Source: Ulvibacterium marinum
Lineage (GTDB): Bacteria; Bacteroidota; Bacteroidia; Flavobacteriales; Flavobacteriaceae
NCBI RefSeq assembly: GCF_003626755.1
Contig: NZ_RBCJ01000001.1
Span: 806,001-870,000 of the forward strand
Direction of reading: 5' to 3'
Length of the DNA stretch: 64,000 nucleotides
Shown here piece after piece: positions 1 to 64,000 of the stretch; position 1 is the first letter of the stretch; every line of letters starts with the position of its first letter. Made by a program: the position numbers and the translations under genes. Below the pieces are notes generated by a model. That model was given only the letters and a program-made list of their open reading frames with translations, searched no databases and was not told where the DNA came from.

Positions 1-1085
1 TTTCCATAACCCTGGTTACTGCCGTAATCATCGTTACCCAGCAATTAAAATACGCCCAGACCAAGGATATGGGCTTTGATAAGGAAAACCTGCTGGCCGT
101 ACGTCTGGGCACCCAGGATGCACGGGACAAGTATGATGCCATCCAGTCCCAGATGACATCCATTTCCGGGGTCTCTCAGGTGGCAGGCACCAATACCTAT
201 CCTTCCGGCCTGATCATGAGGGATATGGGTATGCATTTGCCAGGAATGGATGATACCAATCAGACCGGGGTCTTTTATAATGGCATAACAGAAAACTATT
301 TCAACACAACAGGCACAAAATTATTAGCTGGTAGGGCATTAAGGGCAAACGATAGCAGCCAAGTGATAGTGAATCAAGCCACTTTGGACGAGTTCAACAT
401 TAAACTGGAGGATGCCTTGGCATCGACACTGGTACAGACCTATGAGGGGGAGAGCTCCACTTATGAAATTGTCGGTGTTGCCGAAAATTATCATTTTGCA
501 ACCTTAAAATCGGCCATAGATCCTATTCTACTATATAATGATACCAGTCCGGATTGGGTCGTCCTAAAAACGGAAACCAAGGACTTTAGAACCTTGCTCG
601 CAAATCTGGAGGATACATGGAAATCTATTAATCCAAGTACCCCTTTCGTCTATACCTTCATTGATAAAGAAGTGGAGAAATTATTTGCCGAAGAAAAACG
701 TCTGGGTCAAATTTCCTTGGTGTTTACCTTATTGGCCATATTGATCAGTTGTCTTGGCCTTTTTGGCCTGGTTTCCTACGTTGCCGAACAGAAGAAGAAG
801 GAGATTGGAATCCGAAAAGTTCTGGGGGCCAGTATCAACTCCGTGGTACAGCTCCTGACCAAGGATTTTCTAAAACTGGTCGGGATTGCCTTTTTGATAG
901 GTTCCCCTATAGCCTATTATTTTATGCAACGCTGGCTGGAGGGTTTTACCTATAAAATCGAAATTGAGTTCTGGGTATTTGTTCTGGCCGGAGGTTTTGC
1001 CTTGGTCGTCACTTTGTTAACCGTTGGTTTCCAATCGATAAAATCCGCCATTGCCAATCCGGTAAAAAGTTTACGCACGGAATAA
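1..1085 (+). CDS. ABC transporter permease, MacB/FtsX family (3' part; cut by window edge)
   Basis: The reading frame is open from base 3, so the start lies outside the window; about 360 residues are visible. They begin at the end of the mid-protein TM helix (VTAVIIVTQQ), continue through the second periplasmic core domain (AGRALRANDSSQ, IVGVAENYHF) and end with the second FtsX domain of three helices. The cytoplasmic coupling segment KKKEIGIRKVLGAS follows the first of these helices, and the tail is IANPVKSLRTE, the usual ending in this array. The next permease begins 20 bp downstream, so the two are surely co-transcribed. The first ATG at 69 is internal and is not the true start. The array therefore extends beyond the left edge. 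Confidence 0.95.
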   Translation, partial: SITLVTAVIIVTQQLKYAQTKDMGFDKENLLAVRLGTQDARDKYDAIQSQMTSISGVSQVAGTNTYPSGLIMRDMGMHLPGMDDTNQTGVFYNGITENYFNTTGTKLLAGRALRANDSSQVIVNQATLDEFNIKLEDALASTLVQTYEGESSTYEIVGVAENYHFATLKSAIDPILLYNDTSPDWVVLKTETKDFRTLLANLEDTWKSINPSTPFVYTFIDKEVEKLFAEEKRLGQISLVFTLLAILISCLGLFGLVSYVAEQKKKEIGIRKVLGASINSVVQLLTKDFLKLVGIAFLIGSPIAYYFMQRWLEGFTYKIEIEFWVFVLAGGFALVVTLLTVGFQSIKSAIANPVKSLRTE

Positions 1086-1105
1086 ACCATTAAAAACGAA
1101 TAGTG

Positions 1106-3535
1106 ATGCTAAGGAATTATTTTAAAACAGCTTGGAGGACCATCCTAAAGAACAAGGCATTGTTTTCGATCAATATCATAGGACTTTCTTTGGGAATCGC
1201 TACCTGTTTGGCCATTACACTTTTTGTAGTGGATGAATTGAGCTACGATCGTTTTAATGAAAAGGCCGACCAGATGGCGCGAGTAATATTAAAGGCCAAA
1301 CTGGGGGATGAAATCATAAGGGAATCATCGGTTCCGGCACCCGTGGCAGCAACTTTAGTGGAAGAATTCCCTGAAGTTTTGGATGCTACCCGCATCAGTA
1401 ATACGTATGGCCTGCAAAAGGTAACCTATAAGGAGAACACCATCAGAAAGGGAAAAATGGTGTTTGTGGACCCTAATTTTTTCAAACTATTTACCCTACC
1501 CTTGATAAAAGGAGATGCAAATACCGCTTTAGACGAACCTAATACTGTGGTACTGACCAGAAATCAAGCAGAGACATACTTTGGCAAAGAAGATCCACTC
1601 AATAAGGTCATTACCATTGAAGATCGGGGATTATATACGGTAACCGGTGTCATTGAGGAAGTTCCGGCGAATTCCCATTTTCATTTCGACCTTTTTGCCT
1701 CAATGGAAGGGAATCCGGACGCCAAAAATCAAAGATGGATGCAGGGAAGTTATACCTCGTACCTCCTACTTGCAGAGGGAACAAACCTGAATCAATTTGA
1801 GAATAAGCTACCTGCCATTGTAAAGAAGTATATGGGATCACAGTTGGAGGAAGGGTTGGGAATGACCTATGAAAAGTTCTTGGAAACAGGGAATGAGGTA
1901 GGTTTATATCTTCAACCTTTGAAGGATATACACCTCTATTCGAATTTTACGGGAACCGGAGATTTTGAAGCAGGTGGGGATATCAATACGGTTTATATGT
2001 TTTCGGCCATCGCCTTGTTTATGCTTTTGATAGCCTGCATCAATTTTATGAACCTTTCCACTGCCGGTGCTTCAAAAAGGGTAAAGGAAATAGGTATGCG
2101 GAAAGTTTTGGGTTCTAGAAAAGGACAATTGGTAGGTCAGTTTTTGACGGAGTCCTTGATTGCCGCATTGATTGCGATGGTAATAGGGTTCATTATACTC
2201 GCCTTGGCTTTACCATATTTTAATAATCTCTCCGGCAAATCCTTGGAAATCGATTACCTTTTTAGCCCTCAGGTCGTATTGGCCCTTATTGGCCTAACGG
2301 TGCTGACTAGCTTTTTGGCCGGAGGGTACCCCGCCTTTTTTATGTCATCCTTTAAACCTATTCAAACCTTAAAAAACAGGTTTACTACCCATGGAGGTAA
2401 GGGTATTAGAAGCGGTCTTGTAGTGTTCCAGTTTGTGATATCCGTAGGTCTTATAATTGGTACGTTGGTCGTGGGCCAGCAGATGGACTATATTCAGAAT
2501 AAGGACATCGGATATAATCGGGAGCAATTGATCGTAGTTCGGGATGCCTTTTTATTGGGGAACAATGTGCCAGCATATAAAGATGAACTCCTAAATAACC
2601 CTAATGTTTTAAATGTTTCCAACTCTTCCTTTATACCCGCCGGCCCTACCGATAACAATATGCAGATGATATCCCCGGTCCACAATACCGAATTGAAAAG
2701 GCGGACCAATTTTTACTTTGTAGATCAGGAGTACATCCCAACCATGGGAATGGAAATAATAGCTGGGAGGAACTTTTCCAAAGAATTCGGCACGGATAGC
2801 ACCAATGTTATTATTAATGAAACAGCCATCAAGACCTTTGGATTGGAAGGAAACCCCATTGGGCAAACGGTACTGCGTTCAACGGATTTGGAAGGAGGTA
2901 GGGAAAGGTTGAATATTATAGGTGTTGTAAAGGATTTTCACGCAAGATCCTTGCACGAACCGATTGAGCCTTTGATGATGATGCTAAGTAACAATGAGGT
3001 TACCGGGCTCATTGTTAAAAGCAAAACGGCAGATATCTCCAGCCTCATCGGCAACATGAGGAAAGAGTGGGAGTCATTTGGATCTGGGGAAATTTTTGAC
3101 TATGCCTTTTTGGACGAATTATATAATGAGACCTATTTCAAGGAACAAAACATGAATTCGATTCTACGGATTTTTGCATTGCTCACGATATTCGTGGCTT
3201 GCTTGGGGCTCTTTGGATTGGTAACCTTTACCGCGGAACAACGATTTAAGGAAATAGGGATACGAAAAGTATTGGGTTCCTCGGTACCTCAGATCATAGG
3301 TTTACTGGCCAAGGATTTTTTAAAACTGATCCTAATTTCCATGGTCATCGCGTTTCCATTGGGATACTACCTGATGGGCAAATGGCTTCAGGATTTTACC
3401 TATCGCATAGAAATGGAATGGTGGGTATTTGCCTTGGCAGGACTTATGACCCTATTCATAGCATTTTTCACCATAAGCTATAGAAGCATACAAGCGGCAA
3501 ATGCCAACCCTGTAAAGAGTCTAAGGGCAGAATAA
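1106..3535 (+). CDS. ABC transporter permease, MacB/FtsX double-domain family
   Basis: This 809-residue protein shows the full plan of the family. TM1 is at about residues 20-42, and a periplasmic MacB-type core domain at about 45-290 contains FFKLFTLPLIKGD and VTGVIEEVPANSHFHFD. FtsX domain 1 (about 295-420) has its coupling segment KEIGMRKVLGS near residue 327. TM5 is at about 435-460, the second core domain at about 465-660, and FtsX domain 2 at about 690-805 with KEIGIRKVLGSS near 715. Two four-helix halves in one chain should form a pseudo-dimer; there is no nucleotide-binding domain. MacB itself, by contrast, is one such half fused to an ATPase. A GTG at 1103 precedes the ATG at 1106; I chose the ATG because MLRNYFKTAWR matches paralog starts. 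Substrate unknown. Confidence 0.95.
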   Translation: MLRNYFKTAWRTILKNKALFSINIIGLSLGIATCLAITLFVVDELSYDRFNEKADQMARVILKAKLGDEIIRESSVPAPVAATLVEEFPEVLDATRISNTYGLQKVTYKENTIRKGKMVFVDPNFFKLFTLPLIKGDANTALDEPNTVVLTRNQAETYFGKEDPLNKVITIEDRGLYTVTGVIEEVPANSHFHFDLFASMEGNPDAKNQRWMQGSYTSYLLLAEGTNLNQFENKLPAIVKKYMGSQLEEGLGMTYEKFLETGNEVGLYLQPLKDIHLYSNFTGTGDFEAGGDINTVYMFSAIALFMLLIACINFMNLSTAGASKRVKEIGMRKVLGSRKGQLVGQFLTESLIAALIAMVIGFIILALALPYFNNLSGKSLEIDYLFSPQVVLALIGLTVLTSFLAGGYPAFFMSSFKPIQTLKNRFTTHGGKGIRSGLVVFQFVISVGLIIGTLVVGQQMDYIQNKDIGYNREQLIVVRDAFLLGNNVPAYKDELLNNPNVLNVSNSSFIPAGPTDNNMQMISPVHNTELKRRTNFYFVDQEYIPTMGMEIIAGRNFSKEFGTDSTNVIINETAIKTFGLEGNPIGQTVLRSTDLEGGRERLNIIGVVKDFHARSLHEPIEPLMMMLSNNEVTGLIVKSKTADISSLIGNMRKEWESFGSGEIFDYAFLDELYNETYFKEQNMNSILRIFALLTIFVACLGLFGLVTFTAEQRFKEIGIRKVLGSSVPQIIGLLAKDFLKLILISMVIAFPLGYYLMGKWLQDFTYRIEMEWWVFALAGLMTLFIAFFTISYRSIQAANANPVKSLRAE

Positions 3536-3543
3536 AAGGAACC

Positions 3544-3577
3544 TAGACCCGCCAGGTTTTTAAACCTGGCGGGTCTA
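3544..3577. repeat. Perfect 16-bp inverted repeat in permease spacer
   Basis: Arms 3544-3559 (tagacccgccaggttt) and 3562-3577 are exact reverse complements with a 2-bp centre. The element fills most of the 55-bp spacer between two permeases. No T tract follows on the + strand, so it does not look like a standard intrinsic terminator, although the hairpin could still affect mRNA decay or translation between the genes. Shorter or decayed relatives sit in the spacers at 12821, 29809, 32263 and 34685. Confidence 0.9.
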
Positions 3578-3590
3578 AAAAAAGAAAATC

Positions 3591-6020
3591 ATGATTAAAA
3601 ATTACTTGAAAATAGGGATTCGAAATATACTGAAGTACAAGGCCTTTTCATTTATCAATGTTTTTGGATTGGCCGTAGCCATGTCCGTGAGTATGCTCAT
3701 CATACTCATGTTGATAAATCAAAAGAGTTATGATCAGTTTCATGAAAAGAAAGACAGTATTTATAGGGTAAACATAGACCCTGCCAATCACAAGCGTCCA
3801 TATGCCTCGGGTCCTGCACCCTTGGCGGAGACCCTACGAACGGATTATCCCATTATAAAGGAAGCCACCCATTTACTTAAAGGATTTGGCGGGGATGCGG
3901 TCCATAACAACAGTTTTTCCGAAATGCGTGGGTATTTTACCGATAATGCCTTTTTTGAAATATTCAGTTTTGAGCTCGAAAAAGGCGATAGGGCTAACGC
4001 CTTAACAAAACCCAATACCATGGTCCTATCACATGAAGTGACCCAACGACTTTTTGGGGATGAAGACCCATTAGGGAAAATAGTGGACTTCGCCGACCGG
4101 GGCATAGACATGTTTACGGATGAGGCCAAGGCACCAACGGATTGGGGTACCTATACGGTTACGGGCGTGCTGGCCGATAAGGATTATAAGACCCATCTGG
4201 AATTTGATGTATTGGTTTCCACGGCTTCATTAAAACAGTTGTATCAAGAAGGGAAAATGTACGACGCTTCTGAAAATTGGGGCGATTATTCTAGATGTTA
4301 TACCTATGTTTTGGCGGAAGACAACGTAGACGAAAAAGAGCTAAATTCAGCATTGGCCAATCTAGCCGATGAAAAATATAAGGGAGATGCGAATTTGGAG
4401 GGGTCGAAATTTATGGTTCAAGCATTGACCAAGCTCACTCCAGGGCCCGTTTTGGGAAACGACCCTTCATCGAACTTGCCCATGTTTGCCTACTATATCC
4501 TCGCTGGTTTTGCCTTGTTGGTCATGATACTGGCCATTCTCAATTATACGCAATTGTCTATTGCCAGGGCGGTGACCCGATCAAAGGAAATCGGGATACG
4601 AAAAGTGAATGGTGCCTTTAGAAAAGATTTGATCGTGCAATTTCTAAGTGAGTCTATGGTTTTGGTATTTCTTGCGCTGATAGTAGCGGGCTTTTTCCTG
4701 ATTTTTATGCGTTGGGCACTTCTAAATCTATGGATGAACCAATTTTTGGGATTTGAACTTGTTCCCAATACCACGGTCTACATTGCCTTTATAAGTTTCA
4801 CTTTCTTTACCGGGCTCATTGCGGGTATTTTCCCTGCGCTCCGGCTCTCCGGATATCGGCCGGTGAGAATTTTGAAAGGTGCGGATGAAACTAAACGAGG
4901 GCGGTTGGGCATGCGGAAAACGTTGACCGTTACCCAGTTTGTCTTTTCCCTATTCTTTATCGTCACGGCGATTGTTGTGTACAATCAGTTTAGGCACTAT
5001 ATGGATTATGAATATGGTTTTAATGCTGAGAACATCATAAATATAAACCTTCAGAGCAATGATTACAAACTGGTAAAGGAAGCATTCCATTCGGTTCCAG
5101 GCGTTTCGGGAATAGCAGGAACGGCCTACTATCCAGGTACGGGAAGAAATGACAACACCACTTTGACCAAGCCGGGTACCGAGGAACCGATCGAAGCCAT
5201 TGATTTGAGGGCAGATGAAAATTTTATCGAATTATTGGATATTGGACTAATTGCCGGACGAAATCTACCGGCTTCGGAATCCAATTCGTTTGTAGTGGTC
5301 AATAAGACCACCGCCCAAACTTTTGGGTATGAAAATCCTGGTGACATCGTCGGGGAAATGTTCTATGAAAGAAACGGGGACAAGACCGTTGAAGTGATAG
5401 GTGTGGTGGAAGATTTTACATTCTTTCTTCTCTTTTCTTCAAAGAAGACGGGCCCCATCGTATTGCGGAACGAGCCAGAACGGTTCAACTTTGTCAGCCT
5501 AAAAACGGCTTCGGCCGATCAAGATCAACTTATCGCGCAATTAGAGGAGGCATGGAAGACGGTAGATCCCATACACCCTTTGAAGTATGAGTTTTATGAA
5601 CATAAGTTGGAAGGCTATAATCAGGCGGTTTTTGATTTGGTGGCGGTTATTGGATTCTTTGCCTTTTTGACCATAACCATTGCATGTTTGGGGTTATTGG
5701 GAATGGCCATTTATACTACGGAACGACGTACCAAGGAAATCGGCATCCGCAAGGTTTTGGGTGCCGACGGATTCATGCTGGTTTATCTGCTTTCCAAGGA
5801 GTTCCTGATTCTATTGGGTATTGCGGTGATCATTGCGGCTCCCTTGAGTTATTATGTCAACAATTTTTGGTTGGATTTCTTGGTGATCAAGGTATCCTTC
5901 GGGTTTGGAACAATCCTATTGGGGTCGCTCCTTATTCTGCTTTTAGGCTTTTTGACCATCGCGCCACAGACACTCCGTGTTTCCAATCGCAATCCAATTA
6001 CATCATTAAGAATCGAATAA
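3591..6020 (+). CDS. ABC transporter permease, MacB/FtsX double-domain family
   Basis: A protein of 809 residues with the eight-helix double-half layout. It starts MIKNYLKIGIRNILKYKAFS. The first membrane/coupling block is unusual: the common LIACINFMNLSTA is replaced by ILAILNYTQLSIA, and the coupling segment near residue 332 reads KEIGIRKVNGAF, with Asn where most paralogs have Leu. The second coupling segment, near 715, is canonical (TKEIGIRKVLGAD). The tail is NRNPITSLRIE rather than NPVKSLRTE. The first periplasmic domain has an extra insert around residues 170-186 (GIDMFTDEAKAPTDW). It lies between the palindromic spacer and a hydrolase gene 10 bp downstream, so it probably shares a transcript with that enzyme. 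Confidence 0.95.
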   Translation: MIKNYLKIGIRNILKYKAFSFINVFGLAVAMSVSMLIILMLINQKSYDQFHEKKDSIYRVNIDPANHKRPYASGPAPLAETLRTDYPIIKEATHLLKGFGGDAVHNNSFSEMRGYFTDNAFFEIFSFELEKGDRANALTKPNTMVLSHEVTQRLFGDEDPLGKIVDFADRGIDMFTDEAKAPTDWGTYTVTGVLADKDYKTHLEFDVLVSTASLKQLYQEGKMYDASENWGDYSRCYTYVLAEDNVDEKELNSALANLADEKYKGDANLEGSKFMVQALTKLTPGPVLGNDPSSNLPMFAYYILAGFALLVMILAILNYTQLSIARAVTRSKEIGIRKVNGAFRKDLIVQFLSESMVLVFLALIVAGFFLIFMRWALLNLWMNQFLGFELVPNTTVYIAFISFTFFTGLIAGIFPALRLSGYRPVRILKGADETKRGRLGMRKTLTVTQFVFSLFFIVTAIVVYNQFRHYMDYEYGFNAENIININLQSNDYKLVKEAFHSVPGVSGIAGTAYYPGTGRNDNTTLTKPGTEEPIEAIDLRADENFIELLDIGLIAGRNLPASESNSFVVVNKTTAQTFGYENPGDIVGEMFYERNGDKTVEVIGVVEDFTFFLLFSSKKTGPIVLRNEPERFNFVSLKTASADQDQLIAQLEEAWKTVDPIHPLKYEFYEHKLEGYNQAVFDLVAVIGFFAFLTITIACLGLLGMAIYTTERRTKEIGIRKVLGADGFMLVYLLSKEFLILLGIAVIIAAPLSYYVNNFWLDFLVIKVSFGFGTILLGSLLILLLGFLTIAPQTLRVSNRNPITSLRIE

Positions 6021-6030
6021 ATACTATCCA

Positions 6031-6861
6031 ATGAAGCGTATACTATTCACAGCCTTATTTGGTATCTGTATTTTAGGAGCAATTGCACAGGATGGGACCA
6101 AAGTGCCCTACGGTTATAATGAAAGTGTCGGCAAATATTTTGAAGTCACTACGGATACAAAACTGTATTATGAAATTTATGGCGAAGGCGAACCGATCCT
6201 CATGCTCCATGGAGGAGTTTATGGCTATATCGACGAGTTTGAATTTTTTATCGATTCACTTTCAAAAAACTATCAAGTTATCTGTCTCGCGACCAGAGGA
6301 CATGTAAAATCCGATATTGGACATGAGCCTTTTACCTATGAACAGCGGGCCGGGGATGCCAAGAAGCTCTTGGAGCATTTAAATATCGAAAAGGCGGGGA
6401 TCATTGGATTTTCGGACGGGGGCTATGCGGCCTACCGGTTAGCTGCCGACTATCCTGAAGTGGTTGAAAAGATGGTCGTAATAGGATCAGGTGACCGCCC
6501 GGTAGGGTCAGGGGTAAATTATGGCTATTCCGAAGAGAAATTAATGAAAGAGGCAGGAGGATATTTTAAAAAACGCCTGGCCGCCATGCCGGAACCAAAG
6601 CGATGGAATGAAAGCTTGCAATGGCTCAATGCACTTTATGAAAATGAAGTGGTGAGTGAAAAGGTCTTCAAAAAGATTGATTGTCCCGTATTACTTTTGG
6701 CGGGAGATAAAGATCAATACTCAAATCCAGAAGCCCTTTTAAAAGCACATGAATCCATAAAGGAATCGAATTTATCCATCATCCCTGGTTGTGGCCATGT
6801 AGTTTTCTATTGCAATTGGAACGCCGTTTGGGCCGTTGTCGAACCCTTTTTAAAAAAATGA
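6031..6861 (+). CDS. Exported alpha/beta-fold hydrolase
   Basis: A 276-residue protein with an N-terminal signal peptide (about residues 1-19, cleavage expected at AIA|Q). The alpha/beta-hydrolase signatures are in the usual order: oxyanion-hole loop LHGG at 59-62, nucleophile elbow GFSDG at 126-130 with Ser128, an acid candidate in LLLAGDKDQ (Asp226 or Asp228), and the catalytic His256 in PGCGH. The family includes esterases, lipases and C-C hydrolases; nothing here fixes the substrate. It begins 10 bp after one permease, and its TGA stop lies immediately before the ATG of the next, so it is embedded in a permease operon. A periplasmic enzyme acting on the same compounds that these permeases handle is a plausible inference only. 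Confidence 0.93.
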   Translation: MKRILFTALFGICILGAIAQDGTKVPYGYNESVGKYFEVTTDTKLYYEIYGEGEPILMLHGGVYGYIDEFEFFIDSLSKNYQVICLATRGHVKSDIGHEPFTYEQRAGDAKKLLEHLNIEKAGIIGFSDGGYAAYRLAADYPEVVEKMVVIGSGDRPVGSGVNYGYSEEKLMKEAGGYFKKRLAAMPEPKRWNESLQWLNALYENEVVSEKVFKKIDCPVLLLAGDKDQYSNPEALLKAHESIKESNLSIIPGCGHVVFYCNWNAVWAVVEPFLKK

Positions 6862-6863
6862 TC

Positions 6864-9242
6864 ATGTTCAAAAACCACCTTAAAATCGCATGGCGGAACC
6901 TGAAAAGAAACCCCTTGTTCTCATTGATCAATATTCTGGGACTTTCTACGGGAATGGCCAGTGCCTTCCTAATTTATTTTTGGGTTACGGACGAAATCAT
7001 GGTAGACAAGTTTCATGTAAACGAGCCAAATCTTTATCAAGTTCTAATGAAGAGTGAGGAAAACGGTATAATAAGAATACTTGACGGAACACAGGGACCT
7101 CTTGCGGAGGCCTTGGAAAAAGATCTACCAGAAGTGGAGCATGCCCTAACCGTTATGGATGGTGGAAAGTTGGGTATGAGTATTAGCTTTAAGAATGAAG
7201 AAAATATGTTTAAAACTGCCGGACTTTTTGCCAGTAAAACTTTTTTTGACGCTTTTACTTTTCCGTTGATTCATGGCACCGCCTCTCAGGTACTATCCGA
7301 CAAGGACGCGGTTGTCATTTCGGAAAATTTTGCCATAAAACTATTTGGTTCGGTCGAAAACGCCATGAACCGTCAAATGGAATATAATATGTTTGGCAAC
7401 GAACATTCCGCCAAAGTAACCGGAGTATTTAAAAATGTTCCCAACAATTCGACCTTGCAATTCAATTTTGTAGCTACTAGGAAAAAACTGTTGGAGGACA
7501 TTTGGACCAATGGCCAGGTTTGGACCAATACCGGACCGGACACCTATGTCTTGTTGAAGCCAAATGTTGATATTGCCACCTTTAATTTAAAAATCGAAAG
7601 ATTTATAGACAAATATGATGAATATAATACGTTCAGTCTTTTTACACGAAAATTCTCGGATGCCTATCTAAAGGGGAACTATGAGAATGGTGTTCAAAGC
7701 GGGGGACGGATTACCTACGTAAAACTATTTTCTTTTGTTGCCTTGTTGGTTTTGCTTATTGCTTGCATCAATTTTATGAACTTGTCCACGGCAAGGGTCT
7801 CCCGTAGGTTTAAGGAGATAGGGATCAAAAAGACATTGGGCAGTACCAAAAGAATTTTGGTGGTTCAGTTTTTGGCGGAATCCATCTTCATTACCTTTCT
7901 CTCATTGGCCTTGTCCTTAGTACTGGTTATTTTGCTTATACCGGTCTTTAATTTTATTACGGGAAAAGAGCTTGGTATGGATTTGATCTTTCAGCATATG
8001 TCCATACTTCTTTTGGGCACGCTGGTAACAGGATTTATATCCGGGAGCTACCCAGCGTTCTATCTATCCGGTTTTAGTCCGTTGGCAACGTTAAAAGGGA
8101 AATTTCAAGGCAAGGGAACGGAATTATTTGCGCGTAAGGGATTGGTGGTCTTTCAATTTATGGCGTCCTTGGTATTGATTATATCGGTATTGATTATTAG
8201 TGACCAGATAAATTTTGCCCTTACCAAGCCCATGGGGTATCAAAAAGAAAATTTGGTCCATTTTGATCTTGAAGGAAAAGCGTACGAAAATGCACCGGTA
8301 TTATTTGATGAGATTGAAAAAATTGACGGGGTTGAAAGTGTAGGCGGTATAAGTGAGTCCCTTATCCGAGAGGATGGCGGCTCTTCTACCTATGGTATAG
8401 ATTGGCCTGGGAAAGCTGAAAATTTGGAGATTGATTTTGTACTTCGCCGTGTGGATGAAAATTTGATACAGACCATGAATATTGAGATGGTAGCAGGGGA
8501 TGTATTTACTCCGGAATTGGGATCTCCGGAATCCTATCTTGTACTAAACGAGGAAGCCGTAGGATTAATGGGCCTAAAAGATCCCGTTGGCAAAAAAATA
8601 CAGCTATGGGGCGAGGACAAGACTATTTTGGGAGTCATGAAAAACTTCCATACAGCTTCGGTAATGCAACCTATTTCCCCAGTGGTATTTAGGTACGCCC
8701 CCAATCTTGATTTGGCCATGGTTAGAATACGACCGGGAACTGCTGCAAAGACCATTGAAAGCCTTGAGCAAATCTACACTAGCTTTAACCCCGGCTTCAA
8801 TTTTAGCTTTGGCTTTCAAGATCAATCCGTAAATGCACAGTATCTGACGGAGCAGCGTATTTTAAGCCTCTCCAAGTATTTTGCTTTTTTGGCTATTTTT
8901 ATTTCTTGTCTCGGATTATTTGGTCTAGCGGCCTTCAATACGGAGCTAAGAATAAAAGAAATCGGCATTCGTAAAGTATTGGGATCATCATCGCTGGGAA
9001 TATTAAGATTGCTATCATCGGATTTTATAAAATTGATTGTATTGTCCATTGCCTTGGCAATACCCATAGCTTGGTATGCAATGAGCGATTGGCTGTTACA
9101 ATTTGCATATAGGATTACAATCAGCTGGTGGGCCTTTGCCGTGTCCGGCATTTTGGCCATAACTATAGCGATGATTACCATAAGCTTTCAAGCGATTAAA
9201 GCTGCAAATGCAAACCCTGTCAAAAGTTTGCGTACCGAATAG
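6864..9242 (+). CDS. ABC transporter permease, MacB/FtsX double-domain family (IKK subgroup)
   Basis: A protein of 792 residues from the ATG at 6864, which gives the family start MFKNHLKIAWRNL. The frame is open further upstream (ATGs at 6789 and 6858), but those starts lie inside or overlap the hydrolase gene and add no conserved sequence. The first coupling segment near residue 317 is KEIGIKKTLGS, with Lys for Arg. It also carries the GNYENGVQSGGRITYV stretch just before TM2, which links it to the permeases at 39593, 52816, 55277, 57692 and 60096. The second coupling segment is KEIGIRKVLGSSS near 698, and the tail is NANPVKSLRTE. It is translationally adjacent to the hydrolase, with 2 bp between stop and start. 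Confidence 0.95.
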   Translation: MFKNHLKIAWRNLKRNPLFSLINILGLSTGMASAFLIYFWVTDEIMVDKFHVNEPNLYQVLMKSEENGIIRILDGTQGPLAEALEKDLPEVEHALTVMDGGKLGMSISFKNEENMFKTAGLFASKTFFDAFTFPLIHGTASQVLSDKDAVVISENFAIKLFGSVENAMNRQMEYNMFGNEHSAKVTGVFKNVPNNSTLQFNFVATRKKLLEDIWTNGQVWTNTGPDTYVLLKPNVDIATFNLKIERFIDKYDEYNTFSLFTRKFSDAYLKGNYENGVQSGGRITYVKLFSFVALLVLLIACINFMNLSTARVSRRFKEIGIKKTLGSTKRILVVQFLAESIFITFLSLALSLVLVILLIPVFNFITGKELGMDLIFQHMSILLLGTLVTGFISGSYPAFYLSGFSPLATLKGKFQGKGTELFARKGLVVFQFMASLVLIISVLIISDQINFALTKPMGYQKENLVHFDLEGKAYENAPVLFDEIEKIDGVESVGGISESLIREDGGSSTYGIDWPGKAENLEIDFVLRRVDENLIQTMNIEMVAGDVFTPELGSPESYLVLNEEAVGLMGLKDPVGKKIQLWGEDKTILGVMKNFHTASVMQPISPVVFRYAPNLDLAMVRIRPGTAAKTIESLEQIYTSFNPGFNFSFGFQDQSVNAQYLTEQRILSLSKYFAFLAIFISCLGLFGLAAFNTELRIKEIGIRKVLGSSSLGILRLLSSDFIKLIVLSIALAIPIAWYAMSDWLLQFAYRITISWWAFAVSGILAITIAMITISFQAIKAANANPVKSLRTE

Positions 9243-9292
9243 ATAGTGCATACACTGAAACCAAATGACATGAAAACACAAAATAACAGAAG

Positions 9293-10399
9293 ATGAAAAC
9301 AAAACAACTAATCACCTTTTTATTGATCCTTTGCACTTTAGGACTAAAGGCTCAAATAAGCTTTCCTGCGGACGGGAACAAAAAAGCATCCGTATCGGAA
9401 TTTATTGGAATTACCGAAGTAAAAATCAAGTATTCCCGGCCTGGGGTAAAAGGTAGGGAGGGCAAAATCTGGGGCAAACTGGTGCATTATGGGTTTGCAG
9501 ATTTGGGCTATGGTACCAGTAAAGCTGCACCTTGGCGTGCAGGAGCCAATGAAAATACCACCATTGAGTTTTCTACGGATGTACTCATAGAGGATCAACC
9601 TTTGGAGAAGGGCAAATATGGGTTCTTCATTGCTATGGGTCCTGAAAAAGCCACTTTGGTCTTTTCAAAATTCAATACGGCCTGGGGCAGCTTTTATTAC
9701 AAGGAAAAGGACGATGCCCTACGGGTTGAGGTTCCAGTGGAAAAGTTGGATGAAAGCGTGGAATGGTTAAAATATGAATTCAACGACCAGACCAAGAACA
9801 GTGCCGAGGTCTCCTTACAATGGGAAAAAGTAAAGGTTCCCTTTACGGTTTCCGTAGATCTTCACAAGATTCAAGTAGAAACCTTTCGAAGGGAGGTAGA
9901 CTCTGGTATTTTTTACCGGTATTGGCAGAACCTGCACATGGCGGCCAATTATTGTTTGGTAAACAACATCAATTTAGAGGAAGCTCTTAGTTGGGCCGAT
10001 CGCTCCATCAATTCCTACTTTGGGGAATCCAACTTTAAGACACTATCTACCTATGCTGGGTTACTCGGAAAACTCGATCGGCAAAAGGAAGCCGATTCCA
10101 TTATGCAAAAGGCCCTCCCTATGGGTACGGCCCAGGATTTGTTTTCATATGGCATTGGCTTAAATAAAATGGAGCAGCATGAAGAAGCCCTAAAAATTTC
10201 CAAAAGCAACTATGACCAAAACCCGGAGGATGTTTATGCCCATTTGGGGATGGTGAGTGGGCACTATCATATAGGCGATAAAAAGAAGGCCCTGAAATTT
10301 TGCGAATCAGCGAAAGAAAAAACTACGAATCAAATGTTCCTGTCCTATATAGAAGGTCTTATCAAGGACATAAACGAAGGCAATGAAATTTTCAAATAA
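9293..10399 (+). CDS. Exported DUF2911 protein with C-terminal TPR-like region
   Basis: A 368-residue protein. A signal peptide occupies about residues 1-20 (cleavage at LKA|Q). Residues about 25-175 match the DUF2911 pattern as I know it: KASVSEFIGITEVKIKYSRP, then WRAGANENTTIEFSTDV near 81-97, then a GKYGFFIAMG strand. Residues about 205-365 are helical, with spacing typical of tetratricopeptide repeats (for example AGLLGKLDRQKEADSIMQKA and AHLGMVSGHYHIGDKKKAL). DUF2911 proteins are common exported proteins of Bacteroidota with no assigned reaction. The gene begins 50 bp after one permease and ends 12 bp before the next, so it is probably part of the same transcript. TPR regions usually mediate protein contacts; a partner here is unknown. 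Confidence 0.92.
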   Translation: MKTKQLITFLLILCTLGLKAQISFPADGNKKASVSEFIGITEVKIKYSRPGVKGREGKIWGKLVHYGFADLGYGTSKAAPWRAGANENTTIEFSTDVLIEDQPLEKGKYGFFIAMGPEKATLVFSKFNTAWGSFYYKEKDDALRVEVPVEKLDESVEWLKYEFNDQTKNSAEVSLQWEKVKVPFTVSVDLHKIQVETFRREVDSGIFYRYWQNLHMAANYCLVNNINLEEALSWADRSINSYFGESNFKTLSTYAGLLGKLDRQKEADSIMQKALPMGTAQDLFSYGIGLNKMEQHEEALKISKSNYDQNPEDVYAHLGMVSGHYHIGDKKKALKFCESAKEKTTNQMFLSYIEGLIKDINEGNEIFK

Positions 10400-10411
10400 A
10401 TAAGAAGAACC

Positions 10412-12811
10412 ATGCTAAAACATCATATAAAGATTGCCTGGCGAAACCTTTTACGAAACAAGGGCTATTCGGCCATTAACATTGGTGGCCTGGCGATGGG
10501 CATGGCTGTGGTCATGATGATAGGGCTATGGGTGATGGACGAATTTACCTTTAACAGCTACCATAAAAACAACAATCGGATTGCTCAGATTTATGAACGT
10601 GCTGAAAATCAGGATACAGGTGAGATTCAAGTAAGCAATGCCATGATGCATGTGACAGGAACCGTTCTGAAAGAAAATTACCAGGACCACTTCAAACATA
10701 TTTTACGAGCTTTTTGGATCCTTGATTATACATTGGGTACCAATGGAAAGACATTTACCCAAACTGGAGAATTTATAGAAGATGGTGCCTTGGAAATGCT
10801 TTCCCTTTCTATGGTCGAAGGCACCTACGCCAGTTTGGAGAAAACTAATGCATTAGTATTGTCCCAATCCGCGGCTTTGGTCCTTTTTGGGGAGGAAGAC
10901 CCCATGGGGAAGCCCATAAAAATAAACAATAGCATGGATGCCGTTGTAACCGGCATCTATAAGGACTTGCCTAAAAACACCAGTTTTGAAAACGTACAGT
11001 TCTTTGCGAACTGGGATTTATTCGAGGCCCAGGATCAAGGCATAGCAAGCTCAAGGGACACCTGGGACAACTATTCCTATAATCTGTATGTGGAACTGAA
11101 ACCTGAATCCGATTTTGAATCGGTGGATGAAGCCCTCAATAACTTCTTTATCGACTATGCTCCCAAGGAGTTTGCCCGATTGGAAAAGTATCATCCCAAA
11201 TTGTTCATGCATACCATGAACAAATGGCACCTTTACTCTGAGTTTGAACAGGGAAAGGCCACACGGGGTCGCATTACCTTTGTTTGGCTTTTTATCGGGA
11301 TAGCCGTATTTGTACTTTTTTTAGCATGTATCAATTTCATGAACCTCAGTACGGCACGATCCGAAAAGCGCGCAAAGGAAATAGGTGTTAGGAAAGCGGT
11401 AGGATCTGGGAGAAAGCAGTTGATTCATCAATTTTTGGGAGAATCCCTTTTGGTCTCCGGAATGGCCCTTTTATGTGCCTTACTATTGGTCTTCATTTCT
11501 CTTCCCTGGTTCAATGAAATTGCGGATAAGAACATGGGTATTCTATGGGGTAATCCCTGGTTTTGGTCCATGATTCTGGTCTTCACGCTAATAACAGGCC
11601 TATTGGCCGGAAGTTATCCCGCGTTGTATTTATCTTCATTTACACCCTTAAAAGCATTTAGGGGAACATTTAAAGCGGGGTCGTATACCTTCGCACCGCG
11701 TAAGGTTTTGGTGGTATTTCAACTCTCGGTATCCCTTGTGCTTGCCATCGGTACTATAATTGTCTTTGGTCAAATTCAGTTTACACAGGATAGACCAATA
11801 GGGTATAACCATAGCAATTTGCTCACCGTGGACATGAACAATCCGAATTATAGCGGAAAATACAATTTACTCCGTACCGAATTGAAGAATACAGGGGTAG
11901 TGGAGGAAATGGCGCAATGTTCCTCACCACTTTCCGCATCGTATACGAGTTGGGGCGGGTTTGATTGGCAAGGTAAGGATCCGGAAAGGGATACAAGTTT
12001 CAATGTTTTTCAGGTGACCCATGATTATGGAGAAACCATAGGATGGGAGTTTCTGGAGGGCCGGGATTTTTCCCGGGAATTCGCCTCTGATTCAACCGCC
12101 ATTGTTATCAATGAGCGTGCCGTGGAGTATATGGGCCTGGAAAATCCGGTCGGGACCTTTATTTCCCGACAGGGCCAACCTTTAAAAATCATAGGTGTTA
12201 CCAAGAATATGATTACGGATTCTCCCTATAACCCCGTAAAACAGGCCGTGTTTTTCATGGATTATACAAACACTAATTTTATCCATATTAAGATAAAACC
12301 CGATGTAGGTGCCCAGTCGGCCATTGCCCGGATTGCATCGGTCTTTGCTGAGGTAGTGCCTTCGGCAAACTTTGATTACAAATTTGTGGATCAGGAATAC
12401 GGTCGCAAATTTGAATCCGAACAGCGGTTGGGAAATTTGGCCGGTGTGTTTACCCTTTTGGCCATTTTTATCAGTTGTTTGGGTCTTTTTGGTCTGGCGT
12501 CCTTTACGGCGGAACAGCGCACTAAGGAAATAGGGGTACGTAAAGTTCTCGGGGCCTCTGTATATAATCTATGGCAAATGTTGTCCAAGGATTTTGTGGC
12601 ATTGGTACTGATTTCCTGTCTCATTGCCATCCCTATAGCTTATCATTTTATGGGGCGATGGCTTCAGGGCTATGAGTACCGGGTGGATATTTCATGGGAG
12701 GTATTTGGTCTTGCCATTTTCGGGGCTTTGCTCGTTACCCTATTGACCGTAAGTTTTCAGGCCATAAGGGCGGCAAACGCAAACCCGGTAAAAAGTTTGC
12801 GGACGGAATAA
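10412..12811 (+). CDS. ABC transporter permease, MacB/FtsX double-domain family
   Basis: A 799-residue double permease beginning MLKHHIKIAWRNLLRNKGYS. The first coupling segment, near residue 322, is RAKEIGVRKAVGSG; the second, near 705, is TKEIGVRKVLGAS. In the second periplasmic domain the usual VVKDFH..SLH strand is replaced by GVTKNMITDSPYNPVKQ, a variant not seen in its neighbours except, loosely, the next permease. The last 74 bp (12738-12811) match the end of the next permease with only two differences, a sign of recent exchange. A 40-bp spacer with a decayed palindrome separates it from that gene. Confidence 0.95.
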   Translation: MLKHHIKIAWRNLLRNKGYSAINIGGLAMGMAVVMMIGLWVMDEFTFNSYHKNNNRIAQIYERAENQDTGEIQVSNAMMHVTGTVLKENYQDHFKHILRAFWILDYTLGTNGKTFTQTGEFIEDGALEMLSLSMVEGTYASLEKTNALVLSQSAALVLFGEEDPMGKPIKINNSMDAVVTGIYKDLPKNTSFENVQFFANWDLFEAQDQGIASSRDTWDNYSYNLYVELKPESDFESVDEALNNFFIDYAPKEFARLEKYHPKLFMHTMNKWHLYSEFEQGKATRGRITFVWLFIGIAVFVLFLACINFMNLSTARSEKRAKEIGVRKAVGSGRKQLIHQFLGESLLVSGMALLCALLLVFISLPWFNEIADKNMGILWGNPWFWSMILVFTLITGLLAGSYPALYLSSFTPLKAFRGTFKAGSYTFAPRKVLVVFQLSVSLVLAIGTIIVFGQIQFTQDRPIGYNHSNLLTVDMNNPNYSGKYNLLRTELKNTGVVEEMAQCSSPLSASYTSWGGFDWQGKDPERDTSFNVFQVTHDYGETIGWEFLEGRDFSREFASDSTAIVINERAVEYMGLENPVGTFISRQGQPLKIIGVTKNMITDSPYNPVKQAVFFMDYTNTNFIHIKIKPDVGAQSAIARIASVFAEVVPSANFDYKFVDQEYGRKFESEQRLGNLAGVFTLLAIFISCLGLFGLASFTAEQRTKEIGVRKVLGASVYNLWQMLSKDFVALVLISCLIAIPIAYHFMGRWLQGYEYRVDISWEVFGLAIFGALLVTLLTVSFQAIRAANANPVKSLRTE

Positions 12812-12820
12812 AAGAATTCG

Positions 12821-12834
12821 GACTTGTCAGGTCT
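12821..12834. repeat. Decayed copy of the intergenic palindrome
   Basis: The stretch gacttgtcaggtct in the 40-bp spacer resembles the agacctg-N-caggtct core seen at 29809, but only about 10 of 13 positions remain symmetrical. It occupies the same position, just after a permease stop codon and before an A-rich leader. Read alone it would not be called. Confidence 0.45.
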
Positions 12835-12851
12835 CGTCAAAAATAAAAATT

Positions 12852-15209
12852 ATGCTTAAGAACCTTCTAAAAATCGCTTGGCGCAACCTTTGGAAAAATA
12901 AGGGGTACAGTGCGTTGAATATCTTTGGGCTGGCCATTGGAATTACCTGTGCCAGCTTAATATTGCTTTGGGTGGAGGACGAAGTAAATTTTGATAGTGT
13001 TTTTCCAAAACAGGACCTAGTATACTATGTGCCCACAAATAATCAGTTTGAAGGTCAGTGGCGTACGTTTTATCAATCTACCCCCGGACCTTTGGCAAAG
13101 GCAATGAAAGACGAGATTCCCGGGATAGTCGGTAGTGCTAGGACAACTGGGGAAAATCTTTTGTTCACCGTTGGTGAAAAGGGCATCAATAGATTCGGGA
13201 GATTTGTGGATCCTGATTTTTTGGACATGTTCAGTCTTTCCTTCATTGAGGGGGATGCTGCTACTGCCTTTGATGATTTTGATGCCATTGTGATTTCCAA
13301 GGAAACGGCCACTCAACTTTATGGACGGAATACTACTGCCCTGGGCAGGGTGATTCGAGTAAACAACGATACAAATTACCATGTTACCGGGGTTTACGAA
13401 AATCTACCCGATAATGTGTCCTTTGGGTTTCAATGGGCAGCCCCTTTTGAAAGGTATGCGCTGGGCAAGGAGTGGATGAAGGAATATCGGAACGGTTTTG
13501 CCGATACTTTTGTAGAGCTTTCACCAAAGGCCGATTTTGAAACGGTAGATGCCAAAGTACGCGAACTAATTCCCTCAAAAATAGAGGAAGAAGACCGATA
13601 TGCCTTTCTCCATTCTATGAAGGATTGGCGATTAAGATCTAATTTTGAGAATGGGCAACAAGTAGATGGTCAAATTGTTTATGTCCGATTGTTTTCTTTT
13701 ATCGCCCTGATTATTCTGTTGATTGCCTGTATCAATTTTATTAACCTTTCCACGGCGAGGAGTGAAAAAAGAGCCAAGGAAGTGGGTGTACGCAAGGTCT
13801 TGGGTTCGGGTAAAAGAAAGCTAATGGCCCAATTTATGACCGAGGCACTGATTACCACATCATTGGCGGCTCTGGCCAGTATCCTGTTCATTTGGATGTT
13901 GCTGCCGGAGTTCAACCTACTCATCGGAAAACAACTTCAACTTCGTCTGTTTGATGCCGTCCATCTGCTTCCGCTTTTTGGAATTACCTTGATTTGCGGT
14001 CTCATTTCGGGCTGGTATCCGGCCCTTTACCTGTCCTCTTTCAAGCCTGTTGAAATAATGAAAGGAGTGAAAGCCAAGGAAGGAAGTGCCCACTTAATAC
14101 GTAAGGGACTGGTCATTGCCCAATTTACAGTTTCCATAGTATTTATCATGGGTACCATTGTGGTCTACCAACAAGTACGGCATGTAAAAAGTAGGGACAT
14201 GGGTTATAAGCAGGAGAACCTTGTTCAACTTCCGGTAAATGGGGATGTGCTAAAGAATTTTAGATCTATTAGGCAGGAAATGATCTCCACTGGTGCTGTT
14301 GAAAACGCAGCCCTTACGAACAGTAACGTACTTTTTGGTGGGAATAACAGTTCCGGGCTTCAATGGGAGGGCGGCAAGGATACCGAGGATGTGCTTATTT
14401 CCCACAGATATATAAGTGCTGACTTTTTCGATACAGCGGGAATGGAAATTTTGGAAGGCCGTGGTTTTGCGAACGATGTTGGAACGGATAGTAAAAATGT
14501 CCTGATAACCGAATCCTTTTCAAAATTAATGGGCCAGGGAAGTACCGTTGGCAAGCGAATACGTAGGAACGATACCGAATATACAGTGATTGGGATAGTA
14601 AAGGATTATTTGTATGGGGATATGTATGGGACAAGCGATCCGGTCATGTTCTATAACAATCCCGAATATACCGGGAATATGTACGTGAGAATCAAGTCTG
14701 ATGCTCCTATGGCCAAGGCCCTTATAGAAATCGAAGAAGTCATGAAAAGACACAACCCCGCCTTTCCCTTTGAATATGAATTTGTGGAAGACACCTTCAA
14801 TGCCATGTTTACTAGTGAACAACTGGTAGGAAATCTTTCAAGATCGTTCGCCCTTCTCGCCATCATCATTTCCTGTTTGGGCCTTTTTGGATTATTATCC
14901 TATACGGCAGAGCAACGACGAAAGGAAATCGGGGTACGCAAGGTCTTGGGAAGTAGCGTTTCTGGAATCGTCAAATTGTTATCCATGGATTTTATGGGGC
15001 TTGTGCTTATAGCCCTACTGATTTCCGGCCCATTTGCTTGGTGGATGATGGAAAAGTGGCTGGAAGGGTTTGCCTATCGTATTGAGATTAATGGCTGGGT
15101 ATTTCTAATCGCGGGTTGTATCGCCATTTGCATTGCCCTATTGACCGTAAGTTTTCAGGCCATAAAGGCGGCAAACGCAAACCCGGTAAAAAGTTTGCGG
15201 GCGGAATAA
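12852..15209 (+). CDS. ABC transporter permease, MacB/FtsX double-domain family
   Basis: A 785-residue protein starting MLKNLLKIAWRNLWKNKGYS. The first coupling segment, near residue 309, is RAKEVGVRKVLGSG and the second, near 691, RRKEIGVRKVLGSS. It shares the STARSEKRAKE block after TM2 with the permease upstream, so the two are close relatives. The core domain strand is GIVKDYLYGDMYGTSDPV in place of VVKDFH. The tail is NANPVKSLRAE. It appears to end the first transcription unit of the window: the next gene is 238 bp away, behind a tandem operator and a promoter-like motif. I see no convincing terminator hairpin directly after its stop codon. Confidence 0.95.
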   Translation: MLKNLLKIAWRNLWKNKGYSALNIFGLAIGITCASLILLWVEDEVNFDSVFPKQDLVYYVPTNNQFEGQWRTFYQSTPGPLAKAMKDEIPGIVGSARTTGENLLFTVGEKGINRFGRFVDPDFLDMFSLSFIEGDAATAFDDFDAIVISKETATQLYGRNTTALGRVIRVNNDTNYHVTGVYENLPDNVSFGFQWAAPFERYALGKEWMKEYRNGFADTFVELSPKADFETVDAKVRELIPSKIEEEDRYAFLHSMKDWRLRSNFENGQQVDGQIVYVRLFSFIALIILLIACINFINLSTARSEKRAKEVGVRKVLGSGKRKLMAQFMTEALITTSLAALASILFIWMLLPEFNLLIGKQLQLRLFDAVHLLPLFGITLICGLISGWYPALYLSSFKPVEIMKGVKAKEGSAHLIRKGLVIAQFTVSIVFIMGTIVVYQQVRHVKSRDMGYKQENLVQLPVNGDVLKNFRSIRQEMISTGAVENAALTNSNVLFGGNNSSGLQWEGGKDTEDVLISHRYISADFFDTAGMEILEGRGFANDVGTDSKNVLITESFSKLMGQGSTVGKRIRRNDTEYTVIGIVKDYLYGDMYGTSDPVMFYNNPEYTGNMYVRIKSDAPMAKALIEIEEVMKRHNPAFPFEYEFVEDTFNAMFTSEQLVGNLSRSFALLAIIISCLGLFGLLSYTAEQRRKEIGVRKVLGSSVSGIVKLLSMDFMGLVLIALLISGPFAWWMMEKWLEGFAYRIEINGWVFLIAGCIAICIALLTVSFQAIKAANANPVKSLRAE

Positions 15210-15261
15210 TTCCAAACCTAAAATGTTAAAACGTGTCCGTCTTCCGGTGCGAAACCTAAAG

Positions 15262-15300
15262 TGTCCAAATAGTATACAGTTCTTGTCCAATTATTTTACA
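15262..15300. promoter_or_regulatory. Paired 17-bp TGT-N11-ACA operator-like sites
   Basis: Two sites, TGTCCAAATAGTATACA (15262-15278) and TGTCCAATTATTTTACA (15284-15300), are separated by 5 bp, giving a centre-to-centre distance of 22 bp, about two helical turns. The same pairing with the same 5-bp gap is found at 24760-24798 and 49280-49318. The midpoint lies 83 bp upstream of TGGCAT at 15364. The pattern suggests cooperative binding of a dimeric activator; its identity is unknown. Confidence 0.65.
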
Positions 15301-15363
15301 TTTCATCCTCAATTTCCTTTTTTGTAAAGGCATAAGACATTGATTTATAGAATGATATGATTA

Positions 15364-15379
15364 TGGCATATAAATGGAT
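15364..15379 (+). promoter_or_regulatory. Putative sigma54-like promoter (TGGCAT-N5-TGGA)
   Basis: TGGCAT, five bases, then TGGA. The GG of the -24 element and a G 12 bases further on fit sigma54 spacing, but the usual -12 C is an A. The motif is shared with 24861 and 49382, and all three sit the same distance from a paired operator. It lies 84 bp upstream of the ATG at 15448. Another sigma factor cannot be excluded. Confidence 0.5.
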
Positions 15380-15447
15380 TAACGACTTTATTAAATAGCA
15401 CCAATATATCGATATTCGGCGCGTAACTTATACTAAAAATAACCGCC

Positions 15448-17832
15448 ATGTTCAGAAACCACTTGACACTATCGCTACGTAACCTTTGGAAAAATAAGTT
15501 GCTTTCTTCCTTAAACCTGTTGGGTCTAAGCATTGGGGTTGGCAGTGTGTTAACATTGCTATTTTCGGTCTATGCCTATTATACTGCCGACACCAATATA
15601 AGAGACCAAGAAAACATCTACTACTTTAATACCATTACCCCGAGTGGTGCAAGTTATAGGGAAACCCCATACCCTTTGTTGGATAAAATTGTAGAGACCT
15701 CTCCTCAGGTAATTGCGGGTACACACCTGCACGGTTGGGGCAATATGTGGTTGGAAAATGGTGATAAAGAACTACAGGAACGGACGGATTATGTGGACCC
15801 TGAGTTTTTTGAGGTATTCTCCCTGCCATTAAAATATGGTGATGCCAAGACCGCTTTGGAAAAGAAATATTCCATTATCCTGACCGATAGGGTCAGTAAA
15901 AAGATTTTTGGTAATACCAATCCTGTTGGTGAAACAATTACGGGGGCCGACTCTTTAAATCTTATAGTTACAGGGGTTTTTGAACCCATAAGCCCCTATT
16001 CTTCTTTTAGGTTGGGTGTAGTTCTGCCCAATGATGTGTTGAAGGACAATCCTAACTTTCTTTCCAGATTAACCTGGTCGGACAGTTTCTCACCAAGCTA
16101 TTTCAGGGTACGCCCAGATACCGATATAGCAGAGTTGACAAAACATGTAAATCAATTGGCACGGGACAATTATACGGATCCAAGCGTTTTTACCGAGTTA
16201 AAGGCCGCACCCTATTCCCAAAGTCGCATGGATGCCATCCCAGTGGTGAAAATTATCATTAACGGCTGTATTGCCGCATCTTTTTTTGTGTTGCTCATTG
16301 TATTGGTGAATCTGCTTAACCTGAATACCTCTACCATGTTTAGGCGCACTAAGGACATTGCGGTACGGAAGATTTTGGGAGGTGGGAAAAGAAGTGTTGT
16401 GCTTCAGTTCTGTTTGGAAAATGGTATTTTGGTGTTTGTTTCCATCCTCATTTCAGGTGGGCTTTTTCTTGGAGTGCTGCTCCCGGCTATGAACACTATT
16501 TTCGGGGCGGATTTTGGGGAGATCAACTTTAGTATAAAAAATGACTATCCTGTTATCCTGTATACCATTGCCCTAGGGATATTGGTCACTTTGGTGGTGG
16601 GGATCCTTCCTACCCTTCGCTTTATATCGGTGCCTATCTCCATGGGAATCAAAGGAAAGATAGCCGCTGTTAAAAGCAATTTCTTTTTTCGTAATTCCTT
16701 TATCATCCTACAATTTGCCATAGCCATTCTTTTTATATGCGGTGCGATTATTTTGAACGATCAAATTGGGTTCATGAAAAGTGCGGATGTTGGTTTTGAC
16801 CGGGAGGACGTTATTGTGGGCAACATTGCTCTCGACTATAGAAACCCGGAACAGGCAAACTCGGAATTTAGGGCCTTGTTGGATCAACTGGACGCAAACC
16901 CATATGTAAAAAGCTTTTCCACAAGTCAAGTAGTTCCTTCTGACTATAACAATAGCTTCAACCCCTTTCATGACCCGGAGACAAAAAGGGATGTCCGTAC
17001 CCGATACGCCTATACGGATAAGGATTATCTGAAAACGCTGCAAGTGCCAATAGTAATGGGAAGGGACTTTGATGAGACTATGGATACTGCCGAAGATAAT
17101 ATTGCCATTATAAATCGCAGTGCTTTGGAGGCCTTTGGATGGGAGTCTATTGAAGGAAAGCGGCTGAAGTTTAAAAATAGCGACTTTGAAGGGTATCATG
17201 TGGTAGGGGTTATGGAGAATTTTCACTACAAAGACCTTCAAAGTGGCGTTGAACCCTTGGTACACTATTATAGGGCCAAAGAAGATCTAGGTGCACACCG
17301 TTACCTTTCGGTAAAGGTGATGCCCGGCCATGGCGCGGCTGTACAGGAATTTCTAAAGCAATCCTTTGGGGGCATAGCTTCACGAAGAACCTATGAACAA
17401 GGGCTTTTAAGCGAAAAAGTCAGCAGTCAGTACAACCTGATCGAGGGCATGTTAAAAACAGTAAATGTAGTGGCTTTATTAACCATCTTTATCTCCTGTC
17501 TGGGCATGTTTGGGTTAATTTCCTTCATGGCAAAAAGGCGGATAAAGGAAATAGGTATACGAAAAGTATTGGGTGCGGGCGTGCTTAAAATAGTGGTGTT
17601 GCTGTCCAAGGACTATATACTGCTTGTGGGGGTGGCTGCCCTTATCGCCTTTCCCATGGCTTGGTATGTCATGAACGCATGGCTGTCCAGTTTTGCCTAT
17701 AGCATTACCATTCAGTGGTGGATGTTCGCCTTAGGCGGATTAATCGCTTTTTTGATTACCAGTTTTACATTGGGCATTCAGGCTATAAAATCGGCCATGG
17801 CCAATCCAGTAAAAAGTTTGAGGACGGAATAA
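15448..17832 (+). CDS. ABC transporter permease, MacB/FtsX double-domain family (divergent first half)
   Basis: A 794-residue protein with start MFRNHLTLSLRNLWKNKLLS. It opens a transcription unit, 84 bp after the promoter-like motif. The first half is divergent: its coupling segment near residue 302 reads RTKDIAVRKILGGGK rather than KEIGIRK, and the preceding helix is VLVNLLNLNTSTM instead of ACINFMNLSTA. The segment after TM1 (YAYYTADTNIRDQ) also lacks the usual DxFH motif. The second half is canonical (IKEIGIRKVLGAG near 700; tail MANPVKSLRTE). One normal and one altered coupling site in the same chain could make the two halves unequal in contacting an ATPase dimer; this is inference. Confidence 0.95.
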   Translation: MFRNHLTLSLRNLWKNKLLSSLNLLGLSIGVGSVLTLLFSVYAYYTADTNIRDQENIYYFNTITPSGASYRETPYPLLDKIVETSPQVIAGTHLHGWGNMWLENGDKELQERTDYVDPEFFEVFSLPLKYGDAKTALEKKYSIILTDRVSKKIFGNTNPVGETITGADSLNLIVTGVFEPISPYSSFRLGVVLPNDVLKDNPNFLSRLTWSDSFSPSYFRVRPDTDIAELTKHVNQLARDNYTDPSVFTELKAAPYSQSRMDAIPVVKIIINGCIAASFFVLLIVLVNLLNLNTSTMFRRTKDIAVRKILGGGKRSVVLQFCLENGILVFVSILISGGLFLGVLLPAMNTIFGADFGEINFSIKNDYPVILYTIALGILVTLVVGILPTLRFISVPISMGIKGKIAAVKSNFFFRNSFIILQFAIAILFICGAIILNDQIGFMKSADVGFDREDVIVGNIALDYRNPEQANSEFRALLDQLDANPYVKSFSTSQVVPSDYNNSFNPFHDPETKRDVRTRYAYTDKDYLKTLQVPIVMGRDFDETMDTAEDNIAIINRSALEAFGWESIEGKRLKFKNSDFEGYHVVGVMENFHYKDLQSGVEPLVHYYRAKEDLGAHRYLSVKVMPGHGAAVQEFLKQSFGGIASRRTYEQGLLSEKVSSQYNLIEGMLKTVNVVALLTIFISCLGMFGLISFMAKRRIKEIGIRKVLGAGVLKIVVLLSKDYILLVGVAALIAFPMAWYVMNAWLSSFAYSITIQWWMFALGGLIAFLITSFTLGIQAIKSAMANPVKSLRTE

Positions 17833-17837
17833 ACCTC

Positions 17838-17890
17838 TTGTCACCCTGAGCACCCGCCTGAATGACGCTGTCGAGCAGGCAGTCGAAGGA
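17838..17890. repeat. Intergenic repeat-like segment (CACCCTGAGC ... GTCGAAGGA)
   Basis: The 112-bp spacer after the permease at 15448 contains tcaccctgagc at 17841 and agtcgaagga at 17881. These two words recur as dispersed repeats in Flavobacteriia, as I recall from other genomes. Between them, gcctg (17856-17860) and caggc (17876-17880) can form a 5-bp stem. It is GC-richer than the surrounding spacers. The function is unknown and no T tract follows. Confidence 0.5.
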
Positions 17891-17944
17891 AAAAGGGGAT
17901 TATGATAAAAACTAAAGATTGAATGAATTAAGAGAACAAGAGCC

Positions 17945-20392
17945 ATGTTCAAAAACTATCTAAAAATCGCTTTTCGGAACCTATGGAAGAATAAGGTGTT
18001 TTCCTTGATCAACATCATAGGCCTTTCTATTGGGTTAAGTGCCGCTTTTGTTATCGGGACAATCATCTATTTCGATTTAACCTTTGATAAATTCCATTTG
18101 GATGGTGAGCGGATTTATCGTGTGACTACTGAATTCACATCACCAGATGGTAATTTTTATAATCCGGGCGTATCGGTACCATTGGGGCAGGCCTTAAAGG
18201 AAGAATTTGCCGGAATAGAAATCGTAAGCCCCCTATATACAATTTCCATGCATCAAGTGGAGAATACCGAAACCGAAAAAATATTCAAAAGCCCCGAAAA
18301 TATAATTCATACGGATGGTAATTACTTTCAATTGTTTCAATACAAATGGTTGGCCGGAGATGCAAATGGAATCCTATCAAATCCAAATGAGGTAGTGTTG
18401 ACGGAAAACAGGGCCAAAAGGTATTTTCCCGACCTATCACCAAATGAGATTGTTGGTAAGGTATTGACATACAATGACACCATATCTTTGAATGTCACCG
18501 GGGTTGTCGAAAATTTTAAAGACCGGAGCGACCTCATTTTTGAGGAATTTATTTCATATGAAACCATAGGGGATATAGGACTAAAGAACAGCTTGGGGAG
18601 CACAAATTGGTATAGCACAAATAGCACGTCCCAATTATTTGTAAAACTAAGCGAAAAAGCCGATGTGGTATCCGTTCAAAAACAGCTGGACCTTTTGGCC
18701 GCGGAGCATCTGGACAAAGAAATGGTGGCATTCGGCCAGAAAAGGAGATTTCATTTACAACCTTTGGCCGATATCCATTTTAATCCTAATTACGGAACGT
18801 ATGACTACACAAGAAGTCAGGCCAGTAAACCCGTTTTAATCAGTTTATCATTTGTTGCCCTGTTCCTACTCCTTTTGGGCTGTATCAATTTCATTAATTT
18901 GAATACGGCCCAGGCCACACAACGCGCCAAGGAAATCGGGATTCGTAAGACCCTTGGCGGTTCTAGAAAACAATTGGTTTTCCAGTTTTTGGGAGAGACT
19001 TTTTTATTGACCGTTACAGCAGCTGTAGTATCCTTGTTTTTTTCGTCTTGGTTGATTCGGTTATTTTCCGACTTTATTCCTCAAGGGGTAAGTTTTGGAC
19101 TTTTTAATAGTCCGGTATTGATCGGTTCGGCGATTCTTTTAGTATTGGTATTAACTTTGTTATCAGGATTTTATCCTGCCCTTGTCCTTTCCCGTTTTAA
19201 GCCGGTATCTGTACTTAAAAATCAAATTTTACCGGGCAATGACAAAACTTCCCTCCGAAAATATTTGACGGTCTTTCAATTCGCGATTGCACAAGTCTTT
19301 ATCATTGCTACCGTACTGGTCGGTAAACAGATTCACTATTTGATGACCAAGGACATGGGCTTTAAGACCGAAGCCATTGCATATTTGAGGACGCCTTATA
19401 ACGAGCCTTCAATCGATAAAAGAATCCGCCTTTTAGAAAAGCTAAAAACGGATCCTCACATACAGGATGTTATTTTAGGAGGAAATCCACCGGCCTCTCG
19501 AAGCACCTTTTCCTCAGCGGTTGTTTATCGAAATGAAGAAAATGAAGTGCAGGCTAGCCTACAATGGCTTTATGGGGGCATCGACTACAGACGCCTTTAT
19601 GGAATACCTTTATTGGCAGGGAGGGATATATTGAACGATACCATCAAGGAGTATGTAATTAATGAAACCTATATGAAACTTTTGGGCTTCCAGGAACCCA
19701 TTGAGGCGATTGGCAAATCTTTGATATTGGAAGGGGAGGCATATCCTATAGTGGGAGTGATGAAAGATTTTTACCAACGTTCTTTAAGAACCACTATTAA
19801 ACCCATGGCCTTGGTCGGCGATTGGTACCGTAACGAATATTCGCAGTTCAATACGATTCATTTTTCCATAGGAGGAAATAAAACATCAGATTTAACCAGT
19901 GACATTGCCTTGGTCGAAAACGCTTGGAAATCTATTTATCCCGATTACGATTTTGATCCTCAGTTTATCGATGATACCATTTCCAGGTTCTATGAACAAG
20001 AACACAAAACTTCGGCCCTGTTAAAATGGGCCACTGGCCTTACTATCCTTATCAGCTGTTTGGGACTCTTAGGTCTGGTGATCCACACAACCGAACGCCG
20101 AACAAAGGAAATCGGAATTCGGAAAGTATTGGGTGCCTCCCTAGGGCAGTTGAACCTATTGCTTTGTAAGGAGTTTCTGGTATTGATCGGCATTGCCTTT
20201 GTCATAGCCGCGCCAATAGCCTGGTGGGGCTTGGACTATTGGTTACAAGGCTTTGCGTATAAGACGGTCTTAAGTTGGTGGGTCTTTTTCCTTGGGGGCA
20301 TTACCATGCTCTTTATCGCCATTGCAATTATCAGTATTCGGACGATTGCCGCCGCAAATGCCAATCCCGTAAAAAGTTTGAGGACGGAATAA
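17945..20392 (+). CDS. ABC transporter permease, MacB/FtsX double-domain family (TAQ subgroup)
   Basis: An 815-residue permease starting MFKNYLKIAFRNLWKNKVFS. The helix after the first periplasmic domain is LLLGCINFINLNTAQAT, followed by the coupling segment KEIGIRKTLGGS near residue 329; the NTAQ/GETF features group it with the permeases at 20495, 32295 and 37134. The second coupling segment, TKEIGIRKVLGAS, is near 721. The second core domain has the rarer GVMKDFYQRSLRTTIKP. Its last ~345 bp are almost the same as those of the next gene, whereas the rest of the two genes differs clearly. Upstream spacer 112 bp, downstream 102 bp. Confidence 0.95.
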   Translation: MFKNYLKIAFRNLWKNKVFSLINIIGLSIGLSAAFVIGTIIYFDLTFDKFHLDGERIYRVTTEFTSPDGNFYNPGVSVPLGQALKEEFAGIEIVSPLYTISMHQVENTETEKIFKSPENIIHTDGNYFQLFQYKWLAGDANGILSNPNEVVLTENRAKRYFPDLSPNEIVGKVLTYNDTISLNVTGVVENFKDRSDLIFEEFISYETIGDIGLKNSLGSTNWYSTNSTSQLFVKLSEKADVVSVQKQLDLLAAEHLDKEMVAFGQKRRFHLQPLADIHFNPNYGTYDYTRSQASKPVLISLSFVALFLLLLGCINFINLNTAQATQRAKEIGIRKTLGGSRKQLVFQFLGETFLLTVTAAVVSLFFSSWLIRLFSDFIPQGVSFGLFNSPVLIGSAILLVLVLTLLSGFYPALVLSRFKPVSVLKNQILPGNDKTSLRKYLTVFQFAIAQVFIIATVLVGKQIHYLMTKDMGFKTEAIAYLRTPYNEPSIDKRIRLLEKLKTDPHIQDVILGGNPPASRSTFSSAVVYRNEENEVQASLQWLYGGIDYRRLYGIPLLAGRDILNDTIKEYVINETYMKLLGFQEPIEAIGKSLILEGEAYPIVGVMKDFYQRSLRTTIKPMALVGDWYRNEYSQFNTIHFSIGGNKTSDLTSDIALVENAWKSIYPDYDFDPQFIDDTISRFYEQEHKTSALLKWATGLTILISCLGLLGLVIHTTERRTKEIGIRKVLGASLGQLNLLLCKEFLVLIGIAFVIAAPIAWWGLDYWLQGFAYKTVLSWWVFFLGGITMLFIAIAIISIRTIAAANANPVKSLRTE

Positions 20393-20427
20393 GTAAGACG
20401 TAAGATTAGAGACGTTAGACATAAGAC
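20393..20427. repeat. Degenerate 7-bp tandem repeat (GTAAGAC-like)
   Basis: Directly after the permease stop codon the spacer consists of five successive 7-bp units close to gtaagac (the others carry one to three changes). They are in register and end at 20427. Such short arrays are prone to slippage; no role is evident. Confidence 0.6.
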
Positions 20428-20494
20428 CAGAGGTTTGTTATTTGGGCATAGAGCAAAGTAAAATGGGGAAATCTAGGAAATAGAAACAAGGAGT

Positions 20495-22936
20495 ATGTTT
20501 AGAAACTATTTAAAAATAGCCTTTAGAAACCTATGGAACAATAAGGCATTTTCTATCATCAACATTATTGGTCTCTCCATTGGACTTAGTGCTTCGTTTG
20601 TCATTGGGGCCATCATTTATTATGATCTTACTTTTGATAAGTTCCATCCCGATGGCAAACGTATTTATAGGGTGACCACCGATTTTAAGACCCCTGAAGC
20701 GGAATTTCATAATAGGGGGGTCGCCGTTCCATTAGGAAAGGCTTTAAAGGAAGGGGTAACGGGAATTGAGTTGACCAGCACTTTTTTTAGTGCATATGCT
20801 CAAAAGGCACGCTCAAAAGATGCGGATAAAGTTTTTAGAAACCCAAGGAACCAGATTTACACGGATAAGGAATACTTTCAAATCTTTTCTTATGAATGGC
20901 TTGCAGGGGCTCCTGAAGTTGCCCTCTCCAACCCAAATGAAGTGGTACTGACCGATAGGAGGGCCGGAAGGTACTTTCCAGGAATGCACCCTCAGGAGAT
21001 CATGGGGAAAACAGTATTATATAATGATTCCGTTCCTGTTAGGGTCGTTGGCGTGGTATCGAATTTTAAAGATCAGAGTGATTTCATTTTTCAAGAATTC
21101 CTGTCCTTGAAAACGGCCCATAGCTTTGGCCAGAAAAACCTGATCGATAATGATGAATGGAATAGTACCAATTCCGGTTCCCAGGTATTTGTAAGACTTG
21201 TGGATAACAATGCTTTGGGCAACGTACAACGACATTTGGATAGGTTATCCAAGGAAAATGAAGATGATGGAATGCACGATAGGGGTGAGACAAGGAACTT
21301 CCATCTACAGCCCTTGTCCGATATTCATCTGAATTCCGACTATATGGTTTTTGATCAAAGCGAGTATAGAGGCAGTAAGACCGTATTGAAAAATTTGACG
21401 TTCGTGGCCTTGTTTCTTCTGCTATTGGGGTGTATTAATTTTATCAATTTGAATACAGCACAGGCTACAAAGCGCTCCAAGGAAATCGGCATTCGAAAAA
21501 CACTGGGGAGTTCAAGGAAACGTTTGGTCTTTCAGTTTTTGGGCGAAACATTTCTGTTGACCGGTGCGGCGGCCATCGTTTCTTTGTTTCTTTCTTCAAG
21601 GTTACTGCTGTTGTTTAACGAATTTATACCTCCAGGACTAAACCTCGGGCTATTCTCAAGTCCGATAATTGTGGGTTGTATTATTTTGTTGTTAGGGGTC
21701 ATAACCTTGTTGTCCGGTTTTTATCCCGCCCTGGTCTTGTCCCATTTTAAACCCGTGTCCGTATTAAAAAACCAGGGATTGCCGGGAACTGGCAAGTCAA
21801 CTTTGCGAAAATACTTAACTGTTTTTCAGTTTGTTATTGCCCAGATTTTTGTCGTAGCCACTATTTTGGTGGGAAAACAGTTGAATTTTTTAATGAACAA
21901 GGATATGGGTTTTAAAACGGAGGCCATTGCCTATATGGGAACTTGGAATGATCCGGATTTAAACAAACGTCTAAACTTTGCGGAGGAGCTAAAATCCTTT
22001 CAGTTAATATCCCAGGTAAGCCTGGGCTGGAATCCTCCGGCATCTAGTAATATGCGCACTGCGGATATATCGTACACGAACAAAGGGAGAGATATCCTTA
22101 CCAGTGTACAACTGCTTTTCGGAGATCTAAATTATAGGGAACTTTTCGACATTAAACTATTGGCAGGGCGTGAGCGCCTTAATGATACCATCAAAGAGTA
22201 TGTCATCAATGAAACCTACTCCAAAATGTTGGGCTTTGAACATCCTTGGGAGGCTATTGGGGAATCCTTAAGAATGGATAACGAATTGAATCCTATTGTT
22301 GGGGTCATGGAAGATTTCAATCAAGGCTCTCTTCGGTTCGGAATTCGACCAATGGCCTTGGTAGGTGATATGTACAGAAATGATTTTTCCCTATTTGAAA
22401 TCGTTCATTTTTCCCTGCTGGGATCTTCGGAAAATTGGCCCACCATTATAGCCGAAGTTGAAGAAAAATGGAAAACCGTCTATCCCGAAATGGATTTCGA
22501 ATTCCGTTTTATGGATGACACCATAAAAAAGTTTTATGAACAGGAGCGGAGGGCGTCCATGTTATTGAAGTGGTCTGCCGGTCTGGCCATTCTAATCAGC
22601 TGTTTGGGACTCTTAGGTCTGGTGATCCACACAACCGAACGCCGAACAAAGGAAATTGGAATTCGGAAAGTATTGGGCGCCACACTAGCACAGTTAAACC
22701 TATTGCTCTGTAAGGAGTTTCTGGTATTGATCGGCATTGCCTTCGTCATAGCAGCGCCAATAGCCTGGTGGGGCTTGGACTATTGGTTACAAGGCTTTGC
22801 GTATAAGACGGTCTTAAGTTGGTGGGTCTTTTTCCTTGGGGGCATTACCATGCTCTTTATCGCCATGGCAATTATCAGTATTCGGACGATTGCGGCGGCG
22901 AATACCGATCCTGTAAAAAGTTTACGGACAGAATAA
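20495..22936 (+). CDS. ABC transporter permease, MacB/FtsX double-domain family (TAQ subgroup)
   Basis: An 813-residue close paralog of the permease just upstream, starting MFRNYLKIAFRNLWNNKAFS. Domain borders are the same: first coupling segment KEIGIRKTLGSS near residue 329, second TKEIGIRKVLGAT near 719. The periplasmic domains have diverged from the upstream copy, while the DNA from about 22592 to the stop is nearly identical to 20048-20392, including a 113-bp perfectly matching stretch. The tail NTDPVKSLRTE deviates slightly (Thr-Asp for Ala-Asn). An aaggag sits only 1 bp before the ATG, too close to act as a normal ribosome binding site. It ends its unit; a nested palindrome follows. 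Confidence 0.95.
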   Translation: MFRNYLKIAFRNLWNNKAFSIINIIGLSIGLSASFVIGAIIYYDLTFDKFHPDGKRIYRVTTDFKTPEAEFHNRGVAVPLGKALKEGVTGIELTSTFFSAYAQKARSKDADKVFRNPRNQIYTDKEYFQIFSYEWLAGAPEVALSNPNEVVLTDRRAGRYFPGMHPQEIMGKTVLYNDSVPVRVVGVVSNFKDQSDFIFQEFLSLKTAHSFGQKNLIDNDEWNSTNSGSQVFVRLVDNNALGNVQRHLDRLSKENEDDGMHDRGETRNFHLQPLSDIHLNSDYMVFDQSEYRGSKTVLKNLTFVALFLLLLGCINFINLNTAQATKRSKEIGIRKTLGSSRKRLVFQFLGETFLLTGAAAIVSLFLSSRLLLLFNEFIPPGLNLGLFSSPIIVGCIILLLGVITLLSGFYPALVLSHFKPVSVLKNQGLPGTGKSTLRKYLTVFQFVIAQIFVVATILVGKQLNFLMNKDMGFKTEAIAYMGTWNDPDLNKRLNFAEELKSFQLISQVSLGWNPPASSNMRTADISYTNKGRDILTSVQLLFGDLNYRELFDIKLLAGRERLNDTIKEYVINETYSKMLGFEHPWEAIGESLRMDNELNPIVGVMEDFNQGSLRFGIRPMALVGDMYRNDFSLFEIVHFSLLGSSENWPTIIAEVEEKWKTVYPEMDFEFRFMDDTIKKFYEQERRASMLLKWSAGLAILISCLGLLGLVIHTTERRTKEIGIRKVLGATLAQLNLLLCKEFLVLIGIAFVIAAPIAWWGLDYWLQGFAYKTVLSWWVFFLGGITMLFIAMAIISIRTIAAANTDPVKSLRTE

Positions 22937-23340
22937 AGAAATCGTAAACCTTTAAGGTTAAACTTGTCCGCCCAATTGCTGAGCTTGGTCAAGGCATTGG
23001 CGGAAAACCGTAAAGGTCTAAAACGACGATTAGGCAAGGGATGCCCATAAAACCATTGACAGGAAAAATATCGATCTAAGAAAATAATTCGGAACCTGAA
23101 AGGAACGCGTATCGGATAGAACTTACCGATTTCTTTTTTACTACCCCTGTGCCAAATATTTATTTTGAAGCCCTACTCCAAGGAAAGTGGCTTTACCGGT
23201 TAAAGGACGAAATACACCGTTAACGTGACAATACATGGAGAACGGAGATTTCAACCCTAATTTAGATATCGAAATAGCATAAGCTACAAGTGAAACCCGG
23301 CAAGAGTACACTTGAACTAACTATCCAAAAACACTTCGAT
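22937..23340. other. Gene-free spacer between permease 20495 and the PKD protein
   Basis: This 404-bp stretch has no credible coding frame. Its first part holds the nested palindrome listed at 22945. Around 23148 lies tgtgccaaatattt, which looks like a damaged TGTCC-type half site, but neither a partner site nor a TGGCA motif stands at the expected distances. I found no other clear promoter. The frame of the downstream protein is open back to a GTG at 23290. Confidence 0.6.
22945..23020. repeat. Nested imperfect palindrome after permease operon
   Basis: Outer arms taaacctttaaggtt (22945-22959) and its near complement (23006-23020) match at 13 of 15 positions. Inside, tccgcc (22967-22972) pairs with ggcgga (22999-23004), extended by further short pairs. 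The transcript could fold into a long stem just 8 bp past the stop codon. The outer arms resemble the family of spacer palindromes (agacc...ggtct). No T tract follows, so termination would need to be of another kind. Confidence 0.65.
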
Positions 23341-24534
23341 ATGAAACCCCACAACTACACTCGCTTCGTATTCGCACTGACCTTAGTGCTTACTTTTTCT
23401 TCAATTCAGGCACAAATCACGTTAACCCAAAATACTGGGAAAACAACGGGAGCATCCTTATCCTCCTGTGAAAATGGCATTTCATACGGCAGGGCCTTTG
23501 TTCTCCAAGACTTCGGTGTTACCGAAAACGATCAACTTATACTTGATTCGGTCGAAATAGCATTTAGACAATGGTATGGACAAGACACATTTGGTATGCT
23601 CCGTGTTAATGTTTATGAAATCGACGGGGATTTTCCAAACTCCTTTGATCCGACCAAATTGATAGGATCGAGTCAGGATGTTGCCCTGACCGAGATGTCC
23701 ACACCTTTTACAAAGCCAACACCCATACAAACGCTACGGATTAGTTTTGATGCCCCTATCGTTATTCCTTCTATAATTGAAAAAGTATTTATTGAAGTTA
23801 CTTCCCTTGCCCCGGAAGGACATTTTCTTTATGCCGCTTTTACCGAGGGGGAAACAGACCCGGCCTACTTCAAGGATTGTAATACCTTGGAATATAATAC
23901 AGCAACATCCTATCATGAGATTTCACCCAACTATTATTTAAAGGCTTTCGGTACGCTCAATAGAATTTCTGACTACCGCATCAATTATATTTCCGCCTGC
24001 TCCGATCTATCGGCAAGTTTTGATCTTACCGATAGTCATCAGATCGCTACCGTGGCTTGGGATTTTGGCGATCCTGCCGCTGAGGCAAACAATAACTCCA
24101 CTGATTTTTACCCTAACCATGAATTTTCAGCAGAGGGCACCTATACCATAACAGCTAAAATCACAACAAAAGCATGGCGTGAATTGCGTGTCACTACAAC
24201 CCTAAACGTAGCGGACAATATAACGGTATACCCCGTGGATGACCTGTTTGCATTTGAGACCACATCCGATACGGGAACTTCCTATGCTTTTGATACCTCC
24301 TTGGTTGAATCTGCCATCCTTGGCGGACAGAGCGGTCTGGCGGTCTCTTATTTTGATCGGGAAGGCAATCCACTCCCTGACCGCATGAGCAATCTTGATA
24401 TAGGAAAGAAAACCATCACTGCCCGGGTAGCGAACCCCAAAGACCCAGGTTGTTATAAGGAAGTTGCTTTCAATCTCATTGTACAGTCTCCTTCTTTGGC
24501 CCTTTCCTCACAAAAACCCGTTGGCCTACGCTAA
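23341..24534 (+). CDS. Secreted PKD-type protein, probably C-terminally truncated
   Basis: A 397-residue protein from ATG 23341, chosen over the GTG at 23290 because it directly starts a signal peptide (residues 1-24, cleavage at IQA|Q). Residues about 25-205 look like a beta-sandwich of unknown type. A PKD-like domain covers about 215-300, with the hallmark VAWDFGDP near 238-245, and a further Ig-like module (VSYFDREGNPLP ... TITARVANPKDPGCYKEV) runs to about 390. In Flavobacteriia this module order is typical of large type IX secretion cargos that finish with a gliding-motility-type sorting domain. That domain is absent: the frame stops after SSQKPVGLR. It may be a truncated remnant. It is the only non-permease gene here standing alone, with a terminator behind it. 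Confidence 0.8.
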   Translation: MKPHNYTRFVFALTLVLTFSSIQAQITLTQNTGKTTGASLSSCENGISYGRAFVLQDFGVTENDQLILDSVEIAFRQWYGQDTFGMLRVNVYEIDGDFPNSFDPTKLIGSSQDVALTEMSTPFTKPTPIQTLRISFDAPIVIPSIIEKVFIEVTSLAPEGHFLYAAFTEGETDPAYFKDCNTLEYNTATSYHEISPNYYLKAFGTLNRISDYRINYISACSDLSASFDLTDSHQIATVAWDFGDPAAEANNNSTDFYPNHEFSAEGTYTITAKITTKAWRELRVTTTLNVADNITVYPVDDLFAFETTSDTGTSYAFDTSLVESAILGGQSGLAVSYFDREGNPLPDRMSNLDIGKKTITARVANPKDPGCYKEVAFNLIVQSPSLALSSQKPVGLR

Positions 24535-24594
24535 GGATAGCCGCGTAATTTTGGAATGTTTCAACACTTACACATGGTACAGACCGTTCTTGGT

Positions 24595-24622
24595 AATCGG
24601 ACTGCCTCCCAGTCCGATTTTT
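24595..24622 (+). terminator. Intrinsic terminator after PKD protein
   Basis: A perfect 10-bp stem, aatcggactg (24595-24604) with cagtccgatt (24610-24619), a cctcc loop and a short T run (total ttttt across the stem end). It starts 61 bp past the PKD stop codon and would isolate the following promoter from upstream transcription. Confidence 0.75.
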
Positions 24623-24759
24623 CGTTAAGAGCTCGAATCTGTTTCCTCCACCTTCTCCAAATCCTATGACGAACACCTTCCCATATCGTGGGATTATCAC
24701 CTCTAGGGTCATCAACCTGAACCATTCCGATCACTTTGATCAGGCTTCGTTCAAAGTCC

Positions 24760-24798
24760 TGTAAATATATTGTACACCTCCTGTCCAAATATTTGACA
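24760..24798. promoter_or_regulatory. Paired 17-bp TGT-N11-ACA operator-like sites
   Basis: Sites TGTAAATATATTGTACA (24760-24776) and TGTCCAAATATTTGACA (24782-24798) with a 5-bp gap. Here the pair reads as an imperfect inverted repeat (11 of 17 positions). The midpoint lies 82 bp before TGGCAT at 24861. It is the second of three such pairs in the window and precedes the longest permease run. Confidence 0.65.
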
Positions 24799-24860
24799 CC
24801 CAACCGCTTTTTTTCTTTAATTTAATTTGTGAATATCTGATTTTTAGAGCTTTACAGTTA

Positions 24861-24876
24861 TGGCATGAAGATCGAA
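24861..24876 (+). promoter_or_regulatory. Putative sigma54-like promoter (TGGCAT-N5-TCGA)
   Basis: TGGCAT followed after five bases by TCGA. It agrees with the 49382 motif in the whole TGGCAY-N5-TCGA frame and lies at the conserved distance from the paired operator. It is 178 bp upstream of the ATG at 25039, so the leader would be long. As in the other two copies, the -12 C of a standard sigma54 promoter is missing. Confidence 0.5.
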
Positions 24877-25038
24877 GGAAAAGTTAAAGGCTTCGATCTC
24901 ATTGCTTTATAGTACGTCTTGAGACAGTGGTCTAAGATGAGCCTTCAACCGCATTGGAAATAACCACAATTACAAAACAAATTGGCTGTATCACACATAC
25001 AAATGTCCTAAAAGGAAAATCATCAAAAAACGAAAATC

Positions 25039-27423
25039 ATGTTGTTCAACTTCATCAAAATCGCACGTCGAAAATTATGGAACAAGAAAGGAAGCACTTC
25101 TACCAAGCTATTTAGCCTGGCCATTGGGATAGTGAGTCTGTTTTATATTGCCATCTATCTGTATCAGGAATTAAATTACGACACTTTTCATTCGAATTAT
25201 ACAAAAATCGCCAAGATTAATACGGCCGTTGAGTCCCCTACCGGGAACCTTTCGTTGGGTCTTAGCGCCGTTCCTGTAGGCCCTTATGTGAAGTCACAAT
25301 CCCCTGCGGTAGAGGAATTTGTTCGAATCAACAAGGAATATGGGAGTCATGCCATTAAACACGGGGACAAACTCTTTTCCGAGAGCGAGAATATCTATTA
25401 TGCGGATTCTGCCTTTTTTAAGGTCTTCGACTTTGATCTGGTCGCAGGAAATCCGTCAACTGCCTTGGACGGCCCGGATAAGATAATTATTACTGAAAAT
25501 ACGGCCATAAAGTACTTTGGAAATGTAAATGCCCTGAACAAAGTATTGCTTTATGACGACGTGCCATTTACGGTTTCGGGTGTTATGCGCAATATCCCCT
25601 CTAATTCGCATTTGCAGTTCGATTTTTTGATTTCGATGGCGACTTTTTTTAAGGACAGACCCAATGTAGATCAAAACTGGGAATGGTTCCCCATGAACAC
25701 ATATTTCTTGTTGAAAGATGGACATAGTACGGCCAGTTTGGACGAAGTGCTACGGACGGTTCCACAGTACCTCGAGAAAAGTAGCACTAATGACCAATAT
25801 AAATTATCCATTGAACCTCTTAACGGGTTGCATTTCAGTTCTCCAAAATTGGGCGAATTGGGGACAAAAGGAAAGCGATCCAACCTCTATATCCTCTTTA
25901 CCATAGGTATCATGATACTCTTATTGGCGGTCTCCAATTTTATAAACCTAACTACAGCCCAACTTTCTGTAGAAGCAAAGGACGTTTCCATAAAAAAGAC
26001 CGTTGGGGCCTCTAAACGAGATATTTTTAAACAATTTTCGGTTGAATCGTTATTGCTCACCTCGTTTGCGACGATAGTATCCATATTGCTAATCCTGTTG
26101 ACCTTCCCATTTTTTGAAGACCTTTTGGGAGGTAACTTTGATACTGATTTCCTTTCAAACCCCCTTTTCATTTTACTTCTCCCTTTGATTCCTATAGTAC
26201 TTACTTTGTTGGGGGGCATTTATCCAGCAGTCAAGTTCGCCAGGATTTCGACCATTCATAAACCCAAACCCGATGGCAAGTATAACAATGTCCTGAATAC
26301 AAGGACATCTTTATTAATTTTTCAGTTTGCCATCACAAGTGCCCTGGTCATAGGATCATGTATCATTTATTATCAATTGAACTACATCCAAAATCAGGAT
26401 TTAGGGATGGATACAGCCCACAAAATTGTATTGGATTATGGTCCAAACTCTACAATAGGAACAGCATATGAGTCCCTAAAACAAGAATTAGAGGGTATTC
26501 CAGGAGTGGAGAGCATAACCTTTAGCTCCCATGTTCCCGGCCAGACACCGAATGGGGTAGCAACACAATTATTGGATGTTAACGGACGAAGTAGTAACGG
26601 GGAAATAAATCTAAATCTAGTGGACTACAACTTTGTGGAGGACTATGGACTACAACTTGTAGCAGGAAGGGATTTTAGAAGGGGTCCGGCGGACGAAACC
26701 TCGGCGCTTATCTTGAACGAGGCCGCCGTAAAGGCCTTTGGATATGAGAACCCTGAGGATATCTTAGGGGCCTCCTTTGAACAATGGGGTGGCAATGGCA
26801 CGGTAATCGGGGTAGTCAACGACTTTAATTATTTATCCCTTCATGAGGACGTAGGTTTATTGTCCTTAAAGGTGTGGCCGGAACAGTTTATGAAAATTAC
26901 GCTCAGCGTTACTCCTAATAACGTAAAAGGAACCTTGGAAAAATTGGAAAGTAAATGGGCTTCGTTGTATCCCAGTATTCCCTTCAACCACTATTTTGTA
27001 GATGACAACTTCAAGGCCCAATATGATAAAGACCGGCAATTTGCTACTATTATCAATGTGTTTACGATCATCTCTATCTGTATCGGTATTTTAGGATTGA
27101 TAGCCTATGCCAGGTTCTGGTGCGAGAGACGCAAAAAGGAAATGTCCATACGCAAGGTTTTGGGAGCCAATGCCATATGGCTTGTGTGGAAACTCCTTAA
27201 AAGCTTTAGCATTCCGGTATTGATCGGTTTTGGGATTGCCATTCCTATTACATACTATTTGGGAGGGCAATGGTTACAGGAATTTGCCTATCGTTTTGAG
27301 TTAAACTGGTATTTCTTCGCCTTGCCCTTGGCACTTCTCTTAGTATTGGTATGGTTTTCCGTAGGCACACAGACCTTGAAGTTGGTCTTGACCAATCCGG
27401 TAAATAATTTAAAAGAAGAATAA
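25039..27423 (+). CDS. Divergent ABC transporter permease, MacB/FtsX double-domain family
   Basis: A 794-residue protein starting MLFNFIKIARRKLWNKKGST, the first gene of the 24-kb run. It keeps the double-half layout but is the least conserved copy in the cytoplasmic parts. The first coupling segment near residue 314 is AKDVSIKKTVGAS, and the second near 700 is KKEMSIRKVLGAN, so Gly of KEIGIRK is Ser in both. The tail is TNPVNNLKEE in place of NPVKSLRTE. TM1 is preceded by TKLFSLAIG instead of a (S/N)xxGL(S/A)xG motif. These changes affect the expected contact surface for the ATPase and could mean a different motor or a regulatory role. Its place directly behind a promoter is notable. Confidence 0.94.
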   Translation: MLFNFIKIARRKLWNKKGSTSTKLFSLAIGIVSLFYIAIYLYQELNYDTFHSNYTKIAKINTAVESPTGNLSLGLSAVPVGPYVKSQSPAVEEFVRINKEYGSHAIKHGDKLFSESENIYYADSAFFKVFDFDLVAGNPSTALDGPDKIIITENTAIKYFGNVNALNKVLLYDDVPFTVSGVMRNIPSNSHLQFDFLISMATFFKDRPNVDQNWEWFPMNTYFLLKDGHSTASLDEVLRTVPQYLEKSSTNDQYKLSIEPLNGLHFSSPKLGELGTKGKRSNLYILFTIGIMILLLAVSNFINLTTAQLSVEAKDVSIKKTVGASKRDIFKQFSVESLLLTSFATIVSILLILLTFPFFEDLLGGNFDTDFLSNPLFILLLPLIPIVLTLLGGIYPAVKFARISTIHKPKPDGKYNNVLNTRTSLLIFQFAITSALVIGSCIIYYQLNYIQNQDLGMDTAHKIVLDYGPNSTIGTAYESLKQELEGIPGVESITFSSHVPGQTPNGVATQLLDVNGRSSNGEINLNLVDYNFVEDYGLQLVAGRDFRRGPADETSALILNEAAVKAFGYENPEDILGASFEQWGGNGTVIGVVNDFNYLSLHEDVGLLSLKVWPEQFMKITLSVTPNNVKGTLEKLESKWASLYPSIPFNHYFVDDNFKAQYDKDRQFATIINVFTIISICIGILGLIAYARFWCERRKKEMSIRKVLGANAIWLVWKLLKSFSIPVLIGFGIAIPITYYLGGQWLQEFAYRFELNWYFFALPLALLLVLVWFSVGTQTLKLVLTNPVNNLKEE

Positions 27424-27434
27424 AAGCACGTAAA

Positions 27435-29804
27435 ATGTTTAAGAATTATCTAAAAATCGCTTGGCGTAACCTAATAAGGAATAAAGGCTACTTCTCCATT
27501 AACGTGTTGGGACTAGCCATTGCCCTTACCGTATCCTTTCTCATGTTGCTTTGGGTACAGGATGAGTACAGTAAGGATAAGTTTCATGCAAAGGACGATC
27601 AATTGTATCGTGTGAAACGTACTATTCCATTGGAGGAAGGGGTTTTGGATGTTTATGCCGGGATATCCTATCCATTTCTAAGGGCTGCTAAGGAACAAGT
27701 GCCGGAAATCGAAAAATTCATCACCCTGGCCCGTAGTTTTGAGGACAATCTAAGGCTGGAGAATATTGATTTTAGGGCTTCCGGAACATTCGCCAATGCG
27801 GACTTTTTTTCCAGCTTTTCGTATCCGATATTGCTTGGGGATATTACCCAACTTGATGAAAAACTGGAAGCCTTGGCCATTTCGGAAAGTTTGGCAAAAC
27901 GGTTTTGGGGTTCGGAATGGTCGAAGAAGGCCATAGGAAGCAACGTAACTATTTTGGACAACGGGGATTTTACCGTTGAAGCGGTGTATAAGGATTTCCC
28001 CAAAAGTTCATCGATTCAAAACGACTTTTATTACAGTTTTGAAAAGTACCTAAAAGACAATGAGTGGATGCTGGAATGGAGCAACAACGGAATTCAAGGG
28101 GCCTTTTTGTTGCGACCTGATGCCGACCCTCAAGAAGTTTCCTCAAAATTGAACAAGCTGTTTCAAGACAATATAAAAGGGGAACTTAAAGAAGGCTGCT
28201 TCATCCAAAAATTTTCGGACGACTATCTGTACAATCAGTTTGATGAAAAAGCCCAGGTAAGTGGCGGTCGTATAAGGTACGTTCGGATATTTACTATAGC
28301 CGCTATTTTTCTATTGATTATTTCATGTATCAATTTTGTGAACCTGTCAACGGCCCATGCCACCAAAAGAGCAGGTGAAATAGGGGTACGCAAGGTAATC
28401 GGTGCAAAAAGGGACAATCTTATGGGGCAATTTTTAACCGAGACGACCCTGATTACGGGGATATCGTTTTTAATAGCCTATATATTTACCCAGTTGCTTT
28501 TGCCCAGTGTCAATAGTCTGGCGGAAAAACAACTTGCATTGAATTTTACCGAACCGCTCATTTGGCTGGGTATTTTCGTGGTTTTTGTATGTACAACCTT
28601 GCTATCCGGCGTTTATCCGGCCCTGGTTATTTCATCTTTTAGACCCATTGCCGCTTTAAAGGGTCAAGGTCAAGAGCAAAAAAACACCATATCCCTTAGA
28701 AAGTCCCTTGTGGTACTTCAGTTCGGATTGACTTGTTTGCTCATTGTAGCTGCCTTGACCGTAAGATTACAGATCGAATATATCAATCAAAAAGATCTTG
28801 GGATTGCAAAAGAACAACTGGTATCGATTCATCAGGACAAAGTATTGACCGATAAGTATGAAGTACTGCGAAACGAATTGCTTGCTTCCAATGCCATAGA
28901 GGATGTGACCTTGGCCGGTCCCTCCCCGCTTAACATGGTGGCGTCGTCCAGCGGTGTCAGTTGGCCGGGCAAGACCTTGGAACAGGGAAATATCGAGTTT
29001 TCCCTGCTTTGGACAGCTCATAATTTTATAGATGTGTTCGATGTTCCATTAAAAGAAGGCAGTTATTATCGTGAAGGTAGCACCGATACTTTGAATATTG
29101 TTCTCAATGAAAAGGCCGTAGAGATTATGGGGATTAAAGATCCCATAGGAAAAAGCATTCAACTATGGCGCAAACCCAGACAGATAATCGGGGTATTGAA
29201 GGATTTTCATAACCGATCTTTGTATGAGCCCATACAGCCGGCAGTCTTTCTCCTGGATCCCAATAATGCTGGGATGATGTTCGTAAAATTGGAGGCCGGA
29301 AAGACCAAGGAAGCATTAGCTTCTTTACAGACCGTATTCACCAAAACTCTGCCGGATCTGCCCCTGCACTATAATTTTGTGGATGAGCAATATGCCGCTG
29401 CATATAAGAGCGAAAACCTGACCGGCACTTTGGCCTATTATTTTGCCATTATTTCCATACTCATTTCATGTCTGGGTCTTTTTGGCCTGGCCACCTTTAT
29501 GGCCAAGCAGCGAACCAAGGAAATAGGTATTCGCAAAGTGCTTGGAGCAAGCGTAGGAAGCATTATTGCACTTATCTCCAAGGATTTGATGAAATTAATA
29601 GTACTGGCGGTATTGATAGCATCACCTATTGCCTATTACTTTATGAATACTTGGCTACAAGGTTTTGCCTATAAAATCCAAATCCACTGGAGCGTATTTG
29701 TAGTAACCGGAGGGTTTGCCATACTCATCACCTTACTGACCGTAGGTTGGCAGTCCATAAAATCGGCCAATGCAGATCCGGTAAAAAGTTTACGAACGGA
29801 ATGA
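27435..29804 (+). CDS. ABC transporter permease, MacB/FtsX double-domain family
   Basis: A protein of 789 residues starting MFKNYLKIAWRNLIRNKGYF, 11 bp after the preceding stop. In the first coupling segment near residue 314 the Lys is lost (RAGEIGVRKVIGAK); the second, TKEIGIRKVLGAS near 695, is standard. The first core domain uses VEAVYKDFPKSSS where most have VTGVxxxxPxNSS. The tail is NADPVKSLRTE. The stop is TGA, not the TAA or TAG used by the other permeases. The 5-bp-stem palindrome family reappears 4 bp after this stop (29809), followed by an A-rich leader that is also found before the permease at 32295. Confidence 0.95.
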   Translation: MFKNYLKIAWRNLIRNKGYFSINVLGLAIALTVSFLMLLWVQDEYSKDKFHAKDDQLYRVKRTIPLEEGVLDVYAGISYPFLRAAKEQVPEIEKFITLARSFEDNLRLENIDFRASGTFANADFFSSFSYPILLGDITQLDEKLEALAISESLAKRFWGSEWSKKAIGSNVTILDNGDFTVEAVYKDFPKSSSIQNDFYYSFEKYLKDNEWMLEWSNNGIQGAFLLRPDADPQEVSSKLNKLFQDNIKGELKEGCFIQKFSDDYLYNQFDEKAQVSGGRIRYVRIFTIAAIFLLIISCINFVNLSTAHATKRAGEIGVRKVIGAKRDNLMGQFLTETTLITGISFLIAYIFTQLLLPSVNSLAEKQLALNFTEPLIWLGIFVVFVCTTLLSGVYPALVISSFRPIAALKGQGQEQKNTISLRKSLVVLQFGLTCLLIVAALTVRLQIEYINQKDLGIAKEQLVSIHQDKVLTDKYEVLRNELLASNAIEDVTLAGPSPLNMVASSSGVSWPGKTLEQGNIEFSLLWTAHNFIDVFDVPLKEGSYYREGSTDTLNIVLNEKAVEIMGIKDPIGKSIQLWRKPRQIIGVLKDFHNRSLYEPIQPAVFLLDPNNAGMMFVKLEAGKTKEALASLQTVFTKTLPDLPLHYNFVDEQYAAAYKSENLTGTLAYYFAIISILISCLGLFGLATFMAKQRTKEIGIRKVLGASVGSIIALISKDLMKLIVLAVLIASPIAYYFMNTWLQGFAYKIQIHWSVFVVTGGFAILITLLTVGWQSIKSANADPVKSLRTE

Positions 29805-29808
29805 TGAA

Positions 29809-29823
29809 AGACCTGGCAGGTCT
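29809..29823. repeat. Intergenic palindrome agacctg-g-caggtct
   Basis: A perfect 7-bp inverted repeat with a single central base, located in the 36-bp spacer. It is followed by a run of A residues leading into the next start codon. It appears to be a short form of the 3544 palindrome. Confidence 0.8.
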
Positions 29824-29840
29824 AAATAAAAAAAGAAAAC

Positions 29841-32258
29841 ATGTTCAAAAACTATTTAAAAATCGCCTTACGAAGTATTCAAAAAGAGAAATTCTTTACC
29901 GGTATAAAAATTGGTGGCTTTGCCCTGGGGATTGCTGCCTGCTTACTAATTGCGCTATTCATAAGGGACGAATTAGGCTATGATACGCACTACTCCCGAT
30001 CAGATCAAATATACAGGGTGGTCATGCAGGCCGAAATTGATGGGGAAATGAAAAAGAGCACCCATTTTCCATTGCCCATGGCACAAACATTGGAAGCTGA
30101 TTTCCCCGAAATTGAAAAGGCCGGCAAAGTATATGGCTCTGCCCTTTCTTCTGGAGGAAAAAGGGCCTTCCGCCCGGATGCGGAAACCCAGAATGTTTTT
30201 GAGCAGGGTTTTTTGTACGGAGACCAGAATATATTCGAAATATTGGAAATCCCACTCCTACAAGGCAACCCTGAAGAAGCATTGATAGGGCCGCGAAGCT
30301 TGGTTATCTCCGAATCAAAGGCAGTAAAATACTTCCCCAATGGAAAAGCCTTGGGACAGACCTTGATTTTGGACGATAATACTTCAAGACCATATACCAT
30401 AACAGGTGTGATGCCCGATTTTCCGGGTAATTCGCATCTCGATTTCGATTTTCTGTTGCCTATTGATGACTCCAATGCAAGTTGGACTTCACAAAACTAT
30501 TTTACCTATGTCCTTTTGGATGAAAAGAGCAATGTAACTACGCTACAGGACAAAATGCGATCTATATTAAAGAAGTACGTGATTCCCGCCCAGATTAAAA
30601 GGGGCAGGGATGCCTCTTTTATAGAAGTTCTAAAAAATATAGAATACAAATTACAGCCAATTGGCGACATTCATCTAAAATCGGATATCGCAATGGCAGA
30701 TGGATTACAACATGGGAACCTTCGCTTTGTATGGCTCTTTGCAGCTATTGCAGGGTTCATATTGCTTTTGGCCTGTATCAATTTTGTCAACTTGTCAACG
30801 GCGAGATCGGCGAAAAGGGCAAAAGAGGTTGGTTTGCGCAAGACCGTTGGTGCGTTCAAGAGTAACCTTGTGGCCCAGTTTCTTACGGAATCCGTTTTAT
30901 TTAGCCTTATCTCTTTTATACTGGGCGTATTAACGGCATGGATGTTACTTCCCCTTTTCAATGCCATTGCGGAAAAGACCATAGAAATGCCGTGGACGGC
31001 AGGGCCGTTTTTACCCGCTCTACTTATCTCGGCATTGATTATCGGTATTATCTCAGGATTGTATCCGGCGTTTTACCTCTCTGCTTTTAGACCGGTGAGT
31101 GTTTTAAAAGGAAGTTTAAATACTGGCGGGAAGAGTGCCAGATTACGCAGTGGACTGGTTGTTTTCCAGTTTGCAACATCGGTTGTTTTGATTATAGGAA
31201 CGCTGATTATCTACAAGCAAATGAATTTTATCCTAGAAAAGGACTTGGGGTACGATAAGGAACAGGTCGTGATTTTGGAAGGCGCCAACATATTGGGCAG
31301 CAAGACAGATAGCTTTAAGCAACAGCTCTTGCAATTGACCCAGGTACAAAAGGTTTCCGCAAGCGATTATTTGCCCGTTGAAGGTTCTAAACGAAATCAG
31401 ACCACCTTTACCATGGTAGGTGAAGGAAGCGAAAACGCCGGTATTTTGAGCCAGACCTGGCGTATAGACTATGACTATATTAAAACTATGGGCATGCAAA
31501 TAGTGGAAGGGCGCGATTTTTCAAGGGAATTTGCCTCCGATTCGGTCAACTCGATTATTATCAACAAAAAAATGGCACATGACCTGGGGCTTGAGCATCC
31601 CTTGGGGAAACAGATCGATAACAATTACCGACATTGGACCATTGTAGGGATCGTGGATGATTTTCATTTTAAGTCCATGAAAGAAGATATTACTCCTCTG
31701 GCCCTGTGCGTTGGTAGCGATCTTGGAACCATCGCAATAAAGGTTAATCCAGGGAACATTGCGGAATCCCTAGCTGCGATTACAGCCATTTGGAACCGCA
31801 ATGTGCCCAACCAAGCTTTGAGCTATACGTTCTTGGATCAAAGATTTGCCCAAATGCACAATGACGTACTAAGGATGGGCCAGATTTTCAACAGCTTTGC
31901 CTTTTTTGCCATTTTCGTTGCATGTCTTGGTCTTTTTGCCCTATCCACATTTATGGTAGAACAACGAAAAAAAGAAATAAGCATACGCATTGTCTTGGGT
32001 GCCCCTTTCCAGGCGATCTATGCACTATTGACCTGGGATTTCTTAAAGTTGATTTTGCTATCGATTCTTATTGCGGTGCCCATTGGGTGGTATATGATGC
32101 ATCGTTGGCTTGAGGATTTTGCCTATAGAATCGATTTGGGTTGGCAGGTATTCCTGAGCGCTGGGGCCATTGCCCTTGTCATTGCGTTGTTTACAATTAG
32201 TTACCAATCTATTAGTGCCTCATTGACGCAGCCATTAAAAAGTTTGCGCTCGGAATAA
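29841..32258 (+). CDS. ABC transporter permease, MacB/FtsX double-domain family
   Basis: An 805-residue protein with start MFKNYLKIALRSIQKEKFFT. The first coupling segment near residue 328 is AKEVGLRKTVGAF. The second, near 711, is KKEISIRIVLGAP: the Lys of the near-invariant IRKVLG is Ile, the only such change in the window. The tail SLTQPLKSLRSE is also modified. The second core domain is standard (GIVDDFHFKSMKEDITP). A perfect 7-bp-stem palindrome precedes the gene, and the junction from that palindrome into the first codons is nearly the same as at the following gene. Confidence 0.95.
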   Translation: MFKNYLKIALRSIQKEKFFTGIKIGGFALGIAACLLIALFIRDELGYDTHYSRSDQIYRVVMQAEIDGEMKKSTHFPLPMAQTLEADFPEIEKAGKVYGSALSSGGKRAFRPDAETQNVFEQGFLYGDQNIFEILEIPLLQGNPEEALIGPRSLVISESKAVKYFPNGKALGQTLILDDNTSRPYTITGVMPDFPGNSHLDFDFLLPIDDSNASWTSQNYFTYVLLDEKSNVTTLQDKMRSILKKYVIPAQIKRGRDASFIEVLKNIEYKLQPIGDIHLKSDIAMADGLQHGNLRFVWLFAAIAGFILLLACINFVNLSTARSAKRAKEVGLRKTVGAFKSNLVAQFLTESVLFSLISFILGVLTAWMLLPLFNAIAEKTIEMPWTAGPFLPALLISALIIGIISGLYPAFYLSAFRPVSVLKGSLNTGGKSARLRSGLVVFQFATSVVLIIGTLIIYKQMNFILEKDLGYDKEQVVILEGANILGSKTDSFKQQLLQLTQVQKVSASDYLPVEGSKRNQTTFTMVGEGSENAGILSQTWRIDYDYIKTMGMQIVEGRDFSREFASDSVNSIIINKKMAHDLGLEHPLGKQIDNNYRHWTIVGIVDDFHFKSMKEDITPLALCVGSDLGTIAIKVNPGNIAESLAAITAIWNRNVPNQALSYTFLDQRFAQMHNDVLRMGQIFNSFAFFAIFVACLGLFALSTFMVEQRKKEISIRIVLGAPFQAIYALLTWDFLKLILLSILIAVPIGWYMMHRWLEDFAYRIDLGWQVFLSAGAIALVIALFTISYQSISASLTQPLKSLRSE

Positions 32259-32262
32259 CGAA

Positions 32263-32277
32263 AGCCCCGTCAGATCT
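32263..32277. repeat. Decayed copy of the intergenic palindrome
   Basis: The stretch agccccgtcagatct occupies the same place as the 29809 palindrome in a spacer of the same length (36 bp) and is followed by the same tctaaataaaaaaagaaaa leader. The symmetry itself is largely lost. Confidence 0.55.
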
Positions 32278-32294
32278 AAATAAAAAAAGAAAAT

Positions 32295-34676
32295 ATGTTC
32301 AAAAACTATCTAAAAATCGCCTGGCGGAATCTTCAAAACAGAAAAGGGTTTGCTCTTGTCAATATCCTTGGTCTTGCACTTGGTTTTGGTTGCAGCATCC
32401 TGATTTTTCTTTTTGTCTGTCACCATCTAAGCTATGACGACTTCCATAAAAATTCAGATAGAATTTATAGAGTGGTAACAGAAATGCATACCGAGGATAT
32501 CGAATATATTTCCGGAGTCCCTCCAGGTTTTGCCAACGCATTTCGAAACGATTATGACTACTCCGAGAAAGTGGTAAAAATGACTAGGAATTATAATAAG
32601 GTCATTGAAGTTGAAACGGATGACAATACCCAGAAACTAAAACAGAATGTAGTCTTCGCTGAACAAGATGTTTTCCAGATCTTCAACTTTCCTCTATTGG
32701 ATGGGTCGGACAATATCGTCCTTGGGGAACCCAATACGGCAATTGTTACCGAAGAAACGGCACATAAGATGTTCGGTGAGGAAAATGCGATCGGGAAAAC
32801 GTTTCGTATGGACAACAAGGAGGCCATCCGTATTACGGGAATTTTAAAGAACTTGCCCCGTACTACACTTATCAAGGGAGATATTTTTGTATCCTTTAAA
32901 ACGCTTGCTGATTATAATCCACTTCTAGCAAGTGAAACCTGGAGTGGAATCAACCCTCAACTACAATCTTTTGTACTATTACGACCGAACCAAAATGTGT
33001 CACAAATAGAAACAGTGTTTGCGGATTTGGTCAATACACATCGCCCTAACGATAAAAATGTACATCACTATAAGCTACAGCCGTTGGCTGATGTTCATTT
33101 CAATCCACTGTATGGGGGCGGTACCGATGCTAAAACGCTATGGACTTTTTCTTTGATAGGGTTCTTTTTACTGCTCATGGCCAGTATCAATTTCATCAAC
33201 ATCGCTACTGCCCAATCCGTTTATCGCTCTAAGGAAATAGGTATTAGAAAAGTGCTAGGAGGCAACAAGAATCAGCTGTTTTGGCAATTTTTGGCCGAAA
33301 CATTCGTCATATCTTTTGCCGCACTGTTTTTTGGAATCATTTTAAGTCTATTGACTTTGCCTTATTTCAATTCCATTTTTGATTTGGATTTATCCTATGA
33401 AGACCTTTTCAGTAGTAGTTTCTTAATCTTTTCTTTGGCATTGTTAATTGCCGTTTCTTTTCTATCCGGAAGCTACCCCGGCATACTACTTGCCCGGATC
33501 TTGCCCATCCTGGCCTTAAAACAAAAATTATCGCATGCTAAAACAAGGGGGGTCAACATTCGAAAGGCTTTGGTAGTGTTTCAATTCGGCATATCTATCG
33601 TACTGATAATCGGCACTATTGTTATTGGTAAACAAATTCAATATGCGGTAAATTCTGATTTGGGTTATGATAAAGATGCCTTGGTAACAGTCGGTCTACC
33701 TAGAGGTTTTGCACCTGAACAGTTGCAAGGTCTAAAAGAAAGGATAGGCACTCTGGCCGGGGTGGAAAAAATTACCGCATGCGCTTCATATCCTGGGACA
33801 TCTTGGTGGAGTTGGGGTACAAGTGTAAAATTTGGAAACCGTCCTGAGGTAGAACCCTTTAACGTTGAGGCCAAGCTCGCCGATGAAGACTATCTCGATG
33901 TTTTTGGCCTAAAATTAGTGGCCGGAAGAAACTTCATTCTTAAAGATTCTGTACAAGAGGTTTTGGTCAACGAGACCCTATCAAAAAAACTGGGAATGGC
34001 CTCCCCGAACGAACTGATTGGAAAAAAGTTCAATGGCGGATGATTTCAGGCCAATATCGTAGGTGTTGTCGCCGACTTTCATGATAGGACCTTCCATGAA
34101 AATATCAGCCCCATTTTTATCGCACCGGACCCCAACGGTTTTTACGAATTGAATTTGAAGATTAACACTGCGAATGTAAAGAACACAATGGAAGGTATTG
34201 ATGCATTGTGGACTTCCGTATTTCCCGACCATATTTTTGAATATACTTTTTTGGATGAACGGGTGGCCGAAACCTATATAAAGGAAAAGCAGTTTTTGGC
34301 ACTTACAAACTTCTTCAGCATCTTGGCCATCTTTATCAGCTGTTTGGGCATTTACGGTCTAATTTCCTTTTTCGTGGTACAGAAAACAAAGGAAATCGGT
34401 ATTCGGAAAGTATTGGGAGGTAGTATCGGCAGTATACTGGTGCTAATAACCGGGGATTTTTTAAGACTCATACTTTTGGCCGGACTAGTTGCCTCGCCCT
34501 TGGCGTGGTATTTTGCCAATGATTGGCTTCAAGGATTTACGTTTCGTACCGAGATTTCATGGTGGGTATTTGGTTTGGCCATTGGAGGGCTATTACTAAT
34601 AACCTTGATAACCGTAAGCTATCAATCTATCAGAGCTGCGGGGGCTAACCCTATAAAAAGCTTACGAACGGAATAA
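32295..34676 (+). pseudogene. ABC transporter permease interrupted by an in-frame TGA
   Basis: One reading frame of 794 codons, apart from a single TGA at 34041-34043 (codon 583). Upstream of it are 582 residues with TM1, the first core domain, FtsX domain 1 (KEIGIRKVLGGN near 313), TM5 and most of the second core domain. In the same frame downstream follow FQANIVGVVADFHD, the second FtsX domain (TKEIGIRKVLGGS) and the tail GANPIKSLRTE. No base is gained or lost, so this is a point change (GGA to TGA would restore NGGGFQ), readthrough or a sequencing error. A restart at ATG 34188 or nearby would lack TM5. The rest of the frame is undamaged, so the change is recent or the product is still used. 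It belongs to the TAQ subgroup (ATAQSV). Confidence 0.9.
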
Positions 34677-34684
34677 ACAAATAC

Positions 34685-34699
34685 AGACCTGGCTGGTCT
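34685..34699. repeat. Intergenic palindrome, partly decayed
   Basis: The stretch agacctggctggtct has 5-bp outer arms (agacc/ggtct) and differs from the 29809 copy at one base. It sits 8 bp after the stop of the interrupted permease in a 40-bp spacer. Confidence 0.7.
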
Positions 34700-34716
34700 A
34701 TCAAAAAACAAGGATC

Positions 34717-37119
34717 ATGTTCAAAAACTATCTAAAAATCGCCTGGCGGAATATTAAAAGGAACAAGCTCCATTCCTTTATCAATGTCGCAGGGTTGGCC
34801 GTAGCATTTTCAGTCTGTATCTTATTGTTTCTGGTAGCCTATTTCCATTTGAGCTTTGATTCCTTTCATGAGGAGAAAAGCCAGCTGTTCAGGACGTCAC
34901 GTTTTACGAACAGTGTACAAGGCCCTGAAATGAGCTCCCAAATGCCATTGCCGGCGGCGGCAGCTTTTGAGGCCGAAATTCCCGAAATCGAAATTGCGGT
35001 AACCGTCAACAGGGGAATGCCGGAAAACATTGCCTATGGGAATAAAAATATTGAACGGCCAATTACCAGAACTGAACCCGATTTCTTGGACCTATTCACT
35101 TTTCATATCATAAAGGGTAATAGAGAGACGATGCTTTCCGGTATACATAATATTGCTTTGAGCGAAAGTACGGCCCATGCCATTTTTGGAGATACAGACC
35201 CTATCGGAAAGGAATTGAAAATAGGCAAATTGGGGGAAGAACAAATTTATTCGGTATCCGCCGTAGTAAAGGACGCTCCAAAAAATAGCAGTATCCGTTT
35301 TGATGCCGTTGCCCGGATCGAATCGATCAATGGCTATGCCGAAAACAAAAATAACTGGGCATCCAATGCATCCAATGTCTTCATTAAGATTGCCGAGAAT
35401 ACCAATCTTCGGATGATTGAAGATAAATTGGTCCCATTCGTGGAGAAATACTATCCCGAACAATTGGCGCAATTGAAATCCGAACATCCCGAAACGATGG
35501 AAACCCATGAATTACTCAATATAGGTCTGACCAATATTGAAGACATCCATTTTTCCGGGGAGCGAAGCGCGCCGAAAGCGTTGGTATTCGCTATTATGGC
35601 GTTGGGCATTTTTATTCTATTGATCGCCTGCTTCAATTTTGTGAACCTCAATATGGCACGCTCCTTTAAAAGAAGCCGTGAATTGGGTGTGAGAAAGACG
35701 CTGGGTGCCTTTAAGGGACAACTTTTTCTACAACTTTGGGGAGAAGCGTTTCTGCTTTACTTTTTCGGTTTTATTATCGGCATGGTGGTCGCGTATCAAC
35801 TATTACCGTCCTTCAGTGCGCAGTTTGGGGGTGGGCTGGACATTGCAGTCTTGTTTCATCCTACCTTTCTGGCAATACTAGTAGGTGTTTTCATAGGCGT
35901 GACTTTGATAGCCGGGGGATATCCTGCGCTTAAAATGGCCAATTTCCGACTGGTTGAAATTTTGAAGGGCAATGTATCCACAAAGAAACCCGGGGCGTTA
36001 CGGAATACGCTTTTGGTAGGTCAGTTTGCAATTTCCAGTTTATTGATATGTATGAGTTGGATAGCCGGCCAACAACTTGATTTTTTGCGGGAAATACCCA
36101 TAGGTTTTGAAAGGGATCAAGTGGTAAGCATTCCTGTGGGTTATCAGGAAGATGGCCGAAAGGTACTGGCTCGAATGCGAAATGAACTTGCCAATGATTC
36201 CAATATTATCTCCATTGCCGGAGCAGGGGGGAATTTGGGCAGGGGACGTGATCGTACAACTTCAACTTCGATTATCGGGTGGGATTACGATCAAAAACAG
36301 ATTTCAGCCTACAGACTTTTAGGCGATTTCGATTATCTAAAAACGTTGCAGATTCCTATCCTAAAGGGAAGGGATTTTGACCCTGCTTTCAGTACGGATA
36401 CCACAAATGCGGTGATTGTTACAGAAAGTTTTGTAAAGGCAATGGGAGAGTCCGATCCCGTTGGAAAGTATCTTGGTCGGGAAGAGGGTAATCAAATAAT
36501 TGGCGTAGTTCCGGATTTCAATGCCTATTCCCCATCTGAAAGAACACTGCCGATTCTCATTGATCTTTCTGCCGATGAAGCCATCAATTACATATTTCTG
36601 AAAGTGAGTACGGACAATCCACAGCTCGTTATGGAGCGGCTTGCTTCAGTTTGGGAAAAAGTCGCCCCAAGGGCGATATTTAATGCCTCCTTTTTGGATG
36701 AAAACCTTCAGGCGTGGTACGAAGTAGAGCGTACGATGACCCAGATTTTTGGGATTGCTTCGGGCATAGCCATTTTGCTCTCGTGCTTGGGGCTTTTTGC
36801 CATTTCCCTATTGGTCATAGAGTTGCGTACCAAGGAAATAGGTATCCGAAAAGTGATGGGGGCCTCGGTTAAAGGCATCGTACGAATGATTTCCGTTCAC
36901 TTTTTAAAGCTGGTATTGATAAGCCTTGTCATTGCAGTGCCTTTGGCCTGGTATGCGATGCAAAATTGGATAGAAGGTTACGAGAACCGAATAGCAATTG
37001 ATCCGTTGACATTTGTTTGGGTAGGTTTTCTGGTCGCTTTGATCGCTGTACTTACGGTTAGTTTTCATGCCATAAGAGTGGCTATGGCCAACCCGGTAAA
37101 AAGTTTAAAGACCGAATAG
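34717..37119 (+). CDS. ABC transporter permease, MacB/FtsX double-domain family
   Basis: An 800-residue protein starting MFKNYLKIAWRNIKRNKLHS. Its first 36 bases are the same as those of the interrupted permease upstream, although the proteins then differ widely. The first coupling segment near residue 321 is SRELGVRKTLGAF; the second near 706 is TKEIGIRKVMGAS. The helix before the first is LIACFNFVNLNMARS. The second core domain has GVVPDFNAYSPSERT in place of VVKDFHxxSLHE. The tail is MANPVKSLKTE. The next permease follows after 14 bp. Confidence 0.95.
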   Translation: MFKNYLKIAWRNIKRNKLHSFINVAGLAVAFSVCILLFLVAYFHLSFDSFHEEKSQLFRTSRFTNSVQGPEMSSQMPLPAAAAFEAEIPEIEIAVTVNRGMPENIAYGNKNIERPITRTEPDFLDLFTFHIIKGNRETMLSGIHNIALSESTAHAIFGDTDPIGKELKIGKLGEEQIYSVSAVVKDAPKNSSIRFDAVARIESINGYAENKNNWASNASNVFIKIAENTNLRMIEDKLVPFVEKYYPEQLAQLKSEHPETMETHELLNIGLTNIEDIHFSGERSAPKALVFAIMALGIFILLIACFNFVNLNMARSFKRSRELGVRKTLGAFKGQLFLQLWGEAFLLYFFGFIIGMVVAYQLLPSFSAQFGGGLDIAVLFHPTFLAILVGVFIGVTLIAGGYPALKMANFRLVEILKGNVSTKKPGALRNTLLVGQFAISSLLICMSWIAGQQLDFLREIPIGFERDQVVSIPVGYQEDGRKVLARMRNELANDSNIISIAGAGGNLGRGRDRTTSTSIIGWDYDQKQISAYRLLGDFDYLKTLQIPILKGRDFDPAFSTDTTNAVIVTESFVKAMGESDPVGKYLGREEGNQIIGVVPDFNAYSPSERTLPILIDLSADEAINYIFLKVSTDNPQLVMERLASVWEKVAPRAIFNASFLDENLQAWYEVERTMTQIFGIASGIAILLSCLGLFAISLLVIELRTKEIGIRKVMGASVKGIVRMISVHFLKLVLISLVIAVPLAWYAMQNWIEGYENRIAIDPLTFVWVGFLVALIAVLTVSFHAIRVAMANPVKSLKTE

Positions 37120-37133
37120 AAAAATCAATCATT

Positions 37134-39548
37134 ATGTTAAAAAATCATTTAAAAGTAGCCGTTAGGAATCTTATCCGTCGAAAAAACCATACCCTGATCA
37201 ATATTGGAGGTTTGGCCTTGGGCATTGCCGTTTGTTTTGTAATCTTTATCATCACGCAGTTTGAATCGAGTTTTGATGATTACCATAAAAATAAGGATCA
37301 CGTCTTCCGTGTTTTGACCGAGTACCATCATGCAGAACCTGAAATCTTCTATGGTAGTGGGGTTCCCTATCCATTGCCCGAAGAACTAAAAAGTTCTTTT
37401 CCGGAATTGGAAAAAGTATCAGCAATATATTCCGATGGTGATGATCAAATACTAGTGCTGGATGATAACGGAAACCCGGTTAAAAAGTTCAAGGAGAAAG
37501 AGGGGGTGTTCTTGGCCGAGCCTGCTTTGTTCGATATTTTGGATTACGAATGGTTGGCGGGCACACCTGCTTCATTAAAAGACCTAAATAACGTTGTCCT
37601 TACAAAAGAAACTGCTGAGCGTTATTTTGACAGTTGGGAGAAAGCGGTAGGGAGGACCATTAAATGGAATAACAATGAAGTTCTGACCGTAACCGGTATT
37701 CTTGGCACAATACCTACAAATACGGATCTGCGGTTTAAGGCAGTGATATCATATGGTACTGGCTATACGACCAATTATCAAAACTCGGACAATTGGAATG
37801 GTACCAACGGGAGGTTTGGTTGTTTTGTACTATTACCTCCTAATGTCTCCGAAGGAGATATCAACGCCCGGTTAAAAGTACTGTCGAAGGAAAAAAAGAC
37901 TGGTGATAATAAGGATATTCATGTATTGCAATCATTGGACAGGATTCATTATGATGCGAGGGCTGGAAATTATAGTGGCAAAACAATAAGCCGGCGACTC
38001 ATAAACGTCCTTTGGCTTATCGGGGCTTTCATTCTTTTGATCGCCTGTATTAATTTCATCAACCTATCTACGGCACAGGCGGTAAACCGTTCCAAAGAAA
38101 TAGGGGTAAGAAAGGTTATTGGCGGTACAAGAACTCAATTGAAAATACAATTTCTGGCCGAAACCTTCCTAATCGTTATAGCTGCCGTTTGTATTGCATC
38201 CGTAATCGTCGTTGCGTTTTTACCTTCGGTCGGGAAGCTTCTTGATTTACCGTTAAATGTTACCTCGGTCCTGGATTTTAAAACCTTGGTTTTAATGAGT
38301 GTATTGGCTGTTAGCGTAACTCTTTTGGCAGGGTTTTACCCTTCGTTGGTACTTTCTAGATTCAATCCTATATCCGCACTTAAAAATCAAGGAAAAGTGG
38401 GAAAAAACGAAGGCATTACCTTAAGACGCAGTCTTGTTGTTTTTCAATTTGCCATTGCACAGGCACTTATTTTTGGAACAGTGATTATGGTAAAACAGAT
38501 GGACTATTTCACCAACCAATCCATGGGTTATGATAAAGAGGCCATTGTAAATGTATTGATACCTAGGGATAGTGTTAGCATGGGTAAAATTGATTATCTG
38601 AGCAATACATTATTGGCTACAAATGGTATCCAAAATGTTAGCTTTAGTTCAAATACCCCAACGGAGTATAGAACAAATAATTGGTCGAGGTTCGTGTACG
38701 GCAATGCATCTAAAGAAACGGACTTTTATAGTATACGAAAAGGAATAGACCATAACTATTTGGAAACCTATGGGCTTTCTTTGGTGGCCGGCAGGAATGT
38801 AAAAAAATCTTCAGAAGCGATAGAAGTTCTGGTAAACGAAGATTTGATGAAACGCCTTGGTGTTACCGACCCAAATGAAATCCTGAACAAAAAGGCAAGC
38901 CTCGCAGGGGGCCGAATAGAAGGAGAAATAGTCGGCGTAGTAAAGGATTATCATAGCAGTACCTTCAAAGATGGAATGTCTTCCATAATAATGGTCAATA
39001 GAAAAAGTTGGTTTGGTTTGACAGGAATTAAAGTGGCGACGAACAATATTTCGAATTCCATATCTGCCATAGAAGAAATATGGGACGATACCTTTCCCAA
39101 TTATGCATTCGAGTACCAATTCTTGGATGATAAAATCGCCAATTTTTATGCGGAGGAAAAAAAGTTGTCCCAAATGTATAAGGTGTTTGCGGTTATCGCA
39201 ATTTTATTGAGTTGCCTTGGGCTTTATGGATTGGCCTCCTTTATGGTAAACCAACGTACAAAGGAAGCGGGCATCCGAAAAGTTCTGGGGGCAACGGTAA
39301 GCCATATCGTATACCTATTTTCCAAGGAATTTATCGTATTAATTGCAATAGCTTTTCTGATAGCCGCGCCATTGGCCTGGCATTTTATGGGGCAATGGTT
39401 GGAGGAATACACCTACCACATTGATATTACTTGGGCTGTCTTTGTTTTGGGCGGGTTGGGAGCATTGCTGATCGCTTTGTCCACCGTTAGTTATCAGGCC
39501 ATCAAGGCGGCCATAGCTAATCCCGTGGAAAGTCTACGAACCGAATAA
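37134..39548 (+). CDS. ABC transporter permease, MacB/FtsX double-domain family (TAQ subgroup)
   Basis: An 804-residue protein starting MLKNHLKVAVRNLIRRKNHT. The STAQAVNRSKEIGVRKVIGG block near residue 321 and the QFLAETF helix place it with the interrupted permease at 32295 and the pair at 17945/20495. The second coupling segment near 710 is TKEAGIRKVLGAT, with Ala for Ile. The second core domain shows GVVKDYHSSTFKDGMSS. The tail is IANPVESLRTE. The first core domain has an additional charged loop (DDNGNPVKKFKEKEG) around 110-124. It lies 14 bp after its neighbour and 44 bp before the next permease. Confidence 0.95.
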   Translation: MLKNHLKVAVRNLIRRKNHTLINIGGLALGIAVCFVIFIITQFESSFDDYHKNKDHVFRVLTEYHHAEPEIFYGSGVPYPLPEELKSSFPELEKVSAIYSDGDDQILVLDDNGNPVKKFKEKEGVFLAEPALFDILDYEWLAGTPASLKDLNNVVLTKETAERYFDSWEKAVGRTIKWNNNEVLTVTGILGTIPTNTDLRFKAVISYGTGYTTNYQNSDNWNGTNGRFGCFVLLPPNVSEGDINARLKVLSKEKKTGDNKDIHVLQSLDRIHYDARAGNYSGKTISRRLINVLWLIGAFILLIACINFINLSTAQAVNRSKEIGVRKVIGGTRTQLKIQFLAETFLIVIAAVCIASVIVVAFLPSVGKLLDLPLNVTSVLDFKTLVLMSVLAVSVTLLAGFYPSLVLSRFNPISALKNQGKVGKNEGITLRRSLVVFQFAIAQALIFGTVIMVKQMDYFTNQSMGYDKEAIVNVLIPRDSVSMGKIDYLSNTLLATNGIQNVSFSSNTPTEYRTNNWSRFVYGNASKETDFYSIRKGIDHNYLETYGLSLVAGRNVKKSSEAIEVLVNEDLMKRLGVTDPNEILNKKASLAGGRIEGEIVGVVKDYHSSTFKDGMSSIIMVNRKSWFGLTGIKVATNNISNSISAIEEIWDDTFPNYAFEYQFLDDKIANFYAEEKKLSQMYKVFAVIAILLSCLGLYGLASFMVNQRTKEAGIRKVLGATVSHIVYLFSKEFIVLIAIAFLIAAPLAWHFMGQWLEEYTYHIDITWAVFVLGGLGALLIALSTVSYQAIKAAIANPVESLRTE

Positions 39549-39592
39549 GCGGTATTAGTTGTGGGCTGTTTAACATATTTAACCAAAAACCC

Positions 39593-41959
39593 ATGTTAAG
39601 ACATTATTTAAACCTTTTTAAGCGAAACATTTTAAAGTATAAGTTTTCCTTTTTTATAAATATGGTAGGATTATCCACGGCCCTCGCCTGTGCTACCCTG
39701 ATTTACTTATGGGTAAATGATGAGTTGCTTACCGACAAATTCCATGAAAAAGATGATCGGATTTTTCATTTAATGGAGTTTTATGAATTTCCGCAACAGA
39801 CCATCGCGAATGAAGTGACCTCCGGAAACATGGCCCATCTCTTGCTCGAGGAAATACCGGAAGTGGTCCATGCGGTACAGGTAGCAAAATACTTGCACAA
39901 CGCCACATTGTCCATTGAGGATAAGACGATAAAGGCAGTTGGCCATTATGTGAGCCAAGACTATTTTAAGGTATTCTCTTTTCCCCTCATAGAGGGCGAC
40001 AAAAACAATATTTGGGTGGATAAGGGCACTGTAGTGCTGTCCGAAACCATAGCAAATTCCTTATTCGGTTCTTCTCAAGAAGCTATGGGAAAGACGCTGG
40101 CCCTTCAAAATGAAAAACAATTCACGGTATCCGGTATTTTTAAGGATATTCCGAGGCAATCTTCCGAAAAATTCGATTTTGTGTTGTCGTACGAGGAACT
40201 CGTGCCCTCCCAACCCAACCTCATGGATTGGGGAAGTCAATCTACCTATCTATATCTTCAAATGGAACCTGGCGTCGATGTTCTGGCCTTTAATGAAAAA
40301 ATCCATGATTTTATTCGGGAAAAGACGGGCAATAGACAAATGCATCGTACCCCTTTTATAAAAAAATACTCCGATGAATATTTGTATGGAAAATATGAGA
40401 ATGGTATACAAACGGGAGGTAGGATTGCCTATGTAAAGCTGTTCTCCATCATCGCACTGTTTATTCTGATCATCGCCTGTATCAATTTTATGAATCTATC
40501 AACGGCAAGAGCATCACGCAGACTCAAGGAAATAGGGGTCAAGAAAGTAGTGGGGGCCAATAGAAAGGCTTTGATCGTCCAATATCTAACGGAAGCGATA
40601 GCCTTAACCTGTATGGCATTGTTGCTTTCCCTAATTTATGTAGCTCTGCTACTACCGGAATTTAACCAGATTACGGGAAAACAGTTGACCATGGATTTTA
40701 GTATCGGAGTTGTACTTTCCCTATTGGCCATAACCCTCTTTACGGGGCTGCTTTCCGGCAGCTATCCGGCCCTATACCTTTCCGGTTTCAATCCCGTATC
40801 CATTTTAAAAGGAAAATTGAATACATCCATCGGTGAGGTGTGGACCCGCAAGGGACTTGTTATCATCCAGTATACGGTATCGGTAATACTTATTGTATCC
40901 GTTCTGGTAGTATACCAGCAAATTGAGTTTATACAGAACAAAAACCTGGGCTACAGTAAAGAACAGATTATTCATTTTGATCGGGAAAGAAAAACTATGG
41001 ACCAAGATCGTATGGATACTTTTTTGGCCGAATTGGAAAAGGTACCCGGGGTCATCAGTGCCTCAAGTGGCAGAAACAAGATGACCAATCAAGGTTGGGG
41101 GGTAGGTGGCTTTGACTGGGAAGGAAAAGACCCGAATGACCATACCCAGTTTCAAAACATGATCTCCTATTATGGATTACTGGAAATGCTGGATATGGAG
41201 CTTGTGGAAGGCAGGACGTTCTCCAAAAATTTTGCTTCGGAGGATACCAAGGTCATTCTTAATGAAGCCGCCATCGCCCATATGCAATTGGAAGACCCTG
41301 TGGGAAAGACCATCAATTTTCGGGGAATGGACCGGGAAATCATCGCTGTTGTCAAAAACTTCCACTTTGAATCGCTACACGAGAACATTAAACCCATGAT
41401 CATCAATTTGTGGCCAGATAGGATTAGCAAGTTTATGGTGAAAATTGCAGCAGGCAGGGAAAGGGAGACTTTGGCTATGTTGGAGGATTTATATCAAGAG
41501 TTTAATCCTGGTTTTTTGTTTGATTATAGGTTTTTGGATGATAATTACCAGGAACTTTATAAAGCGGAACAGCGTGTATCCGTTTTATCCGGATATTTTG
41601 CGGCTTTGGCCATCATCATTTCATGTTTGGGACTTTTTGGATTGGTCTCCTTTACTGCTGAGCGGAGAAAAAAGGAAATCGGAATTCGCAAAGTACTGGG
41701 AGGGAGCAGTGCCCGTATTTCTTTTTTGTTGTCCAGCGAATTTGTAAAACTGGTATTGGTAGCTATTGGAGTAGGTCTGCCCATAAGTCATTTACTTACC
41801 CATAACTGGCTTTCGGGATTTGCCTATAGGACCGGGACCAACCTTTGGTATTTTCTCTTGGCCGGAGCGTTTGTGGCCCTTTTTACTATTGTCATGGTAA
41901 GTGCGCAGACCCTGGTAGCTGCCAATCGGAACCCTGTAGATTCCCTAAGGAATGAATAA
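39593..41959 (+). CDS. ABC transporter permease, MacB/FtsX double-domain family (IKK subgroup)
   Basis: A 788-residue protein beginning MLRHYLNLFKRNILKYKFSF. GLSTALACATLIYLWVNDE in TM1, GKYENGIQTGGRIAYV before TM2 and the coupling segment KEIGVKKVVGAN near residue 312 show that it is related to the block at 52816-62453, despite lying more than 10 kb away among other subgroups. The second coupling segment near 694 is KKEIGIRKVLGGS followed by LLSSEFVKL. The tail NRNPVDSLRNE also fits that block. The second core domain is standard (VVKNFHFESLHENIKP). Its position could reflect an old duplication or a local transposition within the array. Confidence 0.95.
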   Translation: MLRHYLNLFKRNILKYKFSFFINMVGLSTALACATLIYLWVNDELLTDKFHEKDDRIFHLMEFYEFPQQTIANEVTSGNMAHLLLEEIPEVVHAVQVAKYLHNATLSIEDKTIKAVGHYVSQDYFKVFSFPLIEGDKNNIWVDKGTVVLSETIANSLFGSSQEAMGKTLALQNEKQFTVSGIFKDIPRQSSEKFDFVLSYEELVPSQPNLMDWGSQSTYLYLQMEPGVDVLAFNEKIHDFIREKTGNRQMHRTPFIKKYSDEYLYGKYENGIQTGGRIAYVKLFSIIALFILIIACINFMNLSTARASRRLKEIGVKKVVGANRKALIVQYLTEAIALTCMALLLSLIYVALLLPEFNQITGKQLTMDFSIGVVLSLLAITLFTGLLSGSYPALYLSGFNPVSILKGKLNTSIGEVWTRKGLVIIQYTVSVILIVSVLVVYQQIEFIQNKNLGYSKEQIIHFDRERKTMDQDRMDTFLAELEKVPGVISASSGRNKMTNQGWGVGGFDWEGKDPNDHTQFQNMISYYGLLEMLDMELVEGRTFSKNFASEDTKVILNEAAIAHMQLEDPVGKTINFRGMDREIIAVVKNFHFESLHENIKPMIINLWPDRISKFMVKIAAGRERETLAMLEDLYQEFNPGFLFDYRFLDDNYQELYKAEQRVSVLSGYFAALAIIISCLGLFGLVSFTAERRKKEIGIRKVLGGSSARISFLLSSEFVKLVLVAIGVGLPISHLLTHNWLSGFAYRTGTNLWYFLLAGAFVALFTIVMVSAQTLVAANRNPVDSLRNE

Positions 41960-41973
41960 AAATTAGGATAATC

Positions 41974-44388
41974 ATGCTAAAAAGCTACCTAAAAATCGCT
42001 TGGCGAAGTTTGTTTAGAAGTCCTTTTCAGACTTTCATTAAAATTTTTGGGCTATCTATCGGGATTGCTAGTGTTATGCTCATTCTTTTTCATGTAAAGG
42101 ACGAGCTGAGTTTTGACCAGGGGTTTTTGAAGTCCGATCGAATTTTTAGGGTAACGAATGAAAATTTGGGCGAAGGGGCCCGCCACTGGGCTGCGACCCC
42201 ACCGCCTATGGGCCCCCAGATGCAACAGCTATTGCCTGAAGTAGAATTAACCGTACGATTTCATCGCCCCTCGGCATATCAACTTCTGAGTCATACATCC
42301 AAAAGTGGAAATACAAGAAAGTTTGAAGAAAGAGGGGGTTTCATTGTTGATTCTGGGGCCGTAGAAATGTTTGACCTTGAATTTATCCAAGGTGATGCTA
42401 ACACAGCTCTCTCTGAAATAAACAGTATTATTTTGACCGAGGATATGGCCCAAAAGTATTTCGGCAATGAAAACCCCTTGGGGAAAATAATTATGGACAA
42501 CATTGCCCGTATTCCCTTGAAAGTCTCGGGAGTTATTGCAAAATTTCCATTTCAGACACATCTTAGATTTGACTATTTACTTTCCATGCCCACCATAAAC
42601 AATTATCAAGACCAAGGAGCCTTGTCAAGTCGGGGATGGTCTGGGTTCTATACTTATGTTCTATTGAAGGAAGATATATCATTGGCTTCGATGACATCTA
42701 AAATGGAAGAGTTCATGATTCAATTTTATGAACCTCATGGGGAGACCCCATCGGAAACCTTGGCCGCACGAAAACTCCGCCTTCAACCCATTACTGATAT
42801 TCACCTACATTCCAAATTGGAAAAGGAAATGTATCCCAACAGCGATATCACCTATGTATATATTTTTGGCCTTGTGGCTCTGTTTATTTTGCTTTTGGCA
42901 GCGGTCAATTTCATCAATATTTCTACTACACAATCTTTCGGCAGAGTTAAGGAAATTGGTGTTCGAAAAGTTGTGGGAGCCAAACGGAAACAACTTATCC
43001 ATCAGTTTTTAATGGACTCCCTGCTAGTCACATTTCTCTCTATGATAATTGCGTTAGTAATTTTCGCGTCGGCCATTCCCCACTATGATGACCTTACCTC
43101 AAAACCATTTTACCAAGAGAACATATTTACCCTATCCAATTTTGGCATTTTGTTATTGATGTTTATAAGCGTTGGAGTACTGGCCGGTCTTTATCCGGCT
43201 TTGTTCGTTTCCAGATATAGCCTTGTTTCATCGCTTAAGAGTAAAAAGAATTCTGGCCCCCGGATACAAATAGTCAGGAACTCACTTATTGTTTTCCAAT
43301 TTGTGATATCCGTGTTTATGATAGTCGGAACCATAATCATTTACAATCAGATGAACTTGTTCCATCATAAGAATTTAGGTTTTGATAAGGAGCAGGTATT
43401 GGCTGTTACCATGCATAGGGATATGTGGGAGAATTATGGGGCACTGAAAGCCAAGATGTCGGAAAATCCTGCGATAGAAAGTTTTTCAACTACAACGAAT
43501 ATTCCAGGCGATCGGTTTGGCTCTTACTTTTTTACACCTCTTGGCAATGCACAGCAGGTTACCGAAGGGTTTGATGCCCGGCTGATGTTGTCCGACGACA
43601 AGTTTCTATCTACATTGGACATTCCTATAAAAGAGGGGCGGAACTTTTTCCGTGAAGAAGCCAATACGGGAAATACCGAATTTATCATCAATGAGGCTGC
43701 GGGAAAACTATTTGGACCCGGAAAGGCTGTAGGCAAAAGACTGACCATTGGAAGGGATACGGCAAACATTGTGGGTGTGGTAAAGGACTTCAATTTTGCC
43801 TCCCTTCATTCGCCAATTGAACCTTTGGTAATACAGTATAATCCCTATGCGGGGGGCCACTTGCTTGTAAAGGTTCAGGAAAATCAATTGGCAGAAACTA
43901 TTGCATATATGGAGAAAAGTGTGGAATCTATAGCTCCATCCAGTACGTTTTCCTATTCATTTGTAGATGATAGGTTAGACGGACTTTACGATACAGAAAA
44001 TAGAATGAGCAAGGTTTTTAATGTCTTTGCACTACTATCCTTATTGATTGCGTGTCTTGGGCTTTATGGCCTTTCGGCGTATGCGGCCCGAATTAGGATA
44101 AAGGAAATAGGAATACGTAAGGTTCTTGGTTCGGGTAAAATGGATATTATAAAAATTCTGTCCAGGGATTTTTTAAAACTTGTAAGTACTGCCATACTTA
44201 TTGCAGCTCCCTTTACCTATTTCACCATGAAAAGATGGCTTCAGGATTTCGCCTATCATATTGAAATACAATGGTGGATGTTCGGTTTGGCCGGGGCACT
44301 TGTACTGTTCATTGCAATAGCCACCCTAAGCTATCAAGGTATAAAATCAGCAAATGCAAATCCGATAGAAAGCCTAAGAACTGAATAA
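41974..44388 (+). CDS. ABC transporter permease, MacB/FtsX double-domain family
   Basis: An 804-residue protein starting MLKSYLKIAWRSLFRSPFQT. The first half has LLAAVNFINISTTQSFGR before the coupling segment KEIGVRKVVGAK (near residue 326). The second, IKEIGIRKVLGSG, is near 710, and its lead-in YAARIR differs from the common FTAEQR. The second core domain is typical (GVVKDFNFASLHSPIEP). The tail is NANPIESLRTE. It has a longer first core domain, with a basic loop SHTSKSGNTRKFEER at about 106-120. Spacers are 14 bp before and 17 bp after. Confidence 0.95.
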   Translation: MLKSYLKIAWRSLFRSPFQTFIKIFGLSIGIASVMLILFHVKDELSFDQGFLKSDRIFRVTNENLGEGARHWAATPPPMGPQMQQLLPEVELTVRFHRPSAYQLLSHTSKSGNTRKFEERGGFIVDSGAVEMFDLEFIQGDANTALSEINSIILTEDMAQKYFGNENPLGKIIMDNIARIPLKVSGVIAKFPFQTHLRFDYLLSMPTINNYQDQGALSSRGWSGFYTYVLLKEDISLASMTSKMEEFMIQFYEPHGETPSETLAARKLRLQPITDIHLHSKLEKEMYPNSDITYVYIFGLVALFILLLAAVNFINISTTQSFGRVKEIGVRKVVGAKRKQLIHQFLMDSLLVTFLSMIIALVIFASAIPHYDDLTSKPFYQENIFTLSNFGILLLMFISVGVLAGLYPALFVSRYSLVSSLKSKKNSGPRIQIVRNSLIVFQFVISVFMIVGTIIIYNQMNLFHHKNLGFDKEQVLAVTMHRDMWENYGALKAKMSENPAIESFSTTTNIPGDRFGSYFFTPLGNAQQVTEGFDARLMLSDDKFLSTLDIPIKEGRNFFREEANTGNTEFIINEAAGKLFGPGKAVGKRLTIGRDTANIVGVVKDFNFASLHSPIEPLVIQYNPYAGGHLLVKVQENQLAETIAYMEKSVESIAPSSTFSYSFVDDRLDGLYDTENRMSKVFNVFALLSLLIACLGLYGLSAYAARIRIKEIGIRKVLGSGKMDIIKILSRDFLKLVSTAILIAAPFTYFTMKRWLQDFAYHIEIQWWMFGLAGALVLFIAIATLSYQGIKSANANPIESLRTE

Positions 44389-44405
44389 AACCTCAAAAAG
44401 AAATC

Positions 44406-46787
44406 ATGATAAAAAACCATTTGAAGATTGCTTGGAGAAACCTGAATACCAACCGTATGTTTTCGGGCATTAATATTTTGGGACTTTCCTTGGGCTTGGC
44501 CATTACCATTGTCCTTTTTTTGTTTATCCGGCATGAATTAAGTTTTGATTCCATATATACGGAAAAAGCAAATATCCATCGGGTGTTGGTACATACAGAA
44601 AGGGATAATGGACAGGAGACCTACGCTACTGCATCACCTGCCTTGGCCCCTACTGCAATGGCGGATATTCCGGAAATTAAATATGCCGCAAGGATGTTAA
44701 AGAACGACTTTGGGGGAACGGCTTCCGTACGGGCGAATGAGGAAAACTTTATGGAGAAAAGCTTCTTTTGGGTAGACAAGGAACTGTTGAATGTTTTTAA
44801 GGTGCCTTTTATAAAAGGAGAACCACAATCTGTTTTGAATCGCCCCAATACTGTAGTCCTGTCAGAAAGTACGGCTAAGAAATACTTTGGAGACAAGGAC
44901 CCTTTAGGAGAAATCATAAAGGTGGATAATCGTTATGAGCTTGAAGTCACTGGGGTTTATCAAGACTTTCCCGGCAACAGTACGGTAGATTGCCATGTAA
45001 TGGCCACATTTAGTACCCTTTGGTTTTTCAAGAACCCCAGTTGGAACAATATTAGCTTTGAGACCTATTGCTTACTGAATACGAATGCCAATTTGCCTAA
45101 TGTGGAATCCAAAATGATGCAGATGTTGGATAAAAACGTGGAGAAACAACATCAGTGGTACACCCTTTCCTTACAACCTTTGGAACAGGTACATCTCTAC
45201 TCTTCCAACTTTTCAAGTTCCTATGCAACCCATATCGGTGATATTTCGGAAGTTCGAAATTTATCGTTTTTGGCAATTTTGATTCTATTGATCGCCTGTA
45301 TCAATTATATGAACCTGACTACCGCCCGCTCCCAAAAAAGGGCAAAAGAGGTCGGCATCAATAAAACGCTGGGTGCGTCTAAAAAGAACTTGGTAAGCAG
45401 ATTCTATATTGAAACGGGACTACTCACCCTAATCTCAATTGGTATAGGAGTTATGCTGGCAATTTTGGCCATCCCCTTGTTCAATAGGATTATGGGGCAA
45501 AGTTTGGATATCAGCTTGCTTTTGACCATGGAATTTGGAGTTGCCCTGATGGTGGTTTGGTTGGTGACTACCTTAATTTCAGGTTTTTATCCCGCGTTAT
45601 ATCTTTCTCGTTTTTCTCCCAGAACTGTTTTAAAACCATCGCATACCCAGGGAAAGGATAATGCCCAGATAAGAAAAGGGCTGGTGGTGCTTCAATTTGC
45701 GGCGTCTGTTATTTTAATAATAGGGATACTGGTCATCTATCAGCAACTTGAATTTATGCGAAACCAAAAATTGGGCTTTGATCCGGAAAATGTAATGGCC
45801 ATTTCTACATCCGGTATTCGGGGCAATGAGCATACGGATGCCTTGATACAGGAATTTAAAGGGATAAGTGATGTATCCTATGTATCCATGGTTCAGGGCT
45901 TCCCAGGCATGGGTGTTAGTGGAAGGACTTTGAAAAAAAACCAAGAAGATCGGAATGGGTTGTATATACAAACCAATGTAACGGATGCAGGAATTATTGA
46001 TGTGCTTCAATTAAAACTTTTGGCAGGACGTACCTTACCTGAAGTAAAGCAGGAGGGCGATACTTTGGTGCAGGTAATTCTCAATAAAAAGGCAATCGAT
46101 TATTTGGGATATTCCCCGGAAGAAGCCATCGGTAAGGAAGTACAAATTGGTGCTAAGAATATCATTGTGGGTATTGTGGACGATTTTAATCACGAATCCC
46201 TACATGTGCCGATTGGGGCTTATGCCTTCCATAACAATACGGGAGAACCCAAATCATATTTGTTGGTTCGTTTCAATTCGGTCGGTGTTTCCACCATTAT
46301 CCAAAAGTTTGAAAGTGCCTTTCGGAAAATAGCACCTGAGGCCGCTTTTGATTATTCCTTTTTGAATAAAAACCTAGAACGGCTTTATGAAAGGGAGCAA
46401 CGAGCTGCCCATATAGGAATCATTTTTTGTGCTCTTGCCATTTTTGTGGCCTGTTTGGGTCTTTTTGGTCTGGCCGCCTTTATGGCAGAGCAACGTAAAA
46501 AAGAAATTGGCATTCGCAAAGTATTGGGCGCAAGTATTTTAGGAATAACCCAATTGTTGTCCGGAGACTTTGTAAAATTGGTGCTAGTAGCACTGGTCTT
46601 CGCTTTTCCAATTGCTTTTTGGATAATGGATAACTGGCTACAGGACTTTGCATACCGCATAAGTATTGATTGGACCGTTTTCGGGATTGCCGGATTAGCG
46701 GCTTTGGCCATTGCATTATTTACTGTGAGCTTTCAGTCTGTGAGAGCTGCATTGACCAATCCGGCAAAAAGTTTACGAACCGAATAA
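44406..46787 (+). CDS. ABC transporter permease, MacB/FtsX double-domain family
   Basis: A 793-residue protein starting MIKNHLKIAWRNLNTNRMFS. The first coupling segment near residue 314 reads RAKEVGINKTLGAS: the Arg/Lys of the IRK motif is Asn, a change unique in this window. The second near 699 is canonical (KKEIGIRKVLGAS). The helix before the first is LLIACINYMNLTTARSQ. The second core domain is typical (IVGIVDDFNHESLHVPI). The tail is LTNPAKSLRTE. It is 17 bp after one permease and 11 bp before the next. Confidence 0.95.
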   Translation: MIKNHLKIAWRNLNTNRMFSGINILGLSLGLAITIVLFLFIRHELSFDSIYTEKANIHRVLVHTERDNGQETYATASPALAPTAMADIPEIKYAARMLKNDFGGTASVRANEENFMEKSFFWVDKELLNVFKVPFIKGEPQSVLNRPNTVVLSESTAKKYFGDKDPLGEIIKVDNRYELEVTGVYQDFPGNSTVDCHVMATFSTLWFFKNPSWNNISFETYCLLNTNANLPNVESKMMQMLDKNVEKQHQWYTLSLQPLEQVHLYSSNFSSSYATHIGDISEVRNLSFLAILILLIACINYMNLTTARSQKRAKEVGINKTLGASKKNLVSRFYIETGLLTLISIGIGVMLAILAIPLFNRIMGQSLDISLLLTMEFGVALMVVWLVTTLISGFYPALYLSRFSPRTVLKPSHTQGKDNAQIRKGLVVLQFAASVILIIGILVIYQQLEFMRNQKLGFDPENVMAISTSGIRGNEHTDALIQEFKGISDVSYVSMVQGFPGMGVSGRTLKKNQEDRNGLYIQTNVTDAGIIDVLQLKLLAGRTLPEVKQEGDTLVQVILNKKAIDYLGYSPEEAIGKEVQIGAKNIIVGIVDDFNHESLHVPIGAYAFHNNTGEPKSYLLVRFNSVGVSTIIQKFESAFRKIAPEAAFDYSFLNKNLERLYEREQRAAHIGIIFCALAIFVACLGLFGLAAFMAEQRKKEIGIRKVLGASILGITQLLSGDFVKLVLVALVFAFPIAFWIMDNWLQDFAYRISIDWTVFGIAGLAALAIALFTVSFQSVRAALTNPAKSLRTE

Positions 46788-46798
46788 AAAAATAAAAT

Positions 46799-49216
46799 AT
46801 GTATAAACTATTCCTAAAAATTGCCACACGTTACCTGTTAAAGAACAAGCTCTATTCCTTTATCAACATTTTTGGGTTGGCCCTGGGGATTGCCTCCTTC
46901 GTTTTGATTATGCTCTATGTGAATTATGAGCGTAGCTATGACAAATTTGAAGGCTCTAAAGATGTACATCGCGTATATATGGACTATCTAGAGGGAGGGA
47001 AGTACGTTCCGGGAGACGCAAATACCTATATTGTAAGTGGCCCTACATTGAAAGAGGAATTTCCCGAAATATTGGATTTTGTGAGGCTCAGACGTTTAAG
47101 CGAAATTGTGCTCATCCAAGGCAATACCATTTTTGATCAAAATACGGGATCCCTGGCAGACCCTTCATACTTTGAAATTTTCAACCGAGACTTAAGCAAG
47201 GGAGATATAAGTAAAGCTTTGAGCGAACCCTATTCCATAGTGTTGACCAAACCATTGGCCAAAAAAGTATTCGGTGATAATGATCCTATGGGTAAAACCT
47301 TAAAGATATTTGACGGAAGAAGTCCAAGCTTTAAGGTTACAGGAGTTTTAAAGGACAATCCAAGAAACACACATATGAAGAACGACTTTTTGGTCTCTTT
47401 TGCTTCTTTTTATAGTTGGGAGTCGTTCAAGGGCGATTGGGATTTTACCTGGAACCAGAACATGTACTTTACCTATCTGAAGTTGGATCCCATGGCCGAT
47501 GCAAATCGGTTAAAGGAAAAGATTATGGGTTTTAAAGTAGAAGGCCTGCCCAACGAAAGGCATAATATAGAACCATTGGAAGCTATTCACCTCCATTCCG
47601 ATAAACCCTACGAAGCAGAGGCGAACGGTAGTGCGAGTAGGGTACATTTCCTAATGGCCATTGCCTTGATCATCATTGTTCTTTCTTGGTTGAATTATGT
47701 CAACCTTTCAACGGCCAAATCCTTGGAGCGGGCCAAGGAAACGGGAATCCGCAAGGTAGCCGGGGCACAGAAACCACAGATTGTTCTACAGTCTCTTTTG
47801 GAATCGTTGTTGCTGAACTTTATTGCCATAACAATAGCGGCAGTCATTATATTGATTGTATTGCCACTGTTCAATAGTTACATCGGAAAGGAATTAACCC
47901 TGGATTTTTCAACTATCATGGCATTTCTCCCGATAATCGGCTTTATTCTTATGGGAACCGTGGTATCGGGCATATATCCGGCCTTTATGCTAAGTAACTA
48001 TACCCCGGCCAGAGCCTTGAAGGGAAAAATCCGGACTCCTAAAAATGGTTTGACCATTAGAAAGGCCTTGATTACCGGTCAGTTTTTAGCAACTATTGTT
48101 TTGCTTATGGGTACCATAGTGGTAACTAAACAAATCAAGTTTTTGCAAGACCAACCTATTGGTGCAGATCTGGACCAAGTCGTTGCTTTTAACGGGCAGG
48201 TCTTAAATACAATGCCCGACTCCCTCTTTGTGAATAAACTGATAACCTTTAAAAATGAATTGGACAACTTTTCTTTTGTTGAGGGTACCGCTGGCGCGCG
48301 AACCTATCCGGGAGGCGGATATGATAATCTAAACTCAAGTGCCGGAATTACATTCCCTGATGGAACCAGGGACAACACAAGGATAACCTATAACTATAGT
48401 GTGGATCCAGCTTATTTTGAATTGATGCAACTGGAATTTGTAGCGGGGGAACCTTTTAAGGAAACGACCAATGGGCGGAGTCACGATATCGTTATGAACG
48501 AAAGATTCGTAAGGCATATGGGGATTTCCAGAATGGAGGACGCCGTTGGTAAGATTGTAAAATTTGGGGGACAGGATTGGATGATTTCCGGAGTCATCAA
48601 GGACTACCATCATTTCGGGTTAAAAACCGGGATTGAACCCATGATGCTGATGTACGAGTCCAATAGGGATAATCTTCTCGTAAGATTTAACAATAATGTT
48701 TCGTCCACATCAAGCATGACGGAAGCCATTGGTCAGATTAAGGATAAATGGGCGGCACTATTTCCACAAAGTACGTTTGATTATACTTTTTTAGATCAAA
48801 AGTTCGAGGCGCAATATAATGAGGACAGGGCTTTCGGGGCCGCTTTTCAAATCTTTACCATTTTGGCAATGCTCATTGCGTCCATGGGTCTTTTTGGATT
48901 AACATCATACACTTGTGTCCAAAGAAAAAAAGAAATTGGTATCCGAAAGGTAAATGGTGCAACAATAGGACAAATTCTCTCTCTTTTAAATAAGGATTTT
49001 GTGAAATGGGTAGGCTTGGCCTTTGTCATGGCCGTACCTATTTCTTGGTATGCCATGAACCAATGGTTAGAGGGTTTTGCCTATAAAACAAGTCTTAGCT
49101 GGTGGATTTTCGCCTTAGCTGGATTAACGGCACTTACCATTGCCTTGATTACCGTAAGTTGGCAAAGTTTTCAGGCTGCTATGGCCAATCCTGTGGATGC
49201 CTTGAAGGACGAATAG
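46799..49216 (+). CDS. ABC transporter permease, MacB/FtsX double-domain family
   Basis: An 805-residue protein and last gene of the 24-kb run. It starts MYKLFLKIATRYLLKNKLYS; the usual WRN is TRY. The first coupling segment near residue 313 is RAKETGIRKVAGAQ, with a helix IIIVLSWLNYVNLSTAKS before it. The second near 711 is KKEIGIRKVNGAT, followed by QILSLLNKDFVKW. The C-terminal half is closely related to that of the permease at 49499, although the N-terminal halves are of different types. The tail MANPVDALKDE departs from KSLRTE. A 282-bp promoter region follows. Confidence 0.95.
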   Translation: MYKLFLKIATRYLLKNKLYSFINIFGLALGIASFVLIMLYVNYERSYDKFEGSKDVHRVYMDYLEGGKYVPGDANTYIVSGPTLKEEFPEILDFVRLRRLSEIVLIQGNTIFDQNTGSLADPSYFEIFNRDLSKGDISKALSEPYSIVLTKPLAKKVFGDNDPMGKTLKIFDGRSPSFKVTGVLKDNPRNTHMKNDFLVSFASFYSWESFKGDWDFTWNQNMYFTYLKLDPMADANRLKEKIMGFKVEGLPNERHNIEPLEAIHLHSDKPYEAEANGSASRVHFLMAIALIIIVLSWLNYVNLSTAKSLERAKETGIRKVAGAQKPQIVLQSLLESLLLNFIAITIAAVIILIVLPLFNSYIGKELTLDFSTIMAFLPIIGFILMGTVVSGIYPAFMLSNYTPARALKGKIRTPKNGLTIRKALITGQFLATIVLLMGTIVVTKQIKFLQDQPIGADLDQVVAFNGQVLNTMPDSLFVNKLITFKNELDNFSFVEGTAGARTYPGGGYDNLNSSAGITFPDGTRDNTRITYNYSVDPAYFELMQLEFVAGEPFKETTNGRSHDIVMNERFVRHMGISRMEDAVGKIVKFGGQDWMISGVIKDYHHFGLKTGIEPMMLMYESNRDNLLVRFNNNVSSTSSMTEAIGQIKDKWAALFPQSTFDYTFLDQKFEAQYNEDRAFGAAFQIFTILAMLIASMGLFGLTSYTCVQRKKEIGIRKVNGATIGQILSLLNKDFVKWVGLAFVMAVPISWYAMNQWLEGFAYKTSLSWWIFALAGLTALTIALITVSWQSFQAAMANPVDALKDE

Positions 49217-49220
49217 ATGT

Positions 49221-49239
49221 ACTTCCCGAGAAAGGAAGT
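49221..49239 (+). terminator. Weak hairpin after permease run
   Basis: The arms acttcc (49221-49226) and ggaagt (49234-49239) form a 6-bp stem 4 bp after the stop codon, followed by only tt. It may slow or end transcription of the long run but falls short of a convincing intrinsic terminator. Confidence 0.3.
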
Positions 49240-49279
49240 TTGAAGTATAAATTTACAAAGAGAACGGCCACACTCAGAC

Positions 49280-49318
49280 TGTAAAATATTTGGACAGCCC
49301 TTGTCCAAATATTTTACA
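49280..49318. promoter_or_regulatory. Paired 17-bp TGT-N11-ACA operator-like sites (perfect inverted repeat)
   Basis: Sites TGTAAAATATTTGGACA (49280-49296) and TGTCCAAATATTTTACA (49302-49318) are exact reverse complements separated by 5 bp. This is the best preserved of the three pairs. The centre lies 83 bp upstream of TGGCAC at 49382. The right-hand site alone resembles the second site at 15284 and at 24782. Confidence 0.75.
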
Positions 49319-49381
49319 TAAAAGAAATCAAAAACTCCCCTTTTCCAATCTAAAGTTTTGATTGTTAATTAGTTGTGTTTT

Positions 49382-49397
49382 TGGCACAGAAATCGAT
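49382..49397 (+). promoter_or_regulatory. Putative sigma54-like promoter (TGGCAC-N5-TCGA)
   Basis: TGGCAC is the full sigma54 -24 consensus; after five bases comes TCGA instead of TTGC. It is 117 bp upstream of the ATG at 49499. Conservation of the motif and of its 83-bp distance to the operator pair, rather than the motif alone, is the main support. Confidence 0.55.
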
Positions 49398-49498
49398 TTG
49401 GTTTGCAACGTAGTTGCAGCCTAGGGTTTTGACATAAGCAATATAGTCATGCAAGAGCGAGGTAAAAGGAACTATTTAGACCTTTAAAATAACGTCAC

Positions 49499-51865
49499 AT
49501 GTTGAAGCACCATCTATTTCTATTCTTTCGAAATATTAAGAAGAACAAAAGCATTTTTTTGATTAATACCGTGGGCCTTGGCATAGGAATCGCCTCTTTT
49601 TTGGTATTGGCCGTCTATGTATACAATGATCTTACTTATAATCATTTTAATACAAACCTTTCTAACATCTATCGTATTCGCGAAGGGGAAAGTTTTCAGA
49701 CCAAAGGACCTTTATTGCCTAAAATATTGGAAGATATCCCAGAAGTGGAAAACGGGACACGGGTTTTTGATTGGGACGGATATCGATTGAGTTATGGGGA
49801 AGTGGCCTTTGAGGAAAATTTGAAGTATGTGGACAATGGCTTTTTTTCCATATTTACCTTTCCATTTGTTGAGGGTTCTGCCAAAAATGCGATTCAAGAT
49901 AAATTCGGGGTCGTCATAAGTACTGATTTTGCCAAAAAATATTTTGGCGATACCCCGGCCTTGGGCAAACAGTTTCAAGTAAAGTTCGAGGATGTATTCC
50001 TTACGGTAAATGGTGTGGTGGATATTCCCAGAAATTCTTCCATCCAATTCGATATTGTGGCCTCCTACGAAACGGGAGAAACCATTTCCCCGTGGATCAA
50101 GGAGGCACATGATTGGTATAACACCTTTTCCGAGAGTTATGTGCTTCTGGCACAGGGTACGGACTTGAAAGATGTAAAGCCCAAGCTACAAACTATTGTA
50201 AAGGAGAATTTCCTCCCCGTTGGTAAAAACGAGACCGATTTGGACTTGTTCCCTTTTGCCGACTATCACAGCACGGTGGAATCCAACCGCACCCTTATCG
50301 TGATTCTGGCCCTAGTTGCTTTGGGCATCCTAGGTATAGCCATTGTGAATTTTATCAATCTTACGATTACCAATTCCTTGACCCGTACGAAGGAAATAGG
50401 CATTAAAAAAGTTTTTGGGGCCACGGGGAATTTCTTGTTCCGCCAGATTATGACAGAAAGTATGTTAATGGGACTGGGTGCCCTGTGCTTGGGAATAATC
50501 TTGACCTTGGCATTATTACCCACCTTTAACGGACTATTTGAAACGAACTTAAGCTTCAACCCTTGGGAAAACCCTTTCCTCATCTACGTCCTTTTGGGGA
50601 TTTGGTTGATTGTTGGCATATTTTCTGGGATAGTACCATCGTTAGTATGGGCCCGTGGAAAATTGGTAGATAGTCTACAGGGTAAACTATCGAATCAGAA
50701 TAAACCAGGGTTTTCCAAATATTCTTCGATAGTTGTACAATTTGTAATCGCCATTGTCCTTATTTCCGGAACTTTTTTGATACGTAAGCAAATCAATTAC
50801 ATGATTGATAAGGACCCCAAGTTTGATAGCCAAAATAGTATTGTGGCCCAAACGGACTATTGGCAATATAAAAATCTTGAGGCGGCTTCACAAAACCTAG
50901 AGATTATTTCCAAGGAGCTGGAAGCCACCCCTTACGTGGCCACAACAAGCTTTACAGGAAGCATACCCGGGGATTATGATGAAAACTACAATACGTTCTA
51001 CCCAGAGGCCAAAAGCAGTCTACCCAACATAGGTCTTAGAAAGTCTTATGTGGGAAAAAATTATTTTAAGACTATGGGCATCTCTGTGTTGAGCGGACAC
51101 GGTTTTGATCAGCCCCCGACGTCCTTAAAGAATACTGTGGTCCTAAACAGAACTGCGATGAACAAGCTCGGTTTCGAAAAAGCGGAAGGGCAAATTATCC
51201 GTGAAAGCTCTGAAAGTGGACAACCCTACCGTATTATAGGAGTCATTGATGATTTTAGTTATCAAGGATCGCAACATGAGACACAGCCTTTGGCCCACTT
51301 TTATTCGGAACGTGAGAACTTTATGGATTGGGACTATCTAGTGGTACGAGCTGAAAAAGGCGCAAGTTCGGCAGCAGTACGGTTGCTTCAAGAAAAATGG
51401 AAAGACTTACTGCCCGAGGGTTCCCTGACCCATTTTTTTGCCGACAACAAACTAAATGCATACTATACGGAATATAAGCGGGTGAATACGCTTATTACAT
51501 GTTTCTCTGCCTTGGCCATTATCCTTTCCTGCATAGGTCTTTTTGCTCTGGCATCCTATGCCATGGCCCGCAGGACTAAGGAAATTGGTATTCGAAAGGT
51601 AAACGGTGCAACAATAACACAAATTCTTTCTCTCTTGAACAAGGACTTTTTAAAATGGGTGGTACTTGCGTTTCTGATCGCTGTTCCTTTGGCATGGTAT
51701 GGTCTGGAGAAATGGTTGGAAGGGTTTGCTTATAAAACAACCATGAGTTGGTGGATATTCGCTTTGGCAGGCCTCATCACATTGAGCATTGCATTGCTCA
51801 CCGTAAGTTGGCAGAGCTTTAGGGCAGCGACAGCAAACCCAGTAGAAGCATTACGGGAAGAATAA
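49499..51865 (+). CDS. ABC transporter permease, MacB/FtsX double-domain family (mosaic)
   Basis: A 788-residue protein opening a unit behind the third promoter region. The start MLKHHLFLFFRNIKKNKSIF belongs to the type seen at 52816-60096. The first coupling segment near residue 298 is TKEIGIKKVFGAT, after the aberrant helix LGIAIVNFINLTITNSL. The C-terminal part, KVNGATITQILSLLNKDFLK and what follows, is the type of the permease at 46799. The protein thus looks like a hybrid of two subgroups. The second core domain has GVIDDFSYQGSQHETQP. The tail is TANPVEALREE. An exported DUF2807 gene follows after 50 bp. Confidence 0.95.
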   Translation: MLKHHLFLFFRNIKKNKSIFLINTVGLGIGIASFLVLAVYVYNDLTYNHFNTNLSNIYRIREGESFQTKGPLLPKILEDIPEVENGTRVFDWDGYRLSYGEVAFEENLKYVDNGFFSIFTFPFVEGSAKNAIQDKFGVVISTDFAKKYFGDTPALGKQFQVKFEDVFLTVNGVVDIPRNSSIQFDIVASYETGETISPWIKEAHDWYNTFSESYVLLAQGTDLKDVKPKLQTIVKENFLPVGKNETDLDLFPFADYHSTVESNRTLIVILALVALGILGIAIVNFINLTITNSLTRTKEIGIKKVFGATGNFLFRQIMTESMLMGLGALCLGIILTLALLPTFNGLFETNLSFNPWENPFLIYVLLGIWLIVGIFSGIVPSLVWARGKLVDSLQGKLSNQNKPGFSKYSSIVVQFVIAIVLISGTFLIRKQINYMIDKDPKFDSQNSIVAQTDYWQYKNLEAASQNLEIISKELEATPYVATTSFTGSIPGDYDENYNTFYPEAKSSLPNIGLRKSYVGKNYFKTMGISVLSGHGFDQPPTSLKNTVVLNRTAMNKLGFEKAEGQIIRESSESGQPYRIIGVIDDFSYQGSQHETQPLAHFYSERENFMDWDYLVVRAEKGASSAAVRLLQEKWKDLLPEGSLTHFFADNKLNAYYTEYKRVNTLITCFSALAIILSCIGLFALASYAMARRTKEIGIRKVNGATITQILSLLNKDFLKWVVLAFLIAVPLAWYGLEKWLEGFAYKTTMSWWIFALAGLITLSIALLTVSWQSFRAATANPVEALREE

Positions 51866-51915
51866 TCCCGATACCAGTAAAATAAAAATCAATTAAAGAA
51901 CGAAAAACATAGAAA

Positions 51916-52638
51916 ATGAAAAACGTAACCACACTTATCACATTAATCGTTTGTATTGCTATAACCCATGCCCAACGTGGCAAAAAAGTTAAGGGGAATG
52001 GCCATGTTGTAACAGTTGAAAGAACCACAGATACCTATGACGGTATTTCTGCAAGTGGATTTTATGATATTGAGCTAATCGATGGTGAAGAAGGGCAACT
52101 AACGCTCAAGGGCGAGGAGAATATCCTGGATAATATTGAAACCGAGGTCAAGAGAGGTACTTTGGTTATCAGATCAAAAGATAATAAGCACTTGATCCCT
52201 TCTCGCGGAGAAGGCGTTTTTATAACGGTTTCCGTTGATGAGATCGATAAGATCCGCCTATCGGGATCTGGGGATTTTGTCGGAAGGAAAACACTCAGAA
52301 CCCGTGATATGGATATTCAAGTATCCGGTGCAAAGCATATCGATTTAACTATCGATGCCACCGATATTACTATCGCAACATCAGGTTCCAGCAATATTGA
52401 TTTAAAAGGGAACAGCGAAGAACTTACGATACGATCTTCGGGCTCTTCCAACGTAAAGGCCTATGGATTGGATGTAGATGAAGCAACATTGGAACTCTCC
52501 GGTTCCTCCGATGTTGAGGTGACGGTAAACGAATCATTGACGTCTAGAGTTTCCGGGTCCGGGAATATCCAATATCGTGGCAATCCCGATAAAGTGTTTA
52601 ATCAGATTTCCGGATCGGGATCGGTATCCAAGAATTAA
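51916..52638 (+). CDS. Exported DUF2807 (head GIN domain) protein
   Basis: A 240-residue protein with a signal peptide of about 19 residues (cleavage at THA|Q). After a first strand region (about 30-110) it shows SGS-type turns at about residues 116, 137, 156, 175, 195, 213 and 232, a spacing of 18-21 residues that fits a beta-solenoid. This is the DUF2807/GIN pattern common in Bacteroidota, sometimes labelled as a putative autotransporter adhesin head; no function is established. There is no lipobox and no C-terminal sorting domain, so a periplasmic location is likely. It is 50 bp after the permease at 49499 and 177 bp before the next, and may be the last gene of the short unit that starts at 49382. 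Confidence 0.93.
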   Translation: MKNVTTLITLIVCIAITHAQRGKKVKGNGHVVTVERTTDTYDGISASGFYDIELIDGEEGQLTLKGEENILDNIETEVKRGTLVIRSKDNKHLIPSRGEGVFITVSVDEIDKIRLSGSGDFVGRKTLRTRDMDIQVSGAKHIDLTIDATDITIATSGSSNIDLKGNSEELTIRSSGSSNVKAYGLDVDEATLELSGSSDVEVTVNESLTSRVSGSGNIQYRGNPDKVFNQISGSGSVSKN

Positions 52639-52815
52639 AGGAGTATTTGCTTTCCTTCCAAACGGCGCATCGGGCGAGTTCCATAACATGTCCAAATTGA
52701 ACGGAAGGGAAGAAGGATCCAATGACCATTGGGGTAGGAAGGAGCAAACCAAATGTTGAGTACATGATGAAACTACCCCGGTGGTTATTTGGGCTTCACA
52801 AGAAAATAACGAATT

Positions 52816-55236
52816 ATGCTAAAACACAATCTAAAACTATTTTTCAGGAACATAGGAAAGCATAAAAGCACTTTTTTGATCAATGTTGTGGGCATGTCCA
52901 CGGGACTTGTTTGTGCTTTGTTCATCACCCTTTGGGTATTGGATGAACTAAGCGTGGACCGTTTTCATGAAAAAGGTGATCGATTGGTCCAAATATTACA
53001 AAACTTGCCTACCCCTAATGGTATAGAAACCGATGAGGCGACGCAAGGGCCTTTGGCCAGTGCGCTTCTCGATGAGTTTCCCGAAGTGGTACAATCGGCT
53101 ACTGTTCTGGATAATTCGTGGTTCGAGGGCGAAAAGTTTTTGTTGTCCGATGGAGGTAATCGATTTTTCAAATCCGTGAATCAGTTTGCCGGGAAAGACT
53201 ATTTTAACATGTTTACATTTCCCCTGCTCTATGGAAATCCATCGGAAGTACTTGCGCATACCAACTCGGTGGTCATTTCGGAAGAAATGGCCCAAAAGTT
53301 ATTTAAAACTACAGATGCGGTAGGTAAAACATTGGAATGGTTGCATGATGAATACGGCGGCTCCTATACGGTTTCCGGAGTTTTTAAGAAATTGCCCAAA
53401 AACTCCTCAGCGCAATTTGATGCCGTGTTCAATATGGAGGTCTTTATTGCACAGAATGAAGATTTAAGGGATTGGCGCGATAGCGATGCGAAAACGTATG
53501 TTCTGCTCAAGCCAAACACAGACCTAACGGCATTCAATACCAAAATCAAGAATTTTCTAAAGACCAGGAACGAAAATTTTCCTGAGACTTATTTGGCACA
53601 ACGCTATTACGAAAGGTATCTGCATGGCAATTACGAAAATGGTGTGGTTGCAGGCGGAAGAATCCAATATGTTCGTTTGTTTTCCTTGATCGCCCTTTTA
53701 ATATTGATCATTGCCTGTGTCAACTTTATCAATATGGCAACGGCCAAGGCTTCGACCCGTATCAAGGAAATCGGTGTAAAAAAATCGGTAGGAGCCAAAC
53801 GAAAAAGTTTAATGCTTCAATTTGTAATGGAATCGATTATGATGGTAACGGTCGCCATTGTAATAGCATTGTTTGTCGTTAAATTACTGCTGCCTCAGTT
53901 TAATGGTATTTCTGGAAAAGAACTGACCCTGTCTTTTGATCCCAACCTGATATTGGGCATAGTGTTTATTACCCTGATAACAGGTATCGCGGCTGGGGCC
54001 TATCCTGCACTATATCTATCTGGCCTTTCGGTACTGAATGGACTTAAAGGACAGCTGCTCAAAAGTTTTGGCGGCAATTTTGCCCGAAAAGGCCTGGTCA
54101 TATTCCAGTTTGTGACATCGGTAATCCTCATTGTATCCGTCGTAATCGTTTACAAACAGATGGATTTTATCCAAGACAAAAATTTGGGATTTAATCGTAA
54201 TAATGTTATTTGGTTCTCATCTGGTGTAATGGGAGCGGACACGGGCAAGGCCGAAGATGTTAAGGAGATGGGCACGACCGATATCGAGAACTTTGTACAA
54301 CTGCTGAGAAATACACCCGGTGTCGTTAACGCCTCCAATTTTAGGCATACGATGATGGCCGATTTCGGAACCACTACAGGACTCGATTGGTCAGGAAAGG
54401 ATACGGAGCAAGATGCGCTTTTTGCTCAAATTGCCGGGGGCTACGATTTTATAGAGACATTACAAATGGAATTGAAGGAGGGAAGAACATACTCTAAGAA
54501 ATTTAAAACAGAAAAGGAAAAAATCATTTTTAATGAGGCGGCCATTGCCCAAATGGGCATGAAAGACCCGATAGGAAAAGTCATTAATCTTTGGGGAGAG
54601 GATCGAGAGGTAATCGGAGTAGTAAAGGATTTTCATATCGATAGATTGTATAAAAAAGTCTTGCCCGTTTTTATGACTCTAAGCGATACCGGATTTGCTT
54701 CCAACATTATGGTACGAATGGAACCTGGAACAACAACGGCAACCTTAGGGCGCATAAAGAAAGTGTATCAGGATTATTTTCTTTCGGAGATGCCTTTTGA
54801 GTTCAATTTTTTGGATGAAAATTATCAGTCACTTTATGAATCGGAAAGGCGGGTGGCGGCCCTATCCAAATATTTTGCAGGTCTGGCCATATTAATCTCT
54901 TGTTTGGGTCTCTTCGGTCTGGCCATTTTTACCTCGGAACGAAGAAAAAAGGAAATCAGTATCCGTAAGGTGCTAGGACAAAGTGCCGCACAGGTAACGG
55001 TTATGCTTTCCAGTGAATTTGCAAAATTGGTGTTGATATCCGTTCTCATTGGTCTTCCGATAGCCTATCTACTGGCCAAAAATTGGCTTTCAGGTTTTGC
55101 CTACCACATTCCGTTGCAGCTATGGTATTTCTTGGGTGCTGGGATTGCTGCACTTGCCATAGCCATGCTTACTGTAGGCTCGCAGGCAATACGGGCCGCA
55201 AATAATAATCCGGTGGATGGATTAAGGGACGAATAA
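52816..55236 (+). CDS. ABC transporter permease, MacB/FtsX double-domain family (LGQ block)
   Basis: An 806-residue protein, first of four neighbouring close relatives. It starts MLKHNLKLFFRNIGKHKSTF. GNYENGVVAGGRIQYV precedes TM2, and the first coupling segment near residue 317 is IKEIGVKKSVGAK. The second near 712 is KKEISIRKVLGQSAAQVT followed by LSSEFAKL. The Gln after LG and the SSEFAKL helix mark this block. The tail is NNNPVDGLRDE. The mid-protein linker has an acidic insert, ADTGKAEDVKEMGTTD, at about 475-490, absent from its three relatives. The 177-bp spacer upstream contains no operator pair that I can recognise. Confidence 0.95.
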   Translation: MLKHNLKLFFRNIGKHKSTFLINVVGMSTGLVCALFITLWVLDELSVDRFHEKGDRLVQILQNLPTPNGIETDEATQGPLASALLDEFPEVVQSATVLDNSWFEGEKFLLSDGGNRFFKSVNQFAGKDYFNMFTFPLLYGNPSEVLAHTNSVVISEEMAQKLFKTTDAVGKTLEWLHDEYGGSYTVSGVFKKLPKNSSAQFDAVFNMEVFIAQNEDLRDWRDSDAKTYVLLKPNTDLTAFNTKIKNFLKTRNENFPETYLAQRYYERYLHGNYENGVVAGGRIQYVRLFSLIALLILIIACVNFINMATAKASTRIKEIGVKKSVGAKRKSLMLQFVMESIMMVTVAIVIALFVVKLLLPQFNGISGKELTLSFDPNLILGIVFITLITGIAAGAYPALYLSGLSVLNGLKGQLLKSFGGNFARKGLVIFQFVTSVILIVSVVIVYKQMDFIQDKNLGFNRNNVIWFSSGVMGADTGKAEDVKEMGTTDIENFVQLLRNTPGVVNASNFRHTMMADFGTTTGLDWSGKDTEQDALFAQIAGGYDFIETLQMELKEGRTYSKKFKTEKEKIIFNEAAIAQMGMKDPIGKVINLWGEDREVIGVVKDFHIDRLYKKVLPVFMTLSDTGFASNIMVRMEPGTTTATLGRIKKVYQDYFLSEMPFEFNFLDENYQSLYESERRVAALSKYFAGLAILISCLGLFGLAIFTSERRKKEISIRKVLGQSAAQVTVMLSSEFAKLVLISVLIGLPIAYLLAKNWLSGFAYHIPLQLWYFLGAGIAALAIAMLTVGSQAIRAANNNPVDGLRDE

Positions 55237-55276
55237 TTCCGTCAACCATCAGGGACATGGACAAAAAACTAGAATC

Positions 55277-57652
55277 ATGCTAAAACACAACATCTTACTC
55301 TACTTGCGGAACATCAAAAAACACAGAGGCAGTTTTTTGATTAATCTGACAGGACTATCTACCGGTTTGGCCTGCGCCTTTTTGGTATATCTATGGGTCT
55401 CTGACGAAATGGCCATGGATAAGTTTCATGAGAATGAAGCCCGTTTGTTTCAAGTAATGCGCAATGTCCCCAACGGCCAAGGAGAGGTTGCTACCCATAC
55501 CTCCAACTCAAGCCTAATGCTCACGGCCTTACAACAGGAATTTCCTGAGGTAGAAAGGGCCGCGGCAGTCTTTGAAATGGAAACTAATGCCATGCTCGAA
55601 AGTGGGGAAAAGAAAATCAGGGTCATGGGCCATATCGCCAGTGCAGATTATTTCAACATGTTCTCGTATCCATTGATTCAGGGGAACAAGGATAACATTT
55701 TAAAGGATGCGAACTCCATAGCGATTTCATCAAATCTCGCCCACAGCTTTTTTGGGGAAGGAAAGGACCCTATGGGCAAAGTGATACGACTTACCCATGG
55801 AGAAGAGGAAATAGATGCGATTTTCACAGTTTCCGGAGTTTTTGAAATCCCTAAACAGGCCTCGGAACGTTTTGATTTCCTCCTTCCCTATGACAAGTTT
55901 CTACAACTCAGGGACCCCAAATACATCCATTGGGGCAGTAACGGTTCCAGCATGTATGCACTGCTCAAACCAGGGGTGGATATTATCAATTTCAATAAAA
56001 AAATTGCTGGTTTTATAAAAACCAAAGATAAAAACAACAGAGCGACGGTATTCTTGAGCCGTTATTCCGACAATTATTTAAAGGGGCGTTTTGAAAACGG
56101 AAAACAGGCTGGGGGCAGGATCAGCTATGTGTTCTTGTTTTCTCTGATAGCTCTTTTTGTATTAATGATTGCCTGTATCAACTTTATGAATTTGTCCACG
56201 GCAAGGGCATCAAGACGGTTAAAGGAAGTAGGGATAAAGAAGGCAGTGGGGGCCAGTAGAAAGTCATTGATTCTTCAATTTATGATAGAGTCCCTATTAC
56301 TTTCGTTTTTTTCATTGATATGTGCGGTGGTACTGGCAATCTACCTACTCCCTTGGTTCAACACAATTACGAACAAGGATCTCAGCTTCGTTTTGGAACC
56401 GCACATTCTTATGGGTATTATAGGGATAACTTTGCTTACCGGATTGATTTCCGGAAGTTACCCCGCGCTATATCTATCCAAGTTTAATCCGGTTAAAGTA
56501 TTGAAAGGTAAGATAAACACCTCTTTTGGTGAACTCTTATTGCGTAAAGGTTTGGTCATCTTCCAGTTTGGTATCTCCATTTTGTTGATTGTGGCCGTTA
56601 GTATTATCTATAGGCAGCTGGAGTTTATCCAATCCAAAAATTTGGGTTACGATAAGGACAATGTACTTGTCTTTGAGCGTCAGGACGGCCTGCTAAATAA
56701 CATGGAGGTCTTTCTTGAGGAAGCCAAACAATTGCCGGGGGTAGTAAATGCCTCTTTTATGATGGGCAGTATGACCAATTTTGACAATTCCTCCAGAGGG
56801 CACTCATGGCCTGGACAGACCGAGGAATCAAAAGGGCTCACATTTTGGCATTCCCATGTAGGTCCCGATTTCATTGAAACCATGGGCATTGAAATGAAGG
56901 AGGGAAGATCATATGTCAATGAAAAACCCAATAATGAATCAAAGATTATACTCAATGAGACTGCAGTTAAATTAATGGGTTTAGAGGATCCTGTGGGAAA
57001 GGTAATAGATATGCGTGGGCCCAACAGGGAAATCATTGGCGTAGTAAAGGATTTCAACATCCAATCGCTGTATGACGAAATCAAGCCTATGGCACTGCTG
57101 TGCAGAACGGAATGGGTGAGCAACCTTGTGGTAAAAATAAAAGCAGGGGAAGAACAAATCGCCATTGATGGGCTAAACAAGTTATTTACAGAATTCAGTC
57201 CAGGCCTGGCCTTTGATTTTCGGTTTTTAGACAACCAATATCAGGCCCTGTATGTCTCGGAACAACGGGTGGCCACGCTATCGAAATACTTTGCCGGTCT
57301 GGCCATTCTAATCTCTTGTTTGGGCCTTTTTGGATTGGCAACGTTTACCGCCGAACGTCGGCGAAAGGAAATTGGCATCCGAAAAGTATTAGGCCAAACC
57401 GCGGCGCAGGTCATGGTAATGCTGTCCAGTGAATTTGCCAAGCTTGTAATCATTGCAATTTTGATCGCTTTGCCCATTGCCTATTTATTGGCCCAAAATT
57501 GGCTGTCCGGCTTTGCCTATCGTATTCCGCTACACGTATGGCATTTCTTGGGCGCAGGTGTCTTGGCGTTATTGGTGGCCCTATTTACAGTCGGGAGCCA
57601 AGCTATAGGGGCGGCAAATCGAAATCCAGTGAATTCGTTGCGGGAGGAGTAA
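55277..57652 (+). CDS. ABC transporter permease, MacB/FtsX double-domain family (LGQ block)
   Basis: A 791-residue protein starting MLKHNILLYLRNIKKHRGSF with TM1 GLSTGLACAFLVYLWVSDE. The first coupling segment near residue 316 is LKEVGIKKAVGAS. The second near 697 is RKEIGIRKVLGQTAAQVM. In the block of four this is the only one to keep KEIGIRK in the second site; the others have KEISIRK. The second core domain is GVVKDFNIQSLYDEIKP. The tail is NRNPVNSLREE. Spacers of 40 and 39 bp on both sides imply one transcript with its neighbours. Confidence 0.95.
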   Translation: MLKHNILLYLRNIKKHRGSFLINLTGLSTGLACAFLVYLWVSDEMAMDKFHENEARLFQVMRNVPNGQGEVATHTSNSSLMLTALQQEFPEVERAAAVFEMETNAMLESGEKKIRVMGHIASADYFNMFSYPLIQGNKDNILKDANSIAISSNLAHSFFGEGKDPMGKVIRLTHGEEEIDAIFTVSGVFEIPKQASERFDFLLPYDKFLQLRDPKYIHWGSNGSSMYALLKPGVDIINFNKKIAGFIKTKDKNNRATVFLSRYSDNYLKGRFENGKQAGGRISYVFLFSLIALFVLMIACINFMNLSTARASRRLKEVGIKKAVGASRKSLILQFMIESLLLSFFSLICAVVLAIYLLPWFNTITNKDLSFVLEPHILMGIIGITLLTGLISGSYPALYLSKFNPVKVLKGKINTSFGELLLRKGLVIFQFGISILLIVAVSIIYRQLEFIQSKNLGYDKDNVLVFERQDGLLNNMEVFLEEAKQLPGVVNASFMMGSMTNFDNSSRGHSWPGQTEESKGLTFWHSHVGPDFIETMGIEMKEGRSYVNEKPNNESKIILNETAVKLMGLEDPVGKVIDMRGPNREIIGVVKDFNIQSLYDEIKPMALLCRTEWVSNLVVKIKAGEEQIAIDGLNKLFTEFSPGLAFDFRFLDNQYQALYVSEQRVATLSKYFAGLAILISCLGLFGLATFTAERRRKEIGIRKVLGQTAAQVMVMLSSEFAKLVIIAILIALPIAYLLAQNWLSGFAYRIPLHVWHFLGAGVLALLVALFTVGSQAIGAANRNPVNSLREE

Positions 57653-57691
57653 CCCCGATAACTACGAGGACATCAATCAAAAATTGAAATC

Positions 57692-60043
57692 ATGTTAACA
57701 CATCATCTAAAACTATTTTTCAGGAACATCAAAAAAAATAGGGGTACATTTCTAATCAATATTATAGGTCTTTCCACAGGCTTGGCTTGTACCTTGCTCA
57801 TTGCGCTTTGGGTCTTTGACGAACTGGGCGTGGACAAGTTCCATTCAAACGATACCCGCTTGTACCAAGTTGTAGAAACCCCTCAAATCGATGGGCGTAC
57901 CGTACAAAACCCCAGTACGGCGAGCCTATTGGCAGAGACCTTGGCCCAAGAATTTCCAGAAATTGAGTATAGCACAAGTGTACGGGAAACAAGGGAGTTA
58001 TTGTTGTCCAAAGGGGAGACTAGTTTTAAGACCCAAGGTCTGTACGCCAATGCGGAGTTTTTTAACGTATTTTCCTTTCCCCTTCTTCATGGGAATAGCG
58101 CTACGATTTTTGGGGATAAAAACACCATTGTAATATCCGAGGATTTGGCCAAACGGTTTTTTGGTCAAACGAATAACGTAATCGGCAAAACATTGGAGTT
58201 GGATGGAAAAGCACCTTTTACGGTTTCGGGGATTTTGGAAAATGTACCTGCCAATTCCTCTATCCAGTTCGATTTTGTGCTTCCTTTTGAGTTTTTCAAG
58301 GAGATCAGTCCTAATGCCTTGGATTGGGGCTACAACATCGTACAGGTTTATCTGGTCTTGAAAGAAGGGGCGAACATTACCGATTTCAATACTAAAATCA
58401 AGGGTTTTATGGGAACGAAGACCAGCGATCAAGGCCGACCCTTGTCCACACGTTTGTTTTCCGATAACTATCTCTACGACAAATATCAGGATAGGGTGGA
58501 GAAGGCTGGTAGGATTGCCTATGTGCGACTTTTTTCCCTGATTGCTTTTTTAATTTTGGTCATTGCCTGTATCAATTTCATGAACCTTTCTACGGCGAAC
58601 GCGTCACGTAGACTAAAGGAAATTGGTATAAAGAAGGCCTTGGGGTCCAAACGGAACGTTTTGGTATCCCAATATCTGGTAGAATCCCTATCCATGACCT
58701 TTTTGTCCCTTTTGATCGCCCTTTTGATTGTTACTTTGTTGCTACCCCAGTTCAATGCCATTGCGGCCAAACAGATAACGCTGGACTTCAAGGGGCACTA
58801 TATCCTGGCCTTGGGAATCATTTTGGTGATTACCGGTTTTTTGGCCGGCAGCTACCCTGCTTTTTACCTATCGGGATTGAACGCCATTACAACATTAAAG
58901 GGGAAGCTCCATACTTCAAAGGGAGAGGTGTTTGCCCGTAGGGGCCTGGTCATTTTTCAATTTGCGCTTTCCACGATATTGATCGTTTCCGTGCTGATCG
59001 TGTATCGGCAGTTGGAATTCGCCCAGAATAAAAATTTGGGTTATGACAAGGACAATGTAGTGTACTTTGATATCGAAGGAAAGGCTAGACAAAACCTGGA
59101 TACCTTTTTAGCTGCGGTGGAGCAGTTGGAGGGCGTGGCATTGGCCAGTAGCATTTCTACGAATATCGTGGGAGGCAACAATACCACGACCCGTTTGCAA
59201 TGGCCTGGGAAAATGCCTGATGAAAAGGCAGTATTTCAGATACGTCCCGTAAACTATAACATGATAGAGACTTTTGATATCGATATCATTGAGGGGAGGT
59301 CCTTTTCCAAGGAGTACGGAGCGGAAGGATCCAAGATTATCTTTAATCGGACAGCGGTCGACTTGATGGGGCTGGACGACCCCATTGGGAAGGAAGTTTC
59401 TCTGGAGAACACCAATTTTGAGATTGTAGGAATTACGGAGGATTTCCATTTCGCCTCGCTCCATGAGGAGATCAAACCCCTGTTTTTTGTTTTGCGACCC
59501 GAATGGACGCGTACGGTTATGGCCAAGATTAAAGCGGGCCAGGAAAAATTGGCGTTGGGCCAACTTCAGGATTTTTACGAACGATATAACCCTGGTTTGG
59601 ATTTCGATTACAAATTTTTGGACGAGACTTATGCCGCGCAATATGCCGCGGAACAACGGGTCTCAACATTGGCCAAATATTTTGCGGGGCTCGCCATACT
59701 GATTTCCTGTTTGGGCCTTTTCGGGTTGGCAACTTTTAATGCAGAAAGAAGGCGAAAGGAAATTAGTATCCGGAAGGTATTAGGTCAAAGTGCAACAGAG
59801 GTCACGGTTATGTTGTCCAGCGAGTTTGCCAGGCTGGTCTTGATCGCGATGCTTATCGCATTGCCCATTGCTTATATTCTGGTCAACAACTGGTTATCCG
59901 GTTTTGCCTATCGCATTCCCTTGCACCTTTGGTATTTCCTGGCGGCCGGATTGGCGGCCTTGGGGATAGCCATGTTGACCGTGGGAGGTCAGGCGATTCG
60001 TGCCGCGAACCATAATCCTGTTGAGGGGTTACGGGAAGAATAA
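57692..60043 (+). CDS. ABC transporter permease, MacB/FtsX double-domain family (LGQ block)
   Basis: A 783-residue protein, the shortest intact permease here. It starts MLTHHLKLFFRNIKKNRGTF. The first coupling segment near residue 309 is LKEIGIKKALGSK, preceded by STANASRR, with Asn where its relatives have Arg (STARASRR). The second near 689 is RKEISIRKVLGQSATEVT. DKYQDRVEKAGRIAYV replaces the NYENGxxxGGRI segment before TM2. The second core domain is GITEDFHFASLHEEIKP. The tail is NHNPVEGLREE. The DNA looks somewhat richer in G and C than the next gene, so the two have drifted apart since duplication. Confidence 0.95.
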   Translation: MLTHHLKLFFRNIKKNRGTFLINIIGLSTGLACTLLIALWVFDELGVDKFHSNDTRLYQVVETPQIDGRTVQNPSTASLLAETLAQEFPEIEYSTSVRETRELLLSKGETSFKTQGLYANAEFFNVFSFPLLHGNSATIFGDKNTIVISEDLAKRFFGQTNNVIGKTLELDGKAPFTVSGILENVPANSSIQFDFVLPFEFFKEISPNALDWGYNIVQVYLVLKEGANITDFNTKIKGFMGTKTSDQGRPLSTRLFSDNYLYDKYQDRVEKAGRIAYVRLFSLIAFLILVIACINFMNLSTANASRRLKEIGIKKALGSKRNVLVSQYLVESLSMTFLSLLIALLIVTLLLPQFNAIAAKQITLDFKGHYILALGIILVITGFLAGSYPAFYLSGLNAITTLKGKLHTSKGEVFARRGLVIFQFALSTILIVSVLIVYRQLEFAQNKNLGYDKDNVVYFDIEGKARQNLDTFLAAVEQLEGVALASSISTNIVGGNNTTTRLQWPGKMPDEKAVFQIRPVNYNMIETFDIDIIEGRSFSKEYGAEGSKIIFNRTAVDLMGLDDPIGKEVSLENTNFEIVGITEDFHFASLHEEIKPLFFVLRPEWTRTVMAKIKAGQEKLALGQLQDFYERYNPGLDFDYKFLDETYAAQYAAEQRVSTLAKYFAGLAILISCLGLFGLATFNAERRRKEISIRKVLGQSATEVTVMLSSEFARLVLIAMLIALPIAYILVNNWLSGFAYRIPLHLWYFLAAGLAALGIAMLTVGGQAIRAANHNPVEGLREE

Positions 60044-60095
60044 ACCCTTGTAGGAGGGGAATTATTAAGAGGATTTATTAAAAAACGATAGTGTC

Positions 60096-62453
60096 ATGTT
60101 AAAACATAATATCTTACTTTTTTTCAGGAACATCAAAAAGAACAAAAGCACCTTTTTGATCAATGTTATTGGGCTCTCTACGGGATTGGCCTGTGTGCTA
60201 TTAATTTGTCTATGGGTAAACAACGAGTTAAAAGTAGATGGATTTCATGGGAATGAAGGGCTACTTTATCGCGTTATTGAGCATGTACAATTCGACGGCA
60301 ACAGCATTACAACTTGGAAAGAGACGTCAGGGCCAATTGCGGAGGTATTGGTAGATGAAATGCCCGAAGTGGAATATGCCACTCCCGTTGTTCCAGGTTC
60401 TTGGTTTGGAAAGATTTCTCTTTCTGCAGGAGAGAACAATTTAAAAGCGGAAGGAAATTACGTTGGGAAGGATTATTTCAATATTTTCTCTTATGGACTG
60501 GTCATTGGGGATAAGGATCAAGTACTCTCGAACAGAAATTCCATTGTGTTATCCAAGGATTTAGCCATAAAACTATTCCAAACGACTGAAAACATCATAG
60601 GCAAAGTGGTCGAGTTTGAGCAGGAGCAACAATTTCTGGTCTCGGGGGTTTTCGAAGGAACGCCTTCCAATTCAACAGTTCAATTTGATTTTGCCCTTCC
60701 TTTTGAATTACTCGAGGACAAACCTCTTGGGGTAGATAGTTGGGGCAGTTTAGGCCCCCAAGTATACGTAGTATTGAAGGAAGGGACCAATATCGAAGAG
60801 TTGAATAAGAAAGTGGCCATGATCGTAAAGAACAGATATGAAGATTCTACACGTTCCCCAATGCTCGTTCCTTATTCACAGGATTACCTCTATGGAACGT
60901 ATGAAAATGGCAAACAGGTCGGAGGCAGAATCGAGTATGTAAGATTGTTCTCTGTCATCGCTTTGATTATTCTACTTATTGCCTGTATCAATTTCATGAA
61001 CCTTTCCACCGCAAGAGCTTCCAGAAGGTTAAAAGAGATAGGCGTAAAAAAAGCTGTGGGCGCAAAACGCAAGGCCTTTATTTATCAATTTCTAGGCGAA
61101 TCAGTTGTAATGACTTTAATGGCCCTGGCCGTGGCGCTTGTGCTAGTAGTGCTCTTTCTTCCGCAGTTCAACATAATCATAGGAAAACAATTGGTGTTGG
61201 ATTTTGATGGGAATCTTGTTCTTTTAATATTGGGAATTACCTTGTTTACAGGCCTAATAGCAGGAAGCTACCCGGCACTTTATCTGTCTGGGTTTAATGC
61301 GGTAACCGTTCTCAAGGGAAAGCTGGATAGTTCGCTTGGGGAATTGTGGACACGAAAGGGATTGGTTGTTGTTCAGTTTTCGCTCTCCATTATATTGATC
61401 GTATCCGTTTTGGTGGTATATGGTCAAGTGGAATTTGTACAAAACAGAAATTTAGGATATAACAAAGAAAACATTGTCCATTTTAAGGTGGAAGGGAAGG
61501 TCAAGAAGCAATTGGAGGCTTTTGTATCCCAAGTAAAAAAGATACCAGAAGTAGACAATGTATCCAGCACTACCCATGATATGGTTGGCCATAATTGGTC
61601 TGTTGGCATTGATTGGGAAGGAAGAGATCAAGACAATCCGGTCTCCTTTCAAGTTGCCGGCGTAGACTACGACCTGATCGAAACATTAGGAATGGAGATG
61701 ACCAGCGGACATAGTTTTAGTCGTGATTTTGGGAGCGATAGTACTGGAATCATATTTAATGAAAAAGCCATAAAAGCTATGGGACTTAAGGACCCTATTG
61801 GCAAGACTGTACGTTTTATGGGTGAAAAAAAGATTATAGGAACTGTTAAGGATTTTCACTTTAAATCCCTTCATGAACCCGTGGAACCCCTTTTGATGAT
61901 TATGATGCCGGACGCTGTAAAAAAAGTTATGGTCCGAATGGAAGCTGGAAAAGAAAAAGAAGCACTCGCCAAGATTCAGGATTTTTATCAATCATTTAAT
62001 CCGGGGTTCCCTTTTGAGTATGAATTCTTGGATGAAAATTACCAGGCCCTTTATGAATCCGAACAACGTGTGGCTACGTTGTCAAAGTATTTTGCGGGGA
62101 TGGCGATTTTGATTTCCTGTTTGGGATTATTTGGATTGGCCATTTTTACCGCAGAGCGGCGGCGCAAGGAAATCAGTATTCGAAAAGTACTTGGACAAAG
62201 TGCCGCACAGGTAACCATTATGCTCTCCAGCCAATTTGCAAAACTAGTTTTGGTCTCCATATTGGTTGCATTGCCTATAGCTTACATTTTGGTCAATAAC
62301 TGGTTATCAGGATTCGCATATCGCATTCCTTTGCAGATATGGTACTTCTTGGGAGCGGGGCTAGTGGCTCTGGCTGTGGCCATACTTACCGTAGGTTCAC
62401 AGGCCATTCAGGCAGCGAATAGAAATCCGGTAAATGCCCTTAGGGATCAGTAG
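60096..62453 (+). CDS. ABC transporter permease, MacB/FtsX double-domain family (LGQ block)
   Basis: A 785-residue protein, last of the block. It starts MLKHNILLFFRNIKKNKSTF. The first coupling segment near residue 313 is LKEIGVKKAVGAK. The second near 691 is RKEISIRKVLGQSAAQVT followed by MLSSQFAKL, where relatives have SSEFA. The second core domain is typical (GTVKDFHFKSLHEPVEP). The tail is NRNPVNALRDQ, ending in Gln rather than Glu. An exported LamG-like protein begins 13 bp downstream, so the two are probably translated from one message. Confidence 0.95.
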   Translation: MLKHNILLFFRNIKKNKSTFLINVIGLSTGLACVLLICLWVNNELKVDGFHGNEGLLYRVIEHVQFDGNSITTWKETSGPIAEVLVDEMPEVEYATPVVPGSWFGKISLSAGENNLKAEGNYVGKDYFNIFSYGLVIGDKDQVLSNRNSIVLSKDLAIKLFQTTENIIGKVVEFEQEQQFLVSGVFEGTPSNSTVQFDFALPFELLEDKPLGVDSWGSLGPQVYVVLKEGTNIEELNKKVAMIVKNRYEDSTRSPMLVPYSQDYLYGTYENGKQVGGRIEYVRLFSVIALIILLIACINFMNLSTARASRRLKEIGVKKAVGAKRKAFIYQFLGESVVMTLMALAVALVLVVLFLPQFNIIIGKQLVLDFDGNLVLLILGITLFTGLIAGSYPALYLSGFNAVTVLKGKLDSSLGELWTRKGLVVVQFSLSIILIVSVLVVYGQVEFVQNRNLGYNKENIVHFKVEGKVKKQLEAFVSQVKKIPEVDNVSSTTHDMVGHNWSVGIDWEGRDQDNPVSFQVAGVDYDLIETLGMEMTSGHSFSRDFGSDSTGIIFNEKAIKAMGLKDPIGKTVRFMGEKKIIGTVKDFHFKSLHEPVEPLLMIMMPDAVKKVMVRMEAGKEKEALAKIQDFYQSFNPGFPFEYEFLDENYQALYESEQRVATLSKYFAGMAILISCLGLFGLAIFTAERRRKEISIRKVLGQSAAQVTIMLSSQFAKLVLVSILVALPIAYILVNNWLSGFAYRIPLQIWYFLGAGLVALAVAILTVGSQAIQAANRNPVNALRDQ

Positions 62454-62466
62454 AACGAATTAAAAA

Positions 62467-63588
62467 ATGAATGTCATGAAAAAACTGCCATTACTTTTCT
62501 TTGTACTTTTTGGGATTTCTCTATTAGCCCAAAAGAAAGGAAAATATATACCAATGAAGGCCGAAAAATGGGAATTTAAGGCAGAAGCAGCAGAATTTAT
62601 GGAATATAAATCCAGACCGGCGCTCAAAATTCTAACAAGTAGCGATAGGGTTATATTAAAGGATTTGAATTTTACGAATGGAACCATAGAATATGATTTT
62701 GAGCCATTGGATCCCAGATTTGCTTCTTTATATTTTAGGTGGAAGGATGCTTTGGAGAATGAATGCTTTTATTTCCGTACCGGGGCGGCGGGGAATCCAT
62801 TTGCCGTAGATGCTATTCAATATGCACCGCATATCGATGGGATAAACCTTTGGGATATGCTCTTTCACTTTCAATCCAATGCCGACTTTAAGACCGGAGA
62901 CTGGAATCACGTAAAATTGGTGATTTCGGGCCAACAAATGAAAGTCTTTGTAAACGATATGGGGCATCCCGCATTGGTAGTACCAAAATTGGAGGGGAAC
63001 GTTTCTGAAGGACAGTTGGCCTTTGATGGACAAGGAATCATTTCCAATCTTGAAGTAAAGGCCGATGTTGTGGAAGGACTTTCTCCAGAACCTGGGCCAG
63101 ACCCTACGGGCAATGATGCACGCTACCTCCGAAATTGGGGGGTTAGTGAAGTAATCGTTCCTCCTAAAAATATAGATTTTGATTACGGTTACTTTCCGAA
63201 TGAGGAAACCAAATGGGAGGAAATTGTCTCGGAACGTAGGGGATTGATTAACCTCACTCGCAAGTTCGGAAAGGCTGAGGATCGCAGAATCGTCTGGTTA
63301 AGGACAACGATCAATTCTGCAAAGGCCCAGGAAAGAATGCTTCATTTGGGTTTTAGCGATGAAGTTTGGGTTTTCATAAACAAGCGACCCCTATATATGG
63401 ATAAAAATTACTATGGCACTCCGTTGATCAAGTCACCGGATGGGCGATGTTCCATTGAAAATGCAATGATCAAGACCCCTTTGAACGAAGGAGATAACGA
63501 ATTGCTGGTCGGAGTGGCCAACAGCTTTTATGGTTGGGGAATAGTCGCCCGTCTTGATAAACTAGTTGATTTAAAAATTGAAAATTAA
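62467..63588 (+). CDS. Exported protein with LamG-like and second beta-sandwich domain
   Basis: A 373-residue protein. Translation may start at ATG 62467 or, giving a tidier signal peptide (MKKLPLLFFVLFG), at ATG 62476; cleavage is expected at LLA|Q. Residues about 33-200 resemble concanavalin A-like/LamG modules: NGTIEYDFEP near 71, the substrate-face strands YFRWKD and FYFRTG, and WNHVKLVISGQQMKVFVND near 146-164. After a Pro/Gly linker (EPGPDPTG, about 207-214), residues 220-373 form another beta-rich domain with WLRTTINSAK and NELLVGVANSFYGWG, similar to galactose-binding-like folds. Carbohydrate binding is plausible, but no catalytic residues can be assigned. The gene sits between two permeases with spacers of 13 and 11 bp. 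Confidence 0.88.
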   Translation: MNVMKKLPLLFFVLFGISLLAQKKGKYIPMKAEKWEFKAEAAEFMEYKSRPALKILTSSDRVILKDLNFTNGTIEYDFEPLDPRFASLYFRWKDALENECFYFRTGAAGNPFAVDAIQYAPHIDGINLWDMLFHFQSNADFKTGDWNHVKLVISGQQMKVFVNDMGHPALVVPKLEGNVSEGQLAFDGQGIISNLEVKADVVEGLSPEPGPDPTGNDARYLRNWGVSEVIVPPKNIDFDYGYFPNEETKWEEIVSERRGLINLTRKFGKAEDRRIVWLRTTINSAKAQERMLHLGFSDEVWVFINKRPLYMDKNYYGTPLIKSPDGRCSIENAMIKTPLNEGDNELLVGVANSFYGWGIVARLDKLVDLKIEN

Positions 63589-63599
63589 ATATATAAGAA

Positions 63600-64000
63600 A
63601 TGCTAAAGAACTATCTAACAATCGGTTGGAGGAATTTAATGAAGGACAAGACCTTCACTTTCTTAAATGTACTGGGTCTTTCAGTAGCCTTTGGCGTGGC
63701 CATTCTGTTGTCTATGGCCGCCTTTTTTGATTTGTCCTATGATAAATTCCACGCGAATGCGGACAGTATTTACAGAATATATTCTTCGGAACAAACTGCC
63801 AAAGGACAGGAAGCAAGCGTAAGTCACCCTGCTCCATTCGCAGAAGCCCTAAAAGCCGAAGTACCAGGTGTGGAAAGGATTTCCCGCCACGTTCAAGATA
63901 ACGCACTGACCACTTATGGCGATACCGAATTGAATTTGGACGCCGTTTGGGTCGATAAGGACTTTTTTGCAATGTTCTCTTTCCCTGCCTTGAAGGGCAA
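63600..64000 (+). CDS. ABC transporter permease, MacB/FtsX family (5' part; cut by window edge)
   Basis: The frame from the ATG at 63600 stays open to the end of the window, giving 133 residues. It starts MLKNYLTIGWRNLMKDKTFT, followed by TM1 (GLSVAFGVAILLSMAAFFDL), the motif YDKFHANADSIYRIY and the early part of the first periplasmic core domain, ending at FFAMFSFPALKG. It is 11 bp after the LamG-like gene. Its start and TM1 resemble the permeases at 3591 and 34717 more than the LGQ block next to it. The array continues past the right edge. Confidence 0.93.
   Translation, partial: MLKNYLTIGWRNLMKDKTFTFLNVLGLSVAFGVAILLSMAAFFDLSYDKFHANADSIYRIYSSEQTAKGQEASVSHPAPFAEALKAEVPGVERISRHVQDNALTTYGDTELNLDAVWVDKDFFAMFSFPALKG

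Follow-up and report, generated by a model that had tools for sequence, protein, structure and literature searches.

In a 64,000-nucleotide stretch of the Ulvibacterium marinum genome (positions 806,001-870,000 of NZ_RBCJ01000001.1, here called the window), three permease genes are each preceded by a pair of palindrome-like boxes that keeps an almost constant distance to a short motif further downstream. The locus raises the question of what holds this distance, and which proteins would act across it. Classical sigma54 promoters are served by activators of the NtrC/NifA type together with IHF, and a sequence-only reading of the window had likened the three sites to promoters of this kind. Here we describe evidence that they are very probably sigma54 (RpoN) promoters under the control of a single NtrC-type regulator, which is encoded at the head of a large permease array. 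Sequence, spacing, conservation, gene context and co-occurrence all support this assignment.

Three probable promoters within a permease array

All features of the three sites are on the forward strand. At promoter 1, an enhancer pair made of two 17-bp boxes (15262-15278 and 15284-15300, centre 15281; matrix score 42.0) is followed by an IHF-type near-palindrome (15333..15357) and by the -24/-12 region TGGCATATAAATGGAT (15364..15379), with TGGCAT from 15364 and GA at -13/-12; the first gene 3' of it encodes a MacB/FtsX-type permease of 794 aa (15448..17832). Promoter 2 has its boxes at 24760-24776 and 24782-24798 (centre 24779), its near-palindrome at 24830..24854 and its -24/-12 region, TGGCATGAAGATCGAA, at 24861..24876, with TGGCAT from 24861, and its first gene is again for a permease of 794 aa (25039..27423). 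At promoter 3 the boxes are inverted in orientation (49280-49296 and 49302-49318, centre 49299), and the near-palindrome (49351..49375), the -24/-12 region TGGCACAGAAATCGAT (49382..49397, TGGCAC from 49382) and the first gene, for a permease of 788 aa (49499..51865), follow in the same order.

Each pair is built from palindrome-like boxes of the form TGT-N11-ACA with a 5-bp spacer, and the box centres are 22 bp apart, or two helical turns. Direct reading places the pair centre 83, 82 and 83 bp from TGGCA at promoters 1, 2 and 3, exactly the distances previously reported, with gaps of 63, 62 and 63 bp from the end of the pair. The T of TGGCA stands 84, 178 and 117 bp from the ATG, and here too the differing values given earlier were right. 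Outside the conserved blocks the three upstream regions are unlike one another; the orthologues of promoter 2 in the same genus (L101, L103) have the identical gap of 62 bp.

The downstream motif, as the pattern TGGCAYRNARATSGAW, has three exact matches in the 64 kb, and four at one mismatch or fewer against 0.28 expected, a window count that is circular if taken alone because the pattern was built from the three sites themselves. The 17-bp box, at up to three mismatches, gives 10 matches in the window against 1.58 expected. A weight matrix was derived from 55 promoters that leave out the three window sites but include three more from U. marinum itself and orthologues of site 2 from its genus. 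Run over the window, this matrix recovers the three sites and nothing else, and over the reversed window it recovers nothing. The same matrix, which is blind to sites straddling the cuts between stretches, found no further array promoters in L077, L062, L063 or the rest of the window. The -24/-12 string alone was tried on the whole genome and was of little use without the pair, with 30 matches against 22 in the reversed control.

The window (1..64000, +) is the central part of a 107-kb array (C6:770091-876912) in which 41 permease genes lie on one strand; 40 of them code for at least 700 aa and the other is split. Its 42 open frames match three window permeases (BLAST, E < 1e-46), and Pfam scans covered some of them. 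Four promoters of this type were found for the array, whose tolC, adaptor and ATPase genes are located to the left of the window. The fourth copy, the tolC promoter (L076:19368-19484), lies between the regulator gene and tolC with TGGCA at 19470 and a gap of 63; unlike the three window sites, it has the C at -12 (TAGC).

Spacing across the family

In a search of 397 genomes of the family with a pattern that fixed only the pair skeleton and TGGC, at a gap of 48-78 bp, matches were obtained in 43 genomes, and the reversed pattern gave none in every genome row listed. The matches listed comprise 65 distinct pair-TGGC combinations, with gaps of 62-65 bp in 51, of 51-54 bp in seven and of 67-76 bp in seven, and none at 55-61 bp. 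The binomial probability of 51/65 at 62-65 bp under a flat distribution is ~2e-28, and that of 44/65 at 62-63 bp under one flat over 48-78 bp is ~7e-37, values that serve as a guide only, the genomes being related. A search of relatives for the same spacing had been suggested as a check, and its outcome is favourable: the conserved blocks and the gap persist in many genera, with intervening DNA that varies. The upstream activator sites are helically phased, falling into the 62-65 class (51 combinations) and a short class (51-54 bp, seven combinations) that is one helical turn less, and two gap classes one turn apart are expected for a looping activator. All seven short-gap promoters are upstream of permeases.

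Seven combinations outside both gap classes were dropped before bases were counted, leaving a first set of 58 promoters (51 and seven of the listed combinations). In four of those dropped, the TGGC lies within the -12 box of a promoter already counted, and the other three (L040, L055, L059) involve other pairs and are probably chance. The targets of the 58 are 29 tolC-macA genes with a divergent regulator, 28 MacB/FtsX permeases and one DUF2807 gene; for seven of the 29 tolC-macA targets the better match is macA, ~1.4 kb downstream. The DUF2807 target, at L079:5174-6037, is the only non-module target in the U. marinum genome, and a DUF2807 gene also occurs within the array (51916..52638, +).

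The regulator at the head of the array

The NtrC-type response regulator, P0001, is encoded on the minus strand at L076:17833-19197 (C6:764.8-766.2 kb), where it heads the array ~40 kb to the left of the window. Its gene adjoins that of its histidine kinase (L076:16484-17833, minus strand) and is divergent from a TolC-like gene, after which come the adaptor, the ATPase and the permeases. A receiver domain (PF00072), a sigma54 AAA+ domain (PF00158) and a Fis-type HTH (PF02954) all score over cut-off, and the sigma54-contact loop is GAFTDA, as against GAFTGA. One rpoN is present in the genome, together with five strong matches to sigma54 activators (four besides P0001) and seven weak ones; the loops of the three other activators that were read are GAFTGA, GAFTSA and GSFTGA.

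Orthologues of P0001 (at least 61% identity) are found in 61 of the 397 genomes, and their distribution follows that of the promoter: 42 of the 43 promoter genomes have one, versus 19 of the 354 others, in which the orthologue is present without an exact pattern match. The sole promoter genome that lacks the orthologue, G226, has a gap of 74 bp, and its pattern match is probably chance. The rpoN gene, found in all 43 promoter genomes and in 394 of the 397 overall, was rejected as a discriminator because it is too common to separate them.

Of 80 regulator loci, Zobellia, Maribacter and Cellulophaga being among their sources, four were too near a contig end, leaving 76 usable. The pair stands upstream of the regulator in 66 of these, with TGGCA at 62-65 bp in 61, CGGCA in four and TGGTA in one. 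It was not found upstream of the regulator in the other ten (L206-L210, L212, L213, L216-L218), which come from two Aquimarina, Plebeiobacterium, Odoribacter and six Bacteroidales MAGs; their regulators, at 57-63% identity, may rely on a different enhancer. A second set of 60 promoters was drawn from regulator loci of named genomes. These were selected on the score of the pair and on GG[CT]A lying 62-65 bp beyond it; their sequences are absent from the first set, and some may come from the same or near strains.

A near-palindrome between the proposed enhancer and the -24 element

Between the pair and the -24 element we find a near-palindrome, YAA-N4-YTGAT-W-ATCAR-N4-TTR, centred 19 bp 5' of the T of TGGC, at about -45. 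Its mean number of mismatches in the 58 promoters is 3.2 out of 16 in register and 9.6-12.0 at eight other registers, and in the 60 further promoters 2.8 in register and 9.3-12.1 elsewhere. In a few promoters it is off register by 1-2 bases (at least nine mismatches in 7/58 and 6/60), and those with a 65-bp gap are, by eye, among them. Each half is the IHF consensus WATCAANNNNTTR, as quoted in the available part of PMC5963220. When scored against WATCARNNNNTTR, in which the R at position 6 is our own looser form of that consensus, at least one half lies within one mismatch (shift of up to 2) in 53/58 and 60/60 promoters, and the same half-site test on a downstream control stretch gives 0/58 and 6/60.

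In the three window copies, with mismatches counted by hand, the left half, with 0-1 mismatches, fits better than the right: promoter 1 fits the consensus in its left half and only weakly in its right, and the left half of promoter 3 is consensus-like. In short-gap promoters the near-palindrome, judged by eye, keeps its distance to the -24 element, which puts the missing turn between it and the pair. The genome encodes two DNABII genes (PF00216).

The -24/-12 element

We number the T of TGGC as position 0, so that the G at -13 is position 13 and the C that follows it in a classical -12 box is position 14; the sigma54 consensus is given as TGGCACN5-7TTGCT in the accessible text of PMC12316311. 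The TGGCAC of the -24 element, with its invariant GG, appears as TGGCAY at all three window sites. The first set has A at position 4 and a pyrimidine at position 5 in all 58 promoters, a purine at position 6 in 57, T at position 11 in 56 and G at position 13 in 58; since the search fixed TGGC only, the A, Y and R after TGGC and the G at -13 count as support. Position 14 is A in 23, T in 18, C in 12 and G in five, the C at -12 being absent in 46/58 promoters and in all three window sites, where its replacement (GA for GC) had been noted correctly. The second set has T at position 11 and G at position 13 in all 60, and C at position 14 in 17.

According to the accessible portion of PMC9723704, -24/-12 promoters of F. 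psychrophilum sigma54 (SM4) have been mapped, including one at groES, in an organism with one sigma54 and three activator-domain proteins, and it is because of this mapped promoter that groES was chosen as an outside check. Among 30 groES loci, 11 were not recognised, and candidates in the other 19 were picked by eye (that of L127 lies farther upstream, L128 offers two, and that of L115 is without a pyrimidine after TGGCA); all 19 have G at -13, and the base at -12 is C in 11, A in four and T in four. The C is rarer in array-type promoters (29/118) than at groES (11/19; Fisher p 0.0056), and looseness at -12 is common to both. From the sequences, the unusual -12 box seems to be a habit of the family, and the SM4 logo of F. 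psychrophilum may already show a loose -12. The original reading had left two options for this box, a local sigma54 preference or another factor; as the groES promoters keep the G, often without the C, the former fits better and the latter less well.

Alternative explanations

Three sites found by eye are weak on their own, and it could be asked whether their layout is a matter of chance; with 51/65 combinations at 62-65 bp, and the reversed pattern silent in every genome row listed, this is scarcely credible. Equal spacing might also stem from recent copying of one upstream region along with the permease genes, and as the permeases are paralogues, shared descent of the promoters is probable. 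However, the three regions are unlike outside the blocks, the distances to the ATG differ, and the blocks and the gap are kept over many genera with variable linkers, which makes such copying very improbable. Differing linkers and a gap kept across genera likewise uphold the earlier argument that the spacing is not explained by copying of whole gene starts.

It is also quite improbable that the pair is an ordinary activator or repressor operator, with the real promoter a sigmaA-type or ECF one nearby and TGGCA belonging to another factor. Such a scheme would account for a -12 box that is off consensus in all three sites, but not for the sigma54 register, in which 58/58 and 60/60 promoters place a G 12 positions beyond the GG core, nor for a co-occurring regulator with a sigma54-interaction domain and a gap class one turn shorter, as looping would predict. 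A better contender, though still an unlikely one, takes the central near-palindrome for an operator that serves one more specific regulator and not for a bend site: it is symmetric, classical IHF sites are asymmetric, and in the window all three copies have a weak right half. Against this, an IHF half is present within one mismatch in nearly all promoters of the first set and in all of the second, far above the control; the element occupies the place between the enhancer and the -24 element where IHF sits at classical sigma54 promoters; and two PF00216 proteins are encoded. Taken at the level of sequence, the cross-genus spacing, the IHF-type element, the co-occurring NtrC-type regulator and rpoN argue for the layout first suggested, that of sigma54 with an enhancer-binding protein. 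Telling against it are the C missing at -12, the GAFTDA loop of P0001, the 19 genomes that have the regulator but no exact pattern match, the ten regulator loci in which the pair was not found and the four other activators of the genome, and rpoN is so widespread that it discriminates little.

Proposed working and relation to known systems

In the sigma54 scheme that we infer for phosphorylation, binding, bending, start sites and signal, the histidine kinase would phosphorylate P0001, two dimers of which would settle on the two boxes, centred ~109 bp before the start, and form an AAA+ ring. An IHF/HU-type protein would bend the near-palindrome centred near -45, and the ring could then open RNA polymerase-sigma54 waiting at TGGCAYR-N4-TVG, so that tolC, adaptor, ATPase and permease blocks would be switched on together. 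More tentatively, as a possibility that we hold with appreciable doubt, flavobacterial sigma54 may have a relaxed -12 recognition (T-V-G, whatever the base at -12), for which a rigid enhanceosome would compensate; the symmetric bend site would perhaps bind a homodimeric DNABII protein, a fixed helical phase would set promoter choice, and one regulator would govern the whole duplicated exporter-permease family, with new blocks joining via a ~120-bp cassette.

The array promoters resemble the classical sigma54/NtrC/IHF type in having an enhancer ~100 bp upstream, an IHF-type element, a -24/-12 element, a response-regulator activator and rpoN. They differ from it in their degenerate -12 base, their near-fixed gap of two classes, their near-palindromic bend element and a regulon of duplicated permeases. 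The SM4 promoters of F. psychrophilum belong to the same family as the array host; their targets, in the available text, are chaperones, motility and envelope genes, with no permease array in the table given there (PMC9723704).

A 2025 paper predicted that sigma54 controls COG0577 FtsX-type permeases in Bacteroidia, which its authors call first evidence (PMC12316311). This prediction shares target type and sigma factor with the array, and its accessible text is silent on a regulator, an enhancer, a bend site, a spacing and an array. The open literature on Bacteroidetes sigma54, MacB/FtsX arrays, ADOP and IHF sites gave, among the matches listed, no description of the regulator, the enhancer pair, the bend element, the phase rule or the array.

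Darobactin exporter/ADOP models of NCBIfam are the best or near-best for the adaptor, the ATPase and the one permease scored, and none reaches its curated cut-off (bits against cut-off: DarD 301.1/375, DarC 195.5/450, DarB 109.6/700, ADOP 275.1/622.3); unlike in DarBCD/ADOP systems, 41 permease genes share one head operon in the array. The kinase and P0001 match the AtoS, ZraS, AtoC and ZraR models, all far under the curated cut-offs, and by that test are not members of the AtoSC/ZraSR two-component systems.

On the sigma54 reading, the run of 41 permease genes is put forward as a regulon for which regulator, kinase and sigma factor can each be named, and its sequence rules (pair, bend element, -24/-13 and phase) are open to tests in many genera. 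Two questions can be put to the test directly: which requirements sigma54 has at -12 in this phylum, and whether symmetric IHF-type sites are in use there.

Further features of the promoters and the array

Promoters of the tolC type tend to have a second copy of TGGCA 23-25 bp further on, close to where transcription is expected to start (L076:19493 in the U. marinum genome). In the first set it is present in 25/29 tolC-type promoters versus 0/29 others, and a second GGCA copy occurs upstream of the regulator gene in 54 of the 66 pair-bearing regulator loci (among L139-L204 and L215). Position 36, where the -13 G of the second copy would be expected, is G in only 4/60. Within the array, the split permease, alone among the 41, is read as two frames (32295-34043 and 34149-34676; 582 and 175 aa), and a PKD-domain gene (PF18911; 23290-24534, same strand) breaks the permease run just 5' of promoter 2.
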